Source: Gari tellinella (taxonomy: Eukaryota; Mollusca; Bivalvia; Cardiida; Psammobiidae). Taken from it: a DNA stretch of 64,000 nt. The notes beneath the pieces are model-generated. The model worked only from the letters and a program-made list of their open reading frames with translations, was not told the origin of the DNA and searched no databases. The stretch covers positions 5,766,001 to 5,830,000 of the forward strand of contig OV277871.1 in NCBI GenBank assembly GCA_922989275.2. The letters are read 5' to 3'. Positions within the stretch are counted from its first letter, which is position 1, and every line of letters starts with the position of its first letter. Positions 1 to 64,000 of this stretch are shown in pieces. A program made the position numbers and the translations under genes.

Positions 1-177
1 ATGGCGAATTAAATTAGTTTAAAATTATAACAATGCTCTTTTCTGATAGTTCGACCTCTAAATGCATTTTTCAAAGAAAACCATGTGGGACATAATTTTC
101 TTTGCAAAATTTCTTTGGAGATCGAAATATTGGAATAGAGCAATGCTATGATTTTGCAGTGCCTTTTTATGTTAACC

Positions 178-421
178 ATTTACTCCCTAGATATGCCGTT
201 TAACTCTGTTAACTAATTCCTCCTAATGAAGAAAATTGATACAATTCACACAGTCATGAATATGTATCATAAAAAATAGTTCTATGTTCTAGCAGATGAT
301 AACTTAAAGCAAGCTTAAAGTAAAGCAGCATGTACCATAAGGGACTCACTGCTTTACTTTCAACCTTCTTTCCGTAGTCACTAGTCTTCACAAATAGAAA
401 TTGGCTATGGAGTAAATAGTA
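178..421. repeat. Degenerate family E MITE (CTTAAAGCA palindrome)
   Basis: The centre (about 301-367) is an imperfect palindrome: AACTTAAAGCAAGCTTAAAG on the left and CTGCTTTACTTTCAACCTT on the right. It matches the core of the better preserved family E copies at 59538-59790 and 61451-61703. The flanks (ATTTACTCCCTAGATATG on the left, GGCTATGGAGTAAATAG on the right) look like decayed terminal inverted repeats. The family assignment is by eye. Confidence 0.4.
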
Positions 422-680
422 AATGGCTCTTCTTTCACTGGTCCTTTCTTTATTAAGGTTTTAGAGCCATAATAGAAAACATCGAACATCGGTATGTACA
501 TGTAGCTTCAATGTTCGTGTAGTAAGATTGTGCCGGACATATTACAGAATATGCGGAAACGGTGTTCAGATTTTCGCATTATGAATCTATAACCTTAAAA
601 CATTGTTTGCTCGGTTTGTCGAAATAATAAAAAAGTTAACATTATCAAATTTTTCTTATTTTATAATGCCAATTTTAAAC

Positions 681-910
681 AAGAGCCGTACACGGCCCTA
701 TATCGCTCACCTGGAACCGTTGACGTAAATGTAAATATCTTGAAAAGCTGAGAATTTTTGACAATATGACAGTGCCTATTGTTGAGTAGATGATGCTGTG
801 TGCCAAATACCTAAGCTCAGGGTACTGTGGTGACTATTATGACAAGAAGAGTTTTTGAAGGTTTCATTGAAAAAAATATTTTAGCTCCTGTGACATAGAT
901 ATGCAATGGG
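681..910. repeat. Dispersed repeat with a second fragment at about 2586-2632
   Basis: The segment starts with a small palindromic motif, GAGCCGTACACGGCCC. Around 783-823 it contains GTAGATGATGCT followed by CCAAATACCTAAGCTCAGGG. A near-identical stretch recurs at about 2590-2630 (GTAGATGATGCTTTGCGCC, then AAGCTCAGGGTA). Two related copies within 2 kb support an interspersed repeat. I cannot assign it to a class and see no coding potential. Confidence 0.4.
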
Positions 911-2350
911 CCGCTTGAATATATTGGTATAGTATACCTTACCTACGTACGCTCCTTCTTTATCTTTGTACAAGCTAGTGGTCACTATTATACGATAGTG
1001 CCCGCTGCTAAGCGAGATTGCGTCATATGATGACTGCGTTATGAAATTTGAAATAACTGATTTAGGAAGTGTTAACGTGACTTTAAAGACTTTTCCTCAG
1101 TCCATAGAGAGAGTCCCTACCCCCCCCCCCCCATTGTTCGGGAGGTGTCAATGTAACTATCACGGGCATCACAATCTCAGTTTACCTGTTGAGGTCCAGA
1201 TTATACTCATGCTCTAGTGATTTTCAATGGTTATTTCTAACCAAACTATCAAATATATAGGTAGAGTCTCGCATAAGACGATTCAATGGTTCAATATACA
1301 CAGGACCCATGCTTTTTGCAAGGAAATTGACAGTAATTAATCTGGCAAGGCGTTATGACCAAAAGGTCGTCAGGAGATGTCTTTAAGCAAATATTAGCCT
1401 TTTTGATATTATGTCCGCGTACTTGTAGCTTAAATGTGAAAGGTAGATCTATTTTGTAATTTATCTATGATAAATCTAAGACTCATAGAGATTAGTTGTT
1501 GCTATAAGACTTGATCTGTTTTGGTCTTATAAACGTTTACATTTACAAAATGTTAGCTTTGATTGTTTGCGATTTAATCAAAGATCATACACTAGATTTT
1601 AAAAATCAATTTTACATTATTAGTTTCATAATATGAAAAGTGTAGATTTAAGTATACACAAGGAAGCTTACTAGTTACTACCGATGCAAAAGTTTATTAA
1701 AGGGAGGTAATAAATGAACATAACGTAACTCGAAAATCCACAAATCTTTAGATTTACTACGAGTTCCAATTGCAGATTCGCGGGTCTGTCGAACACGAAA
1801 ACTCAAGAAATCATAGATATAAAAGGGTTCAATGAAGACGAAAGAAATATAAAAAGTCCAGTGCTTAGATCTTAATAATTTCAAGAAGTAGAATCTAGAA
1901 TCAATAAATTTGCTGAAAAACTGCGTAACATTCAGCAAATCGTCTCTTTAACTTTTACTCAAAAGTTAGAAAACGAAATGGAGAAACCTACGAATTGAGC
2001 TGGATGTTATGCGTCAAAACAGGTTTTACTAGATTCATATAAACACGTTGCGAGGTTGATAGATCTAGTTTACTGTAGATAAAGACTTTTATTAAAGTTC
2101 AAACAAAGCTTAGTATAGATGTTAGATCTATATAGATTATATATTTGGTTTGGAAAGATGAAATAGAGGTAGAGCTCTAATTTTATTATTGATTTTGATA
2201 AAATTTCCACTATAAAAATTGTTCCCGATACTTTTGTAAGTACGATCACCGATATTAAGTAATTCAAAGGGAGATACTCTCGAGACGACCCTTAGAATTT
2301 TACGTTCGAGAACTGCTTTGATCCAAATTAGAAGTGCGGTATACTATATA
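911..2350. other. No gene recognised
   Basis: This is AT-rich sequence with a 13-base C run at 1120-1132. Short open frames exist on the minus strand at 1678-1938 and 2070-2267, but they show no motif, codon bias or splice context. I see nothing else supportable here. Confidence 0.5.
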
Positions 2351-2513
2351 AAATAGTACAGCCCACTTCGGGCGTCCTTGCATTATAGTGACCTCACAGT
2401 CAGCCCCAAAATAGTTTACGGCCCTCAGCCTTCGGCTTCGGGCCGTAAACTATTTTAGGGCTGACTGTGAGGTCACTATACTGCAAGAAGGTCCTCAGCG
2501 GGCTGTACTATTT
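2351..2513. repeat. 163-bp near-perfect palindrome (foldback MITE)
   Basis: Left and right ends read AAATAGTACAGCCC and GGGCTGTACTATTT. The inner arms TATAGTGACCTCACAGTCAG and CTGACTGTGAGGTCACTATA are exactly complementary, as are the segments around AAAATAGTTTACGGCCC. The turn lies near 2429-2436 (CAGCCTTCGGCTTCGG). This has the form of a hairpin-type nonautonomous DNA transposon. No target duplication was identified, so the superfamily is unknown. Confidence 0.65.
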
Positions 2514-3039
2514 CTTATCTATGTAATTTTGTGACTCCCGGGTGGGCTCATTTTTTACCCATGGGAAATAATTTGAACATTCTTGACAGATCAGTAGATG
2601 ATGCTTTGCGCCAAATATCTAAGCTCAGGGTATTTTAGTTTAAGAAAAGAAGTCACACAGCAGGTTAGACAAGTATAAGATTAACAGTGTAGACCTAGAT
2701 AAATATAGTTCGGTAGAAGACCTTTAATCTGGAGTCAAACCGTTTTTCGTATAAATGTACATGTTATACATCTACATACAAGTACAAAATAATAGTGCGT
2801 GGTACAGTAATTCATACTTGTCAAATACATGTAGTAAACAGTGTATAACTAGATCAAAGGGCTCTTCTAGGCACATTCGGTCCAGTCCTCAATTGCGCCC
2901 ATACGTATACAGAATAAATCGCACGACTCCCGAAGAATTATCCGCACTATCTGCCGTTAAATTGTCGAAATTTGAAATTTGATACTTTTTCCACATTTCC
3001 CCGACTTTATAGAAATGTTGAATGATTGACACTTTGGTG

Positions 3040-5882
3040 AAAAGACAATGTCGAACGTCGAAATTCGACAATATTTCGAACTTATGTCGACTTTTGATCA
3101 ATGTCGAATGTCGAAATTCGACAATATTTCGACTATTTCCCGCGCCGGCCTCATGTCAAACGTCGAAATTCGACATGAGTTCGCCATAGTAATGTGTTTA
3201 AGAAATTTTGAAAGTCGAACGTCGAATTTCGACAATATTTCGACTTTCCCCGGGTCAGGCAAATTGTCGAACGTCATAATTCGACAAAAGTTCAACAGAG
3301 TGAATGTGTCTTGAATGTCGAACGTTTAATTTCGACAATATTTCGACTATTTCCCTTACTTGCAATTTGTCGAACGTCGAAATTCGACCCTAGTTCGACA
3401 ATTTCCCGACTTTGTAATAGTGTCGAATGTCGAAATTCGACAGTATTTCGACATTTTCCGGGCCGGCCACTTGTCGAATGTCGAAATTCGACATAAGTTC
3501 GAACTTATGTCGACTTTGGATAAATGTCGAATTTCCATATTCGACAATATTTCGACATTTTCCCGGGCCGGCTACATGTCGAACGTCGAAATTCGACATG
3601 AGTTGGACATAGTAACGTGTTTTGAATGTCGAACATCGAATTTCGACAATATTTCGACTTTTCCCGGGTCCGACAAATTGTCGAACGTCGAAATTCGACA
3701 ATGGTTCAACCGAGGGAATGTGTTCAAGAAATATTGAATGTCGAACGTCGAATTCCGACAATATTTCGACTTTTTCCCTGCAAGGCCACTTGTCGAACGT
3801 CGAAATTCGACATTAGGTCGACATAGTGAATCTGTTTAAGAATTGTTGAAAGACGAACGTCGAATTTCGACAATATTTCGACTTTTGCCGGGTCCGGCAA
3901 GTTGTCGAACGTCGAAATTCGACATAAGTTCAACAGAGGGAATGTGTTTAAGAAATTTTGAATGTCGAACGTCGAATTTCGACAATATTTCGACTTTTGC
4001 CGGGTCCGGCAAGTTGTCGAACGTCGAAATTCGACATAAGTTCAACAGAGGGAATGTGTTTAAAAAAAAATTGAACGCCGAACGTCGAATTTCGACAAAA
4101 TTTCGACTTTTGCCGGGTCCGGCAAGTTGTCGACCGTCGAAATTCGACATAAGTTCAACAGAGGGAATGTGTTTAAGAAATTTTGAATGTCGAACGTCGA
4201 ATTTCGACAATATTTCGACTTTTGCCCTTACTTGCAGTTTGTCGAACGTCGAAATTTGACAATATTTCGACTTTTGCCGGGTCCGGCAAGTTGTCGAACG
4301 TCGAAATTCCACATAAGTTCAACAGAGGGAATGTGTTTAAGAAATTTTGAACGTCGAATTTCGACAATATTTCGACTTTTGCCGGGTCCGGCAAGTTGTC
4401 GAACGTCGAAATTCCACATAAGTTCAACAGAGGGAATGTGTTTAAGAGATTTTGAATGTCGAACGTCGACTTTCGACAATATTTCGACTTTTGCCGGGTC
4501 CGGCAAGTTGTCGAACGTCGAAATTCCACATAAGTTCAACAGAGGGAATGTGTTTAAGAAATTTTGAATGTCGAACGTCGAATTTCAACAATATTTCGAC
4601 TTTTGCCCTTACTTGCAGTTTGTCGAACGTCGAAATTTGACAATATTTCGACTTTTGCCGGGTCCGGCAAGTTGTCGAACGTCGAAATTCGACATAAGTT
4701 CAACAGAGGGAATGTGTTTAAGAAATTTTGAACGTCGAATTTCGACAATATTTCGACTTTTGCCGGGTCCGGCAAGTTGTCGAACGTCGAAATTCGACAT
4801 AAGTTCAACAGAGGGAATGTGTTTAAGAGATTTTGAATGTCGAACGTCGAATTTCGACAATATTTCGACTTTTGCCCTTACTTGCAGTTTGTCGAACGTC
4901 GAAATTCGACAATATTTCGACTTTTGCCGGGTCCGGCAAGTTGTCGAACGTCGAAATTCGACATAAGTTCAAGAGAGGGAATGTGTTTAAGAAATTTTGA
5001 ATGTCGAACGTCGAATTTCGACAATATTTCGACTTTTGCCGGGTCCGGCAAGTTGTCGAACGTCGAAATTCGACATAAGTTCAACAGAGGGAATGTGTTT
5101 AAGAAATTTTGAATGTCGAACGTCGAATTTCGACAATATTTCGACTTTTGCCGGGTCCGGCAAGTTGTCGAACGTCGAAATTCGACATAAGTTCAACAGA
5201 GGGAATATGTTTAAGAAATTTTAAACGTCGAACGTCGTATTTGGACAATAGTTCGGCTTTTGCCCTTACTTGCAGTTTGTCGAACGTCGAAATTTGACAA
5301 TATTTCGACTTTTGCCGGGTCCGACAAGTTGTCGAACGTCGAATTTTGACATAAGTTCAACAGAGGGAATGTGTTAAAGAAATTTTGAATGTCGAACGTC
5401 GAATTTCGACAATATTTCGACTTTTGCCCGTACTTGCAGTTTGTCGAACGTCGAAATTCGACCCTAGTTCGACATTTTCCAGACTTTGTATAAGTGTCGA
5501 ACGTCGAAATTCGACATCAGTTCCACAAAGTAATGTGTTTAAGAGATTTTGAATATCGAACGTCGAATTTCGACAATATTTCGACTTTTCACTTACTTGC
5601 AGTTTGTCGAACGTCGAAATTCGACCCTAGTTCGACAATTTCCCGACTTTGTAATAGTGTCGAACGTTGAAATTCGACATCAGTTCGACAAAGTAATGTG
5701 TTTTAAAAATGTTGAATGTCGCAGGTCGAATTTCGACAATATTTCGACATTATGGCAAAGCTGACTGGTCGATCGGCAAAATTTGTTACATTATGTGAAA
5801 GCTTAAATGTCGAAAGTCGAAATTCGACAGCTGTTCGACCTTTCATTTGTGAAAGGTCGAATGTCGAAATGTCGATTGTCGT
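3040..5882. repeat. Satellite-like tandem array, about 112-bp unit, built from self-complementary TCGAA motifs
   Basis: From about 3040 to 5882 the sequence is a tandem array. Each unit carries GTCGAACGTCGAAATTCGAC-type half-palindromes, a CGACAATATTTCGAC block, a TTGCCGGGTCCGGCAAG palindrome and a TTCAACAGAGGGAATGTG spacer. Homogeneous units near 4.98-5.22 kb repeat every 112 bp. Units missing blocks, or with a CCCTTACTTGCAGTTTG block in place of the GGGTCCGGC block, occur in the middle. The left edge (3.04-3.9 kb) and right edge (5.4-5.9 kb) are more divergent, as expected under unequal exchange. Because each unit is largely self-complementary, long open frames arise on both strands; I treat these as by-products, not genes. 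Confidence 0.9.
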
Positions 5883-5889
5883 GCAAACT

Positions 5890-6145
5890 TCACACACCTC
5901 TTTTCTGTCACAGTTGGTATAGGACTATAGGTATATCATAAATCTATTCAAACTTCCATTTGTCTGCGTTGTCTTGTTATAAAAATATTTGAAAATTATC
6001 ATGTTTTTTTAACTGCAAACGACCTATATAGGAAAACGATCTAACTGGAAAACTGTTTAGATCCTGATCAGACCCCGACTTAATCAAAGCTGTTTGCAGA
6101 TGCTTTTCAAGAAAAGTATGGTCCCCTGAACTAATTCAACACTAT
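5890..6145. other. Spacer, nothing recognised
   Basis: This AT-rich stretch lies between the satellite array and the first family A MITE. I see no coding, RNA or repeat signal. Confidence 0.4.
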
Positions 6146-6369
6146 ACTGTACATGAAAAATAATTATTTCCCGTTTAAACGCATTGCGATTAAATGTTGA
6201 AAATTACTTTTAACATTTATAGCATAATGTTAATCTGATTGACAAACAGTTTTGAGCCTAATTCGACGTCGGGTGACCCGGTGTCTGATCTGGCTCCAAA
6301 CTGTTTGTAATGGAAATATTAGTTTTAGCGTAAATGCGTTTATTAGAAAGGTAACGTCTTCTCCACTGT
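6146..6369. mobile_element. Family A MITE, decayed left end
   Basis: The palindromic core (6241-6310) reads CAAACAGTTTTGAGCC...GGCTCCAAACTGTTTG around a GACGTCGGGTGACCCGGTGTC centre. It is followed by the family A segment TAGTTTTAGCGTAAATGCG and the right terminal repeat GTCTTCTCCACTGTA. On the left only ATTTCCCGTTTAAACGC is recognisable, near 6165. Confidence 0.65.
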
Positions 6370-6467
6370 AAGTAACGATTGTTTGCTAAAATGTCAACTG
6401 CTAAAGTTCTTAATCGATTCGTACTTCTTTATATAGATACAGAAACGGGAGTTGAGTAATGTGCAAT

Positions 6468-7235
6468 CAGGGCCTTTTTCCAAAAATTGGAAAGGGGCCT
6501 TTGCCTTTCATTTTGGGAAATTCAAGCGCGATTTTCAGCCAGATTGGGAAAGTATACTCTTATATCTTTCTTTTCATTCTGCCTCACACCCTCACGGGTA
6601 ATTTCGGGCAGTGTGCGTCTGTGCCTGTTAGTAGAGTTAAGAACAGGATATAAGATAAGGGTCAGCGGATAAAACAAAGTTATAAGAGTGTTAAAACGCA
6701 GCAGGAAAAAGAGTAAAAACAATAAAAACACCATTGCTGGACTTACGGCTTAAAATGATTCATGGTGCTGACTGAGGACCTGAATGTTTTCAGGTTCTCA
6801 TTCAACACGACATCTGCAGGAAGAACATTCCACTGTACTACTGTAAGAGGGTGAAAAGAGTATTTATAATAGTCTGCGCTAGTGTGAACCTGTCTAAAAC
6901 TCACAGAATGACAGTGGCTTGAACCATTTCAATTTTATCTATGTTGGACTTTGTGTGAGGATCCCACACACTGTAACAAGCATATTGACTTTCAAGACAC
7001 TTGAAAAACAACAAAAATACAGTACATAGAGAGTTACTTTAGTTTAATAATAGAAACAGGACTGGAAATTGAATAGGGCACTTCAAATGTACAATGTAGA
7101 TTCATCCTCAGAATATGAGATATTGTTCGTGAGAATCATATAATGCATTGTATTTTTGGGAAATTCTTTTACCATAATTGGGAAAAAGAGGCTTTTTGTA
7201 ATTGGGAAGACACCTACATGTATTAAAGGCCCCTG
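6468..7235. mobile_element. Possible nonautonomous hAT-like element
   Basis: The ends read CAGGGCCTTTTTCC on the left and (reverse complement of the right) CAGGGGCCTTTAATAC, both starting CAGGG(G)CCTTT. Subterminal TTTTGGGAAATTC and ATTGGGAAAG motifs occur near both ends in opposite orientation. CAGGG-type ends are typical of hAT elements, but no clean 8-bp target duplication is visible. The 768-bp interior has no transposase-like frame. Confidence 0.4.
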
Positions 7236-7336
7236 TTATACATGTAGGAGGTATAAAAACCCTGACAATCTTTAAACTGGTCATGCCCCGCTTAAATTGA
7301 GACCTGGTCTATATCTAGAGAGTCCTTGCTAATATT

Positions 7337-7398
7337 GTGAAACAGTTTGGGTCCTGATCAGACGCGGCGATGTCTGATCTAGATCCAAACTGTCTGTC
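7337..7398. repeat. Isolated remnant of the shared palindromic core
   Basis: AAACAGTTTGGGTCCTGATC and GATCTAGATCCAAACTGT flank a damaged centre (AGACGCGGCGATGTCT). No terminal repeats were recognised around it, so its parent family is uncertain. Confidence 0.55.
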
Positions 7399-7591
7399 AC
7401 CCATATTCAACATATTTTCGGATAAAAACTAAATTGATTTTGATTTTCTTTCAGCAGATCATTTAGTTGAAGTAGATCTAGACGACGATCCAGCATGATA
7501 AGGACTAATATATGAGGAAAGTTTCAAAATTTTAGAGTACATGTAACTAAAACGGGAAACAATAGCGTTAGCCCCTCCCGACGCTCGTACA

Positions 7592-7841
7592 TACAGTGGA
7601 GAATCTGTTATTCTTTCCCGTTTAAACGCAAACGTACGCAAACGCAAAACACTAAAACGTAGAAAAGAACAACTTTTGGACAATTCTGATAATTCTTGTT
7701 TATCATGGTGGCAAACAGTTTGGAGCCTGATCAGACGCCGGGTTACCCGGCGTCTGATCTGGCTCCAAACTGTTTGCTCTGCAAATAATAGTTTTAGCGT
7801 AAACGCGTTTATTGGGAAAGAATAACACATTCTCCACTGTA
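7592..7841. mobile_element. Family A MITE, full length (250 bp)
   Basis: This is a reference copy. The termini are TACAGTGGAGAATCTGTTAT and its inverted form ending CACATTCTCCACTGTA, with TA at both ends as expected of a TA target duplication. Inside, one side reads TTTCCCGTTTAAACGCAAAC and the other TTAGCGTAAACGCGTTTATT. The central core at about 7721-7787 pairs GCAAACAGTTTGGAGCC with GGCTCCAAACTGTTTGC around CCGGGTTACCCGG. TA flanks and CAGTG-type ends fit a Tc1/mariner/pogo-type MITE (inference). It encodes no protein. Confidence 0.85.
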
Positions 7842-7857
7842 ATTGATCAAAACACAG

Positions 7858-8036
7858 TACAGTGAAGAAAACTTTTTTCTTCAATAAACGCGTTTACGTT
7901 AAAACTATTTACTGTTTGGCACTCTGATTAACACGAATAGTCAGAATTGTAAAACGTTTTCGTTGTCTGTTTTATTGTAATGCGTTTACATTTCGCTTTC
8001 GATTAAACGGGAAAGAATAACGTGTTCCCGATTGTA
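7858..8036. mobile_element. Family A MITE lacking the palindromic core
   Basis: Both terminal regions of family A are present: TACAGTGAAGAAAAC on the left and CGGGAAAGAATAACGTGTTC then ATTGTA on the right. The subterminal segments AATAAACGCGTTTACG and CACTCTGATTAACACG are also there. Where other copies carry about 66 bp of palindrome, this one has only ACTGTTTGG, the outer end of one arm. It lies 16 bp from the preceding full-length copy and in opposite internal orientation. Confidence 0.75.
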
Positions 8037-8354
8037 CATGTAATCGTATTGGCAGAAATACACTGACTTACCTGAACAACTGTCTGTTCTTATAGCGGCC
8101 TTGTTGCAAAACTGCTGCGGTTTGTTAATATTCCAGATTGAGTTAGTAGCTTTTATTTAAAGCGTCAGCTATTGCAGAATCCACATGACGATGTTGTTAA
8201 ATAGGTGTTTTAACCTAAACCAAAAACACAACAATAATTTTACATCCACTTGGTGGCGCTGTTTTATTATTACTAATGCACAGGTCACCCGTGCTGTGTC
8301 ACAGGCCACCGACTTGAGGGGTGAACAAATAGATCACAGCTGTACATATACATG

Positions 8355-8605
8355 TACAGTGGAGAAAACGTTATTCTTTCCCAATGAACGCGTTTACGCT
8401 AAAACTATTATTTTCATTGCAAACAGTTTGGAGCCAGATCAGACGCCGGGTAACCCGGCGTCTGATCAGGCTCCAAACTGTTTGCCACTCAGATTAAAAC
8501 GAATGTTCAGAATTGTCAACAAGTTGTCATTTTCTACGTTTTAATGCACTGCGTTTGCGTTTCGTTTGCGTTTAAACGGGAAAGAATAACGTTTTCTCCA
8601 CTGTA
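8355..8605. mobile_element. Family A MITE, full length
   Basis: The termini are TACAGTGGAGAAAACGTTAT and ACGTTTTCTCCACTGTA. The core at about 8425-8493 pairs AGTTTGGAGCCAGATCAGAC with GTCTGATCAGGCTCCAAACT around CCGGGTAACCCGG. Its orientation is opposite to the 7592 copy, with the AATGAACGCG side on the left. Confidence 0.85.
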
Positions 8606-8756
8606 TATACATGTAGTGTATGGCATGGCTATCACTACTCACCCAATTACGATGCTTTATACTCGGTCAGTTCTCAGTAGATTTAAATAAAGCATGCCTT
8701 TTTCGTTCCTATGTTGTTATGTCTTTGGAGAATCACTATCAACATACATGTATCCA

Positions 8757-9024
8757 TACACCGTGAAGAAGACGTTATTCTTTCCCGTTTTTAAAACGCA
8801 AACGAAACGCAAACGCAATACACAGAAATGTAGAAAATTATCACCTTTTTTAATTGTTTTACTATTTGTTTTTACCTGAGCGGCAAATAATTGATGCCTG
8901 ATCAGACGCCGGGTTACTCGGCGTCTGATCAGGCTCTAAACTGTTTGCAATGGAAAAAATAGTTTTTAGTACAAACGCGTTTATTGGTAACGAATAACGT
9001 CTTCTCCCCGTCTTCTCCCCTGTA
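8757..9024. mobile_element. Family A MITE, diverged
   Basis: The left end TACACCGTGAAGAAGACG and the right end TCTTCTCCCCTGTA are diverged terminal repeats, and the right terminus contains a short local duplication (CGTCTTCTCCCCGTCTTCTC). The core at about 8890-8950 has GATCAGACGCCGGGTTACTC opposite CGGCGTCTGATCAGGC. Confidence 0.75.
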
Positions 9025-9152
9025 CATACTTGCATAGAAACTGGCAATATAGTAAATCGGACACACTTTGCTCTTTTTAATCTGACCAACCTTTTGACAA
9101 ACCCTAACCTAATGTCCAGCTACATGTAATGTATCGTCTGCCTAACACCCTC

Positions 9153-9401
9153 CACTGGAGGATACGTTATTCTTTCTCGTTTAAACGCAAACGAAACGCA
9201 AACGCAAAACACTTAAACGTAAGAAATGACAACTTGTTGACAATTCTAAGTATCCTTTTTAATCTGAGTGGCAAACAATTTAGAGCCTGATCAGACGCCG
9301 GGTAACCCGGCATCTGATCTGGCTCCAAACTGTTTGCATTGAACATAATAGATTTAGCGTAAACGCGTTTATTGGGAAAGAATAACGTTTCCTCCACTGT
9401 A
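9153..9401. mobile_element. Family A MITE, full length, left TIR altered
   Basis: The right end ACGTTTCCTCCACTGTA is intact. The left end begins CACTGGAGGATACGTTATTC and has lost the standard TACAGTGG start. The core at about 9270-9338 is well paired (TAGAGCCTGATCAGACGCCG opposite CGGCATCTGATCTGGC). Confidence 0.75.
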
Positions 9402-9594
9402 CTTTGTTAGAGAAGGGGGCTAGTTGTAAAACTTGAATTGTCCACTCGATGTTTCTATTGTAAATGAGTTTGACATAATATGGCTTAAAAACGCCCATAG
9501 TCTCTAACAATAGAACTCCAACATAGAAAATCACCTCCTTATTCACCGAACAAATTCTCCACTTTAACCCATTCATGATCTATTTTATCGTGAG

Positions 9595-9813
9595 GTTTTT
9601 CCCGCTTCACAACTTTATTGTCGTCTGCTTCAATATTGTTGTCAAAATATCGTTTCAAAGTGAGATTTAAGGCAGTATAACTGACGTAATTTCAAAACAA
9701 GTAGCAACAGTTTTGATTCTGATCAGACGCCGCGTACGTACATGTAGCGTCTGATCAGGATCAAAACTGATTGCAAAGCAACTTTATGACGTCATTGAGA
9801 ATGAAAGGGTTAA
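9595..9813. mobile_element. Family B MITE (GTCGTCTGCTTC type)
   Basis: It shows the family B modules in order: TTATTGTCGTCTGCTTCAAT, CAAAATATCGTTTCAAAGT, the palindromic core (about 9705-9772, TTGATTCTGATCAGACGCCG opposite GCGTCTGATCAGGATCAAAA), TATGACGTCATTGAGAATG and the terminal AAAGGGTTAA. TTAA ends with CCC-type terminal repeats fit a piggyBac-like MITE (inference). The left terminus is degraded. Confidence 0.65.
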
Positions 9814-10139
9814 AAGGGGCCTGCTTAACTCTTTCACTCATGAGACTTCAAGGGGACAAGTCCGGTTTCCATTTAAATCTAGTCATTTCTTTTTACATAC
9901 TTAGGGTTAACTTAGATGTACATGTATTGCAAAATACACGTAACAAACAGTGTACACCCAGGTAGGGGGGGGGGGGGGCTCATATAAAAAAGACTTCAGA
10001 TACAGTAACGTGCAAAAAGTATTCGTTCAATGGCGGCCATATTGGATTTGCTCGGGATAATTGGCGGGTGTTTCAAAGCTTTTATAACAGAAACTCTAAC
10101 AGAAACGAACACATAAACTTGATTTCTCTTACCTAAATA

Positions 10140-10188
10140 CTAAGTCAGATGTCCTTTGAATGTTATAACCTGCATAATCCTACGGGAA
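10140..10188 (-). pseudogene. Tc1-type transposase, C-terminal tail (beyond the LINE)
   Basis: Read on the minus strand, this stretch gives PRRIMQVITFKGHLT then TAG. The PRR...VI..KG pattern is the usual ending of Tc1-family transposases. The preceding part of the same protein ends at about 14271, on the far side of the inserted LINE. The two pieces lie in the correct order and strand relative to the element's inverted repeats. Confidence 0.75.
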
Positions 10189-10541
10189 ATAGATAGATAG
10201 ATAGATAGATATAGTTTATTGACTTATACTAAATACAAGTATCTCGTCACAATTAACATTCATACATAATCAAGTACAATCAGGTAAATGATATGGTAAG
10301 GTAAACACACACACACACATACATACAAACATGCATCAATGACTAAACTACAGAGAATGGTGTTAGTCATGACTTTGCAAAATGAAAATATGAAAATATA
10401 ATACTTTTATGGCTAATACATTTTTGACGTTTCTTCTTTCAGGTAGCTATCAAAAACACTTATTTAAAGAATGAAACTGTATATAAAACAATTCACATAT
10501 GACAATGACAATGTAGGAACATTTCATTGTACGTTAATTGT

Positions 10542-12617
10542 TTACGACAGTAGCTCAAGTCTAAGCTTTAACGCTTTAGATATAAATTTGCATAGGTTGA
10601 TTAAGACTGTTTTGTTTGTATTGCTTAAAAGCTCCACAAACTTCAACATATTTGGTCTGACATGGTAATATTGCTTGATATGAACTCTGCGTAAGTCTTT
10701 ATATGCTGTACAGCAGAGAATGAAGTGAAATTCGTCCTCGATATCAGTATTGCATAGTTTACAAATTCTTTCATTTCGTGGAACTCTATTCCGCGAATAT
10801 CTATCAAACTCTATACGAAGATTATGAGCAGACACTCTAATCTTTGTTAAACATCGCCTAAGATTACTGGACAAAATTTTACGTAAGTATTCTTCAAATC
10901 CAAAATGGGGCTTAATGTATTTATATAATGTATTTAAAATTTTACTTGTTTCCATATCGTTCCACCACATTTGCATATTATTATCAATAACTCTTTGTTT
11001 GAAAGTAGCAATAAAATGATTTTTGTTAGTCGTTTGTAAACAGTGGTCATTCCATACGAACATGAAACCATAATTATACAGCAACTGCTTTACTCTTGAT
11101 ACCCAGTTTGTTTTGCCTTTTCCACACTCCTCAAGAGCAAACTGGTAAACTTTCTTTATAAAACAATTATTACTTTGTACTACTTTAAACCAGTATTTAA
11201 TAACAGATACAAGCATATTAACATATAGAGGGTATCTGCCTAATTCACCATATACGGCTGCTGTGCAGGTACTCTGTTTCACTTCCAAAACTGTTTTACA
11301 GAATTTAAGGTGAACTAATTCTAAGTCTTTCGATTTGTTAAATCCCCAGATGGCGCTGCCATAATTCAAAATAGGTGCTACAAAACAATCAAAGAGTTGA
11401 AGTGCTAATTTCGGACTGATACAATTTTTACGTATGTTGTTTTGTAATACATACATAACTTTCATAGCTTTACCTTTTATATATTGGTTATTCAGAGTAA
11501 AGGAACCCGTATAATTTAAAATAATACCTAAATAATTGAAATTATCTACAATTTCCAGTTTATTATCATCATAAAACCAAACTTCTCCATCCTTTACCTT
11601 TCCTCTTTTCCTAAAGACGACAATTTTAGTTTTTTCAACATTAACCTCTAAGCTCCAAGTGTTACAGTACTGTAAAAGAAGATTTAAACTGTGTTGTAGA
11701 TCTTCAGTAGAATTACCAATTAAAACCATGTCATCCGCAAAAAGCAGTAGTATTACACACAAATCGTATAGTGAAATTCCACAGTTAACCCTATCCTGTA
11801 TAAATAGCTCCAGATCTTCAAGGAACAGAGCAAAAAGTGCCGGCGAAGTTGTCTGCCCCTGACGTAAACCGACTGATATTTCGAAAAACTCTGAAAAGGT
11901 ATTGCAGTGTCTTACACAAGATTTAACATTTGCATACATAGCTTTAAACATATAAAGAATCTTTCCATCTAATCCCATGTTAAAGAGCTTGAACCATAAT
12001 GCGTTTCTATACACAGAATCAAACGCCTTTTTCAGGTCAACAAAAGCACACGGTATACGTAATCGATTGTGTAACAAGTTTTCTATAAGAGTATGTAAGA
12101 CAAACACTGCATCAATAGTACTGCAATTACTACGAAACCCGAATTGTGCATCTGATATAAAGTTATTATCTTCAAACCATTTTTCAATTCTCTTTGTGAG
12201 TATACTAGAAAACATTTTACCAAGATTACTCAACAGTGTTATCCCCCTATAATTATTAGGGTTATTTACGTCCCCTTTCTTGTGTAACGGTACGATATAT
12301 CCGCGCGTCCAGCTTTCGGGAAAATAACCCGCATTAAAAAGTATATTGAATATATCCGTTAAATGTCCACCCAAAATATCGATAGACTCTATGAAATAAT
12401 CGTTCAGTAAGTTATCACTAGGACACGTGGCTTTATTTCTTTTCAATCGTTTTGCAGCCTCTTCGACCTCAATAATAGTTATAGGTATGTTTAATTCATC
12501 GAATGTTGCATTATTAATATTAAAGTCACTATTTTCATTAAACTGTTCGATATTATCAATTTTAACAGACTTAATACTGTTAAAAATTTCCTCAAAATAT
12601 TTCTGAAAATCATTCAC
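10542..12617 (-). pseudogene. LINE ORF2, reverse transcriptase and C-terminal part
   Basis: An open frame of about 690 codons carries classical non-LTR reverse transcriptase motifs in order: NNYRGITLLS (about residue 121), DLKKAFDSVYR (about 190), GLRQGQTTSPALFALF (about 250) and LLFADDMVLIG with the catalytic FADD (about 290). Near the C terminus CKLCNTDIEDEFHFILCC forms a Cys/His zinc-binding-like motif, seen in several LINE groups. The product would copy the element's RNA at a nicked target. It is listed as a pseudogene because it is separated from the endonuclease part by a frame break at about 12610-12617. The frame itself is intact to its stop. Confidence 0.9.
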
Positions 12618-13461
12618 TGATATATAATGGCTCCTTTGAATAAGATGTTTGTTTGAAATATTTCCAGAAGTCCCTAGGCTTCTTATATCTCAACTCAGAT
12701 AATTCTTTGGCTTTCGTAAACTTATACCGACGCTTCTTTTTACGCACAATCTGTTTATATGCACATTTAAAGTCACAAAGAATAAACCTATTTTCATTCG
12801 TTTTAGAACAGTTAAAGTTTTTATGTGCATTCAAGTATAAGCGCTTAGCCTCTGAACACTCATGATCGAACCACTGTGTAGACTGGTTTTTAAACCGGTG
12901 CCCATTAGTATGGGTAGTAACATTTTTCTGAAATAACGGATTTGCTATATCACAAATTAAGTCCGAAAATCTAGTAACAACTGTATCAATGCTATACTGG
13001 TCGTTATCGAGCAGTGAATTAAACTCAGGTAATTTACCAATAATACCCCGTCTAAATAAGTCACGTTGTACACTGTCCCACCTATAAATGGTCCGTGCAG
13101 AACGAGAATTACTTTTATCACTTGTACAGTTAACATTATTGCACCCCTTTATAGAGAATAACAAAGGTGCATGGTCACTAAACATTGTGAACTCGCCAAT
13201 TTTAAAATTATCAACAATTGGAAAGTCACACTGCTTTAGTAAAAGGTAGTCAATTGTACTACACGCATTTCTATTGAAATATGTATACTGACCAGTATTG
13301 CATGAATTATTCAAGCGACCGTTAGCAATTCTCATTGCCGTTGCCTTACAAAAATCTAGCAGCCTATTGCCCCGTGTATTGCACAAAATATCTTCAGAGG
13401 CCCTGGCTAGGGGGGTATCGGGAACGTAATCGTCTAAATCAGTATCAAAAATAATTGTCAA
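12610..13461 (-). pseudogene. LINE ORF2, endonuclease end and linker
   Basis: This frame begins inside the endonuclease domain. STIDYLL and FSDHAPLLF are the C-terminal active-site motifs of AP-type endonucleases. It runs into a basic linker (VRKKKRRYKF) before the reverse transcriptase. It ends at a TGA at 12610-12612, a short overlap with the next frame. A (TA)n run lies at the junction, and adding one TA unit would restore a continuous frame. The break is therefore a small indel in simple sequence, either a real mutation or an assembly error. Confidence 0.85.
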
Positions 13462-13975
13462 ATTCTATAAAATCATTTTTAAGCCCGACCCGTGCATTAC
13501 AATCACCTGCTAGCAATACAGTACCAAGCTGCTCGTAATATATAATGTCAGTTTGCAATACACCAAACAAATCGCTGTCTATAAGACCGGCTGCTGGAGA
13601 CTCATCTGACCACAAGTACATTCCGCATAAATAAACATCATTTAACATATGGAAAAATTGTTTCTCAAATTTTAACCAGATTAAAGTGTCATACATATTC
13701 TTTACAATTGAAACACCTGCTTTTATCTCGTTTCTTACATACACAACAACTCCCCCACTGCTACGTTTTGCATTTTTGTGTCTAAATGTTCTGTAGAAAT
13801 TATAAGAAGTAAAATTGTCAAGCTCAATATCGCTGTCACTGTTTGTCCATGATTCTAATAGAATAATAACATCGTTTTCAGTCAGCAAGTTAGTAAATTC
13901 TGCTTTACTAAGTTTATCAGAAGAAAGGCCATTACAGTTCCATACAATAACTCTGGGACCACTCTCTGGGATTTC
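13445..13975 (-). pseudogene. LINE ORF2, N-terminal endonuclease
   Basis: Reading starts just after a TAG at 13976-13978. PRVIVWNCNGLSS is the usual N-terminal strand of apurinic-type endonucleases, with the Asn that binds metal. LLESW and later LLAGDCNARVG supply further catalytic residues (the Glu, and the Asp/Asn pair). The frame stops at 13445, in a run of five T on the coding strand. Four T would join it to the next frame. The endonuclease would nick the target DNA to prime reverse transcription. Confidence 0.85.
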
Positions 13976-14270
13976 CTAGTCAATTTTCACGGGCTTGCCC
14001 TCTACGTACATGTACAAGGTGTCATATACAATCCAAGCGGATTTATTTGCATCCTTTGCTTTCTTCATTTCTTTAACTAATAACCGTCTCGTGTATGTAG
14101 TAGTTCGTGCTTTTAAGCTGGCTGCGTTGCTTTCTTACTTGTTCTCTGTCGTTAAAGCTGTGGACTTTGCAGACGATTTTCCTTGGATTATTTGCGTTTC
14201 TGTTAAATTGACCCATTCTGTGCACCCTTTCTAACCTCATGGAGTTAACTAGATCCTCTGCACTTTTCAA
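13976..14270 (-). pseudogene. LINE ORF1, C-terminal remnant
   Basis: The protein read from 14270 has the LERVHRMG...PRKIVCKVHSF signature found in L1-like ORF1 nucleic-acid-binding domains. A one-base shift near 14085 moves the reading to a second frame (LLVKEMKKAKDANKSAW) that ends at TAG 13976-13978, immediately before ORF2. The N-terminal coiled-coil part is missing because the element is 5' truncated. Its first residues fuse in frame with the interrupted Tc1 transposase, which makes a misleading 97-codon open frame at 14073-14366. Confidence 0.75.
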
Positions 14271-14770
14271 TTTCATGTAGAGGTTTTGAACATAGGTCGG
14301 TGGGATTTCAGTCCCGATGCGAAAATTTTCATCGTACAAATCCTGATTGCTATTTATGAAATTCACTCTGCACGACAGATTTCTCTTAATATACAGCTAG
14401 ATAATTTCAATAATGTTCAGATCAGGTGATTGTGCTGGCCAAGTAATTGTTTTTGTATTATTGTGAACCTTGTAAACCGAGATCATACACGCACGATGCA
14501 CCGGGACGTTATAATCCTGAAATAAATTTAAAATGGTCGGGAAATGTCTTGCTACAACAGGCCAAAGATAATCTTCGAAGATTTTTCTATATTTTACTGC
14601 TATTCTAATACCGTTTAAACTTACAGGTTAAAGCTGTCATCGAATCTCTGCGGTTTGTCTTCACGGTCCGCTCAACTGTCAGACACTCATGTTTACCCAC
14701 CACGCGAGGTCTCCGTGATATAGGAAGATTTCCAATCAATTCAGTTGTCTTGAATTCATTCAAAAAAGAG
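14271..14770 (-). pseudogene. Tc1/mariner transposase remnant, internally deleted
   Basis: The minus strand from 14770 gives an N-terminal helix-turn-helix region (NEFKTTELIGNLP, then SRRPRVVGKHE and VERTVKTNRRDS). It then jumps at about 14615 to the C-terminal catalytic part (YRKIFEDYLWPVV, FQDYNVPVHRA, TWPAQSPDLNIIE). The middle with the first catalytic Asp is missing. The second catalytic Asp, normally before N in the QDDN/QQDN motif, reads Tyr. The final Glu (in NIIE) is present at the normal 34-residue spacing. A TAG replaces the conserved Trp two codons later. The copy cannot encode active transposase. Confidence 0.85.
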
Positions 14771-15332
14771 AATTCTGTACTTTAAGGTCTCTATAATCAT
14801 CGTTAGGTTTCTGCGATTCGAAATCCATTTAAAAACATATTTACGGCTACGTTTTTCCATGTCACTTCTCAATTCTGAGCCTTTCCACCCCATTGTGATT
14901 CAACAACAAAACAAACATAAATGGCGTGTATATTACAACCACTCTTACGTCATACCATTTTCAAGGAATCAAACTATTTATAAATCTAAAATTGTACATG
15001 TTTTGCTATTTTTAACTCAATATGAAAGGGGAGGAAACTCGCGCAAGCTTAATTATCGCGACGTCACGACGCCATTTTAACGAATACTTTTTGCACGGTA
15101 CTGTACATGTATCTAGGTTTTTAGCGAAAATATATTGCAAAATAATAAACAGTGCATATCCTGATCAGAGGGTTCATACAGATGCTTTACATTCAGAGTA
15201 TGCGCTGTCTAAATAGAAACAAGTGTACTCTTCTGATACACACTGTCTGTTATTAACGCTAGGGTTGAATGTGTTATAAGTCTCAAAATTTAACCAATTT
15301 CTCCATATATTTCCTGAATTTGAATTAAAGTG

Positions 15333-15392
15333 TCAAACAGTTTGCATTCTGATCAGAAGACGAGTCACCCAGTCTGACCTAACCCCATCACT
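15333..15392. repeat. Decayed shared-core remnant
   Basis: CAAACAGTTTGCATTCTGATCAGA is followed by a poorly matching right arm (CAGTCTGACCTAACC), so only the left arm is convincing. The rest of 15106-16345 shows no gene. It contains a small direct repeat, TAGAGTCTGTGACACATG, at about 15963, 16125 and 16142. Confidence 0.35.
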
Positions 15393-16345
15393 GCCTGTTG
15401 ACTCAATATACATGCACCAGGAAAATGTCTCCAAATTCCGCCGCACACTCTGCAAAAACATACTCGATTACTTTTTCTTTTATCGTTTAGTTTCGTTCTT
15501 GTCCTCCAGTTGACCTAGTAACCCCATGCACCGCCTTACCCCATTCACAGTGGTTACTTGTGAACAGTTTGATCTTGGCGAGAACCCGGCATTTTGTGTC
15601 CAATTTTTACATGTATGCAGTTTCGCTTGAAAAATAGGTATGTTTGTTAAGTGTTTCATAGAGATACTTTTCAATAGAGTTTATTGTATTTTACCCTAGT
15701 TTTTAACCAGATCTTTACTCTTTCTGCTGCTGGTTCAATTATTGCGATATGTTTGGTACTTCCATAATAATGCTAGATTAAACACAAATGATCACTTTGT
15801 TTTGCGTTTTTGTTTTTGTTTAAAGAAAAAAGCTAAAAACAAGTTTATTCTTATCCTATGACTTGCATTTGACTATTCCACAAATTTGCTTTGCAAGTTC
15901 CATACTCCAGGAATAATGCCAGTTAGCTGAAGTTCCTGAAATGAATCCAGCCAAATTTCTGTAGAGTCTGTGACACATGTCCTGGGCTGTTATTTAAAGA
16001 TGAATCTCTAAATTATATACATTATATAAAGGGCCGACTCTACATGTACTAGACTCAGATTATTTAGGTTTGAGATCTTTGTCACTATGATAAGATGCAT
16101 TATTTTAAAAAAAGAAGTGAAAATGTAGAGTCTGTGACACATGTAGAGTCTGTGACACAATACTAGTGATTCATTTTAGCAGCTTTCTGTTATTTAAATG
16201 TTTTCTACACCTTTAAACTTATGTACTGTATCACAAATAATGACATTAAAAGTTTTTACATCAGTCTGTGCTGATGATGTCATAAATTGTATATTGATGA
16301 TATCGTCAGTTCCTGCTGTTTACATTATTATTCTGCTGCGACTGT

Positions 16346-16595
16346 TACAGTGGAGAATGTGAAATTCTTTCCCAATAAACGCGTTTACGCTAAAACTATT
16401 ATTTCCGATGCAAACAGTTTGGAGCCAGATCAGACGCCGGGTAACCCGGCGTCTGATCAGGCTCCAAACTGTTTGCCACCAAGATAAACAAGAATTATCA
16501 GAATTGTCCAAAAGTTGTTCTTTTCTACGTTTTATGGCTTTGCGTTTGCGTACATTTGCGTTTAAACGGGAAAGAATAACAGATTCTCCACTGTA
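16346..16595. mobile_element. Family A MITE, full length
   Basis: The termini are TACAGTGGAGAATGTGAAAT and CAGATTCTCCACTGTA. The core at about 16409-16476 is GCAAACAGTTTGGAGCC...GGCTCCAAACTGTTTGC around CCGGGTAACCCGG. It abuts an ATT-rich interspersed repeat on the right. Confidence 0.85.
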
Positions 16596-16596
16596 T

Positions 16597-17120
16597 CATC
16601 ATTATTATTATTATTATTATACCAGATTTATATAGCGCTCTTTTCAAACAGGGGTTGTGCGTTCAAAAGCGCTTCACATGAAGTTACACAAATGTACCTA
16701 CAAACAAGAAAAGACAAAATAACTTCAATATGATCTAAATTAAACATAAATAAACATATAAAAGACAGCCCCCAAAATGGCGATCACATTACTCCCCTCA
16801 ATCAGCAATGAAGCAACCGGCTTCTGATTGTCGACCGATAGAAACAATAGTAGAGCGCCCAATTAAATGCAGGCCGCCAGGAAAAGACAAATAACTACAA
16901 TTAGATATAAAATAAACATAATAAACGTACAAAAGACAGCCCCCAAAATGGCAATCACGTTACCCCATCAATCAAGAGCAACGAAGCAAATGGCTTCTTT
17001 ATGCGGACTGATAGAAATAACAGTAGAGCGCCCAATGAAGGCCACTAAACATACAGAAGACAGCCCCCAAAACGGCGATTGCACTACCTCAACAATCGAG
17101 AGCAACGGATAATCTACAAA
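16597..17120. repeat. Interspersed repeat (ATT)n-ATACCAGATTTATATAGC type, with internal duplications
   Basis: An (ATT)n run leads into ACCAGATTTATATAGCGCTC, GGGGTTGTGCGTTCAAAAGC and GCTTCACATGAA. Downstream, the block AAGACAGCCCCCAAAATGGC followed by CAGTAGAGCGCCCAAT occurs about three times, spaced roughly 120-180 bp. Related copies lie at 18995-19195 and, shorter, at 31785-31860. The class is unknown. Confidence 0.7.
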
Positions 17121-17814
17121 GTTCCCCTGGCCTGTATCATTATAAAATATAGAATATTGAGTATTGAGTATTTTATGAAGATTCAAGTAATTCATGCTTG
17201 ATATAATTTTTGTCACGACTCTACACAAAAATTGATAAAAAATACTTTGTAGCACTTTAAGAAATGAAAAATAAAATCCAGATAAATAGTGTACAGTATT
17301 GTACAAAAGCCAAAGCTAGATTCTGAAATGTCTTCATTTTTTCAAAAAAATGATTTGGTTTCAAAATCAGAGCTGTTTGAAAAAGTTGATTTTTTGACCA
17401 GATGAAACACTTCTGGACTTCTGATTATGATTTTGCCGCAAGGAAAAGGCGTAATTTTGAAGCTTTTCGTTGATTTTTTATAAATATTTGGCAGTGACTT
17501 TACCACACTACATGTATGAAATGTTTTTAACCTTATTAACAATACAGATGTCTTGGTTTCTTAATTATACTAGCTTATATGCACACTGTTGGCTTATTTT
17601 TATTCACTTGTGCGAGAATCTTTGTACGAACGTTCATTAGACCACGATATTTCAAGAAAGCATGATGTTTTAAACCAAAAGAAATATCATGATAATACAA
17701 ACCTATTTATTTGATAAAAAAGGGTCATTACTTCAACACATTCGTGTTTACTGGGATAATAAAACTTAATACATGTGTGACGGTAGTTAGTTGTATCAAA
17801 ATTTAATAGTATTA
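17121..17814. other. No gene recognised
   Basis: AT-rich intergenic sequence. Small frames on the minus strand (17342-17542 and part of 16968-17306) show no homology I recognise. Confidence 0.4.
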
Positions 17815-18156
17815 TATAGTGTCCCCTCCCTACAACAGCCCTCCCAACAACGGTTCCCTCCTTACAACATCGCTTGCAGCTGTTTCCTTAACAATACATT
17901 TACGTCCAACGTATTCACGGCTGCAATATTGTCTGCTTAAGATTGTCGTGTGCTGTTTTTCTCGAAGTTACATATTAAACATTTTGACAGAAAACCCCTA
18001 AAGATGAGTGACAAACAGCTTGAATCCAGACCAGACGCCGCGTTACGCGGCGTCTGATCTGGATTCAAGCTGTTTGCAAATGTAAACCGATTTCCCTCCC
18101 CATAATGACTCCCTCCGAACAACGTACACAACTTTTGTCTCCCATTGGGTGTCGTT
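17815..18156. mobile_element. Family C MITE, rearranged or decayed right end
   Basis: The left end TAGTGTCCCCTCCCTACAAC matches the family C terminal repeat, and TTTCCCTCCC with CTCCCATTGGGTGTCGTTG near the right is the inverted subterminal block. The core at about 18010-18077 is GCTTGAATCCAGACCAGACG opposite CGTCTGATCTGGATTCAAGC around CCGCGTTACGCGG. Confidence 0.65.
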
Positions 18157-18270
18157 GTATATCTGCTTCAATAAAAATGGAATTCATAGTTTAAACAATT
18201 TATTACCCTGAAAATACATAATGTACAAGTCATAGGATTTCAACCACAATTTATGTTATAATTAAGAAAC

Positions 18271-18325
18271 AATAAATTCATACCAGTGTTTTATTGCACG
18301 ATAAAAACACTGGTATGAATTTATT
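18271..18325. repeat. Short perfect-arm hairpin
   Basis: The arms AATAAATTCATACCAGTGTT and (with one extra A) AACACTGGTATGAATTTATT flank a short loop, TTATTGCACGATAA. It lies downstream of the homeobox gene's 3' end and has no recognised family. Confidence 0.6.
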
Positions 18326-18403
18326 ATTTCGATTCTAACACCTCAATTTAACCAAATTTGCACTGTTATGCTTTACAAATTGTTTCAGCTAAATAAATTA
18401 TTT

Positions 18404-18585
18404 TTATTGCAAACAATTTGGAGCGAGATCAGACGCCGGTGTATTATGGCGTCTGATCAGGCGACAAACTTTTTGCCACTCAGATTAAAATAAAACGTAC
18501 TTTTTAATCTATTTTACTTTTATATGCATTGCGATTTAGTTCCGGCTGCGTTTAAATGGAAAATAATAACTTCTTCTTCCCTGTA
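18404..18585. mobile_element. Family A MITE, strongly decayed
   Basis: The core (about 18410-18478) reads GCAAACAATTTGGAGCGAGA opposite GGCGACAAACTTTTTGCC. It is followed by CACTCAGATTAAAATAAAAC and a weak right terminus, TTCTTCTTCCCTGTA. On the minus strand it supplies the first AATAAA downstream of the homeobox stop codon (about 18414-18419). Confidence 0.55.
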
Positions 18586-18704
18586 TGATCATAATTTTCG
18601 CATTATAATATAAATAAATATCATATATCGATATAAAATGAAATAAATGTCTTCCCGCTTCATCTTCTGCGTAGGCACTTGTTAACAAAATCTATATAAC
18701 TAAG

Positions 18705-18979
18705 TCAAATGTATGGTCTTTGTGAAAATTTCAAAGGCTCTTGCGTTGAAAGCACTTCTTGTTGATGGCAATGTGACAGGAACTGGAGAAACTGCGCAGC
18801 ATTGTTACTTCCGGTTACAGGAGATGGCATCCCTTGGTACCATAGCAAGTCACGTGACATGTAATATGGATGCCATGCAGGCTGCTGGATTATCGGCCTT
18901 TGGAGAAGCCGTTGTCTTGAATCGATTATCTCCCCTGGCTGGAATTTTGCAGGTTCCTTTGGTTTGGAGTCTTCCTCGC
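18705..18979 (-). CDS. Homeobox gene, exon 5 (C terminus and stop)
   Basis: The acceptor TCTTGTTTTAG precedes the exon. Its first two bases complete the Gly codon begun in exon 4. It encodes 90 further residues: an acidic, Lys/Pro-containing start (EEDSKPKEP), then an aromatic-rich patch ([18 protein letters not shown]) and a Gln/Ser-rich end. The TGA lies at 18705-18707. The aromatic patch may be a short regulatory motif but matches nothing I can name. The open frame on the opposite strand (18713-19129) is its shadow. Confidence 0.85.
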
Positions 18980-21900
18980 CTAAAACAAGATTATTTATTA
19001 TTATTATTATACCAGATTTATATAGCACTCTTTTCACACAGGGGTTGTGCGTTCAAAAGCACTTCACATGAAATTACATATATGTACATACATGTACAAA
19101 GCGAGAAAGGACAAAATTACTACAATTAGATCTAAAATAAACATGAATAAACATACAAAAGACAGTCCCCAAAACGGCGATCACATTACCCCAAGACGAT
19201 TATGAAATTAACATTTAACACTTTTGCTGCCGCATTATGACGTAATAATCCGTCAAACACACTCGCTGCCATATTTCGTCTGCTTTTATTTACAAAATTG
19301 GGACATATTGATATAAGAAACATTAATATGAGTTTGGATTAGGTTTTGATCCTGACCGAACGATGCATTACGCGTTTACCAGGCTCCAAACTGTTTGCTA
19401 CTGAGGTAAAAACAAGTTGTCCGTTTTTTATTTTTTAAATAAAAAGGTTCTCATTTTCTGCAGTGCAAACAGTTTGGAGCCAGATCAGACGCCGGGTAAC
19501 CCGGCGTCTGATCAGGCTCCAAACTGTTTGCCACCAAGATAAACAAGAATTATCAGAATTGTCCAAAAGTTGTTCTTTTCTACGTTTTAGTGCTTTGCGT
19601 TTGCGTACGTTTGCGTTTAAACGGGAAAGAATAACAGATTCTCCACTGTATCAGCCCGTTCCCTATCTTCCCTCAAATAAACTTAGATTTGCTAATAAGT
19701 GGAATCTGAATAAACGCCGTGTAACACAAAATCTGACCAGAATCTAAAAGTTCTGCAACTTATATTGATATTTCATCAGTCAATATGCAAAATATTCCGA
19801 ATCAGATGCATACTATAGCAGACCACCAGTTTTAAAACAAACCATATCCCGACAGTGAAGGGATTGAACCTACCACTGGGTTTGTTAGGTCAAGCAAAAA
19901 CGGTCACCGTCTACTGTCTGTCTATTATTAACCTACAAACCATCATCCTGTCGTTCTCGACTTGACTTGTATTTTCAAACAGTTTGGATCCAGATCAGAC
20001 GCCGCGTAACGCGGCGTCTGATCTGGATCCAAACTGTTTGACACTCGTCTTAAAGACCCTTTAAGTAAACACATGTGTAAATCTTAATTTAATTCTGTTT
20101 TGCAGACGATAATTTCAAGCAGATGATATTACGATACGATAAACTTAAAATGTCGTTCAGTACCCAGTTTTGTCGTCTGCTTAGACCCTTTCACCGCTAT
20201 GATAGCGTGTACAAGAGTTTGCGGCAATATTGTTCATAAAAAATGGATTTAGGAAGCTTAGACTACAGAAATATCGGTACAAGTGTGAACAGGTTAAGTC
20301 CTGATAAGATGTGACTTTACGTGGCGTTTGATTAGGAACCAGTTTGTTTGACACTCAAAACGATATGACTTTAGTCAATTTAGATTTGAAAAATAAAAGC
20401 AGACGGCAATTGTTTTTATGCAGGTGACGTTATTGTCGTGAAGGGGTCAACCCCTTCACAGTTCGATTACATTAGCATTTGTAAACTGGTTCGATCCAGA
20501 TCAGACTAAAGCAAAATCCGATTTCGTTAGGAATCTGAACTGTTTGAAAATTGTATTCGTCATTTTCTCGGTCAAAATGACTAAAATCTAAAGTGCACAC
20601 CCCATGAAAAGAGACGAACATCGTGACAGTGAAGGGATTAACCCTTTACCCCATTGCTCGTTTCTATTATTGAACGTAGGTGACAACTTTAAGTAGGTTG
20701 AAAGTAAAGCAGAATGCACCTTCATGTGCTTTCTGCTTTATCTTCCGCCTGCTTGATGCTACCATCTGCTACAATTTAGAAAATAATTTTTAAGATACAT
20801 TTTCATGACTGTATGAATTGAGACTATTTTCTTCAGTGGATGAATAGATTAAAGGTGTAAAAGTGCGTATCTATAGAGTGAAGGGATTATCAGAAAGTTG
20901 ACAGAACTGTCGGCTTTAGATAAAAGCGGTCATTCAAAAAGGAGATAAAATAGATCTCTTTTAAAATAATAGCTGGACAAGTTAACTGCAAAAAGTTTCG
21001 ATAATACATTCTTTTTCACTCATGACTTGCATTAAGCAGCCATGTATCTTCGGAGTGACCGTGCATTCTTCAAACAGTGATCGCTTTACAAAATTTAACA
21101 GTGACTGAATCCACATACCATCACAGCATGTTCTTTACATCGCATCTTATAGTAACACAAAGCTACATTGTAGTTCAACTGACTAATACACTAATACAAT
21201 GCTACCTCTCTACAACATCACCAAGTGGGAGACAAAGAATGTGCGTGTGGTTCAGGGGGAAGTAATTATGGGGAGGGAAACTGGCTTATAGTTGCCAATA
21301 GCATGAATCCAGATCAGACGCCGCGTTACGCGGCGTCTGAACTGGATTCAAGCTGTTTGCAACTCGTCAATATGTTTTTTCTGTCCAAATATCCAATATG
21401 TGACTTTAAGAAAAACATCAGACGACAATTTTAGGCATATGCTATTGCAGCCGAGTAAAGTTATTTATATATATATAATTATCATCTTAAGGGAACAGTC
21501 GCAAGCGTTGTTGTAAGGAGGGAATCGTTGTTCGGAAGGTCGTTGTAGGGAGGGGGCACTGTATGTTAAATGTAAACCTTCTCGGTCGTAATATCGTCCG
21601 CTTTGGAAAATGTTGTTTGCTAATTCTGTCAAATTCAGATTTACGCATTTTAAATTGAAAAAAAACTTATTGGCATGTGCCAAACAGTTTGGATCTAGAT
21701 CAGACGCCGATTTTCGCGGCGTCTGATCTGGATCTAAACTGTTTACAAGCATCAGTCAAAACATTGGCGCTTTCACTGCAAATCATTGGGATAATTTTAT
21801 TGACATTAAAACTTTGCAAACAGTTTGGATCCGAGTAACCAGGTGCTTGAACAGGATCTAAATGTTTTGACACGAGTGTCAATGTATATTCAGTAATAAA

Positions 21901-24900
21901 GCAAAAACCTCTAAATGAAAACAAAAACCACCCTTAAACGTCAGCTATGAAGCGAGGGAATAAACCGGCGGTCAAGGAATTAAATAAGCTGTTGAATCCG
22001 CCCTAAATGACCAACCGTATTATTAACTCAGTATGAATAACTAATCCGTTTCACCAGACACACCTTAGGGCGAATAATCAATAACACGTACATCAGAAAG
22101 CTGTAGGAGCTTTCTGCTGTACATTCATTCTGTTTTATGCAGTCACCTGCCTACAATATATAACACATTCGACCCTAGTGACGAATATATTCGTCATTTA
22201 TAAACAGTACATGTGAGGAATACGCAATAAGTCTGTTTTTCTCATAACAAAAAACAGACGTTCCCCACTTTAAATGGTTGTTAGATAAAAAATACTATTT
22301 ACTGAAGGAGTGTTATCAAACTTACCCTCGTCTGACGCATCGACTTCTACTTTCGGGGCCAGCCCTTTCCTCCATTTGGCTCTACGATTTTGGAACCAAA
22401 TCTTCAATTAAAATTGTAAACGAAAAAGTGAAAAAAGTATATTTTACAAATTTGCGAGCTCGACAACAAAGAAAAATGAGATACTACATGAACTACAGTG
22501 GAGAATACGTTATTATTTCCCGTTTAAACGCAAACGAAACGAAAACACTAAAATGTAGAAAAGGACAACTTTTGGACAATGATTTTGCATTTTTATCTGA
22601 ATGGCAAACAGTTTTGAGCCTGATCAGACGCCGGGTTACCCGGCGTCTGATCAGGCTCCAAACTGTTTGCACTGGAAATAATAGTTTTAGCGTAAACGCG
22701 TTTATTGGGAAAGAATAACGTTTTCTCCATTGTATGTAATAAATGACATTTTCTTTAGAATTTGGGCCAATTAGTTTGGGGCCTGATCGGAAATCTGGTC
22801 ATTTGTTATCAGTTCTGGATGCAAACCTTCTTTAATGGACATCGCTTCTTGAAATGCAAATGTGTTTGTTTAAGGATGTTGGCCTGTCTTTTTGAGCATG
22901 ATGACATTTCAGAAAAACTTTACGAACTCATTTTCCGAAAAAGCTTAAGAACTCATTTTCGGTGAATGTATACAGTCATAAAATACTATTTTTGCCGGGA
23001 AAAATGGGTTTTCGTACCGGAAGGGACTTTTTAACTTTTGTGTCCGATTCGTAGTTTACAACATACACCATTTTTCAAAGTTGCACTTTGTTACATCCGG
23101 TTTCTTTTTCAATTTCTAAGAATATAAACATGACATTTTCATGGAAGTACAGTTTTATTATAAATTATAGATAATTCAATGGATCAAATGATTTTTTTTT
23201 AAAGTTATTTTTGATAAAAATACACAAAAAAGTGAAGAAAATAAAAGGGAGTTTTTAGATAAAATGGTCTATATCTTTTTTACAAGATCCGGGACCCTGT
23301 GTTTTTATTTGCTATTTCACTAAAACTTTATGTTTGCAAGGCTAAAATAGTCTCATTAATGAACCCCTGGAACGAGATTATATTTTGTGACAGTTCTCGT
23401 CCTAGGTGGATATGGCAAAGACGAAATATAGCTCCTTATCATATTACTGTGCACATGTGGACTAGGCTAAAAACAACAAATACAAAATTTGGTAATTAGT
23501 TTGCTACAATTTGTAGGACAATTTTCACTGTGCCTTAATCACCCATTATAAAAAAGTGGGTGTGGTAAATTTTACTCCTTTCCAGTGAAATCAAACATTT
23601 TTATTTTGGATCTTGATAAACATTATTTTTAGGGTTTATTCTTACATTTGTACTATAGTAATACAAATTAGGACCTTTCTTTTACAAATAGTTTGTACAC
23701 ATAAAGATTGAAAAAACGTATTACAAAAATAGGATTTTTGTGAAGCTTCAATTTTAGGGTGGGGGGGGGGTTACATGTAGTCTTGAAAAATCTCAAATTG
23801 TTGGAAAAAAGGTCCGGTACCCCCACTGTTTCACCAGGTTTGTCATAGAAACTAATTTTACCGGTAATTATTTTCCAAAGGTGCACCTATACCCCTTAAT
23901 AAAGTCGTATGAAACAAAACTAATCTTGGATTACAAACGACGACCATAATTATTATCGGCTCATAAATTTCGAGCTTCTTGTATCGTTCGAAATTAGATA
24001 TTTAGTGTCATACAGGATGAATTTTGATAATTTATATTGATAAAGCAAGTTTGGTGAAAAACATGTATACTTGGTATGATAAACCAATTCTCAAGGTATA
24101 GGTTTCTTAAGTCAAAAAGCTAAACATCTGTCTTTTAAAAACCATATAAATATAACAGAAGACTATTCTTGGATTGGTAGATAATTTGCAACAATCAGAC
24201 GCCTTGTAGCTTAATATAAGATATATGATTCAACCTACATGTATATAGCTATCGTATACAATTTAATTAAATCAAAATGACAGAAATGTTAAATAAAGAA
24301 GTGTGCAAAATTGGTATGATAATATAAGATATATGATTCAACCTACATGTACATGTGTATAGCTATCGTATACAATTTAATTAAATTAGAATGACAAAAA
24401 TATGAAATAAGGAAGTGTGCAAAATTGGTATGTTACAGTGGAGAAAACGTCATTCTTTCCCGTTTAAACGCAAACGAAACGCAAATAGCTAAAATGTAGG
24501 AAATTACCATTTTTGACATTTCTTATTATTGTTTTTTAATCTAAGTGGCAAACAGTTTGTAGCCTGATCAGACGCCGGGTTAACCGGCGTCTGATCTGGC
24601 TCAATACTGTTTGCAATGGAAATAATAGTTTTAGCGTAAACGCGTTTATTGGGAAAGAATACTGTTTATCCACTGTAATATGGGGGTACAAGAGTATTTA
24701 GAAAACTAAATGTGGCTGTTTCTGATAGTAAAGTACCTGTATTCTGGACTCGTTCAGACCCAGTCTTTGTGCGAGTTGCTCCCTAACTGTGACGTCTGGA
24801 TAAGGGGCCTTCCTGAAAGCCCTTTCCATAGACTTGAGCTGCTCTTGGGTGAATGTTGTCCTGGAGAAAATTACAGCTGTTAACACAATATCGAGCAAAG

Positions 24901-27900
24901 TGATGTGATTTGTGTGATATATTTTTTTTATGAAAAGAGGCAAATGAAAACAATGGATAAAACTTTTTTAATACTGTTTGCATAAGTCCCTTTTATAAGA
25001 CACTGGACACAAATGGGTTAAATAGATACATGTGTATGTAAAATGTGATGATGTTTGAATAGTACAGTGGAGAATCTGTTATTCTTTCCCGTTTAAACGC
25101 AAACATACGCAAACGCAAAGCACTAAAACGTAGAAAAGAACAACTTTTGGACAATTCTGATAATTCTTGTTTATATTGGTGGCAAACAGTTTTGAGCCTG
25201 ATCAGACGCCGGGTTACCCGGCGTCTGATCTGGCTCCAAACTGTTAGCACTGCAAATAATAGTTTTAGCGTAAACGCGTTTATTGGGAAAGAATAACAGA
25301 TTCTCCACTGTATGTCACAAAAAGTAAAATAAAAATATGGTTTTACAGGCGTGTTTATATTCATTTGGATTTATTAAACGAGTATTTTGGTAAACGTTAA
25401 AAAGAAGTCTTTGAAATTGTCCAGTTTTTATAATTTTCTTAAACAAAGAGTTGCAATAAATCTTATAAATTTTGAAGACAAATATTATACGAGTATTCTT
25501 GTTACAACCTAGATACTTTGGTATTCGTTTGTCAGGGCCTTTGAAGTCAAATGAATGACTCATACATGAACTAAGGCTAAGCACGAAGTAAGTAGACAGG
25601 AAACATGTTGTTCCAAATAAACCCCATTCATTCAGGAGATATATGGTCTAGCGTAGTGTAGATTTAATATTGATTCATTCAATTCTAATTTATAAATTGA
25701 TTATATCCACGAAGCAGCGATGGCGCAGGGTATTTAACATATTGTAATGACGTATATGTACACGACTTTGTCTCAAACCTCATTTGTATAGTTATACATT
25801 TTGTACCATTAGATACATGTATATAATTTTATTAGATAATAATTACTTCATTTTGATCTTAAGTTTTCTTAACAGATGTAAATTTAGCACATCGAAAAAC
25901 TTTATTTTGCTTTTGTTGACTATTCTTTGTCATTCTTTGCTACTATATTTTTGTACAACGATCAATTTATGTGTGTAATACTGTGATGTTATAAATATCT
26001 GTGTTATGACATATATCCTCTTCATCCGTTTGTCCGGAACCCTTAGCGAAAACGGACTATAAAGGTAATCAATTTAATGGAAACTGTGAGATACATTGAA
26101 CGAATATGGAGAAAAAATAGTTTTCTAACTGAAAATAACATTTAAAGTAATCAAACAACTTGATTGTTTAAACAAATACCAGGTATTCAAACTAACCTTC
26201 GGCTGTAATGCAGCGCCGCGAATTCTAATTATGCCGGAAGTTTGACGTCATCATCCGGGTAGCAAAGGCGCTTGTACACAACCGGGTCAAATTTATACTG
26301 CATATGAAAGGTCAATTTCCAGACACTCGCTACACGTAATAAATATTTAAAGTTATATTGGAAAATGTGTTATTCGGAATCATTTTACAAAGGGACATTA
26401 ACAAAAATAAGGTACGTGATCAATTATGGTATTCATTTTTTGAATATATAAATTTCTTCAAAGTTTCACTAAAATTCCAAGTTTTTTTCAGCATTTATTT
26501 CGGCTATTATGCTGCCCGCATCTAATACCTAACCGGAACCGCTTTTTGCGATGACGTAAGCAAACCGCACGCGCTGTATCAAGCGTTTTTGTGAGGCTTC
26601 CGGACATGTAGGAAGGGTCCGTTGTATGAGAATGGAGGATATAATGTTCTTTATATCATCTCGTATAATTCCTAAATGGAATGGCTTTGCGCTATTTTAA
26701 AGATTTTATTGTATATGTTCCTGTATGTATTGAATGTGCATTGATGAGATGTAAATAAAGAAAAAGATTCTACATGTATCTATGTATATTATACAAAAAT
26801 AATATACAACGGGTGTTATTCAACGTTCGCGCCCTCTCTTATGATATAAATATCTTTAACCATACCATGAACGCTTAAGGCGATGTTGCGGTAAATATTA
26901 CAACATTTATATATATTTATCACATAAACGTGTAAACTATAGACTTTCGTAAATATCGTACGACACACTCTACATATATCCTATACTTATTTAAGAATCA
27001 CCAAAATAATGTACTAATACGCCGACTGTCGTAAAAACAGTTTAAACAGAGAATCTAGTTTGACACACTTGGATCACCACGAGTCATTGAAACATTTTCA
27101 AGTGTCCTGAAACAAATTCTTCTTAGCCGTCCCGCAAACGATGGTGCAATTCAGGCTACATAAGGCTCTAGTATTAACAGTGGCTCAGACACACTTCAAA
27201 TTTCAAACGTTACATCATACTGACGTCAGTTTGCAAAAATGGCGTTATTCTGAAAACCAAACTAAATGTCCAATGATCATTTTTGTCAATAAGAACAATT
27301 TTAGATTAAATATTAACTTAGGATTTGAACATGGTTCCAGAGAAGTCTTTTCACAACACATTTAGTTTGATAGGTGTTTTATTTCATCTATGAATGAATA
27401 AAACCGAATAACGCTTAGACTAAAACTATGACGAATCGTTTTTCCAACATCCGAGGGAAAAGTGAAAGTAAGACCGTTCGGATTTTGTGTCAATTTGCGT
27501 TTATGTGATACATATAATATTTAATTCGAATGTTTTCAGCATTGAATTTATTGAACTCGTTGGATAAAATGATACGTTGCTCGCCAAGGCTCGCAACATA
27601 TTATTTATCCAACTCGTTCAATAAATCCACTACTGAAAACACACTCATTCAATATCCTCTGTATACAGATAGGAGACCAAGTAACTCGGCTTCTCGTCTA
27701 CATTTGTAATTCGCAACGATTTTCCACATTGAAAATGTTCTGAAAGAAACTGCTTATAATTTTATGACAGCTCTGAGAATAGTTACAGGCGAAAACACTG
27801 TTTTTACTTCAAATATATTGAAATGAGTGTCAAACAGTTTTGATCCTGAACAGACACCGCGTATCGCGGCGTCTGTTCACTATTCAAACTGTTTGTTGAT

Positions 27901-30900
27901 TACCATTGTACATGTACTCGGGGTAATAGGGCAGTGAAATGGTTAAAACGGTGATACATGTTCTACATGGAGAATCTAAAATGAGTGCTCATTAGTTTTC
28001 ATTTTTTATAAATGACTTAATAATATAACGTTAACCTTGGCGAGCGTCGTATTAAATTTAGTCAACATGTTTATTAAAAATGAAAAGAAAGAGCACGAAT
28101 GTGAGACTCTGTTTATCGCTTAAACATTTAAACAAAAAACAAAAAAAAACTTATTGAGCCGTATTCGATAGTCTCTGTCTCTGTCCACCACAAATCGTCC
28201 TCTCATTAACAAGTATAAATGTAACTTAAAGTCTTTTCTGCGGCAAGGTATTTCACATCCGGAGTTTTATGGTGATGTTATTTACAAACTTCGTAAGATT
28301 GGACATATTCATTTTCAAAACCTGTTTGTGAAACGTATTAGATTTTTCCTAAAAAAAGATTATGATCCAACGATATTGCTGCGCACTTCACGTTTGGTTA
28401 TTGATCAATCTACAATTGATAACCATGCTTTCCTCTTTGGTTGTGCGACGACAGACATGGCTTAGCACTACATGATGATGTATCTCAAAAGCCGTCCTTA
28501 ACCGGGAGAGTTATGTCGGATTTTCGTGCTTTGTTTGTTTTTTCCCTCCCTCTCTGTCGTACCCTGAACCCATCCATGTCTTACAGTTACCCGTGACTAC
28601 AGACACACTGGTATGGCAAAACGAACGGGCTCCCGCTTAACGCTTCGATTCCCGTTAATCCAACGCATCGACTCCCGTTAAAAAATGGCGTAAGTTGTCA
28701 AATCGACACATGTGAGTATACAAATTTGATGTTTGTCCTTGGATATTGCTTGAAATGTAGACCAAGACTACTCTTACGGAGTGTCTCACATACTAATGCA
28801 TGCAGGCGTACATCTGTTTTACAGGATAAATGCTTGAGGTCGATGTTTAACTTGAAAAAGTTTCGACCGTTACGGCAATTTCTGAGGAAATTGATGCTCA
28901 TTGAACATAAATTGTTCTGAATTGGCAACAAAATCAGGTCTAATCGACACCAAATATGTCCGTCGAGTAGTCTGGGTACAATCATCAACTGCATATAAAA
29001 AATAATCCGTTTAGCTATTAAACGAATTAAGATTTTGATTGTTTTTTATTACAACGAACCACGCTCCAGTTGTGTGTACAACGAGCACGCTCCCGACCAA
29101 AATCATTGTTGATGTTTTTCTCAAAAACTCTGGACCAATTTGTAATAAACCTTTGCATCTGAAATAAAATATCGTATCCATTGCTATCGCCGGTTTAAAT
29201 TATAGATCTTTAAGAGATAATGTTTGAATATCCTCAGGGCATCAACATTTTTGGGATCCAAATTGCTAACAGACGTTAGGGACGTGTCTGTGCATAATCC
29301 ACTCCGAATGAAATTAATTTTCAAGCATCGGGCATTATATCTTGTTGCAGGTATAGATGAGGCAACGAAAGCGAAAGGCTCGCCTGCTACTAAATATGCC
29401 TAAGAATGCTCGGTTTTGTTTACCACATCCCTTACAAATGTATATTTGACCAAACCAAAAACACCAAGAACGTGGAAATATAGATGTTCATTGCCCGCCT
29501 GTCCTAGTCCTTTATCTATCTTCCATTAAGTCAAACTCCTACTGGGGACTTAGACTTTGTCGCGCGTCTACTGACAAGACGTTAATAAGACCAGTTAAAA
29601 GCATTTAAAAAGAAAGAAAAGAGAAGGATTGGTTAAAATAGGTTAAAAACAGAGCAGGTATATCTAGGGAGACATGTGTTTAATCAGGCTTACTGCCAGG
29701 CTGAACTCTGGACCAGAAAGTGAAATGATGTCTAGCGAATGATAGTTCTGGGAAAGAAATAAAATTTATGATAATCAGTTTTTGTTTGAATGTGTTGGAA
29801 AGCCTGAGAGTGTAAAGTTCTGGATGGTCTTTTGTTCGGGATAACATATCCTGGGCATGGAATGGCAACTTGAGCATTTAAGATGTTATGAAACATGGTC
29901 AATCGCTGGTCGATGTGCCGAAGGTCAAGAGGTCTCCACTGCAGGTGATTTAGCATTTTGGTTACGCTGGACATGCGGCTGTAATTATGTCTTACCCATC
30001 TAGCAGCTCTCCGCTGAACACGTTCATTTTGCTCGATATGAGCAGATGTGTACGGGGACCAAACAGTGCTTCTATATTCCAGCTGGGACCTGACAAGTGT
30101 TTTATAAGCCATTGATTTAAGTCCTTCTGAGTGAATTTTGATATTACGTCGTAGAAAACCTAGTGTTTGACTTGCTTTTTTAGTAACATTGTCTATATGA
30201 GTATTCCAAGTTAAGTTATTTGATATTGTAATGCCCAAGTATTTAGCTGAGGAAACTGTTTCAAGATTGGTGTTGTGTAATGTATACTGTGTAGGAATTA
30301 CTGATTTGCGCTTAGTGATTTGAAGAACTTGGCATTTCGATGGGTTAAATTTCATGTCCCACTTTGATTCCCATATCTCAAGCGCTTGTAAATCATGTTG
30401 TAATAGACTGGAGTGAGAGGCGACTTGTAAGGAGAGATAGTGTGCTGTGTCATCAGCAAAGAGACGGACTTAAGAAGATTTTACGTGGTCAAGGAGAACG
30501 TTTACATAGATAAGAAACAGAAGTGGCCCCATGACTGAGCCATGGGGTACACCTGAAGAGACTGGGATTGTGTTAGATGTTTCACCATTTAGTACTACTG
30601 ACTGTGTTCGACTGTCTAAGAAACTTTTTACCCACTTATGAGTTTGAACCTTAAAGCCATAGAAATGTAATTTGTAAAGAAGCTTATCATGGTTCACCAT
30701 ATCGAAGGCCTTTGAAAAGTCAAGTAGTACTAGATCTACTTGGCTCCCAAGGTTAATCGATTGGAGGATGTCATCAATAAGCATGAGGAGCTGGGTCTGA
30801 TATGAGCGTTTTTCCCTGAAGCCATGTTGCAGCTCGTAGAAGAGATTTGCACTAGTAAAGTGTTTAGTGATATTAGAGGCAACAACATGCTCCAGGGTCT

Positions 30901-33684
30901 TGCATAGGACACAGGTGAGAGAGATGGGCCGGTAATTTGCTGGGTCTGACTTTGAGCCTTTTTTTAAATATAGGAGCTATGTTTTCCATTTTCCAAATTT
31001 CAGGTAGGGTGCTGGTATGAAGGGATTTTTTTTAAGAGTTCTGTGAGTATAGGAGCTAGTTCTTTATTCCTTAGTACTGAAGGTCTTATTTGATTTGGTC
31101 CTGCAGTCTTATGAGGGTTTAAATTGTACACGAGTTTCTCAATGCCATTTACAGAAATATCAATATCTGGCATGATACTGTGGGGGATGTATTTGAGGGT
31201 ATCTCTCTGCCTGTGTCCGCCAATCCCTGGACCGTCATTTTAGCCAGCGATTTTAGAGAAAGAGGAGATTTCGGAGTGAATACAGATTGAAATTGTTCAT
31301 TTAGAATATTGGCTTTATCTTTGTCATCGGTGTAAGTCTTATTATTTCTTTTTAGTGTGTCCATGCCAGTGGAGTCTTATCTTGAGTGTTTAAGTAATGA
31401 GTAAAGTCTTTTGGTATTTGGTCTATTTTGTTTTTGATGTTCTTGTTTTTTTCTCTTGTGGATTTATATTGAGGATTTGTTCTAAGTAATGCTGATAAGC
31501 AGCTTTAGTTTCCTTTCTACATAAATGTTTTAGATTTAGGTAATGTTCTTGTATTTTTTGTACGCATTGTCCCGTTTCCTATATAAACGTCTTATATCAG
31601 CCTTTATCCAGGGGATTTTTTTTTTATAGATGACCGCTTTGATAGGATAAATTTTTCAATACCTTCTTCTTCTTTCAGTCACAGCATACCACTAAATCAT
31701 AGTGGATTGGTTCTCGTTGTTTTGTTCTGACGAATTTCTACTCGAAACTGCAAAGTTTATTTCAGTTTGCAATTTATTATTAGAATTATTATTATTATTC
31801 ATGATTTATATAGCACTTTTTCACACAGGAGTTGTGCGTTCAAACGCGCTTTAGGCAAAGGATCTATAATAAATTATATCCGAACTTTTTTAATTTCCGA
31901 AAGTAGTTTTCCTTTAGAAACACTTTGTTCAGACATAAAGCATGCGAATTTCCCATGAAACAATCGATACCCCGCACACCAAAATCGCTATGTTTCTTCG
32001 AAGTACTCAATTGATTGGGCTGTTAAACAATCATACCACCGCACTGTTTCTATCCATAACAGCAGCGCTATGTTTTTCAGTGGTTACTCGTTTTCTTCAA
32101 CCAATGAAAGGAACTCAGGAAAAGAATTTAACAGCTCTGCATTAGACGAAGTTTTCAATACCTAAATATCAGCTGGAATGTCAATAAACTCCGTTGAACC
32201 GGTGGGAATATCCTGATACAAGAAAGGAGAACATTCGTCAGTTGCACCAATTGATTCATATTACTTTCAATCGAAACATCTAAATTAAGTCATTTTCGAC
32301 TTTCTTTTTCTTTTATTGATTGTGATGTCAGTTTATATGTCTGTGGTTTAAATACAATGAAATGACTAGGACTGACGGCCAATGAAGATCTATAATTCCA
32401 CGTGCTTGGTGTTCTTTGTCTGCTCAAAGATACATTTTAAGGGATGTGGTAACAGCCACAGGTGGACCTTTCGCTTTCGTTTCCTTATATATACCTGCAA
32501 CGGGTTATAATGCCCTGTGCTTGAAAATTAATTTCAATCGGAGGGCGTTACGTACAGACACTTCCCTAAAGTCTGTTAACAGTTTGGATCCCAAAAATAT
32601 GGGTGCCCTGGCATGAGATATTCAAACGGTCTCAGTAAGAGATCTAAATTTTTAAATAACAGGGTAAAATTACAAAAACATGCCGGCGATAGCAATGGAG
32701 ACGATATGTTATTTCAGATGCATATGTTAATTTCAAAATGGTCCCACGTTTTTGAGAAAAAATATCGACAATTATTTTGATCGGGAGCTTGTTCGTTGTA
32801 CAGACAACTGGAGCGTGGTTCGTTGTAATAAAAAACATTCAAAATCTTTATTTGTTTAATAGCTAAACAGATTATTTTGTATATGCAGTTGACAATTGTA
32901 CCCAGACTACTCGACGGACATATTTGGTATCGATTAGAGCTGATTTTGTTGTCTATTCAGAACAATTTATGGTCAATGAGCATCAATTTCTTCAGAATTC
33001 GCCGTAACAGTCGAAACTTTTTCAAGTTAAACATCGACCTCAAGCATTTATCCTATAAATAAGTTGTACGTATGCATGCATCAGTGTGTGAGACACTCCG
33101 TAAGAGTAGTCTTGGTCTACATTTCAAGCAATACCCAAGGACAAACATCATATTTATATACTCACTTGTGTCGATTTGACAACTTGCGCCATTTTTTAAC
33201 GGGAGCGGGTGCGTTGGATTAACGGGAATCGAAGCGTTAAGCGGGAGCCCGTTCGTTCTGCCATACCAGTGTGACAGACTAGTCGCTTGAGTACAATTTG
33301 ACCGTTGCCACAGTGGGTTATTTTTAGCACGGGCTTGAATGTTAAATTCTTTCCCGTGTTACTAATAATCTTGTCATAGATTTTTTTGTTAGATGTTTTA
33401 CATGTATTTACTTACTGTGTTGGCGGTCTTTTTGATTGTAAGGTTTTGGAACAGGGTTTATATTTTATGTACACTGTTTGTTTTTATATGTGAATATAGG
33501 AGATAAGAGTGAGGTTGGGTGCCCCTAAACCCAGGTTTAACCCCCCAGTGGTTGTTAATAATTAATTAATTTATAATTAATTATTGATTGCTACTGACCG
33601 TACCAAGGTGGGCTCCTATATTCACTTTGCTTTATGTTTGTCTTGCGTGTTGTATTCTATTTAGTGTGTAGATGAAGGAATGGT

Positions 33685-33722
<38 letters not shown>

Positions 33723-36700
33723 TTGTGGTATGACTCTGTGTGTGTGCGTGTTCTGCTTGAGAGGTGGGTGTATTGTTTGTGTTACGTTTCCTGCTTGAGT
33801 CTTTCGTATTTATTTGACGTTGTTTATGGTAACGTAATCATAAATGACGTCGTTGTGTGCCCCTTGCCATGCAGCGCTTGTGGACGAACTTATTGAGCCG
33901 GAGTCCAAAACTTGATATTTCACTAGATCTAGTGAAATATTAAAAAATATTCAGTAGCTTCATTACACTATCAGAGGCAGTTTAATGTGATAAATGTAAT
34001 ATACAATTAAAAGTATAGTTAGAAAATCTTACCTGTGTCGTGGTCGTTTATCTCTTGTGGCAGAGTTTTTCAAAAGCCACCTGTCTCCATGGCAATAATC
34101 TGAAATGATTAAAGTAAGTAATGGTTCGGCACTCTTATTGATTGATTGAATGGTTACCGCGGCTGGCACGTTATTCCATTTAAACATGCAATTAAGCACA
34201 TACTAAATGCCATTATATTTACAAAATTACAATATTAAGGCCTTTCGCATACGGAAGTCGGTCTTGCGGGAGAGCGGATATGCATCTTGACGACATAGAC
34301 TTTTTCCGTACGTGCTTATACTAGAAAATATATATAAAGGAAATGTTGATACGTTTTAGTATACTCCTTCATAGCGCAGTCAGTAGAGTGATTGACTAGC
34401 ATTTCGAAAGTCATAGGTTCGAGACCCATTCTATCCAAATATTTTTTAAGTGTCCGATTTATTGACTTGTCAATCCATAACGCAGTGATCAATGGACATG
34501 TTATGTTTAGTCTTCGTTGATTAGAATTAGTGATATTATATACGGTCCAATTATATGTCCACTTACATGTACGTTTTAGTTTAATGACTTACATGTACAA
34601 GTCAATAAAATCAATATACATGTACATGTATACGATTTGATCTAACTATAAAGCCACACATTGAAGCTTATCAATACGTCAACCTTTTCAAGATCGATAT
34701 TGCCTATTATTATTATGTTTAAACAATATAATTAACCATGTATGCAAGTCCATGAATAAATAATAATGCATTTTAATGACAGAGTTTTAATTTTAAAGTA
34801 GGTAACTCATTTTCAAATGTCCCACATTTTAATAAGAAAATCTGTTATTACAACAAATCCTGACTGTAATATTTTCTAAATTTTTCAGACTAACTATTTC
34901 ATCAACCATATATTTGAATAAAATGAAAACAAATATACATTAAATGAGTCAGTTTTTTGCTCTTCAATTTTTAGCATTTTGCAAAATTTATATAGCTGAT
35001 AACATCTTTCTGAACACCTTTGTTCAAAATGTTTTTATCTTTTCTTGTAATGAATGTTGTGGACTACTTATTGGGCGAGATTTAAAGTCATTAGCTTTAT
35101 TTAATTTTGAGAAAAATAAAATCATCAAAATTTCAGGTTTTTGTCAGAAAAAAGACCTAAAAGACAAACCACACGATAATTTTTTCCTATATTTTCACAC
35201 ATTGTTTCTTAGGCTATTATCATTCTTCATGAAAAGTTCCATAACACGTTGTATGAAAACTAAGCGCATCTGCGAAGTACCTTAAGCAGAATTTATTTTA
35301 ATCCGAGTACCAAAAGTCAAACTTTATGTGCCATGTGTCTGGTCTGGCTCAAAACTGATTGCAATAAACCCTCGTTGCTTTAGTATTAAGGCCATGGGTA
35401 GGGAAACAATTGCGTTAACCGTCAATAAAGTATACATGTATCATGCAAATGTAATAAAGCAGTACATGTATATGCATGTGGTATAGAACTATTGTTACTG
35501 TAGGAAGACGTTATTCTTTTCCCAATAAACGCATCGCTGCTAAAATTACTATTTCCACTGCAAACAATTTGGAACCAGATCAGACGCCGGGTAACCCGGC
35601 GTCTGATCAGGTTCCAAATTGTTTGCCACTCAGATAATAATACATGTACATTTTACTGATATTCAATATAAAATGTTATTTTTCATATTCTATTGCTTTG
35701 TGTTTTGTTTCAGGAAAGTATGACGTGTTCTTGACTACCATTTATCTATCGGAGACGTTTGCTCTGTATAACAATCATAAATTTATCATACAGTGGAGAA
35801 GACGTTATTCTTTCCCGTTTAAACGCAAACAAAACGAAAAGGCGATGCAATTAAATTGTAGAAAATGACAACTTTTTGAAATTTCTAACTATCTATTTTA
35901 ATCTGAGTGGAAACAGTTTGGAGCCTGATCAGACGCCGGGTTACCCGTCGTCTGATCTGGCTACAGACTGTTTGCATTGACAATAATAGCTTTAGCGTAA
36001 ACGCGTTTATTGGGAAAGAATAACGTTTTCTCCACTGTAACTGCGTTTATTTGGAAAGAATAACGTCATTTCGTTTGCGTTTAATTTCGTCTGAATGGGA
36101 CAGGATAGTCTTAGTGGTTTCTCCAGTGGACCAGGGTTTTGTTTCATAAATTGTATTTTCTTGCTTCAAATCAATGGTATCAAAAGGATTATTTTTTAGC
36201 AAATAATAATGAAAAACAGAGACAAATATATTCTTTTTTACCATTTAAATATGCTTAATACAAACGCTATGCATTTAAATATAGAAAATGATAGTTGTTT
36301 TTTTTAAAAAAAAATGTCCATTCGTTTTAATTCAAATGTCAATCTGTTTTGGAAACCAGGCTTCAAGTTGTTTGCAATGGTTCTCAGTTTATACGTATTT
36401 ACTAGGCAAACTTAACGTATTGCATGTTTCGCGTTAAGCAAATTGAAACTTGAGCACAGGTTTGCATGCAATGGTGAGTTGAGCTTATATAACGCTGAAG
36501 TGGTTAAATACATACATTTAATGTTAAATATTTGTACTAACGATAATAGTTTTTAACTTTGCATTCAACTCACATGGATGTATTTTCACATATTTGCATA
36601 ATTATATGTTTTCTTCATAAGTATTTCTATGTAAGTGCACATGCATATACATGTAGATAGAACGGTTATAGAAATCAATAATACATGTATACATGTACAT

Positions 36701-37566
36701 GCATATATTGGAAATGTTCGATAATGATATGATTTATTTCATTATATTTTTCATAAATAGTCCACATTGTTTCATACATTTATGTGTACAGTATACATGT
36801 ATATACATATGTGTGGTCCATACATGTACGTATGTATATGCAATGTGGTTTATGTGTATATTGATGTTTCAGAAAAGTCGATCATCCATTAAATGCCTTA
36901 ATTTAATGCAACTCAAGTCCAACGTTTCTTGACTTTTACATTCGTGCATTTGATACATTGTAAATTCGTTTCGGCCATAGTGAAGAAACAAATAGGCAAA
37001 TACGTATGCGGTTCCATTTTATTTTAGTTTCGAAGTTACGAAACGCAAAAATGACCGTATTGTGATATTCATGTGATATATATTGTAATTGAGTGTGTAA
37101 TTATGAGGAACTGTAATGTATAAGCCATCAAAGAATGTTTGTCAGTCGTTCATACTACTAAAATTACGTAAGAATCTTCTTGTTCGTAGCGGTTAGCCTA
37201 GTAATACATGTTAGTAAGACATGCTAGTAAGACATGGGTCGCACGTTCAATCCTCGGGTCGAAATATTAACAACAGAGAGCTCATCCGACATATTTAATT
37301 GGTGTAAAGTGACAATATCATGTATCTAGAAACAAATTAATTTATTCCATGTAAAAGCATCAAGCGAATGTATGTATCTGCTTTATTGGGAAAGACATCA
37401 ATGCATTTAACTTATCAAATTACTTAAAATGGAAAATAAACCATATGATATAAATACAATGTAGCATTATCTGGGTATACATGTAACTCTAATTATATTA
37501 CTGTAGATAGACCATACATGTTCAAATCTTACCTTGTACGTTTTCAAGTTGTTTAATATCTTCCAT
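18705..37566 (-). CDS. Paired-like homeobox gene, five coding exons (191-residue product)
   Basis: Five minus-strand exons join without any phase conflict: 37533-37566, 34033-34099, 24737-24860, 22326-22401 and 18705-18979 (576 bp, 191 residues plus stop). The homeodomain occupies about residues 30-89. Helix 3 reads [12 protein letters not shown] with Gln at homeodomain position 50, the mark of paired-like (PRD, Q50) transcription factors, which bind TAAT-type DNA sites in the nucleus. There is no paired domain. The N-terminal arm is KRPRHRTTFT. APYPDV and ESRIQ in helices 2-3 recall Repo-type homeodomains, but I do not claim orthology. The intron between homeodomain residues 46 and 47 is a widely conserved position in this class. 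The protein is short, with about 100 residues after the homeodomain. Introns total about 18 kb and are full of transposons. No promoter could be identified, and untranslated exons may be missed. Confidence 0.88.
18995..19195. repeat. Interspersed repeat, second copy
   Basis: An (ATT)n run leads to ACCAGATTTATATAGCACTC, GGGGTTGTGCGTTCAAAAGC and later AAGACAGTCCCCAAAACGGC, matching the 16597 copy. It starts about 15 bp upstream of the exon 5 acceptor, so the ATT-rich end (TAATAATAAT on the coding strand) directly precedes the polypyrimidine tract. Confidence 0.7.
19459..19650. mobile_element. Family A MITE, left end truncated
   Basis: The copy starts directly at GCAGTGCAAACAGTTTGG, with no left terminal repeat. 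It then runs through a perfect core (CCGGGTAACCCGG centre) to a normal right end, CAGATTCTCCACTGTA. It lies in intron 4 of the homeobox gene. Confidence 0.8.
19975..20137. mobile_element. Family B MITE, partial
   Basis: The core at 19975-20041 is perfectly paired: AGTTTGGATCCAGATCAGAC opposite GTCTGATCTGGATCCAAACT around CCGCGTAACGCGG. The family B flank GACACTCGTCTTAAAG and a GCAGACGATAATTTCAAGCA block follow. The CCCTTTC-type terminal repeats are not clear. Confidence 0.65.
20181..20450. mobile_element. Family B MITE, diverged
   Basis: The left end TTAGACCCTTTCACCGC and the right end GTCGTGAAGGGGTCAA are inverted repeats of the family B type with mutated TTAA ends. The core at about 20300-20350 is decayed (GTCCTGATAAGATGTGAC opposite GTTTGATTAGGAACC). 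AAGCAGACGGCAATTG is present. Confidence 0.6.
20447..20641. mobile_element. Family B MITE, diverged, abutting its neighbours
   Basis: The left end TCAACCCCTTCACAG and the right end GACAGTGAAGGGATTAA share their 4-bp ends with the elements on either side. The core at about 20480-20550 (GATCCAGATCAGACTAAAGC and GGAATCTGAACTGTTTG) is badly eroded. Confidence 0.55.
20638..20890. mobile_element. Family E MITE
   Basis: The left end TTAACCCTTTACCCCATTGC and the right end ATCTATAGAGTGAAGGGATTA match family E. The second palindrome is at about 20690-20760 (TTTAAGTAGGTTGAAAGTAA, AGCAGAATGCACC opposite TTTCTGCTTTATCTTCCGCC). It is followed by CATCTGCTACAA and ATTTTCTTCAGTGGATGAA, as in other E copies. 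Confidence 0.65.
21195..21563. mobile_element. Family C MITE
   Basis: The left end ATGCTACCTCTCTACAACATC and the right end GTTGTAGGGAGGGGGCACTGTA are inverted. Inside lie AGTGGGAGACAAAG and GGGGAGGGAAACTGGCTTA. The core at about 21303-21362 is ATGAATCCAGATCAGACGCC opposite GGCGTCTGAACTGGATTCAA. A CAGACGACAATTTTAG block is shared with family B. Confidence 0.7.
21681..21875. repeat. Two family B-type palindromic cores
   Basis: The first core (about 21681-21750) pairs AACAGTTTGGATCTAGATCA with TGATCTGGATCTAAACTGTT around GACGCCGATTTTCGCGGCGTC. The second (about 21815-21872) retains GCAAACAGTTTGGATCC and CAGGATCTAAATGTTTTGAC but has lost its centre. Neither set of termini could be delimited. Confidence 0.6.
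22326..22401 (-). CDS. Homeobox gene, exon 4 (third helix of the homeodomain)
   Basis: After a pyrimidine-rich tract the acceptor AATTGAAG precedes ATTTGGTTCCAAAATCG, which encodes [12 protein letters not shown] (homeodomain residues 47-58). The donor GGGTAAGTTT follows a split Gly codon. Helix 3 makes the base-specific contacts; Gln50 and Asn51 are present. The exon is only 76 bp, and a family A MITE begins 93 bp upstream of it within the intron. Confidence 0.92.
22494..22734. mobile_element. Family A MITE in homeobox intron 3
   Basis: The termini are TACAGTGGAGAATACGTTAT and ACGTTTTCTCCATTGTA. The core at about 22604-22671 pairs AGTTTTGAGCCTGATCAGAC with GTCTGATCAGGCTCCAAACT around CCGGGTTACCCGG. 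Confidence 0.85.
22735..24210. other. Intron sequence, nothing coding recognised
   Basis: AT-rich intron 3 sequence of the homeobox gene. The stretch AAAGTGGGTGTGGTAAATTT (about 23553) resembles AAGTGGGTGGGGTAAATTTT at about 63195 in the nested TTAA element, so a related decayed repeat may be present. An 11-base G run lies near 23760. Confidence 0.4.
24211..24433. repeat. Tandem duplication of about 110 bp
   Basis: ATATAAGATATATGATTCAACC...GAAGTGTGCAAAATTGGTATG occurs twice head to tail, with only scattered differences (the second copy has extra CATGTA units). A family A MITE begins right at its end (24434). Confidence 0.8.
24434..24677. mobile_element. Family A MITE in homeobox intron 3
   Basis: The termini are TACAGTGGAGAAAACGTCAT and TACTGTTTATCCACTGTA. 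The core at about 24548-24613 pairs GTAGCCTGATCAGACGCCGG with CCGGCGTCTGATCTGGCTCA. It lies 60 bp downstream of the exon 3 donor. Confidence 0.8.
24737..24860 (-). CDS. Homeobox gene, exon 3 (homeodomain residues 6-46)
   Basis: The acceptor TAATTTTCTCCAG precedes the exon. Its first base completes Arg5 of the homeodomain, and 41 codons follow to Gln46, then the donor GTACTT. It encodes helices 1 and 2 and the start of helix 3: [39 protein letters not shown]. The donor falls exactly between homeodomain residues 46 and 47, a classical intron site. Confidence 0.93.
25063..25312. mobile_element. Family A MITE in homeobox intron 2
   Basis: The termini are TACAGTGGAGAATCTGTTAT and ACAGATTCTCCACTGTA. 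The core at about 25182-25250 pairs GTTTTGAGCCTGATCAGACG with CGTCTGATCTGGCTCCAAAC. The sequence is very close to the copies at 7592, 46958 and 48529, suggesting one recently amplified subfamily. Confidence 0.85.
25313..27815. other. Intron sequence, nothing coding recognised
   Basis: AT-rich intron 2 DNA of the homeobox gene. It includes a locally GC-richer patch at about 26200-26300 and 26510-26610 (GCAGCGCCGCGAATTC; CCGGAACCGCTTTTTGCG) that resembles no recognised feature. Confidence 0.4.
27816..27960. mobile_element. Family B-type element, partial
   Basis: The core at about 27829-27894 pairs AGTTTTGATCCTGAACAGAC with GTCTGTTCACTATTCAAACT around GCGTATCGC; the centre arms have changed together (GAACAGAC / GTCTGTTC). 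The right end GGCAGTGAAATGGTTAAAA is a worn family B terminus. Confidence 0.55.
28196..28465 (+). pseudogene. C-terminal remnant of a reverse-transcriptase-encoding retroelement
   Basis: An 89-codon plus-strand frame ends at TAG 28463-28465. It contains [20 protein letters not shown], then a [17 protein letters not shown] block and [11 protein letters not shown]. This pattern matches, from memory, the last residues of large reverse-transcriptase proteins common in invertebrate genomes. Upstream domains are absent, so it is a 5'-truncated copy. Its presumed 3' untranslated region continues to about 28598 and seems to resume after 33278, beyond the inserted long-inverted-repeat element. Confidence 0.55.
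28604..29515 (+). repeat. Left arm of the long inverted repeat
   Basis: It aligns by eye, in reverse complement, with about 32345-33273. The inner limit is placed where ACACCAAGAACGTGGAAATA (left) still matches the reverse complement of the right arm, ACACCAAGCACGTGGAATTA. Confidence 0.75.
29732..30469 (-). pseudogene. LINE reverse transcriptase, catalytic FADD and thumb
   Basis: Immediately after the stop at 30470-30472 the same frame continues [15 protein letters not shown] (catalytic FADD). It then runs through [16 protein letters not shown] and [17 protein letters not shown] to the [18 protein letters not shown] and QRRAARWV motifs, and ends at a stop at 29732. It is separated from the palm motifs upstream only by that premature TAA. 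Confidence 0.8.
30470..30784 (-). pseudogene. LINE reverse transcriptase, palm motifs, ended by a premature stop
   Basis: It contains [20 protein letters not shown] (first catalytic Asp) and [20 protein letters not shown], then LLDHVKSS and TAA. In related LINEs this position continues directly into the FADD motif, so the TAA is a disabling mutation. Confidence 0.85.
31785..31860. repeat. Interspersed repeat, short third copy
   Basis: (ATT)n is followed by ATGATTTATATAGCACTTTT, CACACAGGAGTTGTGCGTTC and AAACGCGCTTTAGG. These match the left part of the copies at 16597 and 18995. Confidence 0.65.
32345..33273 (-). repeat. Right arm of the long inverted repeat
   Basis: Inverted partner of 28604-29515; see the parent element. 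The terminus is TGCCATACCAGTGTG, followed directly by ACAGA. Confidence 0.75.
33279..33660. other. Probable 3' region of the retroelement interrupted at 28598
   Basis: The sequence resumes with ACTAGTCGCTTGAGTACAAT and contains GTGCCCCTAAACCCAGGTTT, an AT-only palindrome at about 33549-33583 (AATAATTAATTAATTTATAATTAATTATT) and GCTACTGACCGTACCAAGG. I infer it belonged to the same retroelement as the frame at 28196-28465. The evidence is the flush ACAGA duplication and general resemblance only. Confidence 0.35.
33686..33719. repeat. (TG)n microsatellite
   Basis: About 17 uninterrupted TG units, followed by more TG-rich sequence. It lies in intron 1 or 2 territory of the homeobox gene, just upstream (plus strand) of exon 2. 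Confidence 0.95.
34033..34099 (-). CDS. Homeobox gene, exon 2 (N-terminal arm of the homeodomain)
   Basis: The acceptor AATCATTTCAG precedes the exon, and its first two bases complete an Asp codon begun in exon 1. It encodes [17 protein letters not shown] followed by RPRH and the first two bases of Arg5 of the homeodomain, then a consensus donor, GTAAGATT. The basic RPRHR is the flexible arm that enters the DNA minor groove. It is only 67 bp and was found by matching phase and splice signals to exon 3. Confidence 0.88.
34363..34436 (+). other. tRNA-like sequence (possible SINE head or tRNA pseudogene)
   Basis: TAGCGCAGTCAGTAGAG resembles an internal A box and GGTTCGAGACCC a B box, at normal tRNA spacing. 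The acceptor and anticodon stems do not pair well, so a functional tRNA is unlikely. No poly(A) or SINE tail was delimited downstream. Confidence 0.4.
34440..35495. other. No gene recognised
   Basis: Very AT-rich sequence, with TACATGTACATGTA clusters near 34565-34630. The 113-codon plus-strand frame at 34944-35285 is Phe/Lys/Leu-rich with no motif, and I consider it chance. Confidence 0.4.
35496..35640. mobile_element. Family A MITE, right side truncated
   Basis: The worn left end TACTGTAGGAAGACGTTATT leads to AATAAACGCATCGCTGC. The well-paired core at about 35562-35627 is CAATTTGGAACCAGATCAGA opposite TCTGATCAGGTTCCAAATTG. The copy stops after CCACTCAGATAATAA. The arm changes (GGAACC / GGTTCC, CAATTTG / CAAATTG) are mutually complementary. 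Confidence 0.7.
35789..36039. mobile_element. Family A MITE, full length
   Basis: The termini are TACAGTGGAGAAGACGTTAT and AACGTTTTCTCCACTGTA. The core at about 35909-35973 has GGAGCCTGATCAGACGCCGG opposite CCCGTCGTCTGATCTGGCTA with some mismatches. A short extra right-end fragment (GCGTTTATTTGGAAAGAATA, about 36043) follows directly. Confidence 0.8.
36075..37532. other. Homeobox intron 1 sequence, nothing coding recognised
   Basis: AT-rich intron with TACATGTA-type clusters near 36650-36830. Remnants of family A (GTTTGCGTTTAATTTCG at about 36073) are present. Confidence 0.4.
37533..37566 (-). CDS. Homeobox gene, exon 1 (start codon)
   Basis: ATG at 37566 opens [11 protein letters not shown], then one base of the next codon, followed by a strong donor, GTAAGATT. 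The phase (one base carried) matches exon 2 exactly and gives Asp12. Upstream of the ATG the minus strand has no other in-frame ATG that I can attach. Because the exon is short, this start is an inference from splice signals and phase; an alternative upstream first exon is possible. Confidence 0.72.
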
Positions 37567-37990
37567 TGTATGTTGTTAATTGATAATTACTTTAAACTTC
37601 TGTGCTTCCAAATAACCTTGTATTCTGTTATCGTCTAACCACAGGCTGTCTGTACGACAACGATTTTGTAATAATTCTATTAGCTCATTCATTACACTTT
37701 ACCCTCCACAGTGTCACTCTAGCCTGGCAGGCACGGAACTACTTTCAAGCGTAATAGCCCCGCTGCCTGCATATTTGTCTTATTTATTTTGTCCCAGCAT
37801 CCCCAATAATCATACAATTAATAACAATCAAACAAGGCTGTGATATTTGTAGCAGAACGGAGGCCCGGTCAGGGAGAGAGAACGAGGCAGTAGGGGAAAC
37901 GTTTTTTCTTTTAAGCTTAAACGAAATTAAATGCAAAACCAAATGCAGTTTGAATAAAATGTACAAAATGTTTACATATATTAGAAATTG
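37567..37990. other. Region 5' of the homeobox start codon
   Basis: This would contain the 5' untranslated region and possibly the promoter. No convincing TATA box or initiator could be assigned. Confidence 0.3.
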
Positions 37991-38080
37991 CAATGTGTGT
38001 CTGAGTTGTGAACAGTTTAAAAAATGATAAGGCGCCGAATTACTTCGCGACTGATCTGTGTTCAAACTGTTTGCTATGGT
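37991..38080. repeat. Decayed shared-core remnant
   Basis: GTTGTGAACAGTTTAAAAAATG is on the left and CTGATCTGTGTTCAAACTGTTTG on the right; the centre GGCGCCGAATTACTTCGCGAC is partly paired. Confidence 0.45.
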
Positions 38081-38182
38081 TAAACGATTCTGGAGTTCAA
38101 ACTTTCTTGTTTGGGATAAAATAGCCTTTTTTCAAATAATTCCATCTATGACAGTTCCTCAAACAAAGACTGGTTTGTGATG

Positions 38183-38373
38183 TTAACCCTTTCCCCCATA
38201 GAAACACCTTTTAGCGCATTTAAGAAAGTAGTTCAAAACATGTACCAACAGAAATATATTCTATCTCCAACCGGATAGTAGCTTAAAGCAGGCTGAAAGT
38301 AAAGCAGAATGCGCCTGCATTAAATGGTTCCTTGTCTTCAAAACTAAATATAGGTTATTGGGTAAAGGGTTAA
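38183..38373. mobile_element. Family E MITE, right arm of palindrome lost
   Basis: The ends TTAACCCTTTCCCCCATAG and GGGTAAAGGGTTAA are inverted. Only the left arm of the palindrome remains (AGCTTAAAGCAGGCTGAAAG, then GCAGAATGCGCC). Confidence 0.6.
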
Positions 38374-39278
38374 AAGACGCTTGTTAGCTGAATCTACTGA
38401 CCCCTAATAACACGTATAGCATCCTTTAAAATCAGTGTACATGTACCTATGAAGTATACATTTGACCTATGCACACAGGGAGCCTCCTTATCAAGGTAAT
38501 GTATTGTTTGTAATTCTGAATATACGCGTATATTCCAAATGGACTTGTCTTTAATGGAAATTGAAATAAATTGTCGACTTTCAGTTCTGGGAGTGAGTTA
38601 AAGCAATGTGATTTTTAACCAGAAAATGCATGTACTAGTGTTTGCTACTTACATGTACATGTGTATCCTTTATCTCACTTTTTTAACGACCATTTCATCT
38701 TGTACTCTATGGCGTAGTTGTTAAGCTTCTCATATTGTAACAATGCACATTTTAGCGTGCATCTGCTATGATTTGTTTGATGATGTAATTTGTATAAGTC
38801 AGCAAGGGAATATAACGACGTCATGTTCCCCGTGATCGGGTAAAACTATTGACCAACGTTTCATGATATGAATTTAAAGATACAAAACACCTGATTAAAG
38901 ATACTATAAACAAGAATATCTGATCTGTCTACCAACAATCCTCACTTAACCTTATTAATCATCGCCATACTCACCATAATCATTATCATCAGCATCAACA
39001 ACAATTACAAACCCAACATCAGCATAACTGACTATACTGTTACTATTACTATGGCAAATAATTCAACTATACATGTACTACAAATGGTACAATACTACAA
39101 CCAGTATTGCATTTTGTACTATATGAGCCATGCCATGACAAAACCAGCCTTATTGCATCGCAGCATTGTATAGACCAAGTACCGTTGCCATCCAAGGCTC
39201 TGTATCTGAGTTTGGTCTACACTGCTAAATAACATAAATAATATAGCTACATAAAATGCTTAAAATGCATGTGGGTTT

Positions 39279-39349
39279 CAAACAGTGTAGATCAAGACCA
39301 GCCACCGCGTCGAAGACGCGGCGGCTGGCCTTGATCTACACTGATTGCA
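39279..39349. repeat. Palindromic core with a wholly changed but self-consistent stem
   Basis: CAAACAGTGTAGATCAAGAC, CAGCCACCGCGTC, a GAA loop, then GACGCGGCGGCTGG and CCTTGATCTACACTGATTG. The placement and outer CAAACAG ... GATTGC are those of the shared core. The stem differs from the usual GGATCC/GATCAGACGCC sequence at several positions, yet the two arms are complementary along nearly their whole length. Confidence 0.75.
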
Positions 39350-39670
39350 ATGCAATAAGGCAAGTTATCATGACACAGTTCATATAATCATCATCGTCAT
39401 CTACACGACCATGATCACATCATCATCCTTCCATATTTTTATATATCGCACTATCTTTCTAGTGTGATCAAAATAATGGTATTATTGTTTTATCACGATT
39501 AACTGTTTGAAGTTTCCTGAGTCAAAAATTACATTAAATTGGATATTCTTGTAGACGAAAAATTTCAAGCAGACGATAATTTGGCGCGATAAGGGTTAAT
39601 GACTAAATTATTCATTTATTTATTCAGTAGTACAGTGTCGTTCGCCTGGCATTTTCCAGTTTTAGTAACA

Positions 39671-40019
39671 GTAAACAGTGAAGAAGACGTCATTATTTCC
39701 CGTTTGAAAGAAACTAAACGCATTGCAATGAACTGTCAAAACTGACTGGTTTTAACTCCTTCGCTGCCAAGCTTTATCGTCTGCTTTAACGCTCTGACCG
39801 CCAAAATATCGTCTGCATTGATAATGTCGTCTTCAATATTTTTAAAGTTAGCTTTAGGGCTGTTTTGACTGAAGAAATGTCGATACCAGTGTCCAACAGT
39901 TTGGATCTTTAAACTGACAGGCAAGCGATTTGGAGCCTGATCAGACTGAAAAACTGCTTCCAATGGAAATAATTGATTCCACAAAAACGCGTTTATTGGG
40001 GAAAGATTTCCCCGGTGTA
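39671..40019. mobile_element. Family A remnant interrupted by family B-like sequence
   Basis: The left part has the family A start ACAGTGAAGAAGACGTCATT and ATTTCCCGTTTGAAAG. From about 39750 the sequence is family B-like (TTAACTCCTTCGCTGCC, TATCGTCTGCTTTAA). From about 39915 it returns to family A (GGAGCCTGATCAGACTG, CAATGGAAATAATTG, AACGCGTTTATTGGGG) and ends near CCCCGGTGTAA. Probably nested or recombined; boundaries are approximate. Confidence 0.5.
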
Positions 40020-40972
40020 ACTTCCATACAGTCGGTAATATCATTATTTGTCTTTTAAAGGCATTTGTGCTGCAAGAACCGGTGTTACTCCGAGACAGAC
40101 CCGTATCAGACGCCGGGTTACCAACTGTTTGCCCCTCGGTTAGAAATAAATCTTCAGAAATGTTTAGAAGGTGTATTGCCTACATTATATTGCGTCGCTC
40201 TTGCGTTTAATTTAGTTTAGCACTATAGAGCCCAACGTTACAAATATGCAACACAACATTTAATATTAGCCATTGTCTTATAATTTGGTTTAACAGTTTG
40301 TTTCAAAGACTTTGCATACAATGCATCTTTTGTTAATAAATACACCCTTCTTTTGACTTTAGTCAAAACTGGTTGACACTCGCATCGAAATGCTTTAAGT
40401 CATACTACATTAATCTTATTTTGAAACGATCTTGTAAACAACAAAATTGAAGCAGACGACACTGAAACTGTGATCTCACGATTTATTTGGCAGCAAAAAG
40501 AGTTAAACAACTTCTTTAAACAATCTTTCGTTTGAATGATATAAAACTTAGGGACAGTAAAATACATGTACCAAAAATGGCCATCTTATCTGACCTCAGA
40601 GAACAACCAAATGCAATGATGTTCGCTTCAGTAACAGCATGTACAATATTAATTATAAGCCTGTGTCTAAATTGTCAATAAATCTTTGGTTAATTTATTT
40701 TCGACATTATCCTCAGGCCGGCCATAACTACAACCCGCCTATTATTTGTTCGTGATTTCAATTAGCCCTTGCCCCTCCCATTTGACGCTCGACACGTGCC
40801 AGCATTCAGTCACTATGACAACTAAATGTCACATGAAATTAACAAGAGCGGTCACTTAAGCGAGTGCACACTGTTGATTACGCATGATGGGAACAGCCGA
40901 ATGTCAGCAGATTTGACGATTAACCCTTTACTCTAAAGAAGCGCATTAAGCCACCGTAACCTATTCCTCTAT
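40020..40972. other. No gene recognised, scattered MITE fragments
   Basis: It contains a core fragment near 40080-40135 (GTATCAGACGCCGGGTTACC, CAACTGTTTGCC) and a family B-like AAGCAGACGACACTGAAAC block near 40450. There is nothing coding. Confidence 0.4.
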
Positions 40973-41196
40973 TTAACTTTTTCGCTGCAAAATTACTATT
41001 GAGATTTTTATTTAATTGTCGTCTGCTTCAATTTTGTTTTTTGGCAATATCGTTTCAAAGTTAGATTTCAGACAATATAACCTACGTAATTTTAGAACAA
41101 GTGGCAAATAATTTTTATCCTGATACGCGGCTTCTGATCAGGATCAAAACTGTTTGAAAATGCACTTTATGACGTCATTTAGAATGAAAGGGTTAA
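40973..41196. mobile_element. Family B MITE, core partly deleted
   Basis: The left end is TTAACTTTTTCGCTGC, followed by AATTGTCGTCTGCTTCAA and GGCAATATCGTTTCAAAG. The core lacks much of its left arm (ATTTTTATCCTGATACGCGG, then CTTCTGATCAGGATCAAAAC). It continues TATGACGTCATTTAGAATG and ends AAAGGGTTAA. Confidence 0.7.
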
Positions 41197-41230
41197 ACGC
41201 ATTATGGCGCCGTCACTGAATAAGTTAAGC

Positions 41231-41384
41231 TAAGAAATTAACTGAATTTTTTCGGCGTTTAAGAGAAATAGACGACAGAAAATCATCGGCAAAACCCATG
41301 AGCTAGCGATTCATGGTAAATTTGCCGATCATTTTCTGTCGTTTACTTCGCTTAAATGCCGAAAAAAATCAGCTCATTTCTTAT
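41231..41384. repeat. 154-bp hairpin element
   Basis: Arms of about 60 bp: TTTTTTCGGCGTTTAAG, GACGACAGAAAATCATCGGC on the left and GCCGATCATTTTCTGTCGTT, CTTAAATGCCGAAAAAAATC on the right, with the turn near CCATGAGCTAGCGATTCATGG. The ends are TAAGAAATTAACTGA and TCAGCTCATTTCTTA. It belongs to a different family from A-F. Confidence 0.7.
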
Positions 41385-41720
41385 AGTTACATTACATTTG
41401 CTGTAATTTCTAATATTAAATGAACATTGTTTTAGTGTTCTTGTATGATTAATCCATATTACAGGTTAACACGAATAATGTGTACCCTGAAAGGAACAGC
41501 CATAACGGCGTTACTGAAGCAACGCAACAAAATGATTCGATAAGAGAAGATGCATAAGCCGCCTCCTCTGCGGAAAGGCACCCACAAGACTCGCCCCTAG
41601 ACAAATTGCGATAATATAAATTAAACGTAATTTTGTTCAATTGAATTGAATGGGGCGAATGTGTATATTTTAGTTTAAACTGATCTATATTACATCCATT
41701 TAGCCCTATTTACAAGTTAT

Positions 41721-42739
41721 TTCAATGGAGAAGACGTTATTTTTTCCCAATAAACGCGACTATAAAAATTATTTCCGATGCTAACAGTTTGGATCATGGC
41801 AGGCACGGATTTACCGGGGGGGGGGGGGGGGGGGCACAGGGGGCACGTGCCCCCCAGCTGGCCTGAATTTTTTTTGCCAAAACAAAAAAAATAAAAAAAA
41901 ATCTTATATTCATCATTTAGCTGGGTATGAAGGTCGCATTGGCATATGACATTCAGGCACAGATCCACTGGGGGCAAGGGGCACACATCCCTTTGCTGGC
42001 CTGCTTGAACTTATCTGGAGCTGCTTCAATGGCTTGTGTCTCTTATCTCGGGCCATCAAATCCTCAGTATGCCTGGTCTGTATTTGAACCCGACACAGGC
42101 CCGTAGTAACAAGGATGGGGGGGGGGGGGGGGGGGGGGGGCATGGCAGTGTGTCCCCTGTGCCCCCCTCCCCAACCAAAAAATAAAAAATAAAAATTGCC
42201 TGTGCCCCCAAATTGCATATCTTACAGGCCGGTAAATCCAAAATTGCCCCTGTGCCCCCTCAGTATGCCTGGTCTGTGTTTGAACCCGACACAGGCCCGT
42301 AGTAACAAGGATGGGGGCATGACAGTGTGCCCCCCCCCCCCCCCAACCAAAAAATGCCTTTGCTCCCAAATTGCACGTCCTACAGGCCAGTAAATCCAAA
42401 ATTGCCCCTGTGCCCCCTCAAATCCTCAGTATGCCTGGTCTGTGTTTGAACCCGACACAGGCCCGTAGTAACAAGGATGGGGGCATGACAGTGTGCCCCC
42501 CCCCCCCCACACCAAAAAATGCCTGTGCTCCCAAATTGCATATCCTACAGGCCAGTAAATCCAAAATTGCCATTGTGCCCCCTCAGACGCCGGCCTCTTA
42601 CCAGGCTCCAAACTGTTTCCACTCATATTAAAAAAAATAGTCAGAATTGTCAAAAATGTGCATTTTCCTCCATTTTATTGCAATGTGTTTGCGTTTCGTT
42701 TGCGTTTAAACGGTAAAGAATAACGTTTTCTCCACTGTA
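41721..42739. mobile_element. Family A MITE split at its palindrome by a G/C-run tandem repeat
   Basis: The left half (41721-41793) has TTCAATGGAGAAGACGTTAT, TTTCCCAATAAACGCG and CTAACAGTTTGGATC. The right half (about 42584-42739) has CAGACGCCGGCCTCTTACCA, GGCTCCAAACTGTTTCC, CGTTTGCGTTTAAACGG and ACGTTTTCTCCACTGTA. About 790 bp of unrelated repeat lies between, exactly where the palindrome apex should be. Confidence 0.75.
41794..42583. repeat. Tandem repeat of about 165-200 bp with long G and C runs
   Basis: It starts with GGCACGGATTTACC, a G run of more than 15, and GGGGGCACGTGCCCCCCAGC. At least three units then contain CAGTATGCCTGGTCTGT, GAACCCGACACAGGCCCGTA, ACAAGGATGGGGGCATG (one unit with an expanded G run at about 42117-42140), GTGTGCCCC with a C run, and CAGGCCAGTAAATCCAAAATTGCC. 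Proline- and glycine-rich open frames here are artefacts of the homopolymer runs. Confidence 0.8.
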
Positions 42740-43373
42740 GTCAATATTCTCTCTCAAATACAGGCTCTACCTGGGATCGAGCTTGAGGCCGCGAATGGTA
42801 AGAGAGGCGTGCGCTATCCAGACACTGAATGGTTTTGTGGACAGCTGATATCTAATAAAATAATGCAGACACATGAGCATTCTGGATTATATGCATCGTC
42901 AGTTAAGAAACAATTGGCCTCAAACGCATTTGCCTAGCCTCCCTTAAAAGGGACATGGGCAAAAGGTGTAAACTCTGATCAGTGTCAACACTGTTTGCTG
43001 ATAGGAATTTCAATATAAAACAAAACGAAATTGAAAATTTAGACCACACACCCCTTAGGTAAAAATTGGACTAATCCAATATACGACACGGAAGCATCCA
43101 CTTGGCATTAATGGATTAAGAAAAGTTTCCAAACAGTGTGGAGAATTATGTGGCGTCTACTCAGACTCCAAAGTGTTTATAATTCTAAATTCTTGCAGGA
43201 GATTTCTTCCTGAACAATGATACTTTTTAAACCAATACGACAACAACGGTGTTAAAAGCATGTTTTTGCTTTAAGAAGCAAAGGTAAAGCATAAGTGCGT
43301 TTACTTGAAAAGAATAACGTCTTCTCCATTAAAGTAAGATAATTCCATTTTGAAATGGATTTTGTTCACTGAC
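42740..43373. other. No gene recognised, two decayed MITE remnants
   Basis: Weak core traces lie near 42970-43003 (TCTGATCAGTGTCAACACTG) and 43125-43180 (TTCCAAACAGTGTGGAG, ACTCAGACTCCAAAGTGTTT). The latter is followed by a family A right end at about 43290-43330 (GAAAAGAATAACGTCTTCTC). Confidence 0.4.
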
Positions 43374-43614
43374 TTCAGTGGAGAAAACGTTATCATATAC
43401 GAAACGCAAACGCATTGCAATAAAATGTAAAAAGGCTACTTTTTGACAACTCTGACTATTTATTTAAATCTGAGTGGCAAACAGTTTGGAGTCTGATTAG
43501 ACGACCGTGGACGGATCACCTGGCGTATAATCTGGCTCCAAACTGTTTGCATTTGAAATAATAGTTTTAGCGTTACTGCGTTTATTGGGAAAGAATGACG
43601 TTTTCTCCACTGTA
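43374..43614. mobile_element. Family A MITE, full length, centre disrupted
   Basis: The termini are TTCAGTGGAGAAAACGTTAT and ACGTTTTCTCCACTGTA. The core at about 43482-43552 retains GCAAACAGTTTGGAGTCTGA and CTGGCTCCAAACTGTTTGC but has an unpaired centre (GACCGTGGACGGATCACC). Confidence 0.75.
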
Positions 43615-44356
43615 TATCATTCTAATACCAAACCTAATTGTAAATTGCCTTTCTACAAAGAATCTTTGCTATTTCAATTGTATGTTGAACATTTGGACAG
43701 TTACTCAAATATGTATATTATATGTTTAATATCAAGCTGTCCCACAATGCATTTCCCACGCTCGTGCCCATGCATTTTACGACAATTTAATAAGATTAAC
43801 ACTTCTCGTCTGCTGCAGCGCGAAGCGCCGCCTGGAACGCGGTCTGCGGATTTGCTCTGATTTTATCGTCTTGTCGTATACGCTCATCAAAGCCACCGAA
43901 ATGTCAGAAGGTCACTAAGGTCACGAATCAAAGCGATCAATTTAGTTCTATTAATTGTGATTAATTTAACTTTGCAATCCCAAGAATGCAACCAAATAAG
44001 GACTGTTAACATACGAAAATGATGAAAATTACTTAAAACTAGAGACCCGGTGATCCGAAGTGAATTGGGGGTTAAATTTCCCTCTGACTATTGTTAATGG
44101 CAAGGGTAGGTTTAAGATAATATATGCGGTTAACATTTTACCATTTGCACCTAATTGGCAGGGCGATATCATCACTGCCTTTGAAATGATTATTATTTTC
44201 TGTCTGAAATATCTTTAACCAATTATATGTATCCATGCATGCTGATGAAGGCTCGCTGGCTATTGTTTGAGAGGCCCTATACGGTGATGGGATACGTGAA
44301 AATTCAAGCAAGCGTGAACGCAAAACAATAAAATTTAGAAAATAACATTTTTATTT

Positions 44357-44540
44357 TTAACCCCTTCACTTCCTTACACCGAGTACAATAGTAATTTGCA
44401 AAAAGTTTGGATCCTGATCAGACGCCGCGTAACGCGGCGTCTGATCCGGATCCAAACGTTTTGACACGCATTTCAATGTTTCTTTGAATTTGCCTAAAAT
44501 TTAAATTTGAGAAAGAAAACGTTAGCAGTGAAGGGATTAA
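44357..44540. mobile_element. Family B MITE (184 bp)
   Basis: The termini are TTAACCCCTTCACTTCC and AGCAGTGAAGGGATTAA. The core at about 44398-44463 pairs AAGTTTGGATCCTGATCAGA with TCTGATCCGGATCCAAACGT around CGCCGCGTAACGCGGCG. The flank GACACGCATTTCAATG follows. Confidence 0.8.
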
Positions 44541-44670
44541 ACTCTGTAATGCAAACAGTTTAGTACCTGATCACAGACACCTATTTTTTCCAGACTGTTT
44601 GCAATGGAATATTTGTTACACCACAAATGCGTTTGTTGAAAAATGCTTCATGTATTTGTACATGTCCATA

Positions 44671-44942
44671 TACAGTGGAGAATATGTTGTTTTGTCCCGT
44701 TTAAACGCTAACGAAACGCAAACAAAACGCAAACGCAATTCACTATAATACAGAAAACTACAACTTGTTGACAATTCTGACTATTTATTGTAATCTGAGT
44801 GGCAAACAGTTTGGAGCCTGATCAGACACCGGGTTACATGTACCCGGCGTCTGATCTGGTTCCAAACAATTTGCAATGGAAATAATAGTTTTAGCGTAAA
44901 CACGTTTATATAATGGGAAAGAATAATGTCTTCTTCACCGTA
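44671..44942. mobile_element. Family A MITE with small internal insertions
   Basis: The left end is TACAGTGGAGAATATGTTGT and the right end ATGTCTTCTTCACCGTA. The apex of the core carries an extra TACATG (GGGTTACATGTACCCGG) that stays palindromic, and the right side has an inserted ATATA (CGTTTATATAATGGG). Confidence 0.8.
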
Positions 44943-45140
44943 TCAAGGAATGCAAAGGGGTTGTCAATAAATAAGCAACACGATATGTAATTCATCAATC
45001 TATAAATAATACTCGATTCACAATGTATGTGTACAATGTACATAATTTGGCGAGTCAAGGTCATGTGAAAAATATACAGTAACATCACTTTTATTATACC
45101 TACTGGTTTGAATTTAACTTTTCCCGAGAGCGATCGGCCA

Positions 45141-45215
45141 TTCTCGTCAACTGACGGACCGTTGTCCCGAACTATGCACGAGCATAGTTCGGTATTATCT
45201 GTAAACTGACGAGAA
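45141..45215. repeat. Two-part hairpin
   Basis: The inner pair CCGAACTATGC / GCATAGTTCGG encloses ACGA. The outer segments TTCTCGTCAACTGAC and GTAAACTGACGAGAA are also inverted. No family was recognised. Confidence 0.5.
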
Positions 45216-45264
45216 CAGCAGACAACTTAAAATAACGATATTAATCGTCTTTGACTGGAACTCA

Positions 45265-45510
45265 TTAACCATTTCACTGACAAATTTTTTGAGATATTTT
45301 GACCCCTTCACCGCCATATTGTCGTCTGCTTCAATATTGTTGTCTGCAATATCGTTTCAAAGTTAAAGTTTAGGCAGTATGACTTTGGAATTTCGAAACG
45401 AGTGTCAAACAGTTTGGATCCTGATCAGACGCCGCGTTACGCGGCGTCTGATCAGGATCCAAACTGTTTGCAAACGCGCCCTTTTGCGTCATTGATAGTG
45501 AAAGGGTTAA
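45265..45510. mobile_element. Family B MITE, well preserved
   Basis: The left end is TTAACCATTTCACTGAC, followed by ATTGTCGTCTGCTTCAATAT, CAATATCGTTTCAAAGTTA and GAGTGTCAAACAGTTTGG. The perfect core is at about 45405-45471 (GGATCCTGATCAGACGCC / GGCGTCTGATCAGGATCC). It ends TTGATAGTGAAAGGGTTAA. It shows what the 62246-63391 copy looked like before its insertion. Confidence 0.85.
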
Positions 45511-45589
45511 GGACGTTCCATTTTAAATGTTACAAACGCTTATAACTATTGAACTCCTCGGAGTTTGTTGTCAGTTTGAATGATAAATG

Positions 45590-46098
45590 GTTGCTTAAAG
45601 CATGCTGAAAGAAAAGCAAAACCCCTTTAGGCAGCCAACTTTCAGGATTCAGGAAACGTTTCTGTGCTTCTCTAAAAGGGCGTGGTAAAACAATTTAAAA
45701 GGTACTTCTTTGAGAAATAAGTATATAAATACGCTGTGAGGCGTTTCTTTTTGGGGAGGGATTAAATTGGTACTGTTCAGTATGTGTCTGCTAAAAGCAT
45801 AGCGAAAGTAAAGCAGAAACTAAGAGATATCGGCTAAAAGTCCTTTCTGTTTTTAGCTTCCATCTTTATTTAAGGTCGACCAAACTGTCGTTTACAAACA
45901 GTTTGGATCCTGACCAGACGCCGCGTAATGCGGCGTCTATTCAGGATCATAACTTTTTGACACTCATATCCTGTTTCCATAAGTAAAACACGCATAAAAT
46001 AACATTTATAATTAAAAGCAGACGAAAAAATAAAATCTGTCGATAATATAGCAGCACCCGCATTAGACTGGTTATTACGTCATAATAACAATGAAAGG
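45590..46098. repeat. Cluster of family E and B fragments
   Basis: Family E core pieces lie near 45594-45625 (GCTTAAAGCATGCTGAAAGA) and 45790-45865 (AAAGCATAGCGAAAGTAAAG ... TTTCTGTTTTTAGCTTCC). A family B core lies at about 45893-45960 (AAACAGTTTGGATCCTGACC opposite GTCTATTCAGGATCATAAC). The flank AAGCAGACGAAAAAAT and a worn terminus AATGAAAGGATTA follow. Confidence 0.5.
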
Positions 46099-46199
46099 AT
46101 TATTATCATCAATAAGGTTTCTCTATAGTTATAGTGGTTGTAATAACGAGGATGTACTGTATACTATATAGACCTTTGTCATTTTGACCTGATTACATG

Positions 46200-46449
46200 T
46201 ACAGTGGAGAAAACGTTATTCTTTCCCGTTTAAACGCAAACGTACGCAAACGCATATGAATAAAACGTGGACAATGACAACTTATTGACACTCCTGACCA
46301 TTTATTTTAATCTGAGTAGCAAACAGTTTGGAGCCTGATCAGACGCCGGGTAACCCGGCGTCTGATCTGGCTCCAAACTGTTTGCAATGGAAATAATAGT
46401 TTTAGCGTAAACGCGTTTATTGGGAAAAAATAACGTTTTCTCCACTGTA
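46200..46449. mobile_element. Family A MITE, full length
   Basis: The termini are TACAGTGGAGAAAACGTTAT and AACGTTTTCTCCACTGTA. The core at about 46320-46386 is perfectly paired around CCGGGTAACCCGG. Confidence 0.87.
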
Positions 46450-46486
46450 CATAACTAAGACATGAATACATATATATACATGTATG

Positions 46487-46838
46487 TACAGTGTTCGCTC
46501 TCTACAATAACACCCAATGTGGGACAAAGCTTGTGTGTTGTTCGGAGGAAGTTGTTATAGAGAGGGAAATTGGCTTACATTTGCAAACATCTTGAATCCA
46601 GATCAGACGTCGGGTAACGCGGCGCCTAATCTGGATCAAGCTGTTTGGCAATCGTCATTATGGTTTTTTTCTGCCAAAATGTCCATTACGTGACTTTGAA
46701 AAACAACAACAATAGACGACAATTTTAATCAGGCGATATTGCAGGTTGGATATAATTGTTTTGTTTGAGGAACAGCGGCGTTGTTGTCAGAAGGAATCGT
46801 TGTCAGTCAGAGGGACGTTGTGTGGAAGGAACATTGTA
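46487..46838. mobile_element. Family C MITE
   Basis: The left end TACAGTGTTCGCTCTCTACA and the right end GAAGGAACATTGTA are inverted. Inside lie ACACCCAATGTGGGACAAAG, GTTGTTCGGAGGAAGTTG and TAGACGACAATTTTAATC. The core at about 46583-46650 pairs TTGAATCCAGATCAGACGTC with GGCGCCTAATCTGGATCAAG. Confidence 0.7.
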
Positions 46839-46957
46839 TCTCAATACCACAACTGCTAAACATACAAATATAAAATATGTTAACATAAAAAGAATATATT
46901 ATGATACGTGTATCCTTTTTGAAACGCACACAACGTCTGATCTTGCGACTGAAGGGG

Positions 46958-47207
46958 TACAGTGGAGAATCTGTTATTCTTTCCCGTTTAAACGCAAACG
47001 TACGCAAACGCAAAACACTAAAACGTAGAAAAGTACAACTTTTGGACAATACTGATAATTCTTGTTTATCTTGGTGGCAAACAGTTTGGAGCCTGATCAG
47101 ACGCCGGGTTACCCGGCGTCTGATCTGGCTCCAAACTGTTTGCACTGCAAATAATAGTTTTAGCGTAAACGCGTTTATTAGGAAAGAATAACAGATTCTC
47201 CACTGTA
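46958..47207. mobile_element. Family A MITE, full length
   Basis: The termini are TACAGTGGAGAATCTGTTAT and ACAGATTCTCCACTGTA. The core at about 47077-47143 is perfect around CCGGGTTACCCGG. It is almost identical to the copies at 7592, 25063 and 48529. Confidence 0.87.
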
Positions 47208-47250
47208 AGTCCATCGACAAAAGTAACTGTTTTAAAGATTGGTGACGATT

Positions 47251-47440
47251 TACAGTAAAACCTCTCTATTACGACCACTCAATTATGTTAATTATTAATA
47301 TGTTTACAATAGGTGACCACTTAAAGCAAGGTGACAGTGCATTTCTGTTTCACTGTCACCTTGCTTTAAGCTGTCACCTGTCTACTATACAATCAATTAG
47401 CCTTCATTTTAATGATCGTAATAGCGAGGATTTTACTGTA
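47251..47440. mobile_element. Family F MITE (pogo/Tigger-like ends)
   Basis: The left end TACAGTAAAACCTCTCTATT (then ACGACCA) is inverted on the right as GATCGTAATAGCGAGGATTT (then TACTGTA). The flanking TA and CAGTAAAACCTC-type ends are typical of pogo/Tigger MITEs. The centre is a hairpin (GACCACTTAAAGCAAGGTGA, CAGTG opposite CACTGTCACCTTGCTTTAAG) clearly related to the family E palindrome. Confidence 0.8.
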
Positions 47441-47454
47441 TTTTAACCTGAATG

Positions 47455-47525
47455 TCAAACAGTTTGGAGTTAGATCAGCCGCCGCGTAATGAAGCATCTT
47501 ATCAAGTTCTAAACAATCTGTAATG
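47455..47525. repeat. Decayed shared-core remnant
   Basis: GTCAAACAGTTTGGAGTTAG and ATCAGCCGCCGCGTAATG, then GCATCTTATCAAGTTCTAAAC. The arms are partly mismatched. Confidence 0.5.
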
Positions 47526-47799
47526 CACAAACTGCACACATTGTCTTTGGAAACAAACTCGTATTTCAGCAGAATGGATACCACTTACATAATAAATGAT
47601 TCTTAATGCTTATCACAATTATACGGATGCAATGACAGAATATAAATGTATGTATCTATAGTGCATTTGACATCTTTTCTATAGTGAATTTGGCATATCT
47701 TCTATAGTGCATTTGGCATCTCTTTTATATTGCCAGCCGTAAACTGTAAAAATTGTTTAAGCGGCCACATAACTGAAATAACAGTATTTAGTTCAAGAG

Positions 47800-48049
47800 A
47801 AACCTTTACTCATTACTCCATAAAAACGCATTTTTAGGAATCTAATTTATTCATCTACTGAGGAAAATAGTTATATTATGTTATGAATATGCACCATAAG
47901 AAATAACTATGTTTTATACCATAGCATAAGGTAACTTAAATCAGGTTGGAAGTAAAGCAAAATGAGCCTTAAGGCGATTTATGCTTTACTTTCAACCTGA
48001 TTTAAGTGGTCACCTGTCTTTGAAAAAAGAAACAGGATATGGATAACGG
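47800..48049. mobile_element. Family E MITE
   Basis: The palindrome at about 47935-48006 pairs CTTAAATCAGGTTGGAAGTA with TACTTTCAACCTGATTTAAG around GAGCCTTAAGGCGATT. Relative to other E copies, GCAGG has become TCAGG and the opposite CCTGC has become CCTGA. The flanks (ACTCATTACTCCATAAAAAC, ATGGATAACGGGTT) are worn termini. Confidence 0.6.
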
Positions 48050-48528
48050 GTTCTCGCGATACGTGTCACGTATTAAGCCATCATGTAGCAATAAAGATAT
48101 ATCAAACATTATTCAAAACAGTACCTCTTAACGGAAGTTTTGCCTATCTATATTATATACATAAAATAACATCTATTTGGCACATCTAAGTTTTTGTATG
48201 AATCTTTGAATTGCATTTAGTGGACGGATGCTCTTTGTGAGTATGTACAATGAAAATATTAGATAATTTGGAACTAAAAGGCAATGGTTAAATTCGTCTC
48301 GTCAACAACCATAATTATTATCCTCACCATTGTCGGTGAATGAGATAAAGAAACAAGCAAATGAAGACGATTCGAAAATAAATAAAACCATGAGTGTTGT
48401 TTTAGAGTAAACCATTAAAAACATATAACCATTATATAGCATACATATACCATGTTTTGTAACATATCACTATGGCTGTTCTCGTTATATTCACATGCCA
48501 ACATATTAACCCTTACCCCTCATACATG

Positions 48529-48778
48529 TACAGTGGAGAATCTGTTATTCTTTCCCGTTTAAACGTAAACGTACGCAAACGCAAAGCACTAAAGCGTAGA
48601 AAAGAACAACTTTTTGACAATTCTGATAATTCTTGTTTATCTTGGTGGCAAACAGTTTGGAGCCTGATCAGACGCCGGGTTACCCGGCGTCTGATCTGGC
48701 TCCAAACTGTTTGCACTGCAAATAATAGTTTTAGCGTAAACGCGTTTTTTGGGAAAGAATAACACATTCTCCACTGTA
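48529..48778. mobile_element. Family A MITE, full length
   Basis: The termini are TACAGTGGAGAATCTGTTAT and ACACATTCTCCACTGTA. The core at about 48648-48713 is perfect around CCGGGTTACCCGG. Confidence 0.87.
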
Positions 48779-48869
48779 GGAGGGCCTTCTGACGCAGTTA
48801 ACCGTTTTCATGGATTTTATTTTTATACTTCTATAAAAATTAATAGTATATTTTGTTATTGGTTCCTGC

Positions 48870-48962
48870 ATCTGACAGGTAGATGCTTAAAGCAGGCAGG
48901 TTGATAGTCAAGCAGAGCGTTCTGTTTTTCTGTCAACTCAATTTAAGCCAACATTAGTCCTA
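48870..48962. repeat. Family E core remnant
   Basis: GATGCTTAAAGCAGGCAGGTTGATAGTCAAGCAGAG faces CTGTTTTTCTGTCAACTCAATTTAAGC. It is a shortened palindrome. Confidence 0.45.
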
Positions 48963-49107
48963 AGCACTGAAAAAAAACCTATATAAATTATGTTAAAAAC
49001 ATTTAGCACTTGAAGGTCGATCATAACAGACTTACAACTGTAGTCTTTCCAAAGAAACACTTGAACCAGCGTTTAAGTCAAATGATCCTGAGTCTGAGCA
49101 GAATTTG

Positions 49108-49184
49108 CTTTTCTACGTTTTAGTACATGTACTTTGCGTTTTGTTGGATTTAAACGGGAAAGAATAACGTTTTCTCCACTGTAG
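49108..49184. mobile_element. Family A right-end fragment
   Basis: GCTTTTCTACGTTTTAGTAC, GATTTAAACGGGAAAGAATA and ACGTTTTCTCCACTGTA; the core and the other half are absent. Confidence 0.7.
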
Positions 49185-49561
49185 GTTCATGGGAACGAAA
49201 TCACGTTTTCCTTCTGTATGTACATGTATATTACGAATTGTTAAAGCTAGTATAACTAATTGGAAATTCCTTCGGTACACAGTAAGTTCTGTTACATTAT
49301 TATCTCTACAACCATATGCCTATAATGTTGGCAAACTAAAATGAGCACAAACATCAAATTCCAGTCAACCAAATTTACAACAGACCGGGCGAATACATTA
49401 AATGAAATATAACAAATCTTTTCAAATTTTATAACAGATATCGGGGTCCTCACGTGAATCACTGTTCTGCACCAATTGACACCGATTATACAAATTGATG
49501 CTTCCATTACGAATTGATGACGTGAATTGTTATACAATGATCTGTATTTGAGATGAAAGAG

Positions 49562-49774
49562 TTAACCCTTTGCCTGCTGGTCGCGACTTTATTGATGTTT
49601 GCAAACAGTTTAGATCCAGATCAGACGCTGCGTAACGCGGCGTCTGATCTTGATCCAAACTGTTTGACACTCTTCTTTAGGTTTCTTTACTTACAAAAAT
49701 GTATAAATTGAAATTAACAAACTTTGCAGACGACAATTTCGAAGCAGACGACATCACCGCAGGATAAGGGTTAA
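49562..49774. mobile_element. Family B MITE
   Basis: The termini are TTAACCCTTTGCCTGCTGG and GCAGGATAAGGGTTAA. The core at about 49599-49665 pairs TTTAGATCCAGATCAGACGC with GCGTCTGATCTTGATCCAAA. The flank GACACTCTTCTTTAGG and paired GCAGACGACAATTTC / GCAGACGACATC blocks follow. Confidence 0.78.
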
Positions 49775-49959
49775 ACGAAACTATAACACGTAACATATAG
49801 AAAATTACAGTTTCTCTCGAAAAGAGCTTTCAGTGATTTAGTTTGAAACCTATTCAGACGACTTCTTATTTGGCATCTGATCTGGTTCAAAGTTGTTCGC
49901 CATGGACATCAGTTGTAAGAATAGAAACACCTTTACCGTAGTAATGCTAAGTGACCTGA

Positions 49960-50265
49960 GAGATTAAACACATTACCCCCTAGTCTGTTTTAGTAGTCTC
50001 TGTATATATTGAAAAAGAATATGTTTAAGCTAAACTTTCTCAGTATTGAAGATTGGTGACCTAAAGCAGATTGTAAATAAAGCAGAATGCGTCCGAATTC
50101 GCATTCTACTTTACTGTCTGTTTGCTCTTAGCTATCATCTAATAGAAGATAGAAAATATTTTTTACGATATATTTCATGACTGTAAACATTGAAGCTACA
50201 TGTATTTTCTCGGTGGAGGAGTGGACCAATACATATGTGTATCTATAGGGGGAAGGATTAAACTA
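49960..50265. mobile_element. Family E MITE, diverged
   Basis: The left end ATTAAACACATTACCCCCTAG and the right end CTATAGGGGGAAGGATTAAA are inverted. The palindrome at about 50060-50130 is CCTAAAGCAGATTGTAAATA, AAGCAGAATGCGTCCG opposite TTCGCATTCTACTTTACTGT. Confidence 0.6.
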
Positions 50266-50301
50266 GAAAGGAAAACGTATTTTCACTGTAACTAGTATAA
50301 A

Positions 50302-50554
50302 TACAGCGGAGAAAACGTTATTCTTTCCCAATTAACGCGTTTGCGCTAAAACTATTATTTCAGTTGCAAACAGTTTGGATCCAGATCAGACGGCGGGTAA
50401 CCCGGTGTCTGATCAGACACCAAGCTGATTGCATCTCAGACTAACATGAATGGTCATACAATCGTCTGAAGGTTGTCATTTTCTGCGTTTTATTGCGATA
50501 CGTTTGCATTTAGTTTGCGTTTAAACGGGAAAGAATAACGTTTTCTCCACTGTA
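50302..50554. mobile_element. Family A MITE just downstream of gene 2
   Basis: The termini are TACAGCGGAGAAAACGTTAT and ACGTTTTCTCCACTGTA. The core at about 50364-50430 is imperfect (GGATCCAGATCAGACGGCGG opposite CCGGTGTCTGATCAGACACC). It ends 39 bp from the gene's stop codon. On the minus strand it carries AATAAA at about 50489-50494. Confidence 0.82.
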
Positions 50555-50592
50555 TCATGACGTTTGTTAATGACTAAAGTAGTGTAATAGAT

Positions 50593-51413
50593 TTACTGCA
50601 CTTTGTCAGTTTCAGATATTTCCACCTTTATAACTTGATCAACACTTTTCTCGCCAACTTCATTTTCAGAATTGTCGTCATGACCATTTTCCTTTTCTTT
50701 TTCAGTATTTTCCGTTTTATCAATAACATCGCCTGATTTGTCTTTGGCCTTCTTTGTTGTCTCTTTTTCGTCGTCTTCCCCTGCTTCTTCCGTAACAAAG
50801 AAAACCACTTTGTCATCTTTCTCAGTTTCATTAGATTGCGCCTTTTGTTTGCCGTCATCACCAACAGTTTGTTCAGTCTCTTTAACTTTCTCTCTAGCAG
50901 AGTCCACGTCTTTAATCACTGTTACCTCTTTCTCACTAAAGTTTACATGTTTCATAGGCCCTATTTCTAATGTCTTTCTATCAATTATATCATTCTGGGA
51001 AACAACTACTTTACTAATATTAAGATCAATTACTTCTGGTTCATCAGTTTCCTTTTGAGTATCTACAGGTACTTTAGTTTCATCTTTGCCATTTTCCGAG
51101 TGCTGGGCATTTGCTTGTTTCTCTTCCTGTTTATTTTCCGTGTTATCTAATTCTAGAGTTTTGGTTTCAGATCTGTCAGTGTCAACAGCGTCTATGTCAT
51201 TATTTACAGAATGTGCCTTATCTTTCTCGACGCCTGCAGTAGACGCGTCCACGGGTGTAGGTGGTGGTTGGTTCACCATTGCCATCTCCTCGACCAGGTC
51301 ACGTGACTTGCGTATCTTTGGTAATGACACTCCGGTGACTCTTGGTAGCTTCGATTCTACGGTTTCGAGCATTTTCTGGCCTTTTAGCGTCACATACACT
51401 CCTCCCCTTCCCG
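50593..51413 (-). CDS. Unidentified gene, terminal exon (acidic tail)
   Basis: The acceptor TTTTACAG at 51414 precedes CGGGAAGGGGAGGAGTG. Two bases complete a Thr codon from the previous exon, then 272 codons run to a stop at 50593-50595. The N-terminal third is ordered-looking (GGVYVTLKGQKMLETVESKL, LPKIRKSRDLVEEMAMV), then NQPPPTPVDAST. The rest is dominated by Glu, Lys, Asp, Thr and Ser (for example TEEAGEDDEKETTKKAKDKS) and is likely disordered. The long plus-strand frames at 50738-51058 and 51086-51493 are its shadows. Confidence 0.82.
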
Positions 51414-54400
51414 CTGTAAAACAGGATGAGATATATTATATATATATCCAATATGTTACTGTTTTATCTATTGAAACCATACCAACGTGTTAACCCCTTC
51501 ACTGCCTTACCCGAGTACAACGGTTATTTGCAAACAGTTTGAATCCTGATAAGACGCCGCGTAACGCGGCGTCTAATCAGGATTCAAACTGTTTGACACT
51601 AATTTCAAAACTTCTTAACTCAAAACTCCTAAACATTGAACTTGAGAAATCAAAGCAGACGGCATTTTTTTTAAATTGATGACGTCATGGCAGTGAAGAG
51701 GTTAAATGGAATGGCGGTAATAAGCAATTAAACCTTAACCCATTTATGCCAGACAGTGGCGATCTAAGAACACTGCAGTATTATGTCCATATTGCAGAAC
51801 ATTTCAAATGAAATAGCAAATGGTGCAGACTCTGAGGAGATGCCACTGAACGCGTTGGCTCATCAGGGTATACATTGTTTGGCAATGCCCTGTTTAGCAG
51901 ACACTATATTTTAAGTGATAAATTTAGTAAGTTTTGATATACATTTATTAAAAAAAACTTGTTTTTTATACTACTTAAAATGGTACATATCTATCCATTT
52001 CATCTTTTCTTGTTTTAAGTAAACGAAGCTTGCAAGAATACAGCAGCAGAAAAATTGACAATCTGGCATACACCCATATAATCGCCGGTACATACATGTA
52101 TATCTATTTATCATAAGGCCTCAAAAGCGGATGTAAGAAAAGTATACTTTGACCATACGGTCTCGAAAATGCGTTAAAAACAAAGTAAATGCAAACAGTG
52201 GGTTTAAAAGGGTTTAAATTTCAATCAAATTTAAATATCTTTTGCACATGTACGCAACAATTGTCTTTAAAGCCGCATTGTGTTTTTGGGAAACCTGCAT
52301 AAAACGGTTGTTTGGGATCCCATTAGAACTACATGGGATGTGATTCTTTCATAAAAAGCGGCTTTATCTAAGAAATTCGCTTTTAAATTTTTATTTATAA
52401 TTTTTTTGTGCTAACACAATTTAAAGAGCCTCCTTGTGAATGGAAAGAAGGACAACTCTGTAAATACAGGGCTCCAGATAACGGAAATATTTCGATTACT
52501 AAACTCTTTATTTCTGCTTTTAAACCCAATGGTGTCATACTCATTAGAATCGTCTCGAAGAGACGGTTTAATCAGTAGTAACACCGTAGCATTCGGTGCT
52601 GAAATGAGTGAGAACATGTTGGATTTGTTCAGTTTATTCCTCTTATCTGGAGCCGGATGAAATGAAGAATTTAACCCTTATTCTGCTGCTAAGACGTCTG
52701 TTTTGACATTGTCGTGTGCAATATTTGTTCAGTTTAGATTTATGCATATTTTTGATTAAACAAACCTTAAGACGAGTGTCAAACAGTTTGGATCCAGATG
52801 AGACGCCGCGTTACGCGGTGTCTGTTTTAGAGTCAAACAGTTGCGACCAGTAGGCACAGGATTAAACTATGAGATAAGGTCCCCACGTGTAAATAATTAA
52901 TCACGGTGGTAAGCGTGTACAATCCGATACGGGGGATATTGCTGAAAATGACTGTTTCAGCCTTGTCTTCTCTCTAACTCAACCACCTATTTTTGGATCT
53001 TCACCAAACTTGCTATAAATGTTTATTAGTATAGAATCTAGCTCAATTTTGATAACTGTTAAAGTCGCATGAGGCATGTCTGAGTTATTGCCCTTGAATA
53101 ATTAAAAAAATGACTGTTTCAGCCTTTTCTGCTCTCTAACACAAACACTTTTTATTGGATCTTCACCAAACTTGCTGGCATTGTGTATTTGTTTTAAATA
53201 TAGATCAAGACAAAAATCGAATACAGCTGACTGAAAATCCTTCAAGAGGTAAAGGAGGTATGGAGTAGTCATTTATTACTTTACTTATTACCAACACGGC
53301 CAAGATGAAGCACATGCAACTATTGACCAAATAGTTGGTTTAAATAGAATAAAAACAGTTCCTGTTACAGAGTTGACAGGGCTAAAATAAGGATGAAATA
53401 GCAAATTTTTAATAATTGAAGAACCGTAACTCCAACATGCCTTCGGCGGGTATTCATAGAACTGGACTAAGTTTTTATCCAATATTATTTTCAGCAAATT
53501 TGGTGAAGATCCAATTAAAACCGTTTGAGTCAGAAAGCTGACAAGCCTGAAGTATGCAATCTATAATCATTCAAGGGCAATAACTTCAACATGCCTTGTG
53601 CGATTTTGGTAGTAAAGATTATGAACTTGATTTTATATTAATAAACATTTTCAACAAGTTTGGTGAAAATCACAAAAAAGTTATTTGTGTTAGAGAGCAA
53701 AAAATGGTGAAACAGGTATTTCTAAATACATAAAGGACAATAACTCAGACATGCCTTATGCGATTCAAGTAATAATCAAACTGAACCTAGATTTTGTATA
53801 AATAAAGAATTTGAGCAAGGTTTTGTTAAGATCCGAAAAGAAATGTTTGTGATAGAGAGCAAAAAATGCTGAAACATTAATTTTTAATAACTAAAGGGCA
53901 AAAAACTCAGACATGCCTTATGCGATATAAGTACTATTCGAACTGGAGATATATTTTATATTTATAAACATGTTCAGCAAGTTTGGTGAATATCCGATAA
54001 AAACTGTATGTGTTAGAGTGCAAAAAAAAACCCTGAAACAGTCATATTTTAATAATTAAAGGACAATAACTCAGATATACATTATGCGATTTTAGTAATA
54101 TTCAAACTTAACCTTGATTTTATATTAATAAACATTTTCAGCAAATTGGGTGAAAATCAATAAAAAGCATTTATGTTAGAGAGCAAAAAATGGTGAAACA
54201 GTCCTTTTTAATACATTAAGGGCAATAACTCAGACAATCATTATGGGATTTTAGTAATAATCAAACTGGACCTAGATTTTATATAAATCAAGAATTTCAG
54301 CAAGTTTGTAGAAGATCCGATGAAAACTCTTTGTGTTAGAGAGCAAAAAAGGCTGAAACAGTCATTTCTAATAATTCAAGATCAATTACTCCGACATTCC

Positions 54401-57400
54401 TTATGCGATTTTACTAGTATTCAAATTTAACCATGATTTAATATCAATGAAAATTTTCAGCAAGTTTGGTGAAAACTCAATAAAAAGAATTTGTGTTAGA
54501 GATAAAAACTGACTGAAAACAGTCATTTTAATACATAAAGGGCAAAAAAACCTTAGATATGCCTCATACGATTTTAGTAGTTATCAAACTAAACCTAGAT
54601 TTTATACTAATGAACATTTTCAGCAAGTTTTGTGAAGATCCAATAAATGTATATGTGAAAGAGAGCAATAATTGCTGAATCACTCATTTTTAATACAAAA
54701 ATGGCAAAAACGCAAACATGCCACATGCGATTTTGGTAGTAATCAAACTGGACCAAGATTTTATAATAATAAACAATTTCAGTAAGTTTGGTGAAGATCA
54801 ACTAAAAAATGCTTGTTTTAGAGAGCAAAAAATGCTGAAACGGTCAACTTTTAATACATAAAGGGCAAAACGTCTTACATGCCTTATTCGATTTAAGTAG
54901 AAATTTAACTGTACCTAGATTTTATATAAAAGAACATTTAATGCAAGTTTGGTGAAGATCCGATAAAAACTCTTTGTGTTAGAGAGCAAAAAGGGCTGAA
55001 ACACCGTTGTGACGAAATGTGACTCATTTTATAGCAATCGTTCGCACCCGGTGATATTGAACCCAGCTGTTCCACGTGCCACTAATCCGTGTGGCAATAT
55101 TTATGTCAGACGATCTACTTTCGGTTTGTTATGGTTTTAAATCGCTTTTTTGGTGATTTAGGTCTGTCTTCAACATTTCATAGATCAGTTTGGCCCATTA
55201 GAATGTTCAAGCATTATTATTAACCGTTATTGTATTTCGCACATTAAAAAAAGGTCTGAAAACACAATGGGACTTTAAATTCTGAAAGAAAAAAATGTAA
55301 CAATCCACATGTTATTTGCTATTGAATTTCTTTAAAGTATAACATATACTAAGACATTTAATTCGGTAAAAAAAACTATTTGCCAAATTCATCATTTGTA
55401 ATTTTTTGCCGAATTTCTTCAAAATATATATAAAATATACTTGTACATTTAATTCGGTCGAAACAATTTGTCAAATTCGGCATTTATAGTTCACAATATT
55501 TCTTTACAGTATGAAATAAACTACATGTAAAACATTTAATTAAGTAGAAGAGTTTGTTTTTTCGGCGGAGCTGACTATTATCTATTTAGACCTACATTTT
55601 TATTTAGACAAACATTTCAACCAATAATATTTGATCAGAAATTAAGAATTAAGAGCACCTGTTGAAACTGAATAGTCTGATTGGATAGAAGCCAGGGCTC
55701 CAGATAAGGGACGTGTTTCAAAACTTAAAATCTTTATTTGTGCATTAAACCCTGTGGTGTCACTATATATTGGAATTGTCTCTTCGAGACAATCAAAATG
55801 AGTGGTAATTCCATAGGGTTTGGTGCTGAAAGGGGTGAAAAAATGTGATTTGTTTAGTTTACTCCCTCTTATCTGGAGCCCTGTAGGCTAGTCCATGTCC
55901 CATTACAGATTCACTGATGTGGACTGTGGGTGTAAAAATTAGAGACACAGGCTGGCTGTTTACTACACTGGGCTGATGAAATCTTCTATTTTAAGATATG
56001 ATCTGAAATTTATTTATAGATATACAGAGGAAGCTAGGTGTTTTGTAATTGTTTACAACCAATTTGTTTTAATTGTTAACTATTTGTACACATTAGCAAT
56101 ATTTTATTATATTAATGGCCTCAAGTGAGTTAAACACAATTGTGTTGTTTCATCATTATTTACAAGAGTGAAGTACAGTAGATTGTTGTATCTGTACATT
56201 TGTGTATGCTATAGTTTGTTTCAAGAAACTCTATGAATAAAGTTTGACATATAGAACAATAGATTAATGTGAGGATCTCCTACCAGTAGCTAGGATATGA
56301 GTTAAATTATTGTTTTGTTTTGCATTTCTGTACATGATAGTTTTGCATTTTAAATAAAAGTTACTCTTTCAATTGAATACTTGTATTTTTTGCTTTTCAA
56401 TCCAAGATAGATCTATTACATTTCTTTGAAAACCTCAATTTCATTCAATTTTGCACACCCATCTATATAGCCTTAGTTCAACCACTCATTCCGCCTAATA
56501 TCTTTTTTAAAGATATTTCTTGTTACACTTAATGTCCTGAGCACATTTACAGTAAATATAAAAAACTAATTAAATTCGAAAATCTCTTAACATAGATACA
56601 GCTTTGGCTTTGATAAAAAGACGTCATTTAATACCTCCAGTGCCTCGCTCGACAACATTAACATACCGTAACTATACAAACAGTTTAAATCCCGATCAGA
56701 TGCCGCGCCATGCGGTATCTAATCGGGATTAAAACTGTTTGGCATTCATACAGGTATAGTTGAATGTCTTTATGTCAAACTACTTTAGTAATAAGAGCAG
56801 ACGATATTATTGCAGTATGTACGTTTTGACGTCAAAATAGCAGTGAAAAGGTTCCGTAGAAGATTACTCATATTTCAAAGCTTACAGTAAACAAGTTCGA
56901 GCTATCGAGAATTGGCATTAATGGACAAGCGCTTATAAAGCGTTTGAGTTGAGTCTGAGTGCGTTCTCAAGCATTTGATTGGTCAGATTTGAGCCTATGC
57001 TCAAATCTGACCAATCAAATGCTTGAGAACGATTTAAGACTCACCTGAAACGCTTTATAGGCATCGACCCTGTTTTCCATACTAGAATGTTATGTTATGA
57101 ATGAGTTTAACTTCTCTATTACGACCACTAAAAAGAAGGCTATTTGATGGTATGAAAGACAGGCGGCAGCTCAACATGAGCTTTCTGTTTTACTTTCACA
57201 TTGCTTGAAGTAGTCACTTGCCTTAAACACAAAGTAATTTACTTAATTTAATGCTCGTTATAAAGAGTTTTTACTGTTTGTAAATAATCAAGAAACAAAC
57301 TATCGATTAATAAAATACAACAATTTACTGTTAGGGGTAAAAAGAGGTGATACATGTATATGTGACATTATTCAATCCTAAGTGACCAGTGGCGAACATG

Positions 57401-60400
57401 TTATTCTTTTCTGTTAAAAGGAAATTAAACCTGACGCAAATACCTGAAAACAATGCGTGAAACAAGTTACTAGGCGTCTACTCAAGCTCAATACTGCGTG
57501 CAAATGTAAGCGTAAATACTACATGTATAAGACAATTAGATATTGATTGAAGGTACATATACTTCTATTGATATGATCGGGCATTTCCATTGTAATCTCA
57601 TCTGGAAGAGGGTCGCGCCGAAACCCTTCGGAACTTTTTGGCGGGAGGGAGCGCGTGCTAGGACCAAACGATGACGTGGACGAGTCTTTACCACTTCGAG
57701 GCCGAGAGCCGGGTGTTTTTGATGAGGTTACTCTGAAAGTGAAATAATGAAGGTAGATACATGTGAGTGAAATCAGTGACGTCACAAAATGAACACAGAT
57801 GTGAATGTGACAATTTTATGCAATGTGAGAGTGCAAACAAAAGCTTTTTAATATATTGAACCAAAAGAGAAACATCTATTACAAGTTTTTAAGTAATTAA
57901 ATCATCTATAGACATGAATTGATTTCCTAAAACGCTTCAGTTGACAAGGACAAGGCACTAATCGAAGGGTTCGTTATCAGAAACAGGGTCTTCTTATATC
58001 TAACTACTCGACATAGTACCATGAGCTTAGAATGTTTCGTCTCTAAGAGTTAAGCATCTAACACTGATATCAGTGCAATAAAACCATACTTGTCAGAGTA
58101 ATCTATTGGTATAGAAAGACATGTGTAATATGTGTCATTTGTAAATTTGACAATTTGTTTCAAATACTGAGTGTCAAACAGTTCGGAACCTGATCAGAAG
58201 TTGAATCACTCAATCTCTGATCTGACTTAAAACTATGTGTATGTGGCTTCCAATTTTGGAATAGAAACCTGAACCTTTTGGTTGGAAAAACTATCTTGAT
58301 TTCAGTATTTAAGGCTGCTTCACGCGAAGCTAATGTCTAGCTCATATGGCTCGTTATCAGAAGATGACATAGACATGAAAAGTAGTTCTATGTAAAAGGG
58401 TAAAACAAGTGAGGGTTAAAGTCTATTTTGATGACACTAGATAATGGTGTAACAGTTTAAGAAAGATGTCTTAACACAAACTATTTATTCGTGAGAAAAC
58501 AGAATCCTCATCAAAAGTATCTATAGAAATAGAATTCTAAATCTATTTATTGAAAATGTCACTACATGTACAAATGAGAAGACAATGGTGTTAATATATT
58601 TGAACACTCATGATTTAAGATATTTTATTAGAAAATTGAAAGTGACACACACTATTTCAAGATAATACGACCAGAGTATACCAAGAACAGCTAATTTCCA
58701 TATCAAAACTAGAAATGCAAACAGTATAGGCACAGACAACCCTTTATAAAACTTGTCTTGCCAAACGTTGTTTTGCTAGTGTACAGTGGAGAATCTGTTA
58801 TTCTTTCCCAATAAACGCGTTTACGCTAAAACTATTATTTGCAGTGCAAACAGTTTGGAGCCAGATCAGACACCGGGTTACCCGGCGTCTGATCAGGCTC
58901 CAAAACTGTTTGCCACCAAGATAAACAAGAATTATCAGAATTGTCTAAAAGTTGTTCTTTTCTACGTTTTAGTGCTTTGCGTTTGCGTACGTTTGCGTTT
59001 AAACGGGAAAGAATAACAGATTCTCCACTGTACATCTATACAGTAGAGAAGATGTTATTATTTCCCCTTATACGAAAACGAAACGCAATGCATTGCAGTA
59101 AAATGTAAAAAATCCAATTTTTGGACAACTTTGACTATTTGTTTAATCTATGTTGCAAACAATTGGGTTATCCGTCGTCTGACCAGGCGTGTTTTAAAAA
59201 CTATTAATGATTAACCCTTAGCCCGCCAAATAAATTGTCGTCTGCTATATTTCTCGTCTGCTTCAAGTTTCAAAGTGCTTCAAAGTTGCTCAAAATTGCT
59301 GAAAATGTTGTCCGAGTGTCAAACAGCTTGGATCCGGATGAGACGCCGAGTTACTCGGCGTCTCATCTGGATCCAAGCTGTTTGCATATGGAGCTATAGT
59401 TGTGAGTGGCAGGTTAAGGGTTAAGTGGTACATGTAACACTAGTGGCAATCAGTTGGTGCTTGATAAGACGCTGTATGAGAACCGTTATGGCATTTTTAT
59501 TTTTATTTAACCCTTACCTCTAAAAAGAATTCAGTGTTTAACCCTTTACCTGATAGCATTGTTATTAGTATTGAAGATATGTGACTACTTAAAGCAGGTT
59601 GAAAGTAAAGCAGAATGCGCCCTAAGGCGCATTCTGCTTTACTTTCAGCCTGCTTTAAGCTATTAACTGCTAGAATAAGAAAAGTATTAAATATGACACA
59701 TATTCATTACGGTATAATTTGGAACTATTTTCTTCAGCGGATGAATAAAATGAATGTGCTAAAAGTCGCTTCTATAAGGTAAAGGGTTAAGTCAATGGAA
59801 TGGTTACTTAACCCTTTTGCACTTTTTTGTCATATTGCAATACATTGACAAAACAACCATAAATAGTCAAAAAGGGACTAGACTAAATTCGAAATTGGAA
59901 TTGTCCATTTGAGTTTTCAGGGAGGAATGGGCTAAAATAGACTGAAAGAAACACTAGTTTGTCTCATTGAAGCTGTCACCCGTCATGCTATGTTTTCTTA
60001 AAAAGCCAAAAGGGCGGTTCCATAAAGTAAAGGGTGAAAATGACACTCTAATGATGAATCTTAAAAGACATGTAATTAAATGCAGGTGATAGATTACTTC
60101 TGAAGTTGTGCCTTTCATTAACCCTACCCCTCATAGAAACATTTGTTCACGTCTTTAACCCATTAATGCCTGTTTATTTGCAATTAACTCTCCCTTTGTG
60201 ATTGCAGTAGTATCAGAGCTCCAGATAAGGGGAGTATTTCAAAAAAAAATTTTTTTATTTCTGCATTAAACCCTATGGTGTCACTACTCATTAGAATCGT
60301 CTCTTCGAGACGATTCTAATGAGTAGTAACACCATAGGATTTGGTGCTGAAATAAGTGAGTAAATGTTAAATTTGTTCAGTTTACTCCCTCTTATCTGGA

Positions 60401-63400
60401 GCCCTGTAGTATTTCATTATAGATATACAAGGGTGATCTAAGGACATTGCAATGGTTTTTGGTTTGGTTTTTCATACAGCAGAACATTTAATATGCCATA
60501 GCAAACAGTGTAGACTCTGATGAGACGCTGCGTTACGCGGGGTCTCATGTTGATCATAACAGTTTGACACGCATTGTATGTCAATTGGCTTACAAAGCAA
60601 TATTTGAGAAATAAGAGCAGACAACAATTGTTTAAAGCAAATTACGTCATGGCAGTGAAGGAGTTAATAAGTTCTTTACTGTTTATAGAGAGTTTTGCGT
60701 GATAAGTGATTTGCTGTTCTGTGTTTACCATGGTCGTAATTATTAGCCAGCAACTGATTACTGAAACATACGTACCTGTGAGACTGAGGTCGTGAAGAGG
60801 TAGTTTTACTTCCGGTTCCGATTTTGCTGGATCCCGGTCTTACCGAGGACGCCGGTCTGTAGTGGACTACACCAGACATGGGCCGGGTTATAATAGTGTG
60901 AGGCATATTATCATCCAAATCAGAACGCGGCGAATCTGGTTGAAATATTAAAAGTAAATTGTACTTACTGTGTGTATGCTACATCGGGGAAGACGTTACA
61001 GTGTTCCCTCCCTACAACAACACACAATGGGAGACACAACAACACCCAATAGGAGACACAAATTGTGTTAGTTGTTCGGAGGGAATTGTTACAGGGAGGG
61101 GGAAATAATTACTCTAGTAGTGCTGATTATGACTTGGCTTACATTGCAAACAGTTCGAACATATATCAGACGCCGAGTTACGTGGCGTCTAATCTGGGTT
61201 CTAACTATTTGTCACTAGTCTTTATGTTTTGTGTAGGACGTTACTATGAGTAAACACAGCAGACGACAATTTTAACGCACGATATTACAGCTGTGAAATC
61301 GTTAGACATAACTGTCTTGTTTGGAGAAATGCGGCAATAACTATCGTTGTTCGGAGGGCCGTTGTAGGGAGTGAGCACTGTATCATTTTCCTGTTTGAAC
61401 GAAACTCACCGCAAACACAATGTAATAATATGTAGAAAATGACAACATTATTAACCCTTTACCTCATAGCTTGTTTCTAGTTTTGAAAAACAGGTAACCA
61501 CTTAAAGCAGGTTGAAAGTAAAGCAGAATGTGCCTTAAGGCACATACTGCTTTACTTTCAGCCTGCTTTAAGCTAAAATCTGCTAGGCTATATAAAATAT
61601 ATATAATGGTTATTGTTCATGAGGGTATAAACTGGAACTATTTTCTTCAGCGGAGGAATATATTAAATACGCTAAAAGTCGCTTCTATGAGGGAAAGGGT
61701 TAAAATGTTATCCGTTGTCTGATCTGACTGCAACCTGTTTGCAATGCAAACTTTTGTTCCATTCCAAACGCATAAATTTACATGTATTGCATGGGAATGA
61801 ATATGTTCACCATTACATTTATACTAACAAAAGTTAACCTTACATTATGTGTTTAAAATGTATGTTATATGTTTCAGAAGTATCAACATTAAATTGTAAC
61901 TAAACCTCTGCCTCGTTCCTCTACTTGGAAGACAGACCAGCTCATTGATTCATGTTTTCTCTTTAATTGTTTGTAGGAATTTTACAAATTGTACAAACCG
62001 TTTAAGTGGGTTGAACGTATTATTGGGTACATATTAGGTTTAACTCGCGGTGCATTTGTTCGGGAACCCGCTGCTTTCTACTATTCAAGAATTCCTAATC
62101 TTTACTTAGAAACGAGAAAAACAACGTCTTCATTTGAATATAGTTACATTGTATTTCAATTTCAATTTAGCTCTTTGAATGTTTGTTACAACACTTTAAT
62201 AATCTCATTTCCCTTTTTAATTAATGTATTGGTTGTGTCACTGCCTTAACCCTTTCATGATCAAATTATTCGGGACATTTTGTCCCCTTCACTGCTTGTC
62301 CGCTTCATTATTGTTGTCTGCAAGATACGTTTCAAAGTTAGATTTAAGGCAATATGACTGACGAAATTTCAAAACGAGTGTCAAACAGTTTGGGTCCTGA
62401 TCAGACGCCGCGTTACGCGGCGTCTGATCAGGACCCAAACTGTTTGCAAACGCGCTTTAAGGGTGTATTAATGTCATGAGCCATTTTTTTTCAAAGTATT
62501 AAACTTTTTTTCTATCATTGTTTTTTTGGAAGAGCTATTTATGATGAATGAAATAATGAAAAAAAATATATATGGTGGTGTCCTTTTTTTGAGCTACAGC
62601 GATTTGAAAAAGGTATGTCAAATTTGGATTTTTTTTCTTCAAATTTTACCCATTCAGAGTACAAGTTTCAGTAAAATCTATTTCAAAACAAAACAAAAAT
62701 GTTAATTTGGGTTTTCTTTATTTATTTCATGTCTATGGTGGTATGTTCACAAATATAAACCAAATTTAGACAAAGCAGGCACCAGGTTTGAACAATATGG
62801 ATCCTTGAATATCAAAAATATGCTTGATATAGGGCATGATTTTATTAGATTTTTTTATTTTATGAAAAAAAGTAAAAAAGTTTGAAAATGAAATGCCATA
62901 CTAAGGTAGTTCAAAATATGAAAAGAAATTGAAAGGTCAGTGTTGAAAATTTTGAGTTATTAAAGTAAAAAGAGTTATCACCCCTTACAAAATTTACAAA
63001 AAAGTACCATATCGATGATATTTAGAGCTTTATAAATTTCACATTTGGTGCCTTATTTTTCTTAAATTAGTTTTTGTATGAAGAAATACTACCATAGATA
63101 GGAAATAAATAACACAAACCCAAATTATCATATTTGTTTTCATTTAAAATGGGTTTTATTGAAGCGGGCTGTTTGAAAAGGACAAAATAAGAGGAAGTGG
63201 GTGGGGTAAATTTTACATGGCCGTAGAGCCAACTGTTGTTCACCAAAATGTACACTTTTTCTATTTTTTCATTCATCTTAAATAGCTCTTCAATACAAAA
63301 CCATCATAGAGTGTTTTCATATACTTTGAAAAGTTCCCAAATTCATGACATTGATACACCCTTAAAGCGTTATAGAGAGTGAAAGGGTTAATTTCTGATT

Positions 63401-63545
63401 TGCTTTCTTACCAGGTGGTGCTGATGGTATTTCGTCCCCAGCTTCCTTCGCCCTGCCCTTTGCAGTGATGAAGCAGTCAGTTGGATTTTCTCTTGGCATA
63501 TACACTCCATACACACTCAGTCCTTTAGAGTCTAATAAATGAGCT
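50593..63545 (-). CDS. Unidentified gene, last four exons (5' part beyond the window)
   Basis: The exons 63412-63545, 60776-60935, 57563-57732 and 50593-51413 join with matching phases (1, 2, 1) and consensus or near-consensus splice sites, giving about 428 codons to the stop at 50593. The product begins with a folded-looking stretch (SVYGVYMPRENPTDCF), passes through a Ser/Pro/Arg-rich disordered region, then GGVYVTLKGQKMLETVESKL, and ends in a long Glu/Lys/Asp-rich tail. There are no membrane segments or catalytic motifs. I do not recognise the family. A structural or scaffold role would be a guess. The upstream exons must lie past the right edge. Introns (2.5-6 kb) are mostly MITEs and other repeats. 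Confidence 0.75.
51490..51705. mobile_element. Family B MITE, reference copy
   Basis: The clearest B copy: TTAACCCCTTCACTGCC on the left and GGCAGTGAAGAGGTTAA on the right. The core at about 51530-51596 is GAATCCTGATAAGACGCCGC opposite GCGGCGTCTAATCAGGATTC. The flank GACACTAATTTCAAAAC, AAGCAGACGGCATT and TGATGACGTCATGGCAG follow. It lies in the last intron of the gene, 75 bp upstream of the terminal exon acceptor. Confidence 0.85.
51735..51900. repeat. Relative of family B (TTAACCCATTTATGCC type)
   Basis: TAACCCATTTATGCCAGAC is followed by GGCGATCTAAGAACACTGCA, GCAGAACATTTCAAATG and AGCAAATGGTGCAGACTCTG. The same order occurs at 60155-60500 (AACCCATTAATGCCTG, GTGATCTAAGGACATTGCA, GCAGAACATTTAATATG, AGCAAACAGTGTAGACTCTG). 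Confidence 0.55.
52467..52657. mobile_element. Family D MITE (CAGGGCTCCAGATAA ends)
   Basis: The left end CAGGGCTCCAGATAACGG is inverted on the right (TCCTCTTATCTGGAGCC). The interior carries CCAATGGTGTCATACTCATT, AGAATCGTCTCGAAGAGACG (a small palindrome) and GTAGCATTCGGTGCTGAAAT. Three copies exist (also 55693 and 60214). CAGGG-type ends suggest hAT, but this copy has no clean target duplication. Confidence 0.75.
52672..52866. mobile_element. Family B MITE, right side worn
   Basis: The left end is TTAACCCTTATTCTGCTGC. The core at about 52778-52842 retains GTGTCAAACAGTTTGGATCC and GAGACGCCGCGTTACGCGG; its right arm (TGTCTGTTTTAGAGTCAAAC) is diverged. The right end is AGGCACAGGATTAA. Confidence 0.65.
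52955..55015. repeat. Degenerate tandem repeat, about 163-bp unit, with an orientation switch
   Basis: Each unit contains AGGGCAATAACTCAGACATG, CCTTATGCGATTTTAGTA, CTAGATTTTATATTAATAAA, CAGCAAGTTTGGTGAAGATC and GTGTTAGAGAGCAAAAAATG, then CTGAAACAGTCATTTTTAAT. About nine units run in one direction from about 53.5 to 55.0 kb. The first two (52.96-53.23 kb) read in the opposite direction (ACTGTTTCAGCCTT, TCTCTAACACAAACAC, GGCATGTCTGAGTTATTGCC), with the turn between about 53.23 and 53.5 kb. Divergence among units is high, so the array is old. Confidence 0.85.
55016..55692. other. Intron sequence, no gene recognised
   Basis: AT-rich. A loose repetition of ATTCGGTAAAAAAAAC / ATTCGGTCGAAACAATTTG followed by TTGCCAAATTC / TGTCAAATTCGG appears at about 55360-55490. 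Confidence 0.4.
55693..55883. mobile_element. Family D MITE
   Basis: The left end CAGGGCTCCAGATAAGGGAC is inverted on the right (CTCTTATCTGGAGCCCTG). The interior has CCCTGTGGTGTCACTATATA, GAATTGTCTCTTCGAGACAA and ATAGGGTTTGGTGCTGAAAG. Confidence 0.8.
55884..56624. other. Intron sequence, no gene recognised
   Basis: AT-rich intronic DNA with no coding, RNA or recognised repeat signal. Confidence 0.4.
56625..56855. mobile_element. Family B-type MITE, worn ends
   Basis: The core at about 56677-56743 pairs AAACAGTTTAAATCCCGATC with GATTAAAACTGTTTGG, and AGATGCCGC with GCGGTATCT. CCCGATCAGAT and ATCTAATCGGG show joint change relative to the usual TCCTGATCAGAC stem. AGAGCAGACGATATTATTGC and TAGCAGTGAAAAGG follow. 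Confidence 0.6.
56945..57064. repeat. Hairpin element (CAAGCATTTGATTGGTC type)
   Basis: The arms CGTTCTCAAGCATTTGATTG, GTCAGATTTGAGC and GCTCAAATCTGAC, CAATCAAATGCTTGAGAACG are perfectly complementary around a short CTAT turn. The outer segments CTTATAAAGCGTTTGAGTTG and TGAAACGCTTTATAG pair less well. A second, truncated copy reaches the right edge of the window (63897-64000). Confidence 0.75.
57107..57298. mobile_element. Family F-like MITE
   Basis: TTAACTTCTCTATTACGACC is on the left and TCGTTATAAAGAGTTTTTAC on the right, as in the 47251 copy. The interior has AAAGACAGGCGGCAGCTC opposite GAGCTTTCTGTTTTAC, then GCTTGAAGTAGTCACTTGCC. Confidence 0.55.
57563..57732 (-). CDS. Unidentified gene, exon (Ser/Arg/Pro-rich)
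   Basis: The acceptor ATTTCACTTTCAG precedes the exon. Its first base completes an Arg codon, then 56 codons follow. The sequence is low in complexity at first (VTSSKTPGSRPRSGKDSSTS, FGPSTRSLPPKSSEGF) and then more ordered (RRDPLPDEITMEMPDHINR). The donor is read as GAA|GTATAT, chosen because it leaves one base and so matches the phase of the terminal exon. It is not a perfect consensus. Confidence 0.78.
57733..58781. other. Intron sequence with one decayed core
   Basis: A worn palindromic core lies at about 58172-58236 (GTCAAACAGTTCGGAACCTG and TCTCTGATCTGACTTAAAAC). Nothing coding was recognised. Confidence 0.4.
58782..59032. mobile_element. Family A MITE, full length
   Basis: The termini are TACAGTGGAGAATCTGTTAT and ACAGATTCTCCACTGTA. 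The core at about 58845-58913 is near perfect, with one extra A (GGCTCCAAAACTGTTTGCC) and CACCGGG / CCCGGCG. Confidence 0.85.
59039..59205. mobile_element. Family A MITE, partial
   Basis: The left end TACAGTAGAGAAGATGTTAT is followed by GTAAAATGTAAAAAATCC. The core is reduced to GCAAACAATTGGGTTATCCG, CGTCTGACCAGGC, and the right terminus is missing. It begins 7 bp after the previous copy. Confidence 0.65.
59211..59424. mobile_element. Family B MITE with a changed, still paired stem
   Basis: The termini are TTAACCCTTAGCCCGCC and TGGCAGGTTAAGGGTTAA. The core at about 59321-59385 is GCTTGGATCCGGATGAGACG opposite CGTCTCATCTGGATCCAAGC around CCGAGTTACTCGG. Relative to other copies, GATCAGACG has become GATGAGACG, and the opposite CGTCTGATC has become CGTCTCATC. 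GTCGTCTGCTATATTTC, CGTCTGCTTCAAGTTTCAAA and GAGTGTCAAACAG are present. Confidence 0.8.
59538..59790. mobile_element. Family E MITE, reference copy
   Basis: The termini are TTAACCCTTTACCTGATAGC and GCTTCTATAAGGTAAAGGGTTAA. The palindrome at about 59589-59661 pairs CTTAAAGCAGGTTGAAAGTA with TACTTTCAGCCTGCTTTAAG around GCAGAATGCGCCCTAAGGCG. TTAA ends and CCC-type termini fit a piggyBac-like MITE (inference). Confidence 0.8.
60155..60667. mobile_element. Family B-related MITE interrupted by a family D MITE
   Basis: The left part TTAACCCATTAATGCCTG and the right part (TCTGATGAGACGCTGCGTTA, GACACGCATTGTATGTC, GAGCAGACAACAATTG, TTACGTCATGGCAGTGAAGG) belong to one element ending GGAGTTAA. The family D copy 60214-60406 sits inside it. 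Confidence 0.65.
60214..60406. mobile_element. Family D MITE with flush TAGTAT duplication
   Basis: The ends CAGAGCTCCAGATAAGGG and CCCTCTTATCTGGAGCCCTG are inverted. TAGTAT stands directly outside both ends (60208-60213 and 60407-60412). The centre is a long palindrome: CTATGGTGTCACTACTCATT, AGAATCGTCTCTTCGAGACG, ATTCTAATGAGTAGTAACAC. Confidence 0.85.
60776..60935 (-). CDS. Unidentified gene, exon (Ser/Pro/Arg-rich)
   Basis: The acceptor AATATTTCAACCAG precedes the exon, and two bases complete an Asp codon from the preceding exon. It encodes SPRSDLDDNMPHTIITRPMS, GVVHYRPASSVRPGSS, then KTTSSRPQSH and two bases of an Arg codon, followed by the strong donor GTACGT. The composition suggests an unstructured linker. 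Confidence 0.82.
60997..61382. mobile_element. Family C MITE, reference copy
   Basis: The termini are TACAGTGTTCCCTCCCTACA and GTTGTAGGGAGTGAGCACTGTA. The subterminal block ACACAATGGGAGACACAACA is duplicated (ACACCCAATAGGAGACACA). The core at about 61147-61213 is GCAAACAGTTCGAACATATA, CAGACGCCGAGTTACG opposite TGGCGTCTAATCTGGGTTC. CAGCAGACGACAATTTTAAC, shared with family B, follows. TA-flanked CAGTG-type ends fit a Tc1/mariner/pogo-type MITE. Confidence 0.78.
61451..61703. mobile_element. Family E MITE
   Basis: The termini are TTAACCCTTTACCTCATAGC and GCTTCTATGAGGGAAAGGGTTAA. The palindrome at about 61502-61573 pairs CTTAAAGCAGGTTGAAAGTA with TACTTTCAGCCTGCTTTAAG around AATGTGCCTTAAGGCACAT. 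The inner stem differs from the 59538 copy on both arms together (GTGCC/GGCAC against GCGCC/GGCGC). Confidence 0.8.
61704..62245. other. Intron sequence, no gene recognised
   Basis: AT-rich. A core trace occurs at about 61712-61743 (CGTTGTCTGATCTGACTGCA). The small plus-strand frame at 61989-62249 has no motif. Confidence 0.4.
62246..63391. mobile_element. Family B MITE interrupted by a TTAA-targeting element
   Basis: The left portion (62246-62460) runs TTAACCCTTTCATGATC, GTTGTCTGCAAGATACG, GTGTCAAACAGTTTGGGTCC, a perfect core (CCGCGTTACGCGG) and GGACCCAAACTGTTTGCAAA, CGCGCTTTAA. The right portion (63362-63391) is TTAAAGCGTTATAGAGAG, TGAAAGGGTTAA. The stem uses GGGTCC / GGACCC, a joint change from GGATCC / GGATCC. 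Confidence 0.85.
62461..63361. mobile_element. 901-bp nonautonomous element with TTAA target duplication
   Basis: The ends are GGGTGTATTAATGTCATGAG and (reverse complement of the right end) GGGTGTATCAATGTCATGAA. TTAA lies directly outside both ends (62457-62460 and 63362-63365). The interior is AT-rich with long T and A runs and no transposase frame. TTAA targeting is a property of piggyBac and Kolobok elements; the GGGTG terminus does not decide between them. Confidence 0.8.
63412..63545 (-). CDS. Unidentified gene, first exon seen in the window
   Basis: The acceptor ATACGTTTACAG precedes the exon, and one base completes a codon from an exon outside the window. The 44 codons encode AHLLDSKGLSVYGVYMPREN, PTDCFITAKGRAKEAGDEIP, SAPP and one base of the next codon. 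The donor is GTAAGAAA. This is the most ordered-looking exon of the gene and the best one to use for a homology search. Confidence 0.82.
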
Positions 63546-63896
63546 CTGTAAACGTATAAAGGTTTGAAAATATTGTTTAAACTTTACTATGGTGATAATG
63601 CATGGGATCAAAACCACTGACCCTGCCTTCCTTTTAGTTCTTGACAGATGGGATAATCTCGGTCAAATAAACAGAAACATTCCCTATGATAATTAAGTCC
63701 CAGAACAATGACAAGATATGAAGATCGCTGGTACATTATTAGGAATCCATTATTATGGACCATACTGTTTTTGGCAATTTTGAAAACAGACAAATGTCAT
63801 GTAAACGTGTAATGTACATCGTAACAAAACCGAAAGGGAAAATTCTGATATACTAGTAAATAGTACGATGTGTCGTGTAACACGGCTGGTTCCAAG
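63546..63896. other. Intron sequence, no gene recognised
   Basis: The frames at 63608-63793 and 63753-63935 on the minus strand show no motif or splice context I can support. Confidence 0.35.
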
Positions 63897-64000
63897 GTTA
63901 TCAAGCTTCTGAGTTGAGTCTGAAATCGTTCTCAAGCATTTGATTGGCCAGATTTGAGATTTTGCTCAGTAAAAACTCAAATCTAATCAATCAAATACTT
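63897..64000. repeat. Hairpin element (CAAGCATTTGATTGGCC type), cut by the window edge
   Basis: ATCAAGCTTCTGAGTTGAGT, CGTTCTCAAGCATTTGATTG and GCCAGATTTGAG match the left half of 56945-57064. The right arm (CTCAAATCTAATCAATCAAA) begins before the edge. Confidence 0.7.

Follow-up and report, generated by a model that had tools for sequence, protein, structure and literature searches.

A palindrome common to TA- and TTAA-flanked MITEs of the clam Gari tellinella, its nesting and the conservation of its hairpin

Several families of short non-autonomous elements in the Gari tellinella genome, some flanked by TA and others by TTAA, carry a palindrome of the same family in their interior. Having analyzed a window of 64,000 nucleotides (contig OV277871.1) together with further stretches of the genome, we consider it probable that this palindrome is an internal hairpin which many such elements carry as a module, that it reached TA elements through the nesting of TTAA MITEs, and that it helps elements with either end type to spread.

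The core unit is 67 nt in length, comprising 33-bp arms and one central T or A. The half-core, CCAAACTGTTTGC, has 89 matches in the window at ≤2 mismatches (2.3 expected from shuffling), and a scan for near-palindromes with 33-nt arms returned 55, of which 39 belong to the core family by our own count (variant D being one of them), with 22 to 33 of 33 arm positions paired. An alternative count put near-full cores at 42 in the window and, across 28 other places totalling 280 kb, at 131, while core-like stretches in the window, including fragments, number 58; core density is 0.47 per kb. An earlier note on this DNA had described a single 66-bp palindrome inside families A, B, and C. The shared palindrome family is real, and its presence was confirmed in all three copies cited (A, 7592-7841; B, 51490-51705; C, 60997-61382), but the length is 67 nt and the core is not one sequence, as A cores read GGAGCC..GCCGGGT and those of B and C GGATCC or GAATCC..GCCGCGT. 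In the three copies named, the A variant (7711..7777, + strand) pairs at 32/33 arm positions, the B variant (51530..51596, −) at 31/33, and the decayed palindrome of the C copy (61146..61211, −) at 24/33. The related variant D (..GTGTAGATC..GTC-GAA-GAC..; 39278..39348, +) pairs at 30/33. The CACTC flank said to accompany the core was likewise found, as GAGTG or a variant, in A, B, and C, on one side only. Altogether, no fewer than six kinds of flank surround the core (A, B/C, D, E, F, and the L003/L025 pair). Exact core patterns had no matches in viral contigs, and three matches in prokaryote contigs (Spirosoma, Brucella) were taken as chance.

Families A (TA-CAGTGGAGAA ends) and C (TA-CAGTG..CCCTC ends) have TA at both ends adjoining CAGTG, as expected of Tc1/mariner or pogo-like MITEs, which, going by the end motif, we take them to be. 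Complete family A copies lie on the forward strand at 7592..7841 (98% to the family consensus, TA at both ends), 22494..22734, 24434..24677, 25063..25312, 35789..36039, 44671..44942, 46200..46449, 46958..47207, and 48529..48778, and on the reverse strand at 8355..8605, 16346..16595, 58782..59032, and 50302..50554, the last being older (88% to consensus). The left end is mutated in the copies at 9153..9401 (+, older) and 43376..43614 (+). Family C is represented by a complete copy at 46487..46838 (−, 87% to consensus, TA at both ends), an old one at 60997..61382 (−) which keeps ~40 nt between the core and the CCC-rich part, and one at 17815..18159 (+) which has lost its right end. Type-A ends are also found without a core (L009:2343-2660), and a 2.1-kb element with such ends (L021:7807-9891) holds no reading frame >125 codons.

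The TTAA-flanked families are the more numerous among the core-bearing families seen. Complete copies of B1, B2, B3, and E have TTAA at both ends, as piggyBac-type elements do, with mutated ends in older copies. Beside the TTAA, where the terminal motif of such elements would be CC[C/T]T, the consensus starts with CCCC in B1 and CCCT in B2 and B3, and the two ends of E read CTCT and CCCT. Family B1 (TTAACCCCTTCACTGCC ends) has a complete copy at 51490..51705 (−, 92% to consensus, TTAA at both ends) and an old B1-like copy with decayed ends at 56628..56853 (−, 73%). Two B2 copies are complete (9564..9813 and 45265..45510, both +), with the right end missing from a third (62246..62462, +). Family B3 (TTAACCCTTATCCTGC type) is complete at 49562..49774 (−) and 59211..59424 (+). 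The inverted ends and the TA or TTAA on both sides of all these elements differ from the Helitron/Helentron pattern, which has neither terminal inverted repeats nor a target duplication and carries a hairpin near one end.

How the same palindrome came to lie within both kinds of ends is indicated by two composites. At L010:6970-7376, a C-type TA element encloses bases 4 to 209 of the 217 of B1, and at L018:2600-2839, type-A ends surround 153 bp of a B3 element including its TTAA end, a segment which recurs, right end included, in the B3 copy at 59211..59424 of the window with 5 mismatches in 153. In addition, the left flanks of B and C are alike (z ~8 to 10), with ~100 bp in common including the TTAA end of B, buried in C; between B1 and C (z 10.1), the alignment reaches base 2 of B1. 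Given the composites and this buried end, TA MITEs have engulfed TTAA MITEs. Of 22 C rows, five have a TTAA ≤2 nt from the right-hand inner boundary; in one of the five, it probably stems from a later change. The left flank of E is weakly like those of B1 and C (z 2.7 and 3.5).

Family A stands apart. Its left flank aligns with those of B1, B2, and C no better than shuffles do (z 0.3, −1.2, and −0.6), a profile of 49 B/C left flanks had no matches among 68 A flanks, and neither search detected a flank common to A and B or C beyond GAGTG. The earlier note's statement that the outer sequence differs thus stands for A against B, but not for B against C; there, the homology extends well beyond the core and CACTC. 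For this pair, the result comes close to the one which the note had named as its own refutation, except that nesting, and not derivation of both from a single parent by deletion, accounts for it. We infer that family A itself arose through the same nesting route in the past, and only infer it because no common flank beyond GAGTG was detected; the A flanks being without trace of B, and the lack of any old intermediate leading to family A, count against it. Along this route, a TTAA MITE would insert into a TA MITE and bring the palindrome along, the TA ends would then mobilize the composite, and the flanks and ends of the nested element would erode until the hairpin remains. The two composites illustrate a way in which short elements can acquire new ends, in that an element inserts into a second one, whose outer ends then take charge.

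The module exchange proposed in the earlier note is therefore borne out as an outcome by the two composites, with the joins located in the flanks and not at the core. Palindromes might instead break and recombine, so that MITEs swap outer parts at the hairpin, and half-cores starting at the palindrome centre were indeed found. However, when the flanks of 173 cores were classified on both sides, they agreed in family for 122 and included an unassigned flank for 48, leaving just three cores whose flanks have different labels. One of these is the L018 composite, joined in its flanks, and the other two depend on a weak score (42 to 44) for one of their sides. The core variant follows the flanks, with an A core in 65/65 cases where both flanks are of type A, and we regard exchange at the core as very improbable. 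That the core is a mobile unit in its own right, inserting into MITEs, would fit its six or more flank contexts, but we find this scarcely credible: a search of 344 kb with eight consensus sequences, each with its left flank fused directly to its right, yielded no clean empty site, and spanning matches, apart from short chance-like ones, were core-deletion copies or reached only into an arm. Core-less A and B2 copies retain arm pieces; the A copy without a palindrome at 7858..8036 (−), found by the junction search, is a deletion scar rather than an empty site because it keeps the arm piece ACTGTTTGG. We also considered the palindrome centre as a target hot spot, given an A element at the centre of a B-type palindrome (L010:8191-8440) and an apparent piggyBac end at that of an E palindrome (L036), but a pair of cases does not suffice.

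Variation among source lineages is far lower in the core than in the inner flanks, and family cores differ mostly through paired changes, as shown statistically with the following caveats. Sites with a variant in ≥3 copies make up 13/469 of the core, 107/1123 of the inner flank, and 11/196 of the terminal part (core against inner flank, p = 7e-7; 0 of 20,000 random flank placements as low), all copies having been found via core matches, which favours conserved cores, most strongly in old families. The contrast holds in TA families alone (8/201 in the core vs 74/578, p = 3e-4), although by family only A0 and B2 reach p < 0.01, with p = 0.1 for A and no significance for B1, B3, C, and E. Private mutations differ much less. 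In the young family A, they are equal (26/3106 in the core vs 64/7058 in the flank, p = 0.82); pooled, they are lower in the core, at 2.2% vs 2.8% in TA families (p = 0.026) and 4.4% vs 6.9% in TTAA families (p = 1.5e-5), and therefore part of the core conservation is not source-level. Between consensus sequences, A and A0 differ at 0/67 core positions against 22/183 in the flanks, and B1 and B2 at 1/67 against 40/137, i.e., the internal region is more conserved between families than the rest, as in the coral CMITEs considered below.

In 30 cores chosen by us (27 distinct), 94.7% of cells pair and 18/33 pairs have changed on both sides, vs 2 to 7 when the pairing is slid. The A, B, and C consensus cores differ by five paired changes and one unpaired (three if two changes in small-family consensuses are counted), a count which omits position 1/67, paired in A alone, and likewise the cores of D, F, and E, the last with just 76 testable pairs among its copies. 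Individual copies, by comparison, carry 27 paired and 226 unpaired changes (p = 1e-4, or 9e-4, against the consensus-level ratio). Given the rare shared core variants, the much smaller difference in private mutations, and the mostly paired differences between family cores, the hairpin appears to have a bearing on how elements spread, those of TA families included, as far as comparison of the letters goes. The earlier suggestion of a site recognized by something other than the transposases gains some support in this way, because shared variation in the core is low in TA families as well.

The palindrome may also be a passenger without a role, moved by nesting, whose apparent conservation comes from arm-to-arm correction (template switching, gene conversion) and from core-based copy finding. 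This is unlikely but a serious contender, since every copy came in via a core match, pooled private mutations are somewhat rarer in the core, and paired complementary changes occur within single copies (e.g., L006:6466 and L009:3008), as arm-templated repair would give. Yet changes in family A copies are mostly unpaired (39 vs 2 paired), private mutation there is equal in core and flank while shared-variant core sites are rare over all families, and arm correction alone leaves unexplained why two boxes, CAAACAG at the outer end and GATCAGA in the middle, are kept across families. The long covarying stem would equally suit an RNA hairpin, whereby MITE transcripts fold into the 33-bp stem and are processed or bound, affecting spread. 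We think this improbable, as there is no Rfam family match at gathering scores and a MITE giving rise to small RNAs would presumably be silenced by them.

Returning to a DNA hairpin that favours the spread of TA- and TTAA-ended elements alike, as conservation and paired changes suggest, we think an architectural role most likely. During supercoiling, replication, or excision of the short element, the 33-bp arms may form an extruded hairpin or cruciform, the two conserved boxes may be bound by a putative host protein, and together these would bring both ends within reach of each other for whichever transposase recognizes them. We put forward more tentatively, as possible rather than probable, that the hairpin is an amplification module independent of any one transposase, captured by TTAA and TA elements and selected for pairing and a few fixed letters; if so, any short cut-and-paste element acquiring it would spread better. 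The common view is that a MITE requires hardly more than its ends. In the present families, which are mobilized at different target sites, an internal hairpin ranks with the best-kept parts, which makes the old question of whether the MITE interior matters for spread directly testable.

The palindromic internal repeat of piggyBac lies ~44 bp into its right end. The clam palindrome could be a subterminal binding site of piggyBac-type transposases, surviving as a relic in TA families, a reading we hold to be distinctly unlikely. In its favour, 14 cores belonging to neither A nor C have an inward-facing TTAACYY at a distance of 36 to 43 nt (B1, B2, B3, one F, and one unassigned copy), but outward-facing control ends also number eight in the 35-44 nt bins, making the contrast in spacing weak, another 23 inward ends lie at 105-114 nt, and the E core is 77 and 106 nt from its ends. 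PF13843 has 86 matches in the genome, of which the best 19 are close to full length and free of stops, and two piggyBac loci have a TTAA..core..TTAA unit of ~200 bp (L032:413-613 and L037:557-755). Cores are so common (0.47 per kb), however, that some are expected near any locus, and the L032 unit is not a transposon end: sequence 44 nt further out recurs in the C4 and C5 copies as well as in C14, and a different 5′ end was found. An autonomous piggyBac with the L032 core as its subterminal site, 40 nt in from a TTAA end, was rejected since the sequence outside that TTAA is common to other copies. Six PF13843 loci yielded no element bounded by B ends at left and right, though the TTAACCCTTTCGGCGCC at L033:192 resembles the B2-labelled copy L011:8994. 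A transposase site also fits poorly with low shared core variation in TA families. In piggyBac, the palindromic internal repeat of RE63 is bound by the cysteine-rich domain, CRD (PMC7351741), and the end repeats of piggyBac and piggyBat resemble the clam core as palindromic subterminal sites bound by two such domains (PMC7351741, PMC11707139); they differ in being ~14 to 19 bp and transposase-bound, whereas the clam core spans 67 nt and is little varied in TA families too.

Other systems offer partial parallels, as described in the relevant parts of the reports. In MER6, a conserved domain of one transposon kind (the SINE V domain) lies inside a Tc1/mariner MITE, although its source is a retroposon rather than a TTAA MITE and those parts do not mention a hairpin (PMC6887750). 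The coral CMITEs (Acropora) are short TTAA-flanked elements with different terminal repeats and a common conserved internal region of ~75 nt, better kept than the ends; the end of family VI, CCCTTTCACTGCCA, is one base off the B1 end, and CMITE-IN is a new element formed by CMITE insertion (PMC2872659). Unlike the clam families, all are described as TTAA elements, and their internal region, compared here by description and not by letters, is not termed a palindrome, hairpin, or stem in the text concerned (PMC2872659). Repeat 1 of Lucina pectinata, ~210 bp and repeated in bivalve genes, resembles the clam MITEs as a short bivalve element with inverted ends (30 bp) and a central palindrome (77 bp), and similar pieces occur in other molluscs; in contrast, no target duplication was identifiable, and the account of the repeat does not compare families with different ends (PMC4732748). 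Judged by description and not by letters, the clam core is likely homologous to it. Among open-licence papers, we found no report of one palindrome common to TA and TTAA MITEs. The coral CMITEs and the Lucina repeat are the closest precedents, and what is new here is that shared variants are rare in the core relative to the inner flanks while private mutations differ much less.

The palindrome shared among the MITEs comprises a 33-nt arm, present twice, flanking a single central T or A, giving 67 nt in place of the 66 nt first described; its abundance in the window was borne out, with 89 matches to a 13-nt half-core (≤2 mismatches) against 2.3 expected. Of 55 near-palindromes in the window, 39 belong to the core family by our own count, including one copy of a variant palindrome, D. 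The genome comprises 1.6 Gb in 80 contigs, with the window on contig C16 (5766001-5830000); we also sampled 28 stretches of 10 kb (280 kb) picked by coordinate. Window and sample together (344 kb) held 239 core-like matches, 177 near full length and 173 with ample flank on both sides, the latter divided between the window (42) and the sample (131, or 0.47 per kb). A near-full copy was absent from four of the 28 sampled places. Extrapolation from 0.47 per kb gives ~750,000 copies genome-wide, a figure that is an estimate only.

Other repeats are present in the window. These include a GTCGAA-rich, tandem-like block (3000-5700; ~17 to 24 fold self-match), a palindrome with 85-nt arms (86% complementary) around a 3-nt centre (2346-2518), and a second repeated palindrome, CTTAAAGCAGGTTGAAAGTAAAGCAGAATG and variants (47934-48007, 59588-59659 and 61501-61572), which also occurs in fetched loci. 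A third palindromic repeat, beginning ACTACTCATTAGAATCGTCTC, lies at 60255-60355 and at two piggyBac loci (L037:2180-2255 and L038:1720-1800). Broken LINE-like frames, including a reverse transcriptase, occupy 10542-13975 on the reverse strand; the few named relatives among those listed for this enzyme are bivalves, including Mactra antiquata and Mercenaria mercenaria, and one further listed relative, from a lucinid-symbiont assembly, is probably host DNA.

Families were defined by the flanks of the cores. Families A (consensus 250 to 251 bp) and C (362 bp) have TA ends, while B1 (217 bp), B2 (247 bp), B3 (211 bp) and E (250 bp) have TTAA ends; F (~227 bp) is poorly supported, and an additional flank context terminating in TTAAC was seen at L003:6518 and L025:3635. 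The flanks predict the core variant. Both flanks carried the same family label at 122 of the 173 cores, at least one lacked assignment at 48, and the labels differed at three. All 65 cores with A flanks on both sides were A cores, and 18 of the 20 with C flanks were B-type, the remaining two (L002:5262 and window 61146) being decayed.

The earlier note held that the outer sequence differs among these families, which fails for B and C. Some 100 bp of the left-flank consensus can be aligned between them (z 10.1 for B1-C, 8.4 for B2-C and, within B, 9.3 for B1-B2, each judged against 300 shuffles); for B1-C the match extends to the second base of the B1 terminal TTAA. Of 22 family C rows, 5 have a TTAA no more than 2 nt from the inner right boundary, the one in L013:1224 probably through a later change, and the other 17 have none there. 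The clearest case is L010:6970-7376, where C-type sequence with TA ends surrounds B1 bases 4 to 209 of 217, a stretch that takes in the B1 left end, its core and the greater part of its right flank. Taken together, the flank alignment, the TTAA remnants and this element indicate that a TA element harbouring a TTAA MITE gave rise to family C.

For A and B, the note's distinction held: only the core, the adjoining GAGTG (CACTC on the other strand), and a few bases are common to both. The A left flank scored at shuffle level against B1, B2 and C (z 0.3, -1.2 and -0.6), and a B/C profile search of A flanks gave 0/68 matches, below shuffles (39 matches in 1360). At L018:2600-2839, apparent A-type left and right ends enclose 153 bp of a B3-type element, which differs by 5 mismatches from window 59211-59424 and retains its own TTAA end; the B3 element's first 61 bp and A's own middle are missing, so a deletion accompanied the event. 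This composite shows that A-type ends can enclose a TTAA core element, and we infer that family A may have arisen by the same route. Type-A ends also surround a different, core-less inside at L009:2343-2660, and a 2.1-kb element with A-type ends (L021:7807-9891) holds several degenerate half-cores only and no long frame. Elsewhere, a family A element has inserted into a B-type palindrome, at the TA in its centre (L010:8191-8440), and L010:160-970 and 1440-2250 form an apparent tandem duplication (offset ~1.28 kb) in which a decayed core accompanies a family A element.

Nesting explains the presence of one module between unlike ends. A search for flanks joined without the core, as expected had the same MITE existed without it, found no clean empty site; the core-less copies recovered, of family A (window 7858-8036) and B2 (L002:1-164), both retain part of an arm and are thus deletions.

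Variation was compared in seven families (A, 47 copies; A0, a further TA-flanked family, 19; B1, 10; B2, 12; B3, 6; C, 15; E, 11), where variants in at least three copies were taken as marks of source lineages and those in a single copy as private mutations. Shared-variant sites numbered 13/469 in the core, 107/1123 in the inner flank (p 7e-7), and 11/196 in the terminal 14 nt (p 0.11 against the core); random 67-nt flank stretches averaged 41.7, with 0/20000 draws as low as 13. The TA families alone gave 8/201 in the core versus 74/578 in the flank (p 3e-4). By family, the test gave p 0.0022 in A0, 0.0032 in B2 and 0.1 in A, and was not significant in B1, B3, C and E. The A0 and A consensuses differ at 22/183 flank positions and 0/67 core positions (p 0.0016). 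Since every copy was retrieved via its core, conserved cores are over-represented in old families, a bias that should affect the young family A least. Private mutations are equal in core (26/3106) and flank (64/7058) of family A. They did not differ significantly in A0, C and E, and were rarer in the core of B1, B2 and B3 (p 0.022, 0.043 and 0.0001); pooled, core and flank stood at 2.2 versus 2.8% in TA families (p 0.026) and 4.4 versus 6.9% in TTAA families (p 1.5e-5). The core deficit in shared-variant sites (0.29-fold) exceeds that in private mutations (0.79-fold in TA and 0.64-fold in TTAA families).

The arms also covary. We chose 30 cores, 27 of them distinct, from different families; pairing holds in 94.7% of cells, and 18/33 pairs changed on both sides, compared with 31 to 39% pairing and both-side changes in 2 to 7 pairs when partners were slid by 1 to 3 columns. 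Between the A, B and C consensus cores, a comparison that leaves out position 1/67 (paired in A alone) as well as E, F and D, paired changes occur at 9/59, 13/55, 15/53, 18/50 and 31/37; the exceptions are position 18/50 of A, where T faces T, and two changes without a partner in the consensuses of B1 and B3, which are small families. Within copies, where E contributes hardly any testable pairs, there were 27 paired, 12 double-but-unpaired and 226 single changes; paired-to-unpaired ratios are 5:1 or 5:3 in consensuses versus 27:226 in copies (p 1e-4 or 9e-4). Since some paired changes occur in single copies, arm-to-arm repair may contribute.

Because shared variation is low with both TA and TTAA ends, our best guess is that the core is retained via a structural or host-factor role, bringing the element ends together. 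The main functional rival is that the core is a transposase-binding site, which in A and C would persist as a relic. The cysteine-rich domains of piggyBac are described as binding a palindromic internal repeat (PMC7351741), and inward-facing TTAACYY lies 36 to 43 nt from the core in 14 cases, although outward-facing ends occupy about the same spacing range in 8. PF13843 is matched 86 times in the genome, and the 19 best matches are stop-free and nearly full length. Two related piggyBac loci carry a TTAA-core-TTAA unit on the downstream side of the transposase (L032:413-613 and L037:557-755). That this unit belongs to the transposon end is doubtful: a 33-nt pattern further out also occurs beside copies on contigs C3, C4 and C5 and at C14, the 5′ end found for the transposon is TTAACCCTTTCCCACATGG, and the 3′ end lies beyond the sequence covered. 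Separately, a family E element (L036:334-490) has its palindrome split in the middle by a TTAACCCTTACAATGC end adjoining a piggyBac transposase gene.

In the open-licence literature searched, we found no report of a core shared between TA and TTAA elements with nested intermediates, of the covarying hairpin, or of the split between shared and private variation. Related components are described in earlier work: Lucina pectinata repeat 1, MITE-like and from a bivalve, has a palindrome of 77 bp at its centre (PMC4732748), and MER6 shows a module carried within a Tc1/mariner MITE (PMC6887750). The coral CMITEs already showed TTAA MITEs with unlike ends around a shared interior, and one element created by nesting (PMC2872659).
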